From a virus: a stretch of DNA of 22,070 bases. A program made the position numbers and the translations under genes. The notes beneath the pieces were generated by a model. The model made no database searches. It was not told the DNA's origin and worked only from the letters and a program-made list of their open reading frames with translations. Positions 1 through 22,070 of the stretch are shown here, piece after piece. The stretch covers positions 1-22,070 of IMG/VR virus record IMGVR_UViG_3300043548_000670. One strand, written 5' to 3'. Each line of letters starts with the position of its first letter. Within the stretch, counting starts at the first letter, position 1.

Positions 1-924
1 AACACGGTTGTAGAAGTCACGGGCACGCTCAGCACTCCAACGGCCATCAGCCGAGATTGCGGACCATGTGGAATAGCCTTTGCCTTTACCGGCATTGAGA
101 CAGGTTTGAATCATACGAGCGATCATTTCGCGGTCGATTTCAGCCTGGATCTCATAAGACATAGCATTGGTAAGTTCATTATCAATGTCAATTCCGTTCA
201 TGTTTCTCAGATCTTGCTCGAGTTCAACTGACCATTTAGCAGCGAGGCGGCGTGTGCCGGCTTCAACTGCGGTCTTCTCGAATGAAACGGTTAGCTGTGG
301 GATCTTTGAGGACAACTCAAATTGGGAAAGAAGGGCGGCAACACCTGCATCTTCAGGGAGAATAGCGAAATCGCCATTTCCTGAAAGCTTAGCGCTGGAT
401 GTACCAGTGAAAGCAGTGTTTAAGTAGTTGTACCCGATTTCCTTACCTTGTGATGTCGCAGTATTTCCACTGATTGGGCCTGATGGGTTGCTGCCGTCAC
501 CATTAGCGCTGTAGCCGAGGGATGTACCTTCGTACTTATAGCGCATAGCGAAAGCGAGACCAACTGGACCAGTCATGGGCTGAACGCCAACGATTTCGTT
601 AGTGATCAACTCAGGGAAGGTACGGCGAAGCATCGGAATGAGAACCTTAGGCAGACGGGCGTCACCAGTGGCGTAGGTGTCAGCATTGCCGACAGCTCCA
701 CCGTATTGGCCTGAGTTAACAGTACCAAATACTGATCCGGTTCCACCTGCTTGGTTTGAGGCTTCAAAGCACCACTTTTCTTGGTTCTCAAGAACCATAG
801 CGGTGTTTAAGCGAACACGTTCATCAGAGATAGCAGCAATCTTGTTGGAAGAGAAGTCCAATACTGGAGCCCATTTCTCAACAAGTGCTTCGGCCTTTGA
901 TTTATCGATGTGCAGAAGTTCCAT
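1..924 (-). CDS. gp23: Major capsid protein, T4 gp23-like (3' end beyond window)
   Basis: Translating the minus strand from the ATG at 924 gives 308 codons with no stop before the window edge, about 60% of T4 gp23 (521 residues). The call rests on gp23 signatures: LRRTFPELITNEIVGVQPMT at residues 99-118, followed by GPVGLAFAMR; EKTAVEAGTRRLAAKW; and VELEQDLRNMNGIDIDNEL followed by EIQAEIDREM. The protein forms the hexameric capsid lattice and is normally trimmed at its N-terminus by the prohead protease. The expected cleavage area is near CFE/A at residues 52-55, but the usual hydrophobic residue three before the cut is a Cys. The start is supported by a strong AAAGGAG Shine-Dalgarno seven bases before ATG, the only strong one in the window. 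The gene is clearly richer in G+C than its neighbours, as expected for the most expressed late gene. It follows the scaffold gene, as in T4. Identity is very secure. Confidence 0.97.
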   Translation of the reverse strand, partial: MELLHIDKSKAEALVEKWAPVLDFSSNKIAAISDERVRLNTAMVLENQEKWCFEASNQAGGTGSVFGTVNSGQYGGAVGNADTYATGDARLPKVLIPMLRRTFPELITNEIVGVQPMTGPVGLAFAMRYKYEGTSLGYSANGDGSNPSGPISGNTATSQGKEIGYNYLNTAFTGTSSAKLSGNGDFAILPEDAGVAALLSQFELSSKIPQLTVSFEKTAVEAGTRRLAAKWSVELEQDLRNMNGIDIDNELTNAMSYEIQAEIDREMIARMIQTCLNAGKGKGYSTWSAISADGRWSAERARDFYNRV

Positions 925-931
925 AGTTTTT

Positions 932-940
932 TTCTCCTTT
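932..940 (-). promoter_or_regulatory. Strong Shine-Dalgarno of the major capsid gene
   Basis: On the minus strand AAAGGAG precedes the gp23 ATG by a short A-rich spacer. No other gene in the window has a comparable ribosome-binding site, so it marks gp23 as differently initiated. Confidence 0.85.
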
Positions 941-968
941 GTTATAAAGAAACGCGAGTATGAATCAA

Positions 969-1937
969 TTAGTGTTTAAGGTTTAACTTAGAACCATCTA
1001 ATTTCTTCATCTCATTCAGATATCCGCTAACCCCAGTTTCAACTTTAACTGGAGCTACAGAAATCTCTTCTTCAAGAAGACTTTCCGATTGAGGAACATC
1101 AACGGCCTCAACTATCCGTCTTTGAACCTTTTCTCTAGCAGTATCTTCTTGCTCTGAGATTTCCTTGTCGAACATCTCAACTACATATTGGTAATTTTCT
1201 AAAATGTAGCTTGGAGACTTGCCTTTAAGAAGCTTAGTGACATAATTTTTTGTCGCTTCGGGCATGTCTTTAGTTTTTTGTTCAAGCAATAGAGCTGACT
1301 TAGTTTGATTGAATTGGTGATTCAATTCAGTGTTAGCTTCTAATGCTTCATTTAATTCCTTCTTTAAGGAATCAATTGTTTTTTTTCCATCAACCAGAGC
1401 TTCCTTAATCTCTGTGTTGATAAATTCTTCGTTAATTCCAACGATCTGGCGAATTTGCTTCAACATGTTTTGAGCTTGAATGTTTTCGACAGCTTCATTA
1501 ATTTGTTTGGTCGGAACAACCTTTTCTAAATAAAGATCCATGTAGTTAGAAACTTCTTCTACAATTCTTTCTTGGAAAGACTTAGCTTCTTCCTGAAGAG
1601 CGGTTTCATACTTCTCAACAACTGATTGAAGTTTTTGAGTGTGATCTTCATCAATCTTCTCAAGAACCTTAGTCATCTTTTGAGCGTGGTCAAAATCAAT
1701 AGCTTCAACAAGTCTTTGTAACTTAGCTGAGTGATCCGTATCAATGGCTTCAACCAGTTGTTCTAACTTAGCTGTATGTTCGTCATCGATTTTAAGTAAA
1801 GCTGCTTCAGTTTGAAGTTGGGCTTTTTGTTCAGCTTTTTCATCAACGGCTTTTTCGAAAGCTTCATGAACGCTAGTGAGAGTTTCTTCTGTAATAAGAT
1901 CCTTGAATTGTTCTTTAAGAATTGTTTTGAAGTCCAT
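969..1937 (-). CDS. gp22: Prohead core scaffolding protein, T4 gp22-like
   Basis: This 322-residue, highly charged protein is predicted to be almost wholly alpha-helical coiled coil. It lies between the prohead protease and the capsid gene, the T4 position of gene 22. gp22 is the main component of the internal prohead scaffold, and gp21 degrades it to small peptides before DNA packaging. Residues 50-109 hold four consecutive copies of a 16-residue unit of the form IDxDHxxKLxxLVEA. Such repeats are familiar from scaffold proteins of environmental T4-like phages. The segment YVTKLLKGKSPSYILENYQY (residues about 227-246) resembles the conserved C-terminal part of the family. Several L/I-x-E tripeptides could serve as gp21 cleavage sites. 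The start ATG has no Shine-Dalgarno but has an AATAAATA element 12 bases upstream. The call is based on position and architecture as well as motifs. Confidence 0.9.
   Translation of the reverse strand: MDFKTILKEQFKDLITEETLTSVHEAFEKAVDEKAEQKAQLQTEAALLKIDDEHTAKLEQLVEAIDTDHSAKLQRLVEAIDFDHAQKMTKVLEKIDEDHTQKLQSVVEKYETALQEEAKSFQERIVEEVSNYMDLYLEKVVPTKQINEAVENIQAQNMLKQIRQIVGINEEFINTEIKEALVDGKKTIDSLKKELNEALEANTELNHQFNQTKSALLLEQKTKDMPEATKNYVTKLLKGKSPSYILENYQYVVEMFDKEISEQEDTAREKVQRRIVEAVDVPQSESLLEEEISVAPVKVETGVSGYLNEMKKLDGSKLNLKH
1611..1790 (-). repeat. Four tandem 16-residue repeats in the scaffold protein
   Basis: Residues 50-109 of the gp22-like protein contain four units with the shared pattern IDxDH-x-x-K-(L/M)-x-x-(L/V)-(V/L)-E-(A/K). 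At DNA level the units are similar but diverged. The periodicity suits an elongated helical rod in the prohead core. Confidence 0.8.
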
Positions 1938-1949
1938 AGTCTATATTTT

Positions 1950-1957
1950 TATTTATT
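1950..1957 (-). promoter_or_regulatory. Late-promoter-like AATAAATA upstream of gp22
   Basis: The minus strand reads AATAAATA, one base from the T4 late consensus TATAAATA. Its TAAATA core ends 12 bases before the gp22 ATG. No Shine-Dalgarno is present. Confidence 0.4.
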
Positions 1958-1967
1958 CAAATTGGGT

Positions 1968-2291
1968 TTACTTTTCGTTGTTACTAATGTGATTTCTAAC
2001 TTTGTTTTTAATTTTTTCAGCTACAACTTGTTCTAAAGTAGATTGGGCGGAGGAATAATCTTTATTAGCAATATTACCAATAAATTGTTGAATGGATTTT
2101 TTAGCTTCTTCGTTCATAATAGAGTTTGTAAGTTTTTCTTCGTTCAATTTTTCACCTCTCTTTTTAAGTTCTTGTGCTATTCTTTTTAATTGTTGTCCGA
2201 AGACTGGGCTAATACCTTCATCATCTTTATGTTTATTCCACATTTTTTTTAATTCTGCTGTACTAGCATTAGTTATTTTTTTTAGATCCAT
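1968..2291 (-). CDS. Small prohead-core-like protein
   Basis: This 107-residue charged, helical protein lies between gp21 and gp22, inside the head-assembly run. The C-terminal half (IQQFIGNIANKDYSSAQSTL, then VVAEKIKNKV) resembles a short motif of small phage prohead or scaffold-associated proteins: a helix, N-K-D-Y, then a second helix ending in K-rich residues. The N-terminal half (ELKKMWNKHKDDEGISPVFG, then QQLKRIAQELKKRG) is a separate basic helical module that I do not recognise. T4 has two small core proteins, gp67 and gp68, upstream of gp21; this one is downstream. An internal core role is therefore inference from position and composition. The start ATG at 2291 lies five bases after a TAAATA element that overlaps the gp21 stop codon, and there is no convincing Shine-Dalgarno. 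Confidence 0.7.
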   Translation of the reverse strand: MDLKKITNASTAELKKMWNKHKDDEGISPVFGQQLKRIAQELKKRGEKLNEEKLTNSIMNEEAKKSIQQFIGNIANKDYSSAQSTLEQVVAEKIKNKVRNHISNNEK

Positions 2292-2295
2292 AAAA

Positions 2296-2973
2296 TTATT
2301 TACCTGTTTTGAGAGTATTAATAAAGTTCATTAATGCTTCTTTGAGAAAATTATCAGTTCCATGTTTAGGATAGGTTCTTAATGTTTCATCCAATTTTTT
2401 GTAAGCTTGCCCTGCACACTCGACAATAGAACCATCAGGGCGAATCATCCATTCTTTGGATTCCATAATAGATTCCAGCATAGCATTTTGAACAGAGGGT
2501 TGATGAACTACATCTAAGCAAATTAAATGGAAATTAGAAACATTCTTAGCTCCACCAGATTCTGTGATATTCCCCAAAGCCCTAGAAGAAATACCCATCT
2601 TAACATTGTCTTGAATCAAGGACTTTAAAAGAAGTCCCATTGGAGTATTCAATACTTGTGACTTACCCATGAAGTAATTTCCACTTTGTTTTAATTCGGT
2701 GACTAAGTGGCAAGCATTAACAGGATTAACTTCCGTAGATTGAGGATGATTCATTTCACCAATGGCTCTACGACTTTTAATCATATCATCAGAGTATCTT
2801 TCTACTTCGCGGACCATTTCATCTAAACGATAAATTCTGCCATTTTGATTTTTTTGTTCCGCCATTAAGAAAGGACCTGTGATATAAAGCTTTTGATCGC
2901 CTTGTCTATTTTTCTCCTCGATCATAAAATCAAGGCCTTCGTGGATATCTTCTACTAAGAATTTTAGTCCCAT
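2296..2973 (-). CDS. gp21: Prohead core protease, T4 gp21-like
   Basis: This 225-residue serine protease of the herpesvirus-assemblin-like fold (peptidase family S77) processes the prohead by cutting gp22, gp23 and itself. Family signatures are present: YITGPFLMAE near the N-terminus; GEMNHPQS, with the predicted catalytic His at about residue 76; and VKMGISSRALG, with the catalytic Ser at about 129-130. The downstream segment FHLICLDVVHQPSVQNAML is also typical. I chose the ATG at 2973 (MGLKFLVEDI). The longer open frame would begin 16 codons upstream with residues unlike the family, and it would cover the divergent promoter region. Upstream is a GATAAATA element but no Shine-Dalgarno. The gene is followed by the small core-like protein, gp22 and gp23, so protease, scaffold and capsid are made together. 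Its 5' end faces a divergent plus-strand membrane-protein gene. Confidence 0.93.
   Translation of the reverse strand: MGLKFLVEDIHEGLDFMIEEKNRQGDQKLYITGPFLMAEQKNQNGRIYRLDEMVREVERYSDDMIKSRRAIGEMNHPQSTEVNPVNACHLVTELKQSGNYFMGKSQVLNTPMGLLLKSLIQDNVKMGISSRALGNITESGGAKNVSNFHLICLDVVHQPSVQNAMLESIMESKEWMIRPDGSIVECAGQAYKKLDETLRTYPKHGTDNFLKEALMNFINTLKTGK
2297..2302 (-). promoter_or_regulatory. TAAATA start-associated element
   Basis: TAAATA lies exactly five bases before the ATG of the small core-like gene and is built into the end of gp21 (Lys codon plus TAA stop). Confidence 0.35.
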
Positions 2974-2984
2974 GGTTGTATTAT

Positions 2985-2992
2985 TATTTATC
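2985..2992 (-). promoter_or_regulatory. Late-promoter-like GATAAATA for gp21
   Basis: The minus strand reads GATAAATA, matching the T4 late -10 consensus at seven of eight bases. Its TAAATA core ends 11 bases before the gp21 ATG. It is one half of a divergent pair with the plus-strand site at 3011-3018. Confidence 0.5.
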
Positions 2993-3010
2993 CCATCATG
3001 TAACAAATTC

Positions 3011-3018
3011 CATAAATA
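3011..3018 (+). promoter_or_regulatory. Late-promoter-like CATAAATA for the membrane-protein gene
   Basis: The plus strand reads CATAAATA eight bases before the ATG at 3027. The same element thus also precedes the only plus-strand gene, which supports a functional signal rather than background AT-richness. Confidence 0.5.
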
Positions 3019-3026
3019 CATCTGTT

Positions 3027-3872
3027 ATGTTTACTATTATTTTAGCATTAGCTGCTTTTCTGGTTGCTGGATGTGCTGCCTACTTTTCTGTTTTGGGTAT
3101 AGCTACTTTATTTTCGGGTCATTACTTTCAGGTATTAATCATGGCAGGAGCTTTAGAAATTGGTAAATTAGTGGCTACTTCTTTTCTTTATAGATATTGG
3201 AATAAAACTATTTGGTTTTTAAAATTATATCTTATTATTGCGGTTTTGGTATTAATGGGAATAACTTCTATGGGTATCTATGGTTATCTCTCTTCAGGAT
3301 TTCAAATTAATGCTGGAAAATTAGAAACTATAGAAAAACAAGTTCTATTATTGGAAGAACAAAAAAATAGTATTGTTAATGAAATCGAACAAAATTCTAA
3401 ACGTATTGGAATTTTAAATGATTTAAGAAAGACTCAAGAACAAAGAGTTCAAGACGCAGGAAATTATAAAGCACCTAGAGAACAAGCTTATGCTGCTATC
3501 GAAAAAACAAATACAGAACTTCAAAACATCAACACCAAGAATGAACAATTAAGAGAAGAGCAATTTAAAAAAGATAATGAAATTTTAGAACTCCAAAAAC
3601 AAAATAACGAGGTGCATGATATTGGTACTTTTAAATTTGTAGCAGAGTCTTTAGGATTGCCATTAGAGACCATTGTTAAACTCTTTATTATTGTTATTGT
3701 TTGCGTATTTGATCCTTTAGCAGTTTCTTTAGTATTAGCTTATAACGTAGCTTCTCGAGGATCTATTCTCAAAGAAGAGAAAGAAGAAAATTCGACAACC
3801 GAAATAAAAGAACCTAAGAAGGAAAGTAAACCTGGATTTGTTGCTACTGGTAAAGGTTCTAATAAAGTTTAA
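3027..3872 (+). CDS. Membrane protein: three N-terminal helices, coiled coil, C-terminal helix
   Basis: This is the only gene transcribed rightward. I start it at the ATG at 3027 (MFTIILALAAFLVAG), giving 281 residues. The frame is open further upstream to a TTG near 2976, but that stretch is hydrophilic, and a CATAAATA element sits just before 3027. Visible parts are three hydrophobic helices (about residues 1-30, 34-58 and 65-92), a charged coiled coil of about 110 residues (about 98-205), a fourth helix around KLFIIVIVCVFDPLAVSLVL (about 220-245), and a Lys/Glu-rich tail. The VFDPLAVSLVLA motif looks conserved in membrane proteins of environmental T4-like phages, but I know no assigned function. 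It is divergent from gp21 and convergent with gp4, with two bases between the facing stop codons. A membrane-associated role in prohead initiation, lysis control or superinfection exclusion is possible; none is shown. Confidence 0.85.
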   Translation: MFTIILALAAFLVAGCAAYFSVLGIATLFSGHYFQVLIMAGALEIGKLVATSFLYRYWNKTIWFLKLYLIIAVLVLMGITSMGIYGYLSSGFQINAGKLETIEKQVLLLEEQKNSIVNEIEQNSKRIGILNDLRKTQEQRVQDAGNYKAPREQAYAAIEKTNTELQNINTKNEQLREEQFKKDNEILELQKQNNEVHDIGTFKFVAESLGLPLETIVKLFIIVIVCVFDPLAVSLVLAYNVASRGSILKEEKEENSTTEIKEPKKESKPGFVATGKGSNKV

Positions 3873-3874
3873 GT

Positions 3875-4330
3875 TTATTTTTGAAATAAGTGTTTCTCCG
3901 TTAAAACACAAAATTCATAAGATTTTTTATTGCACCACTCTTGGGCACTTTTCCACTTACATTGATTTTTAACATACTCAGCTTGTCTCCTCAAAAGTGA
4001 TTTAGTATTTCTTCCTGGTTTAGGGGGAAGAGTTTGGTTATGGGGTTTTATCTCTATTAGATACTTTTTAAAAGTTCCATCTTTAATTTTTAAAGTGATA
4101 TTAAAGTCTACAAAATATCTATGAAGTCTTCCTGTCATGGGATTTTGATAAGGAATAATAATAGTTTCTGAACCCCAAGAAATTACAGCTGGATTATTGT
4201 CAGCCCAACGCGCAAAGCGAAATTCGTACGACGATCTCATAATAATTGGTGTAGATCCCTTGTATTTTTCTGGGTGGTTGGGAATGAAAATACCTTGTTT
4301 GTATTTCATATTTCTTTTAGGGCGAACCAT
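3875..4330 (-). CDS. gp4: Head completion protein, T4 gp4-like (nuclease fold)
   Basis: This 151-residue protein matches T4 gp4 (also called gp50/65) in length and motifs. Examples are IPNHPEKYKGSTPIIMRSSY with EFRFARWADN, VISWGSETIIIPYQNPMTGR, then HRYFVDFNITL, and YLIEIKPHNQTLPPK. The family completes DNA-filled heads before tail joining and resembles TnsA/Holliday-resolvase-type endonucleases. The acidic and Lys residues of that fold are visible as Glu36, Asp75, Glu93 and Lys95, so the active site looks intact. The C-terminal KWKSAQEWCNKKSYEFCVLT is also typical. The start at 4330 is the usual choice; Met8 (MKYKQGIF) is an alternative. An AT-rich stretch but no Shine-Dalgarno precedes it. 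It lies after the neck gene gp13 and a small basic protein, consistent with a head-completion group. Confidence 0.92.
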   Translation of the reverse strand: MVRPKRNMKYKQGIFIPNHPEKYKGSTPIIMRSSYEFRFARWADNNPAVISWGSETIIIPYQNPMTGRLHRYFVDFNITLKIKDGTFKKYLIEIKPHNQTLPPKPGRNTKSLLRRQAEYVKNQCKWKSAQEWCNKKSYEFCVLTEKHLFQK

Positions 4331-4352
4331 AAAGAATTATTTTATGTCTATA

Positions 4353-4643
4353 CTACCAACTGCGACATGCCCAGTACCCAGCGCTTAACTTAGACTTCTT
4401 TTGATCACATTTATGACGTGATCTGAACGATTTCCTTCTAGCAGGAATATTCTTTTTAATCTTCATATTAGCATCCCCAAAGCGAATAATCTTTTCTTTA
4501 TTTCCTTCTTTAGCCTTAACCACAAATTTCTTTTTTCCGTAACCTGGTTCACCTTTACGAATGCGGCGAGGTTTATTAGCTGGCATTTTATCTTTATTAG
4601 TAGCTTCTTCTAAAATTTGTAAAACAGTATCTTGAAAATTCAT
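4353..4643 (-). CDS. Small basic conserved phage protein with C-terminal Cys/Trp motif
   Basis: This is a 96-residue, strongly basic protein. I start it at the ATG at 4643 (MNFQDTVLQILEEA); a longer frame begins at a TTG five codons upstream, but a TAAATA element sits five bases before the ATG. After a short acidic helix come KKKFVVKAKEGNKEKIIRFG, then DANMKIKKN, ARRKSFRSRHKC and finally YWACRSW. This core (VKxxEGxxEKxIRFGDxxM...RRKSFRxRHxC...YWxCxxW) recurs in small proteins of many large phages. The paired Cys with conserved His could bind metal or nucleic acid, but I know of no demonstrated function. It sits between gp13 and gp4, with 18 bases or more on each side, which suggests a structural or DNA-contacting role in head completion. 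Confidence 0.85.
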   Translation of the reverse strand: MNFQDTVLQILEEATNKDKMPANKPRRIRKGEPGYGKKKFVVKAKEGNKEKIIRFGDANMKIKKNIPARRKSFRSRHKCDQKKSKLSAGYWACRSW

Positions 4644-4648
4644 AAAAG

Positions 4649-4654
4649 TATTTA
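4649..4654 (-). promoter_or_regulatory. TAAATA start-associated element
   Basis: TAAATA lies exactly five bases before the ATG at 4643 in a short intergenic gap. It decides between the ATG and the upstream TTG start. Confidence 0.35.
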
Positions 4655-4661
4655 ACAAAAA

Positions 4662-5537
4662 TTAACCAATAAAGAATAAAGAGGGATTGGCATCTTCATA
4701 GCCTTGTTTTAATTCTACTTCTAAAGCATCTCTTTCTGTAATACCTTGTGTTAAAAAGTCTTGATAGTTTATCGTACCTCCACCAAAAAGATTAGTTGCC
4801 GGAAATTTACCTCTTACAGTAGCTACTGTGATTTTAGAAAGAGCTAATACATATCTTTGAATCCATCTTTCTTTAATAAGATCTTGAATAGGTCTTTCGA
4901 TATAACAACCTACAATACCCAGATAAGAAAAATCTGGAAAAGGTTCTGGAATAATTTTTAAAATTTGTGTTCTGGGATCAAATCTAAAATGAGGTGTTTG
5001 TGCTAAAACTTTTTTTCTAGTATCAATAAATCCTTTAAGAACTTCCCAAGTCACTAAATCGAAACCAAAATTTCCTATCATATAGGAACTGTAAATTTGA
5101 TTTGCCATAGCAGTCTCTAAAGTAAACAAAGTATTAATACCTGTAGTTTCACCGTAATCAAAAGAAAAACAGTTTAATACTTTTCTGTAAGACTCTAAAT
5201 CATAATCATAACCTCCAGATAAACCGTCTGTACTTGTTACATATAATTCTTCTGTTTGATTAATCATGGTATCTACTCTCATACCATAACCATTAATGTA
5301 TTTGGTAGAATCAAAAAGTAAATACTCCTCAGTATACCCTGCATACTTAGTAAAGTATTCAATAGCTATATCTATATTATCATAGATTTGTTCATCAGCA
5401 ATTTCTACATTGACTAAGGGTTCTCCCATCTGTCTCCGAATTCTTTTTGCTAAAGATTCGTAACTATTGGTTTTATGGTTTAATTGGGTAGACCCAACAG
5501 GACCTGCAGAAAGGGGTACATTACTAATAACATCCAT
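4662..5537 (-). CDS. gp13: Neck protein, T4 gp13-like
   Basis: This 291-residue protein is close to T4 gp13 (309). The N-terminus SLAKRIRRQMGEPLVNVEIA, then DEQIYDNIDIAIEYF, matches the gp13 pattern (L-R-R-x-G-x-P-x-I/V-N-V-E-L...D-Q...D-x-I-x-x-A). The C-terminus (ERWIQRYVLALSKITVATVR, later ITERDALEVELKQ and NPSLFFIG) follows gp13 closely, including the aromatic-rich end. gp13 and gp14 form the neck connector that seals filled heads and attaches the tail. In T4 genes 13 and 14 are adjacent; here about 6.5 kb of fibre and spike genes lies between them. The ATG at 5537 has a TAAATA element five bases upstream and no Shine-Dalgarno. Confidence 0.85.
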   Translation of the reverse strand: MDVISNVPLSAGPVGSTQLNHKTNSYESLAKRIRRQMGEPLVNVEIADEQIYDNIDIAIEYFTKYAGYTEEYLLFDSTKYINGYGMRVDTMINQTEELYVTSTDGLSGGYDYDLESYRKVLNCFSFDYGETTGINTLFTLETAMANQIYSSYMIGNFGFDLVTWEVLKGFIDTRKKVLAQTPHFRFDPRTQILKIIPEPFPDFSYLGIVGCYIERPIQDLIKERWIQRYVLALSKITVATVRGKFPATNLFGGGTINYQDFLTQGITERDALEVELKQGYEDANPSLFFIG

Positions 5538-5542
5538 GTTAT

Positions 5543-5548
5543 TATTTA
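5543..5548 (-). promoter_or_regulatory. TAAATA start-associated element of gp13
   Basis: TAAATA lies exactly five bases before the gp13 ATG, in the 23-base gap after the spike gene. Confidence 0.4.
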
Positions 5549-5560
5549 ATAAGATTTATG

Positions 5561-8500
5561 TTATATATTGGTTGTGTGCGGAATAAGCTTACTAGCTTTT
5601 TGGATGCCTTGATTAATAATCTTTTGATTGCTAACAATCTGTTGAAGTGTTCCAGTAGTACCAAATTCCAATTCATTTCTTCCGGTTGCAATTGCGTCTG
5701 AATACAACAAGATTGTTCCAGCTACATCAACTCTTGCATAGATAGTTCCAGCTAATGTAACGCCACTTACAATATCTCCATATAAAAATCTGTAGATAGT
5801 TCCCATTGGGGTGTCTCCGGGATTAGTGTTATTATCTCTATTAGCTTCATCCGGGAAAAAGGTTATAGATGTTATACCACCAAGTATCAATTCGCTGTTA
5901 AGATTTGCTGCTCTTATTTTAACGTCATCCGAATAAGTTGTTCCGTTTTGATCAATAATATTTCCATTAGAAACAAATAGAATGTCTTCGCTTAATCCAG
6001 TACATTTTAATGTTAATAAAGTTGAGCCATTGTATGTTAGTATACTTGCAGCTTCTGCATCAAGTGTAACGTTTTTGTTAATTGTCAACGAACCAAATGC
6101 TTTACTGTAAAACGGAATATAATCAATACCCGAAGATGTTGTAGTCCAGTAATTTAAATAATTGTAAATTTTTTCTGAAGTATTTAAATCCCCATAACCA
6201 GCAACTGTAGCAGGATCGGATGTAACAAAATTGTCAGGTACATAATTAGGATTAATTTCAATTGTTGCACCAACATTACCATCAACAACAAACGAACCTT
6301 GAACATACTGATAGCCATACCTAGCTATATGATATGTCCATGTACCAGTAGCATTTGATGGTAATACAATTGTACCATCAGTATTTTGATAATACTGTTT
6401 TGTTCCTGTATCATCATATATTGCTATATATCCGCCATTTAAAGTTACATTTAAAATGGTTGGAATAAAGTCAACAATCTCTGCATCTGAACCATTAGCT
6501 ATTGTAGAATTAGTTTTCTTAATTGTAACAATTCCAGTGCCATCGTTTTGTACAGTATCCATTGTACAATCCGTGTACTCAATTGTTGTGTTAGAATCAG
6601 TATTATATGCAAGAGTTCCTTCCATATAAATACCAGACAAACTTACAGGTGTTGCTTGGAATACATTCCCGTAGATGTCAATTTCTCCGATTGTAGATCC
6701 AGAAGAAAGATAAATGTTTCCAGTTGTCTTTAATCCGATAAAATTACTACCACTGGATAATAGAGCAGTTTTAATTGTTAACGTACTAGATGCATCCACA
6801 TACGAGAATGCTTCAGATACCGAATTATCAATAACAATATTTTTAGAACCAAAGTCTAATATGTTTCCGTCTTGGGTATATAAATCAGTATATGCAGTTA
6901 ATGACGGATTTGTAACAGACCAATAATTTGATGCATCATAAAGATAATCAAGATTATTAACAGTTGAAATAGCAGATACTTGATTCTCTGTTAACGTTGT
7001 TAAAACGTTAACCGTTCTATATGGATTTTTATCAAAAACAAACCCATAATGCCTCGCGTCAGGGCAGAGCGGATCAAAGTACAAACCATCTAAATATGTT
7101 TTAGCAGCAAGGGAAGTAGTTTGGGCATAAAACGTCATTGTTATATTACCATCGTATACTGGTGTCACAGTCAAATCAAATTTCTGCCATTCATTTGAAA
7201 CTGGAGAACAACTAAATGTTTGTGTTACAGATGTTGTATTAATATCATCCGTAAATTGTATATACGGTAAATTAGTACCACCATATGTAGAATCATACTT
7301 GATGTACCCTACATATCTTTGTGGTGTATTTGCTCTTGCTGGTATGAGTTCAGTATAGTAGTAAGGAAAAACTGTATATACTCCTGATGCGATAGGCTTT
7401 ACTGCAACAGCTTCATAGGAAGCAAGTCCTCTATTTCTATTGGAGTAGTTTCCACTTAAATTATAATATGAAGAGAATCTTCTAGAAGCTAATTTGTCAT
7501 TATTTGGATATATAACATTACAAGCAAAATCTTTAGAAGAAGCAAGGTTAGTGTTAAGCCCGTAATTAATTGCTGATAAAGAGCAATTTCTAAATGTATA
7601 TACTCCAGGGGTTCCTTCAGAAACAGTATGCAAAGAACCGTTAGACCCGTTTGTAGCTTGAAAATGAATACCGGTGTTTTCAATTGTCGTTAAAAAGTTT
7701 CCCGTTCCTGGTAGTGATATAAACGGTGATGCTGCATTGCATTTTACAATACAATTGTTTATTTTTGTTGTAGACGCAGTGGAGTTAGACAAGTTGAAAC
7801 GCGAAGAACAAAAAATTCTACTATTAGTTAAAGTTAAAAATAACCCACCGCTAAAAAATCTACTTGTTTGATAAACAACGGAATCAGATATATTTACAGA
7901 ACCTCCTGTACGCAACGATATAACCTCAGTAGCGTTTGAAGTCCCTAAGTAAATTGCTATATTTTTATACTTAGACGGATATGTAACACCATATAATTGA
8001 TTAAATATCCAAGTAGAAATAGTTCCTGCTGTGGGAGAATAAAACGAAACGTTTTCTAATTCTGGGCTTCTTCTAGCATATGTACCGTCTGTAATATTAA
8101 AAATAGCTCCGTTAGCACCTACACCGATAAACCCAGTAAAACTACAGTCCTTTAATTGGTAAAGAGAATTATTACCATTAGGTTGTATTATTATACCAAA
8201 TGAGTTACATGGTGTACTAGAATTTTCTACATAATATCCAGGCTTAATTGTTACATTGCTAGACATATTACCAACATAATTTCCAGCTGGGAAATTAGTT
8301 GTTGTTCCGGTGTTTATTGTTACTACGTTTCCGTTTATACCAGTAATAGTTCGTATATCATTAACAGGAGCTGATCCTCCTCCAGATATTTTAAGTTGAG
8401 GGATTTCTAATATAAGCATATCGCCTATTTCCCAATTAGTAGCATCAGCAACAGAAAGTGTAGTTGTTCCTGTTATATGGCTTGCTGTTAGTGTTGTATT

Positions 8501-9037
8501 TCTCGGTTTGGATCTTCCACAAAAAGTTATACGGCTATTGTGAGTGCCGTTATCCGCTAAGGTACTAGCTCTATTAAATATACCAAATCTTACAGAACTA
8601 GTAAGAGACGGAACACCAAGAGTTAAAGTCGCATTAACCCCAGCAGCTGATATTGGATCAGTAGAAGAACCCCAGTCAAGTGTGGGTATGTTTGATCCAA
8701 AATTAACAAATATACTTCCGTCTGCTGTCAATGCGGTTGTTTGTGTTCTACTAGCTTTTAAAGTCCCGTTAAATATCACAATTGCTGCATTTGCAATTAA
8801 AGACGTATCAGTATCAAACTGACCAGCAGCTCCGTATGCTCTATAAGCGCCATCTCCAAAAGTCCCAACAACATCGTATTCTACGGTAGCGTTATTTGTT
8901 ATAATAATTTTATCACCCCCACCTGATTGTGGAGGAGCACCAGCATCAGTAGTAGGAGTAGTTTGTCCAGCAGCCGCTGTTAACCAAGTTGATGCCGAAC
9001 TCCAAAGACCAGATTGTTTAGAAATATACGTTGCCAT
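5561..9037 (-). CDS. Large G8/beta-helix tail spike or fibre protein
   Basis: At 1158 residues this is the largest complete gene in the window. The N-terminus (SGLWSSASTWLTAAAG, then GDKIIITNNATVEYDV, then VIFNGTLKASRTQTT) follows the G8 domain pattern of W-x-x-x-x-x-W, a GD-x-(I/V)-x-I strand and a V-x-x-D strand. Residues about 180-540 are Asn/Thr/Ser-rich with short beta-strand periodicity, as in right-handed parallel beta-helices (for example LTLTNSRIFCSSRFNLSNST). Residues about 560-655 look like a beta-sandwich carbohydrate-binding module (EWQKFDLTVTPVYDGNITMT, then TYLDGLYFD). More beta-helix-like sequence follows, and the C-terminus ends in a short helical segment (IVSNQKIINQGIQKASKLIP). 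Its role is probably receptor or surface-glycan recognition; I see no secure catalytic residues. The start follows one base after the preceding stop, suggesting coupled translation. The cassette position and size suggest an exchangeable host-range gene. Confidence 0.85.
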   Translation of the reverse strand: MATYISKQSGLWSSASTWLTAAAGQTTPTTDAGAPPQSGGGDKIIITNNATVEYDVVGTFGDGAYRAYGAAGQFDTDTSLIANAAIVIFNGTLKASRTQTTALTADGSIFVNFGSNIPTLDWGSSTDPISAAGVNATLTLGVPSLTSSVRFGIFNRASTLADNGTHNSRITFCGRSKPRNTTLTASHITGTTTLSVADATNWEIGDMLILEIPQLKISGGGSAPVNDIRTITGINGNVVTINTGTTTNFPAGNYVGNMSSNVTIKPGYYVENSSTPCNSFGIIIQPNGNNSLYQLKDCSFTGFIGVGANGAIFNITDGTYARRSPELENVSFYSPTAGTISTWIFNQLYGVTYPSKYKNIAIYLGTSNATEVISLRTGGSVNISDSVVYQTSRFFSGGLFLTLTNSRIFCSSRFNLSNSTASTTKINNCIVKCNAASPFISLPGTGNFLTTIENTGIHFQATNGSNGSLHTVSEGTPGVYTFRNCSLSAINYGLNTNLASSKDFACNVIYPNNDKLASRRFSSYYNLSGNYSNRNRGLASYEAVAVKPIASGVYTVFPYYYTELIPARANTPQRYVGYIKYDSTYGGTNLPYIQFTDDINTTSVTQTFSCSPVSNEWQKFDLTVTPVYDGNITMTFYAQTTSLAAKTYLDGLYFDPLCPDARHYGFVFDKNPYRTVNVLTTLTENQVSAISTVNNLDYLYDASNYWSVTNPSLTAYTDLYTQDGNILDFGSKNIVIDNSVSEAFSYVDASSTLTIKTALLSSGSNFIGLKTTGNIYLSSGSTIGEIDIYGNVFQATPVSLSGIYMEGTLAYNTDSNTTIEYTDCTMDTVQNDGTGIVTIKKTNSTIANGSDAEIVDFIPTILNVTLNGGYIAIYDDTGTKQYYQNTDGTIVLPSNATGTWTYHIARYGYQYVQGSFVVDGNVGATIEINPNYVPDNFVTSDPATVAGYGDLNTSEKIYNYLNYWTTTSSGIDYIPFYSKAFGSLTINKNVTLDAEAASILTYNGSTLLTLKCTGLSEDILFVSNGNIIDQNGTTYSDDVKIRAANLNSELILGGITSITFFPDEANRDNNTNPGDTPMGTIYRFLYGDIVSGVTLAGTIYARVDVAGTILLYSDAIATGRNELEFGTTGTLQQIVSNQKIINQGIQKASKLIPHTTNI

Positions 9038-9038
9038 G

Positions 9039-9512
9039 TTATAAAATTATTGCTTTTGTTGCTATGAGATTACTTAGAGTCGGACTAGAGAAATTACTAT
9101 AAAAAGAATCTTCACTTCCGTCTGTTGCTATATATCTATAATATGTTACATCAGTTCCGGTAGTTGCATATACATAAGTGTATACTTCCCCTCCAACTAC
9201 GGTTTCAAGTAAAGTTGGTGTAGTCTTGTACCCCCTTACTAAAGTCATCCAATCAATTAAAGTGCCTTGAAAGTATTTTGCAGACACAGTATCAACCACT
9301 GTCAAATCATTATTTACAAAAATATTCGTAGCTGTTAAATTTACTGAATTGGCACTAACATAAGCATAAGCAGTTTCCCAATTAGAGGTTAATGACCTTA
9401 CTTCCGTATCAACCCCAAAACCCATCGAATCATAAAGCTCTGTAAAATTACTATTGAGTTTATTTCTTACAGATAAACCAGATTCTCCGTTATTGATAAT
9501 TTCTTTTGCCAT
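9039..9512 (-). CDS. Short tail-fibre-like protein
   Basis: This 157-residue protein begins MAKEIINNGESGLSVRNKLN followed by SNFTELYDS, an N-terminal motif common in phage fibre proteins. The central part (FVNNDLTVVDTVSAKYFQGT, then LIDWMTLVRGYKTTP) is also typical of structural proteins from environmental T4-like phages. The C-terminal part is Thr/Tyr-rich and probably beta-stranded. It lies directly before the large spike, whose ATG begins one base after this gene's TAA stop, so the two are likely made together. It could be the adapter that joins the spike to the tail, or a short fibre itself. No Shine-Dalgarno is visible. A structural role is fairly certain from motifs; the exact role is inference. 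Confidence 0.8.
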   Translation of the reverse strand: MAKEIINNGESGLSVRNKLNSNFTELYDSMGFGVDTEVRSLTSNWETAYAYVSANSVNLTATNIFVNNDLTVVDTVSAKYFQGTLIDWMTLVRGYKTTPTLLETVVGGEVYTYVYATTGTDVTYYRYIATDGSEDSFYSNFSSPTLSNLIATKAIIL

Positions 9513-9516
9513 ATAT

Positions 9517-9651
9517 TCAATCTATCCAACTTTGTCTGTCATCCCACACTCCATTGTCATTCCAAAATCCTGTAGCTAAAATCCATTCGATTTGTTTTAC
9601 AACAAATCTTCCACAAGCTTGAATTTTACCTAAAATTTTTATTTGGTACAT
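9517..9651 (-). CDS. 44-residue Trp-rich small protein
   Basis: The ATG at 9651 opens a 45-codon frame ending in TGA, filling almost all of the 159-base gap between two fibre genes. The product starts MYQIKILGKIQACGRFVVKQ and ends WILATGFWNDNGVWDDRQSWID. That C-terminal pattern of FWND-x-GVW-x-D-x-x-x-W-I-D is familiar from very short proteins and from C-termini near fibre genes in phages, and the same W-spacing resembles the start of the G8 spike. ACATAAATA lies seven bases before the ATG. The motif and complete gap-filling support a real gene. The function is unknown; a minor virion or fibre-associated protein is an inference. Confidence 0.65.
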   Translation of the reverse strand: MYQIKILGKIQACGRFVVKQIEWILATGFWNDNGVWDDRQSWID

Positions 9652-9658
9652 GACATAT

Positions 9659-9666
9659 TATTTATG
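9659..9666 (-). promoter_or_regulatory. Late-promoter-like CATAAATA before the 44-residue ORF
   Basis: The minus strand reads CATAAATA, with its TAAATA core ending seven bases before the ATG at 9651. It lies in the 20-base gap after the 293-residue fibre gene. Confidence 0.4.
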
Positions 9667-9671
9667 TATCT

Positions 9672-10553
9672 TTATAAAGAGGTAACAGACAATACTCCTA
9701 GATCAGTGACAGTAACTCTCCATTTAGAATTATTAGGTGATCTTAGGATAATTCCTTTAGATGAATTTGTAATTTCTACATCATCATCAGTATAAACAAT
9801 TCCAGTAGAACTAATCTCACCGACGACAGTAAGTTCTTTATTGGGTGTTTCTGTATTGATACCAATAAAAGAATTTTGTACTATTAAAGTAGTAGTGGGG
9901 TAATTACCTGCATATAATTCTCCATCAAAATAAGCAGAGGATAAACTGGTAAGATTGCCTGTAAGAGTACCACCAGATAAAGGAAGATATTCCCCACCAC
10001 TATTTGTTCCTGTAGTAATTCCTGTTAATCCTGAACCATCACCGTAAATTTTTCCTGTAGCACTTAAATTATTAACATAGGTAAATCCCGGAAGATGAGA
10101 AGTAATGTTGGAACCTAAAATAAAAGATTCTTGATGGTTTAGTGTATTATTTTGCCCGCCTAAAATAGCTCCATAGTCTCCAGGTAAAAGGATAGTATTA
10201 TTTGATCCATTTCCTATAAAGGCATAATCTGCTTCAATATCGTTATCGGAACCATTGACCACAGTAGAACCAGCACCTGAAACATCATTATCTACACCAC
10301 CCAATACCGCTCCTAAAATTTCTGTTACCGTATTATTACCGTATTGAGAATTAATTGAACTTAAAGAAGTATTTAAATTATAGGGTAAATGATCTGTATT
10401 TAAAAAAGTTTTAATGTTATCTTCAACATCTTTAATAAACAATTTACCATCAGCAACGTTAATAGCTATTTCCCCTGCTGATAAAATAGCAGAAGAAGGT
10501 ACTGCGTCGGCAATAATACTACGTTTATGAAGGAGTGTTGAATAAGGCTGCAT
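9672..10553 (-). CDS. Trimeric tail-fibre-like protein with YadA-head-like repeats
   Basis: This 293-residue protein has a modular fibre architecture. The N-terminus (LLHKRSIIADAVPSSAILSA, then GEIAINVADGKLFIKD) is the attachment-type module of many phage fibres. Residues about 80-155 have short repeats (AVLGGVDNDVSGAGSTVVNG, DYAFIGNGSNNTI, GAILGGQNNT) resembling the left-handed beta-roll of trimeric adhesin heads. GKIYGDGSGLTGI and LPLSGGTLTGNLT are standard shaft motifs. The segment FIGINTETPNKELTVVGEIS is shared with the 388-residue fibre gene. The C-terminal part is a small beta domain. Its start immediately follows the stop of the 63-residue gene, with no Shine-Dalgarno. The structural role is well supported; which appendage it forms is not. 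Confidence 0.85.
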   Translation of the reverse strand: MQPYSTLLHKRSIIADAVPSSAILSAGEIAINVADGKLFIKDVEDNIKTFLNTDHLPYNLNTSLSSINSQYGNNTVTEILGAVLGGVDNDVSGAGSTVVNGSDNDIEADYAFIGNGSNNTILLPGDYGAILGGQNNTLNHQESFILGSNITSHLPGFTYVNNLSATGKIYGDGSGLTGITTGTNSGGEYLPLSGGTLTGNLTSLSSAYFDGELYAGNYPTTTLIVQNSFIGINTETPNKELTVVGEISSTGIVYTDDDVEITNSSKGIILRSPNNSKWRVTVTDLGVLSVTSL

Positions 10554-10555
10554 GT

Positions 10556-10747
10556 TTAACTATACTTTGCCGTTTTTTTATAATTCTTTTTTATTTGTTT
10601 TATTTTTGGTTGTTTTTTAACAATTTCAGCTGGTGTAAATGTATCCTTTGTGTTTTGAAGATGGTTATTAATTGTTTTTGTATTTTCAAAATCTCCGAAC
10701 AAATGTTTAATTATTTTAGTAAACCATTTTTTAATTGATTCGAACAT
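10556..10747 (-). CDS. Small basic protein, unknown function
   Basis: This 63-residue protein is rich in Lys and Asn. It begins with an amphipathic aromatic/basic helix (MFESIKKWFTKIIKHLFGDF) and ends in a very basic tail (KKQPKIKQIKKNYKKTAKYS). I recognise no family. The helix could lie on a membrane or bind a partner, and the tail could contact nucleic acid. TAAATA occurs five bases before the ATG, and the next fibre gene starts two bases after the stop, so it looks like the first gene of the fibre sub-operon that follows the terminator at 10771-10803. Confidence 0.6.
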   Translation of the reverse strand: MFESIKKWFTKIIKHLFGDFENTKTINNHLQNTKDTFTPAEIVKKQPKIKQIKKNYKKTAKYS

Positions 10748-10752
10748 AAGAT

Positions 10753-10760
10753 TATTTATT
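10753..10760 (-). promoter_or_regulatory. Late-promoter-like AATAAATA before the 63-residue gene
   Basis: AATAAATA on the minus strand has its TAAATA core exactly five bases before the ATG at 10747. It follows a terminator, so a promoter is expected here to restart transcription into the fibre/spike genes. Confidence 0.45.
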
Positions 10761-10770
10761 AGATTAAAAC

Positions 10771-10803
10771 AAAAAACCCAGGCTCTTTCGAACCTGGGTT
10801 TTT
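10771..10803 (-). terminator. Rho-independent terminator after the 388-residue fibre gene
   Basis: An 11-base-pair perfect inverted repeat (AAAAACCCAGG / CCTGGGTTTTT) flanks a 10-base loop. On the minus strand the stem is followed by TTTTTTG-TTTT. It lies 20 bases beyond the stop of the 388-residue gene. The A/T ends could let it work on both strands. Confidence 0.9.
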
Positions 10804-10822
10804 GATATTCTTTGATTTAAAT

Positions 10823-11989
10823 TTAAAATACTCCACCGTCAATAATGAAATTGACAAGATAAGAAGTATTCTCAGTACCTGACAAATCTGCAACTACGGT
10901 TAAAGAAGAATTAACAGTAACTGCTCCATCAACATTAAGAGTAGAATCTAAATCTACTGCACCTGTTACGTTAAGAGTATTATTAACAGTAACTGCACCA
11001 TTTAGTGTAGTAGCACCGTCGATATCCAATGTTCCAGTGAAATCACCATTACGAGCAAAGATGTCTTCAGTAGCAGAAATAGTACCTACAACAGTCAACT
11101 CCTCATTAGGAGCTTCGGTGTTAATGCCTACTTTACCATTTTCAACATACAATGTAGTTGAACCGCCACCAGATGCAATTTCGATACCATTGGCACTATA
11201 AATAGAACCTGTGGCGGAAATATTACCAACAACCGTTAATTTTTCATTAGGGGAATCAGTACCTACACCGACATTACCACCGTCTTTAACGATCAATGCT
11301 GTAGCACCGTCATCGATGAATTCAGCAATATCAAAAGAACCAGTTTGTTCAACAGTTAAAGCAGTTTGAGAACCACTATTAGTAACACTGAAAGCACTGG
11401 TAACAGTAGTAGTGGTTTCTAATTGAGAAAACGCACCTAAAACGGTAAGGTCACCAGTAACAGTTAAACTACCACCGACATCAAGATTACCGGTTGTTGT
11501 GACTGTATCTACATCAAGACCTCCAGTGACATCCAATCCACCTGTAAGAGTAACAGCACGATCGTCTGTTAATTTGACGAAAGTGTCGTAAACTTCAGTT
11601 GAAAGGGCTGTAGTAGCTGAACTTCCGCTATTACCTAAATTAGAAATAGCAGTATCAACGTACTGTTTAGTAGTTGCATCAGCATTCGCCGAAGGTTCTG
11701 CAACATTAGTTAAAACATTCCCACCAAAATCGATAACCGAATCTAAGGAAAATGTTGTCGATGAAAGAGTGGTAAGACCAGTAAAGGTTTTATCCCCTTC
11801 GATAGTTTGGGAAGTAGTGCGGTTTACATAAGCACCAGAACCTGCGATGGCAATTACTCCAGCGTTAGATCCATAGTACAATGTAGAGTCTACCTCGTTA
11901 AATGCAAGTTCACCGCCTGAAAGTGATCCAGGGGCTCCTGCACTGCCGGAAGTACGGCGTTTAATTAAAATTGTATTGTAATTTGACAT
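10823..11989 (-). CDS. Trimeric fibre-like structural protein, probably highly expressed
   Basis: This 388-residue, Thr/Gly/Val-rich protein has low sequence complexity. The N-terminus (MSNYNTILIKRRTSGSAGAP, then GELAFNEVDSTLYYG) is the fibre attachment module also seen in the 293-residue gene. YVNRTTSQTIEGDKTFTG and ADATTKQYVDTAISNLG are common fibre shaft elements. LDVTGGLDV/GSLTVTGDLTV repeats suggest a beta-solenoid or triple beta-spiral shaft. Two copies of a GVGTDSPNEKLTVVGNISAT-type unit follow, and the C-terminus ends in NFIIDGGVF. It is noticeably richer in G+C than its neighbours, and it is flanked by its own promoter-like site and a strong terminator. Both resemble gp23 and point to high expression. 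It could be a whisker/fibritin-like, head-fibre or long-tail-fibre protein; I cannot decide. Confidence 0.85.
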   Translation of the reverse strand: MSNYNTILIKRRTSGSAGAPGSLSGGELAFNEVDSTLYYGSNAGVIAIAGSGAYVNRTTSQTIEGDKTFTGLTTLSSTTFSLDSVIDFGGNVLTNVAEPSANADATTKQYVDTAISNLGNSGSSATTALSTEVYDTFVKLTDDRAVTLTGGLDVTGGLDVDTVTTTGNLDVGGSLTVTGDLTVLGAFSQLETTTTVTSAFSVTNSGSQTALTVEQTGSFDIAEFIDDGATALIVKDGGNVGVGTDSPNEKLTVVGNISATGSIYSANGIEIASGGGSTTLYVENGKVGINTEAPNEELTVVGTISATEDIFARNGDFTGTLDIDGATTLNGAVTVNNTLNVTGAVDLDSTLNVDGAVTVNSSLTVVADLSGTENTSYLVNFIIDGGVF

Positions 11990-12021
11990 ATTTTTATAAG
12001 TGGTGTATATTGCTTTTGAAG

Positions 12022-12029
12022 CATTTATA
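12022..12029 (-). promoter_or_regulatory. Late-promoter-like TATAAATG upstream of the 388-residue fibre gene
   Basis: The minus strand reads TATAAATG, one base from TATAAATA, 33 bases upstream of the ATG at 11989 in an 86-base intergenic gap. Unlike the other sites it allows a normal 5' leader. A TTGACA also occurs upstream (about 12060-12065), but it is too far from a TATAAT for a standard sigma-70 promoter. Confidence 0.5.
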
Positions 12030-12075
12030 CATTATATACTTATGGTTCGTCTAGTTACTTTTTGTCAACTTATTT

Positions 12076-12948
12076 TTAGAAAGTACCGCCATCTAACGGG
12101 GCATCATCTGGTGTTTCAATTTCTTTTTCAATGGCAGGGTAGTCTTCTTTAACTTTTTTCAAGAATTCTAAAGCTTCTACTAAATCACCACCAGATCCTA
12201 CATTAGGCACTACAGTAGTTTTAGTAGTAATAGGATTGAAAACAGGAACACCATCATAACCTCCATAATAACCATAATCTTTTGAAACATCTGTAACATC
12301 ATGATCAAAGATGCATTTTTGTGTTCCGTCAACACTATCAGGATAAGGCACACTTAACTCAACCATATTAGTACTATCGAACATTCTTCCATATTCTTCA
12401 GAATCATTAATTTGTAGATTTTCGGGTTCAGCAAGAACACCAGGTTCTGAAGAGTATTCCCAACGTTTACATTTAATAACCCAAATATAATGACCCATTA
12501 AATGGTTAGCATTAAATTGAAGATTTTGGTCATCTCTTTCAGTAATTTCGTAAATAGGTGCTCCCCTGCCTCCAGGTCGATCTCCGGCACCACCATATTC
12601 TTTTAATTCAATTAAATCACCAGCTTTAGGTTCTTTACCTGTACCAAAAATTTCATAATAAGAAGAAATATGAATAACTGCTGTCATATCACAATCTGCC
12701 ATAATGCCGAACTTAGAAAGCATAATAGCATCATTGGTAATATCGGTTAACATGACCACAGGACCTGAACTAAGAAATATCGATGTAGGATCTTCTCCGT
12801 ATAAAAAATTATGCGATGTTAAAGTATAACCGTGAGTGTAATAGGTAGTTTCAACACCATAATGTTCAATTTGTTCTCTCCAGTAATTGGACATGAGATA
12901 ACGTTCATTATCGTTGATTCCTTTATTAAGATAACGGACTTTATCCAT
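12076..12948 (-). CDS. gp14: Neck protein, T4 gp14-like
   Basis: This 290-residue protein (T4 gp14 is 256) shows the family pattern. YGVETTYYTHGYTLTSHNFL and YGEDPTSIF match the region before the conserved F/Y-G-E-D. LSKFGIMADCDMT follows, and FGTGKEPKAGDLIELKEYGG leads to APIYEITERDDQNLQF, the most characteristic gp14 segment (G-x-E-P-K-x-G-D-L-I then a strand ending E-I). gp14 joins gp13 at the portal after packaging to complete the head for tail attachment. The C-terminus ends in LDGGTF, echoing the IDGGVF end of the next gene product. The start is three bases after the stop of the nucleotidyltransferase-like gene, without Shine-Dalgarno, suggesting translational coupling. Confidence 0.87.
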   Translation of the reverse strand: MDKVRYLNKGINDNERYLMSNYWREQIEHYGVETTYYTHGYTLTSHNFLYGEDPTSIFLSSGPVVMLTDITNDAIMLSKFGIMADCDMTAVIHISSYYEIFGTGKEPKAGDLIELKEYGGAGDRPGGRGAPIYEITERDDQNLQFNANHLMGHYIWVIKCKRWEYSSEPGVLAEPENLQINDSEEYGRMFDSTNMVELSVPYPDSVDGTQKCIFDHDVTDVSKDYGYYGGYDGVPVFNPITTKTTVVPNVGSGGDLVEALEFLKKVKEDYPAIEKEIETPDDAPLDGGTF

Positions 12949-12951
12949 GGA

Positions 12952-13524
12952 TTAAACGCTTTCTATTTTTTTTAATCCCTTAGTTAAGGTTTGTTTGTTT
13001 TTTACTTTTGTTTTAACATCAGAAAGATGTTCAATACTTTTTTTAGATTCTTGTAAAAAATCTGGAAGCTTTTCCCATTTATTATTCCAGGGTCGATAAG
13101 CTCCATTTAATTTTTCAATTTCTATTTTGCGAATAGTTGGTATATAAATTAATGGGTGTCTGGTACCTACTACCAATTTCCCGTTAATCTCTTTAATAGT
13201 TTGAAGGATTCTTTCTTTTAATACATCATCTAATTGTGTTGTATTAATTTGTACCTTGATAACCATGTCACAGGTTTCAGAAGCATTCTTATTAAAAATA
13301 GGACCTGTTAAAATATAATCAAAAACCCGGGTTTGTGTAAATGCAGATTCTACTCTGTTGATTTCTTCTATACCCATTAAAATTTGTGACCTTACTGAAG
13401 GTAGTAATATAGGATTAGCTCCTGATTCAGGAAAATAAAAAATTTGAGGATCTAAAGAATTAGGAGCTATATTTTTATTTTCTTTGATATAAGCTGTCTT
13501 ATATACATTATCAAATAATCGCAT
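12952..13524 (-). CDS. Nucleotidyltransferase-fold protein with degenerate active site
   Basis: This 190-residue protein has the layout of the nucleotidyltransferases found in many T4-like phage structural regions: a helix (LLPSVRSQILMGIEEI), then YILTGPIFNKNASETCDMVI where the fold has hG-[GS]-x(n)-D-h-[DE], then TRHPLIYIPTIRKIEIEKLN and GAYRPWNNKWEKLP, which match the typical R-H, V-E-L-Y and G-x-Y-x-x-x-N-N-x-W elements. Here Gly-Ser is Gly-Pro and the second acidic residue is Val (Asp86, Val88), so catalysis is doubtful. A Lys-rich tail follows. I choose the second ATG at 13524 over the one at 13530, because TAAATA lies exactly five bases before it and overlaps the first. The gene precedes gp14. 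The fold assignment is by motif inspection only. Confidence 0.65.
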   Translation of the reverse strand: MRLFDNVYKTAYIKENKNIAPNSLDPQIFYFPESGANPILLPSVRSQILMGIEEINRVESAFTQTRVFDYILTGPIFNKNASETCDMVIKVQINTTQLDDVLKERILQTIKEINGKLVVGTRHPLIYIPTIRKIEIEKLNGAYRPWNNKWEKLPDFLQESKKSIEHLSDVKTKVKNKQTLTKGLKKIESV

Positions 13525-13529
13525 AAACA

Positions 13530-13537
13530 TATTTATG
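13530..13537 (-). promoter_or_regulatory. Late-promoter-like CATAAATA before the nucleotidyltransferase-like gene
   Basis: CATAAATA on the minus strand has its TAAATA core five bases before the ATG at 13524. It lies just downstream of the terminator at 13552-13573, where a new transcript start is needed. Confidence 0.5.
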
Positions 13538-13551
13538 GGGTTTTAAAAACG

Positions 13552-13573
13552 AAAAAAGCCCCTTACGGGGCTT
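13552..13573 (-). terminator. Rho-independent terminator after the acidic protein gene
   Basis: A perfect 7-base-pair stem (AAGCCCC / GGGGCTT) has a 4-base loop. On the minus strand a T-run follows directly. It lies 26 bases beyond the stop of the 252-residue gene and insulates the upstream fibre run from the gp14 transcript. Confidence 0.92.
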
Positions 13574-13598
13574 AGTTCGAAAAATATGTCAAATTTTC

Positions 13599-14357
13599 TT
13601 ACTTGAAGAAATCACCAGTATTGATGGATGATTTAACTTTATAAGATCCTTTGGATTGAAGAGATCCTTTTTTATCTCCTAATTCTTTAGGTTCTGGAGA
13701 ATCTTTTAATTCCCCTTTGTGAACTGAACCACCTGAGGTTTTAAGTTTGCTAGCAACCTTCATGTTACCTTTAGACATCATTTCAGTACCGGCTTTCATG
13801 TTATGAAGAGCATGACCTTTGTCTTCCATGCTAACAGATTCTTCATAAGGCTCTTCTTCGTTTTCTCCGCCTTCAGATTCTTCGCTCTCATTTTCTAATT
13901 CATTTTCATCGGAATCTTCATTAGAAAGATTATCAAGAATGCTTTGAAGGCGTTCTACGACATCGCGAAGATCAGAAAGAAGATCACCTTGTTCTTCTTC
14001 GTCAGATTCAATTTCGTCGACCATAGCTTCTGGTTCTGTAGGAACTTCAACGTCCATTTCCATACCAGGTCCTTCCATTTCTTGTTCGTTAATAGTAGCT
14101 TTGAAAAGTTTTTCAAAAGCTCCTTCATAAGATTGTGTTGATTCTTTCATGGTTTTTGCTTTAGCTCCATCAGAGTACTTTTTATTTTCTTCTGGAGTTT
14201 CAATATCTTTTTTGGACTTTTCTGGTCCTTGATTGCCGACTAAACCAGCTTTGCCGATTTTGGATTCCAATTCTTTAGCTCCTTTAACAACAGGAGTTTT
14301 TTCTTCATTAAGAAGAACTTTTTGAGAATAGATATCTGATAGAGGATTATTTTTCAT
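13599..14357 (-). CDS. Acidic low-complexity protein, possible internal head or structural protein
   Basis: This 252-residue hydrophilic protein has no predicted membrane segment. Residues 1-75 are Lys/Glu-rich (KGAKELESKIGKAGLVGNQG). Residues about 95-175 are extremely acidic, with Glu/Asp runs interrupted by one amphipathic helix (LLSDLRDVVERLQSILDNLS). Residues about 185-252 are basic, Ser/Gly/Lys-rich and end in NTGDFFK. The acidic centre recalls small prohead core proteins of T4-like phages, but I do not recognise the sequence, and length and position differ. It may be an internal core protein, an assembly chaperone or a substrate of the prohead protease (several L-x-E sites are present). 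TAAATA lies five bases before the ATG and a strong terminator follows the gene. Confidence 0.75.
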   Translation of the reverse strand: MKNNPLSDIYSQKVLLNEEKTPVVKGAKELESKIGKAGLVGNQGPEKSKKDIETPEENKKYSDGAKAKTMKESTQSYEGAFEKLFKATINEQEMEGPGMEMDVEVPTEPEAMVDEIESDEEEQGDLLSDLRDVVERLQSILDNLSNEDSDENELENESEESEGGENEEEPYEESVSMEDKGHALHNMKAGTEMMSKGNMKVASKLKTSGGSVHKGELKDSPEPKELGDKKGSLQSKGSYKVKSSINTGDFFK

Positions 14358-14362
14358 TGTTA

Positions 14363-14370
14363 TATTTATT
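14363..14370 (-). promoter_or_regulatory. Late-promoter-like AATAAATA before the acidic protein gene
   Basis: AATAAATA has its TAAATA core five bases before the ATG at 14357. A second TAAATAA-type run lies a few bases further upstream in the same gap. Confidence 0.4.
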
Positions 14371-14390
14371 TATCTTATTTAGGTTATTTT

Positions 14391-16037
14391 TTAACTGTTA
14401 ACGAAACATTTTTGGATAACGTAAAAACTATCTGCATAATGTGTTAAAACCCCCGTGCTCCAATTTCCATTGTAGCCTACCCCATAAAGTTCTCCTTTAT
14501 CAGTGACAGCTATCAAATTATTGACATCACTATAACCAAAAGGACACATATCAACAAATTTAATATTGTCATTTTTAATAAGTTTAGTAAATTGATTTCT
14601 TTGAGAAGCATCATTTACCCCTAAAGCCCCGTGGGCGTTATAACCCGTTCCGAAAATTTCTCCATCAGAATTTAATATCCACAACGCACCTGCACCAGAC
14701 CAACCTTTACCCATGATTTTAACAATATTTTGCGGATTACCAAAAGGAGTGACTGGGGAATTTTGTTGAGTAGTATTATTAGTTCCTAATTGACCATAAC
14801 CGTTATACCCCCACACTTTTAAGGTATTATCTAATTGTCTGACGCAAACACTTAAAGCATTGCTAGAAAAAATAGTCATACTAGCAACAGAAATTCCATT
14901 CACTTTTGTAAAGGCATTTCTTTGTGCAACATCCCCTAAACCTAATTGACCGTAAGCATTATATCCACAAGACCAAAGTTCATTATTTCTTATCAAATAA
15001 GAAGTTCCTTGACTATTCCAACCTCTAGCCAAAATATAATCTGCTTTTAAAGGACTCCCCACAGAATAAATTTGTTTAAAGACGTTAGTATTTGTAGTAT
15101 TATTTTGACCTAATTGACCATAACCGTTGTAACCAGCTGAATAAACGTTATCGTCGCTGTCAATAACAAAACTATAAGAATAAGACCCACCGTCTTCTAC
15201 AGCTGAGCATTTTTTAATAACTTTGCCTGCTATATCTCCTCCGTTTATTCTTACTGGAGAATTTTGTTGGGTGGTATTTCCGTTACCTAATTGACCAAAA
15301 CCATTGTAACCCCATCCATACAATTCTCCAGAAGAATTAATAGCAAAACAATGTACATAAGCACCGTCTGTGTTACCGCAATCAAAATAAACAACATTAC
15401 TTAAATTGATTTTAACCCAAACAGATCTATTAGAGGTATTGCCTATTCCTAGTTGTCCGTAACCATTATAACCAGTAGAATAAAGATTTCCGAAGTTAGT
15501 TAAAATATATGCAGACGTCGCACCACCACCAGTGAGATAGTGTTCCACAACACGTTCTCCTGGAAGTAAATTAGAAATTGTCAATTTTTGAAATCCTTTA
15601 GACATGTAGTTGCTAGAATTTCCAGCTGTGCCCATACCAAAACCATAACCATTACTATAACCACAAGCATATAAATCACCTTCTTGAGATTGGAAAAAAG
15701 AAGAATTATAAAAAGTAGAAGCTGTTTTATCGCCTAAATTCCATTTAAATTTTTTAAAAGCTCCAGGTTTTGTTTCTTGAATAATTTGTGTAGAACTTAA
15801 AGCAAATGAAGGTGATAAAAATTCCTGGGTAATAGAAGAAAGTTTTACAGAAGCCGTAAGATTTCGAGTATTTTGATTATAAGACAAGTCTATAGTATCT
15901 GTATCTGTAATACTAATAGTTTGTGAAGACAAATTTTGAACTGCTGTGTCTAAATTGTCGTAGTTAGTGTTGATGGTGAGTAAAGAATCTCCCATGCATT
16001 CTGAATCTGGTATAGCTGTTGTAAATATTCTTGGCAT
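14391..16037 (-). CDS. RCC1-type beta-propeller fibre protein
   Basis: This 548-residue protein has an N-terminal adapter (residues 9-37, with SECMGDSLLTINTNYDNLDT) shared with the two preceding genes. A beta-rich linker follows (ITDTDTIDLSYNQNTRNLTA). Residues about 110-545 form an RCC1-like propeller with eight GY-centred motifs, such as GNLYSTGYNGYGQLGIGNTS, GELYGWGYNGFGQLGNG, DNVYSAGYNGYGQLG and GEIFGTGYNAHGALGVN, at residues 126, 189, 243, 302, 358, 414, 465 and 521. The spacing of 51-63 residues is the normal RCC1 blade length. The first and last motifs are imperfect and may close one blade. The propeller is probably a ligand-binding head on a tail fibre or baseplate protein. The start follows one base after the preceding TAA stop (TAATATG). 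Fibre assignment comes from the adapter and context; RCC1 assignment is strong. Confidence 0.88.
   Translation of the reverse strand: MPRIFTTAIPDSECMGDSLLTINTNYDNLDTAVQNLSSQTISITDTDTIDLSYNQNTRNLTASVKLSSITQEFLSPSFALSSTQIIQETKPGAFKKFKWNLGDKTASTFYNSSFFQSQEGDLYACGYSNGYGFGMGTAGNSSNYMSKGFQKLTISNLLPGERVVEHYLTGGGATSAYILTNFGNLYSTGYNGYGQLGIGNTSNRSVWVKINLSNVVYFDCGNTDGAYVHCFAINSSGELYGWGYNGFGQLGNGNTTQQNSPVRINGGDIAGKVIKKCSAVEDGGSYSYSFVIDSDDNVYSAGYNGYGQLGQNNTTNTNVFKQIYSVGSPLKADYILARGWNSQGTSYLIRNNELWSCGYNAYGQLGLGDVAQRNAFTKVNGISVASMTIFSSNALSVCVRQLDNTLKVWGYNGYGQLGTNNTTQQNSPVTPFGNPQNIVKIMGKGWSGAGALWILNSDGEIFGTGYNAHGALGVNDASQRNQFTKLIKNDNIKFVDMCPFGYSDVNNLIAVTDKGELYGVGYNGNWSTGVLTHYADSFYVIQKCFVNS
14403..15690 (-). 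repeat. RCC1 blade repeats
   Basis: Eight imperfect repeats of about 150-190 bases encode the propeller blades. The central blades share near-identical DNA coding for GYNGYGQLG, seen around 14790, 14945, 15112, 15290 and 15452. That similarity could allow blade exchange by recombination. Confidence 0.85.
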
Positions 16038-16038
16038 A

Positions 16039-16542
16039 TTAAGTATTAAAAATGGTTACGGAGACGTAATCTGGGTTAACAAAAACGCCATCCTTATTAC
16101 GTATATTTATCACAATTGACGAAGAAGTTACCTCAGTGGTGGGTTGTGTCCATACATAGTCTGATACAGCTGATAATTGATAACAAGTTCCTATAGTTGC
16201 GTAATTGGTATCATTAAATGGAGGATCAAAAGAGAGTCTATAAACTCCTGTATCTAGAGAAGATACTTCTTTTACTCTTAAAGAATTTATTATATTTACA
16301 GGATCAGTTGTACGGTCAAAAGTTACTAAAGCTTTTGGTATTTTAAATAAAACAGCAGATAAAGAATTAATTCTTGAGTGCACTTCATTGATTTGTATTT
16401 GTTTAGTATTAAGTTCTTCGGTTGTAAAACAATTAGCTTCTTTTAATAATTGAAAATTGGTATTAATTGTAGCCAAAGAAAGACCTAAACATTCATCTAA
16501 ATCAATAGTAGCAATAGCTTCTTTCTCAATACAAATTCTCAT
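16039..16542 (-). CDS. Short tail-fibre protein with shared N-terminal adapter (copy 2)
   Basis: This 167-residue protein has an N-terminal adapter (DECLGLSLATINTNFQLLKE) followed by a short helix, and then a fibre domain. The fibre domain carries the pattern common in phage fibres: INSLRVKEVSSLDTGVYRLS, FDPPFNDTNYATIG, and VNPDYVSVTIFN at the end (generic form: S-F-N-V-x-S-V...G-x-Y-x-I-x-F...N-Y-x-x-x-G...D-P-x-x-V-x-V-x-I-F). The neighbouring 174-residue protein has the same two-part layout, so the pair looks like an old tandem duplication. It starts at TAATATG after the neighbour's stop, with no Shine-Dalgarno. A virion fibre role is well supported; the receptor is unknown. Confidence 0.82.
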   Translation of the reverse strand: MRICIEKEAIATIDLDECLGLSLATINTNFQLLKEANCFTTEELNTKQIQINEVHSRINSLSAVLFKIPKALVTFDRTTDPVNIINSLRVKEVSSLDTGVYRLSFDPPFNDTNYATIGTCYQLSAVSDYVWTQPTTEVTSSSIVINIRNKDGVFVNPDYVSVTIFNT

Positions 16543-16543
16543 A

Positions 16544-17068
16544 TTAATAAAATACTACAGACACAAAATCCGGATCCACCGTAGAACCTGTAGTAGAGGA
16601 TTGAATTCGTACTTCAGCATAAGCAGAAGTTATGTTGTAAGGTTGAAACCAAGTAAATGTATTAGTATTTGTATTTATTTTTTCAGTGCTTGTTCCAACA
16701 ACCGCATATCTATTATTTGGAAAATTATTTGTAAAAATAATACGATAATCACCTATTGCTTTTTTATAAACGGATAAAATATTAAAACTATTATAAATAT
16801 ACCTGTCAGTAAAGAAAGTAGAAACCACGTTATTAGTGTCTCTATTTCCACTAAATTTACACCAAGCTTTAGCAGATCCAGGAACAATTACAGAAGATAG
16901 TTCCGTAATTTTTGTATTTAAATCGTCTATCTGATTATCTAAAATTTCTATTCTTGAATCATTATCACAGGCAGCTTCTCTCAAATTTAAAAAATTATCA
17001 TTAATAACAATCAATGAATTTCCTATGCATTGAGTCTTTTGAATTTCGTATATTACTGGACAAGACAT
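16544..17068 (-). CDS. Short tail-fibre protein with shared N-terminal adapter (copy 1)
   Basis: This 174-residue protein has an N-terminal adapter (KTQCIGNSLIVINDNFLNLR) followed by a heptad-like helix (SRIEILDNQIDDLNTKITEL) suited to trimerisation. SAKAWCKFSGNRDTN leads into a fibre domain with YIYNSFNILSVYKKAIGDYR, then IIFTNNFPNNRYAVVG, and VDPDFVSVVFY at the C-terminus. It is paralogous to the next gene (167 residues) but well diverged. It is the first of three successive genes with the Cys-x-Gly-x-Ser-Leu...Ile-Asn-x-Asn-(Phe/Tyr) adapter. A TAAATA element lies nine bases before the ATG. Confidence 0.82.
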   Translation of the reverse strand: MSCPVIYEIQKTQCIGNSLIVINDNFLNLREAACDNDSRIEILDNQIDDLNTKITELSSVIVPGSAKAWCKFSGNRDTNNVVSTFFTDRYIYNSFNILSVYKKAIGDYRIIFTNNFPNNRYAVVGTSTEKINTNTNTFTWFQPYNITSAYAEVRIQSSTTGSTVDPDFVSVVFY

Positions 17069-17077
17069 TGTAAAATA

Positions 17078-17083
17078 TATTTA
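17078..17083 (-). promoter_or_regulatory. TAAATA element before the first adapter-fibre gene
   Basis: TAAATA lies nine bases before the ATG at 17068, in the 18-base gap following the 888-residue gene. Confidence 0.3.
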
Positions 17084-17086
17084 GGA

Positions 17087-19753
17087 TCAATCCTTACAAT
17101 TGGGATTAAAATAATCAATGAGGGTATTAAAATTAATCCACAAATACCCTAAAATTCTATTAATAGCAGTCGAAGTAACAATTTCATTTTGCCCTAAAAT
17201 TATTTGATCTTTAGTATAGACAGGTCCTTTATAAGCTTTACAACCTTGTTGTGTGAATAAAAGAGAATTTCTAAACATTTCAATATTATCCCAAAGTCTT
17301 TGAAATGATTTATTATAAACCCAATTTTGAATATATTCTTCTTTGTGTATATAAAGGTCTTCCAATTCCCAATAAGAATCTGGTAGTTTTCCTTTTAATT
17401 GAATTTGTGTCATTAAATCACAATACTTCATTATTTTATCATTAGTGGTAATAAGAAGATTACGATACTCATCATGAAACACATCGGTAATATTTGAAAC
17501 GTTGTTTTTTTCTTTAATGATGTAACCCGCAAAGACACCATTTCTGAAGAATTTAAGAACTTGTTTATTTAATGCTAGATAAATTACTTCTCGATTATAC
17601 GAAGAATTAATTCTTTTAGGCGTTATTTCAGAAACGTAATTTGAATAATCATAAGAGAATAAAAATTCTCCTTCATAAGAATAAACTCTTATCTCTTTAG
17701 TCGTTAATATGTGTAATTGTTTTTGACTGTCCACACAAATAGATAGGGGAGCATTCGTTTTTAAAGAATCATCTTTGATAGTCTTTAACCAGGTTCCTGT
17801 ACTAGAATAGTGCTTAACACAATAATTTCCGGTGTCTGCTATCCAGACATTATCCAATTGATCTATGTGAATATCTTGAGGATTTAAAAATTTATAATTA
17901 CTGGAACCCACGCCACCCCAATTAACAAATAATCTCCAATCTCCTCCTCTGCCCCCTTCTTGAAAATTATAAACAGCAACTTGTGAAAGAATACTGTCTA
18001 AAATAAAAATTTTATTTTCAGAATTTAATCTAATTCCTTCTATACTAGAAAAATCTAAAACATCATCAAAAGAGGATCTGCTGCTATAAAAAGTAGCATC
18101 TTTATTAGAGGATAAAAGACGGACCTGGGTTTTTTGAGCTAGATAAATTTTGTTTTCTTTAGATGCAACCCCATAATAGACACATCTACTTTGAATAGCA
18201 GGTACTGCAAATTCTGGATAATAATCATTAATACCTGGAATATTGACATTCCAGGTACCTGTATCACAGATAATAAATTGACTACTAGGACATAATTCAA
18301 ATCTCCATTTTTTAGAATATTCTGTGCCGGCTTTGGTTTCTGCCCATGTGATAATATTATTAGCGACATCACTTCGACGAGAATACCAATTCCACTCAAC
18401 ACAGTCTGTGCCTGTTAAAGAACCTCTTTCTGTGCAATTGATAGAAACTAAACTACCACTACATTCTTGATCTTCCCAAGTTCCATAAGGAACAAATTCC
18501 CCAGTATCCACTACACTATCCGCAGATAAAAGTTTTCTCCAGGTAATTGAATAATCTAAAGAAGTATTTAAACAATCCGCATCTTCCCAAGTCCAGACAG
18601 GTGTAGATGTGACTCCATTAACTATGGTGGGTAAAGTACCCAAATAACCAAAATATTCTGAATAGGTGTCACTGTATATTTTTGATCTAGAATTGAGATA
18701 TTCTAAATTCTCATAAAATTGTTTAAAACAAACATTAATATTATCTTCTACAGCCCAATCATTGGATCCTATAGTAGGTTGATTCTGGTAAGGTAAAATT
18801 AATGGATCTGACGCAATTCGATATTCTCTAGGTGACACTTCATCGTAATTACTGAAAACCCTAATAAGATCTGGATAAGAGGTGGTGAAATAAGGTTCTC
18901 TGCCGTAATTGACGTAAGCCGTAATTTTTATAGTTTTAAAACCTATAGTATCATAAGTGGTAGAGAAGTATTTTTGATTAATTTGATTTCCCGACAAATA
19001 TAAGGTCTTCCCATCATCAAAGTCTATGTTTAATGCTGTGATGATATAACTGTTGGTTATTAAATTTTCTAAACTGACATTTACCCCAGTTAAGACAAAC
19101 CGATTTGGTGTGTAAATGTCTAATTGAGGAGGAGCTATTGCAGTAAAACTGTAGGTTTCAGAAATGAGTGTTTCTGCTGTTGTTAGTGGGATGCTAAAAA
19201 GATCGAGACAGGTTACTGATAATAGAGCATTTAAGGTAAAAATGGTATCCTGATAAGGATCTGCAGTGTAAATTTGTTGATCTTTACTCAACCTTAATTC
19301 AAAATTAAATGAATTAGATACCGATAAAGGTATTGTTTGTTGCACCGACCAATTTGTGGTAGATAACGTCCAAAAAATAGAAGCGGCTGAACATTCAAGA
19401 AAAAGAGGATTGAACAATTCTGATGAAAGAGGTAATTCGTAAGTCCATTTTTTGGAGTAGGTACCTGGATTGTCACTATTAAGAGAACCTGCACATAAAT
19501 TGCATTGAAGAGTCGACCAAGATGATGGGTATACTGTTTGTGTGGAACTTAAAGCGTCAATCGCAGATGGTGTAGATTCAAATGTTGACCACTTCCAATT
19601 AAGACCATATTTACCATAACATTTATCTAATACAGTATCTCCTCCTGTAAGACCTGCAATTAAACTGGATGTATAAGAATTTCTACTACCATTAGTGGGT
19701 AGGTAAATATTTGAGGGTACTCCCGGATTAAAACTGTAAGCTGTAAACGCCAT
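17087..19753 (-). CDS. Large PKD/NHL-propeller virion protein
   Basis: This is an 888-residue multi-domain protein. Residues about 210-300 look like a PKD-type Ig fold (ALNIDFDDGKTLYLSGNQIN, then YFSTTYDTIGFKTIKITAYV). Residues about 525-785 form an NHL-like propeller (FLNPQDIHIDQLDNVWIADT, then GNYCVKHYSSTGTWLKTIKD; NAPLSICVDSQKQLHIL; ISNITDVFHDEYRNLLI-like blades). A C-terminal helical part (QIILGQNEIVTSTAINRILG) follows. YSKKW-x-(Y/F)-EL-x-x-SS occurs twice, near residues 98-111 and 479-492, suggesting duplication of a flanking domain. The protein is Cys- and Trp-rich for a phage protein. It lies directly after the LamG/propeller gene and before the adapter-fibre trio, so it is probably a baseplate- or fibre-network component. 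The domain calls are from pattern inspection. Confidence 0.78.
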   Translation of the reverse strand: MAFTAYSFNPGVPSNIYLPTNGSRNSYTSSLIAGLTGGDTVLDKCYGKYGLNWKWSTFESTPSAIDALSSTQTVYPSSWSTLQCNLCAGSLNSDNPGTYSKKWTYELPLSSELFNPLFLECSAASIFWTLSTTNWSVQQTIPLSVSNSFNFELRLSKDQQIYTADPYQDTIFTLNALLSVTCLDLFSIPLTTAETLISETYSFTAIAPPQLDIYTPNRFVLTGVNVSLENLITNSYIITALNIDFDDGKTLYLSGNQINQKYFSTTYDTIGFKTIKITAYVNYGREPYFTTSYPDLIRVFSNYDEVSPREYRIASDPLILPYQNQPTIGSNDWAVEDNINVCFKQFYENLEYLNSRSKIYSDTYSEYFGYLGTLPTIVNGVTSTPVWTWEDADCLNTSLDYSITWRKLLSADSVVDTGEFVPYGTWEDQECSGSLVSINCTERGSLTGTDCVEWNWYSRRSDVANNIITWAETKAGTEYSKKWRFELCPSSQFIICDTGTWNVNIPGINDYYPEFAVPAIQSRCVYYGVASKENKIYLAQKTQVRLLSSNKDATFYSSRSSFDDVLDFSSIEGIRLNSENKIFILDSILSQVAVYNFQEGGRGGDWRLFVNWGGVGSSNYKFLNPQDIHIDQLDNVWIADTGNYCVKHYSSTGTWLKTIKDDSLKTNAPLSICVDSQKQLHILTTKEIRVYSYEGEFLFSYDYSNYVSEITPKRINSSYNREVIYLALNKQVLKFFRNGVFAGYIIKEKNNVSNITDVFHDEYRNLLITTNDKIMKYCDLMTQIQLKGKLPDSYWELEDLYIHKEEYIQNWVYNKSFQRLWDNIEMFRNSLLFTQQGCKAYKGPVYTKDQIILGQNEIVTSTAINRILGYLWINFNTLIDYFNPNCKD

Positions 19754-19759
19754 TTTTAT

Positions 19760-19765
19760 TATTTA
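19760..19765 (-). promoter_or_regulatory. TAAATA element before the PKD/NHL gene
   Basis: TAAATA lies six bases before the ATG at 19753, in the 17-base gap after the LamG/propeller gene. Confidence 0.35.
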
Positions 19766-19770
19766 AACAG

Positions 19771-22070
19771 TTAATCAATCCATTCTATCTTTAAAAGTTC
19801 AGTATATGCCGGTTTAATTCGCTCAACAGCTTTTCTTAAATTCTCCTCAATTAATTTTTTTATTTCTGAATTGTTTATTCCAGACCCTTTAATTCTCACG
19901 TTAAAAAAAGAACTTTTACTTCCAGGTAATTTGTGTTTAAAAAACCTATCAATAACTTCTACATATTGTAAAGGGGCTGTGGGAAGGTTCCAGACAATAT
20001 CTAAAGGTGTTATTTTTTCTCTTACAAAATATTGAACAAATTTACTTTCCAAAGGATGATCATATATTTTAACACCATCTAAATAACCATTCCAAATAAC
20101 AGAATTAGAATGTATTTCTTTATTAAAATTGTCAGATTTGCCTGCAGGTGTTCCTATAAAAAAATCTGTTTTATATTCAAAATTTAAATCTTTATTACCA
20201 GGCAATTCAATACTATCTCTCAAATAATTGTTTACATATAAACTTAAATTTCTATTTTTTACAGTTGCTGTTATTAAATACCAAGTTTTATTTGTAAAAT
20301 AGTGAACAGGAACGGATAAAGTATAAGTTGAATTTGGTAAGGAATTATTAGGAGATTTGACTGCTACCTTAAAATTAATTTGAGGATTATTGTTAAACTT
20401 TACTTTATTGAAAACTCTTTTTTGTTCATATCCAGTAAAATCTCCTCCTCCAGTAAATTGTAAAATTTCTGGATTTTGTAGGGCAGTTGCTGCTTCGTAA
20501 ATGTTTAATTTCTCTGGTAATAAAATATTTTTAGAAATTTTGCCATCTAAAGTCACAAAATAAAGATTCTTTTCAAAATTGTGATAAATGACTGCATACC
20601 AAATATGTTGATTGGTGTTTCTGTTGTAATTTTTAACAAATCCTATATTTTTTATATCATCTTCAGATGTAGAAACCCCGACATTGTATGTTGCAATTAA
20701 TGTTTTATTGATAGGATCTATTTTGTAAATGTGATCAGAATTAGCTAAAACCCAAACATTGCCTTCCGGATCTACTGTTAATGTAGAACCTTTTCCATTA
20801 GTTGGAGCAGATTCTATTAAAACATCATCACAATACAAATTGCCGTCATTTTTAATGACCCATTTTTGATTATCTTCAGTAAATTTAACGCTTAAACAAT
20901 TCGGTTCTCTGACTAAATTTCCATTAAAATCAAAAGCTATTTGTTCATTATTAATATAGGGAGAATTAAAATCCGTAGCTGAAAGTAAAAGGTCTTTATC
21001 AAAAATGTACGTCGCTGAAGTGGTTAAAACAAAACAATTATCGGAACCATCCAAAATCATTTTTCGCGGTTCTCCCTTTAATAAAAAACTTCCCCCTGAT
21101 AGGGTTTTATTTAAAGTCATTACATCACCTATATGATTATATTTGACTATTCTTAAATTTTTAGAATCTAAAGAAATAACCTCACTAGAAGAATTAATAC
21201 ACACTGAAATAGGATTAGCAGATTCTCCTAACGAAAATTGGACATTTTTGTCTAAATAAACATTGGTTTCTTGATTGACATAAAAAAGATGTCCGTAGGT
21301 ATTTTCAGGAATTACAAAAAAAGGATTTTGATAAAGATTATTATAAAATATACCATAACCTCCTCTTCTTAAATTGCCTAATAATTGCGTAGATGTAGCC
21401 TCTGACCAATCATGATGATTGATCCAAAAAGATATAGTAAATTCATCTTTTAAATTATATGAGTCATTGTAATTAATTTTACAATTAATAAAGTCTGTGT
21501 TATTAAAAGACAAAAAATTACGATCTAAATAACCCGGCTCAGAAGAACTTAATACCCAATCTGATTTAAAATTATCTATTTTAATAACATTTTTATAAAT
21601 GGATGTATCTAAAAATTCTGAATTTCCATTGTTCCAATTTTCTATGTCTAATCGTAAACGACTTTTGTCATCTCCGGAAAAGGTAGCAATGATATCTTTG
21701 ACCGTATTTTCTCCTTGATGAAAGTATTGATACTGAACCCCAGGTTCAAAAGTCAATAAAGAAGGAATATCATAATAAATGGGATCGTGACTATAATAAT
21801 CTCCAAAATTAGCTTCACCTTCTAATACCTCATCATAAGCTAATCTACCGGGATGATAATAACGATCTAACCATCTTGGAGTTTCTGAAGAAAGAGCATA
21901 TAACCAAGAACAAAGCCAAGTACCATCTTTTTGGTCTACTGTGTCTCCCCAAGGGGTACTTTCCCCATAACCTCCTAATTTTTTATAAACTCTATCAGCT
22001 AAAGCTGGAATAGGTCCTGGGGTAGCTCCATCAGCGACCAAAGTAGAGTCTAAAATAGTTTGTGGTGCAG
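19771..22070 (-). CDS. LamG/propeller virion protein (5' end beyond window)
   Basis: The frame remains open from its TAA stop to the window edge. The first start-like codon inside is a TTG at 22041, and the sequence before it (QTILDST) continues without a stop, so the gene is truncated by the window. Numbering from 22041, residues about 176-255 look like the first half of a LamG/concanavalin-like fold (DEFTISFWINHHDWSEATST, then QLLGNLRRGGYGIFYNN). Residues about 256-535 look like propeller blades (LTVDPEGNVWVLANSDHIYK). Residues about 545-665 look like the second LamG half (NKTWYLITATVKNRNLSLYV, then IWNGYLDGVKIYDHPL). A charged helical C-terminus (EVIDRFFKHKLPGSKSSFFN, then ERIKPAYTELLKIEWID) looks like an assembly domain. 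It probably acts as an adhesin or baseplate-associated protein. Confidence 0.8.
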   Translation of the reverse strand, partial: APQTILDSTLVADGATPGPIPALADRVYKKLGGYGESTPWGDTVDQKDGTWLCSWLYALSSETPRWLDRYYHPGRLAYDEVLEGEANFGDYYSHDPIYYDIPSLLTFEPGVQYQYFHQGENTVKDIIATFSGDDKSRLRLDIENWNNGNSEFLDTSIYKNVIKIDNFKSDWVLSSSEPGYLDRNFLSFNNTDFINCKINYNDSYNLKDEFTISFWINHHDWSEATSTQLLGNLRRGGYGIFYNNLYQNPFFVIPENTYGHLFYVNQETNVYLDKNVQFSLGESANPISVCINSSSEVISLDSKNLRIVKYNHIGDVMTLNKTLSGGSFLLKGEPRKMILDGSDNCFVLTTSATYIFDKDLLLSATDFNSPYINNEQIAFDFNGNLVREPNCLSVKFTEDNQKWVIKNDGNLYCDDVLIESAPTNGKGSTLTVDPEGNVWVLANSDHIYKIDPINKTLIATYNVGVSTSEDDIKNIGFVKNYNRNTNQHIWYAVIYHNFEKNLYFVTLDGKISKNILLPEKLNIYEAATALQNPEILQFTGGGDFTGYEQKRVFNKVKFNNNPQINFKVAVKSPNNSLPNSTYTLSVPVHYFTNKTWYLITATVKNRNLSLYVNNYLRDSIELPGNKDLNFEYKTDFFIGTPAGKSDNFNKEIHSNSVIWNGYLDGVKIYDHPLESKFVQYFVREKITPLDIVWNLPTAPLQYVEVIDRFFKHKLPGSKSSFFNVRIKGSGINNSEIKKLIEENLRKAVERIKPAYTELLKIEWID

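Follow-up and report, generated by a model that had tools for sequence, protein, structure and literature searches.

Many late genes of the study clade, which is a large group of uncultured T4-like phages from aquatic sources, carry the hexamer TAAATA a few bases before their start codons, and it is likely that their late messages are leaderless or nearly so and arise from TAAATA late promoters. The positions of the boxes, the promoter classes, the start-codon rule, the conservation and the gp55 and gp45 genes reported below are shown. The RNA 5' ends, the recognition by gp55 and the entry of the ribosome are inferred.

The window, that is the whole stretch of DNA analysed, is an IMG/VR fragment of 22,070 bases from a T4-like phage. 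It carries gp23, gp22, gp21, gp4, gp13 and gp14-like genes, between which tail-fibre genes lie. It is one contig among 17 analysed, the other 16 being related contigs of 22-140 kb that were taken whole. The 17 contigs contain about 975 ORFs, and the gene starts are the output of a simple ORF caller. As some contigs overlap (G001 with G002, G019 with G021), a redundancy-collapsed set of upstream regions matters. The gp23 of the window matched PF07068 (1.9e-50) and PHROG 138, which satisfied the criterion of a gp23-type major capsid protein for T4-like phages. The nearest annotated phages showed only about 36% identity to this protein, its close environmental relatives were many, and the gp23 tree placed all 17 contigs in one group separate from T4, cyanophages and pelagiphages. 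The relatives also possess T4 core genes (gp43, uvsX, gp41, gp17, gp18 and gp20, together with gp55 and gp45), meeting the core-set criterion, the window itself being a fragment. A search for late sigma and coactivator genes, suggested in an earlier reading of the bare sequence (the sequence-only reading), gave gp55 homologues in G012, G015 and G020 and gp45 homologues in G015 and G020; a gp33 homologue was not detected by phmmer with two reference queries. The window's own subclade comprises G000, G001, G002, G003, G005, G008, G009 and G013, and the remaining contigs are termed sister contigs. G012 and G016 group with the window subclade by gp23 but resemble the sister contigs and were counted among them.

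The sequence-only reading had listed twelve gaps between TAAATA and ATG in the window, the gap being the number of bases separating the two, and all twelve values were found to be right on rechecking. The boxes and the one exception are as follows.

1..924, cut by the window end, minus strand: gp23 major capsid gene, the exception, with the SD leader AAAGGAG and no box in front
1950..1955, minus strand: late box TAAATA at gap 12, before the gp22-like scaffold gene (start 1937)
2297..2302, minus strand: late box at gap 5, before ORF 1968-2291 (107 aa)
2985..2990, minus strand: late box at gap 11, before the gp21 protease gene (start 2973, MGLK...)
3013..3018, plus strand: late box at gap 8, before ORF 3027-3872 and forming a back-to-back pair with the gp21 box
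4649..4654, minus strand: late box at gap 5, before ORF 4353-4643 (96 aa)
5543..5548, minus strand: late box at gap 5, before the gp13-like gene (4662-5537)
9659..9664, minus strand: late box at gap 7, before a doubtful 44-codon ORF (9517-9651)
10753..10758, minus strand: late box at gap 5, before ORF 10556-10747
13530..13535, minus strand: late box at gap 5, before ORF 12952-13524
14363..14368, minus strand: late box at gap 5, before ORF 13599-14357, with extra copies at 14367 and 14376
17078..17083, minus strand: late box at gap 9, before the tail-fibre-like ORF 16544-17068
19760..19765, minus strand: late box at gap 6, before ORF 17087-19753 (888 aa, NHL repeat)

The hexamer as such was not over-represented in the window (45 copies vs 50.7 expected); it is the position which is unusual. 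Dinucleotide shuffling placed a box at gap 5-15 before about 4% of genes (34.9/926), at which rate about 0.8 boxed genes would be expected among the 21 of the window, compared with 12 observed. The comparison with shuffled upstream regions, which the sequence-only reading had asked for genome-wide, was run on the clade and revealed strong enrichment at gaps 5-15. For 926 distinct upstream regions, 136 boxes were observed at gap 5-6 vs 6.5 +/- 2.5 after shuffling, and gaps 0-4 were depleted (4 vs 14.5). The counts over the roughly 975 ORFs of the clade were 0 at gap 4, 75 at gap 5, 70 at gap 6 and 36 at gap 7, and then fell off up to a gap of about 15. Once similar upstream regions had been merged, 814 remained, and the corresponding values were 0, 67, 53 and 30, with a background of about 1 per position. 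A count that took every TAAATA and asked at which distances an open frame follows gave the same edge at gap 5, which does not depend on the gene caller. The claim of a fixed short distance held only in part, being strict (5-6) in the sister contigs; the window's subclade keeps the hard edge at 5 and has its gaps evenly spread over 5-12. The consensus of the box is (A/T)TAAATA, or WTAAATA, and the earlier naming of it as the T4-type box TATAAATA failed as wording. This T4 8-mer has 3 copies in the window, all on the plus strand and none preceding the twelve boxed starts, and the 8-mer criterion was not met. At nine sites T4 itself carries A where T would be expected at -13 (PMC2988020).

The late box of T4 is 8 bp long and begins at -13 (PMC2988020), and therefore TAAATA corresponds to -11 to -6, and with a gap of 5 the +1 position coincides with the A of ATG. 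The clade upstream regions also showed a TATAAT peak at gap 6, at which the sigma-70 geometry likewise puts +1 on the ATG. TTGA peaked at -34 (53 vs 4.3 shuffled), TTGA and TANNNT were found together 30 times vs 0.2 shuffled, and when genes were aligned on TTGA alone, TATAAT emerged at exactly -12 to -7. Two promoter types of unlike internal geometry, each offset so that +1 falls on the start codon, are thus inferred from sequence alone. The criterion of a -10 element at a fixed short distance putting +1 on the start codon was met, with a late gap of 5 and a sigma-70 gap of 6.

The TAAATA box was present before 56/119 late core genes vs 2/41 early genes (p = 2e-7), satisfying the criterion of restriction to late genes, and early-type promoters were present before 13/41 early vs 0/119 late core genes (p = 4e-9). 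The early genes are without TAAATA and have TTGA/TATAAT promoters of the sigma-70 type; in the sister contigs their -10 box is separated from the ATG by 6 bases. This early signal is weak in the window's subclade, and a generic sigma-70 scan of the window gave no excess over shuffles. About half of the annotated late genes and 63% of the annotated early genes start without a recognisable promoter.

The start codons of the sister contigs were tabulated by register. TAAATA at gap 5 was followed by ATG in 64 cases, GTG in 28, TTG in 1 and CTG in 0, meeting the criterion of ATG and GTG only. The 28 GTG starts at gap 5 compare with only 2 at gap 6, and in the TTGA-N18-TANNNT class of the same contigs GTG was found 8 times at gap 6 and 0-1 times at neighbouring gaps. 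GTG starts are rare in the window's own subclade. The gp15 gene of several relatives has a GTG start at the box register and no Met for 51-127 residues. Mycobacterial leaderless genes have been found experimentally to carry RTG at +1, without TTG (PMC4633059), and the usage in the sister contigs matches this leaderless rule.

The claim that Shine-Dalgarno (SD) sequences are nearly absent held clade-wide. SD-like 4-mers in the 814 collapsed regions numbered 59 near the starts vs 69 at 40 bases further upstream, which is no excess, and only 6/223 boxes at gap 5-9 had such a 4-mer before the start, in accordance with the no-SD criterion for leaderless genes. The identification of gp23 as the one gene with a strong SD (start 924, AAAGGAG) also held, and most relatives retain an SD-like sequence there. 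The gp23 leader (window 925-968) contains SD-like GGAG/AAGGA, to which most relatives add GGTCGA and some a hairpin-like GAGGG...CCCCTGA; this leader is possibly an RNA element for the capsid gene. An Rfam search of the window gave no match.

The occurrence of the box varied with the gene neighbour. Of the genes that directly follow another one (spacing of at most 3), 9/280 (3%) had a box, compared with 30-48% for other genes with a known upstream neighbour and 48% for genes whose neighbour is on the other strand. The box and the short gap persist before orthologues at 34-45% protein identity, the flanks being different. The gp22-like box is kept before the orthologue in 9 relatives, with the nearest copy at gaps 6-11, and the gp21 box also occurs in the relatives examined, some at only 40-45% protein identity; an ATG upstream of the gp21 start, at 3021, is not conserved. 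The back-to-back pair (2985-3018) is conserved in G001, G002, G003, G005, G008 and G013, with TAAGTA in G009. The box of ORF 4353-4643 has an identical gap in G001 (39% identity) and G020 (34% identity). The gp13-like gene has TAAATA at gap 5-7 in most relatives and TAAGTA in G001 and G012, and ORF 12952-13524 has TAAATA at gap 5-6 in four relatives and TAAGTA at gap 5 in a fifth. Terminator-like stems were located at 10772-10803, 13 bases ahead of the box 10753..10758, and at 13556-13573, shortly before the box 13530..13535; clade-wide, terminators before boxed genes showed only a weak trend (8/275 vs 6/539, p = 0.08).

Two proteins of the window may be mentioned separately. The 281-aa product of ORF 3027-3872 is without a family match; its gene, located between gp21 and gp4 but oriented oppositely, is conserved in seven relatives, mostly with the back-to-back late promoter pair. 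An RCC1-repeat protein (PF25390, PF00415), for which a beta-propeller is expected, is encoded at window 14391-16037 among the tail-fibre genes.

The late promoters of T4 (gp55/gp33/gp45) share with the clade an AT-rich box at -10, the lack of a -35 element and a location before virion genes on both strands. T4 has 0 genes with TAAATA at gap 5-7 and 23 at 16-35, of which 21/23 have an SD in between, whereas the study clade has 181 genes at gap 5-7 and 38 at 16-35, its box lying 5-15 bases from the ATG without SD and its T at -13 not being conserved. Cyanophages Syn19 and P-HM1 have TAAATA mostly 16-35 upstream (20 and 18 genes). The pelagiphages HTVC008M (NC_020484) and Mosig (MT647606) are bimodal: the box lies either at gap 5, with neither leader nor SD, or some 18-28 bases upstream, where an SD accompanies it. 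In HTVC008M a gap of exactly 5 occurs in 11 genes, one of 6-7 in none and one of 16-35 in 6 (5 of them with SD), Mosig has 6 at gap 5 and 17 at 16-35 (15/17 with SD), and the methylophage Melnitz has 3 at gap 5 and 20 at 16-35. These three phages resemble the clade in those of their late genes, a minority, in which TAAATA stands at a gap of exactly 5 and SD is absent, but differ in the SD-like sequence at most genes (54-67%) and in the many boxes 16-35 upstream. Compared with these phages, the short form is the rule in the clade and reaches early genes in the sister contigs. Mycobacterial leaderless genes (PMC4633059) likewise show a -10 element abutting an ATG/GTG at +1, no SD and purine-first starts, but they are a minority in a cellular genome and were measured by RNA-seq, whereas those of the clade belong to lytic phages and are predicted.

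The Far-T4 phages (PMC4360716; Rhodothermus phage RM378) are, like the clade, aquatic, uncultured and gp23-bearing, and low GC and queuosine genes have been reported for them (PMC7198788), as in the study clade. The Far-T4 paper (PMC4360716) has 0 occurrences of 'promoter' or 'Shine' and no promoter or leader analysis. RM378 showed no gap-5 peak, and its candidacy as closest relative was unsupported, as RM378 proteins were no closer to the clade than to Syn19, T4 and Mosig in a comparison without the Lake Pavin contigs. Published in-silico prediction links Far-T4 phages to Flavobacteriales (PMC7198788, PMC13037479). A host from this order is possible for the clade and would fit the absence of SD. 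The early promoters, however, have the TTGA/TATAAT form rather than TANNTTTG, and this Bacteroidetes-type -7 element was not enriched. Bacterial genomes scanned with gp23 yielded no relative, a QueC scan for the host gave only distant gammaproteobacterial and other matches (32-39%), and no WhiB was found. The QueC homologues of the relatives, at L084:18765-19535 (G020) and L097:4038-4784 (G015), suggest 7-deazaguanine chemistry (DNA or tRNA modification). G012 has seventeen tRNA genes (L093:10993-18257), the majority forming one cluster.

In the proposed mechanism, TAAATA would be the core sequence of a late promoter of the T4 type, (A/T)TAAATA, which ends at -6 and would be read by host RNA polymerase with the phage gp55 late sigma and the clamp, the recognition by gp55 being inferred. 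Transcription would start on the start codon or 0-10 bases before it, and because the RNA start is so placed, the late mRNAs would be leaderless or nearly so; they would be translated without SD, probably by ribosomes recognising the 5'-terminal RUG. The early genes of the sister contigs would follow the same rule via the host sigma-70-type holoenzyme. Promoterless genes often abut the preceding gene and would probably be translated by coupling, or be read from upstream, and gp23 would retain its SD leader. The sequence-only reading had proposed that many internal promoters give late messages with no leader or almost none, and this is supported by the sequence evidence, no 5' end having been mapped. 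Strict leaderlessness in the window's subclade was not shown, as many leaders there would be 1-7 bases; leaders of 0-7 bases, again an inference from sequence alone, is the accurate wording for it.

The same reading had offered a non-SD ribosome signal as the alternative, and this does poorly. TAAATA would then be an A/U-rich ribosome site in the mRNA with transcripts beginning further upstream, which is considered very unlikely. The absence of SD, the frequent A at -6 relative to ATG and the in-silico prediction of Far-T4 phages on Flavobacteriales (PMC7198788, PMC13037479) speak for it, the membership of the clade in Far-T4 not being shown. Flavobacteriales are without SD, and the Kozak-like bacterial starts known from Flavobacterium work resemble the A at -6. 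Against it, the motif is class-specific (56/119 late vs 2/41 early genes), the -35 element of early genes stands at a fixed distance from the ATG and is unreadable by a ribosome, the edge at gap 5 is hard and one-sided, GTG is nearly confined to the exact register, abutting genes are without the motif, and the pelagiphage box lies at gap 5 without SD or at about 18-28 with SD.

Chance occurrence of TAAATA, from an AT-rich background and genes ending in TAA, is favoured by a GC of about 34% and by the lack of overall excess in the window. It is practically ruled out by the 136 boxes vs 6.5 +/- 2.5 in composition-matched shuffles, by the box at 48% of genes with an opposite-strand neighbour and by the absence of boxes at gaps 5-7 in the equally AT-rich T4; the upstream stop codon is overlapped by only 34/311 boxes, and such overlap was rejected as the source of the motif. 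It may also be held that the late promoters are true but that the RNA start varies or upstream transcripts are processed, most translated messages having leaders. The gaps of 5-12 in the window's subclade, the many boxless genes that must be read from upstream and the conserved leader on gp23 support this view. It is nevertheless thought highly improbable in the face of the strict register and the RTG rule in the sister contigs, the two terminator-like stems directly before boxed genes in the window, and the promoter pair 2985-3018, which drives divergent genes and has no same-strand upstream gene for direct read-in.

A bolder form of the preferred leaderless reading, in which the early and late programmes of the whole clade run on leaderless mRNAs and an SD leader remains essentially only for the capsid gene, is judged rather unlikely. 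If true, it would imply a host dominated by leaderless initiation, or a phage shifting ribosomes toward leaderless messages, possibly via the phage bS21 protein present in two relatives. The bS21 genes lie between gp41 and gp32 (G020:84906-85037 and G015:48822-48959) and could bear on SD-less translation.

A search of the literature, which was not exhaustive, yielded no paper on leaderless late mRNAs of T4-like phages. Leaderless translation is usually regarded as ancestral or marginal. Gene callers expecting an SD will misplace starts in this clade, and the promoter-start geometry is a signature by which uncultured T4-like phages can be sorted and their hosts narrowed down. The mixed arrangement in isolated pelagiphages makes the idea testable now. 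If the leaderless reading is true, it would illustrate how late promoters of the T4 type can shift relative to their genes, leaderless translation would be the main mode of the phage and not a curiosity, and the clade would offer a natural system where leaderless initiation carries the lytic programme, with both promoter classes set on the start codon.
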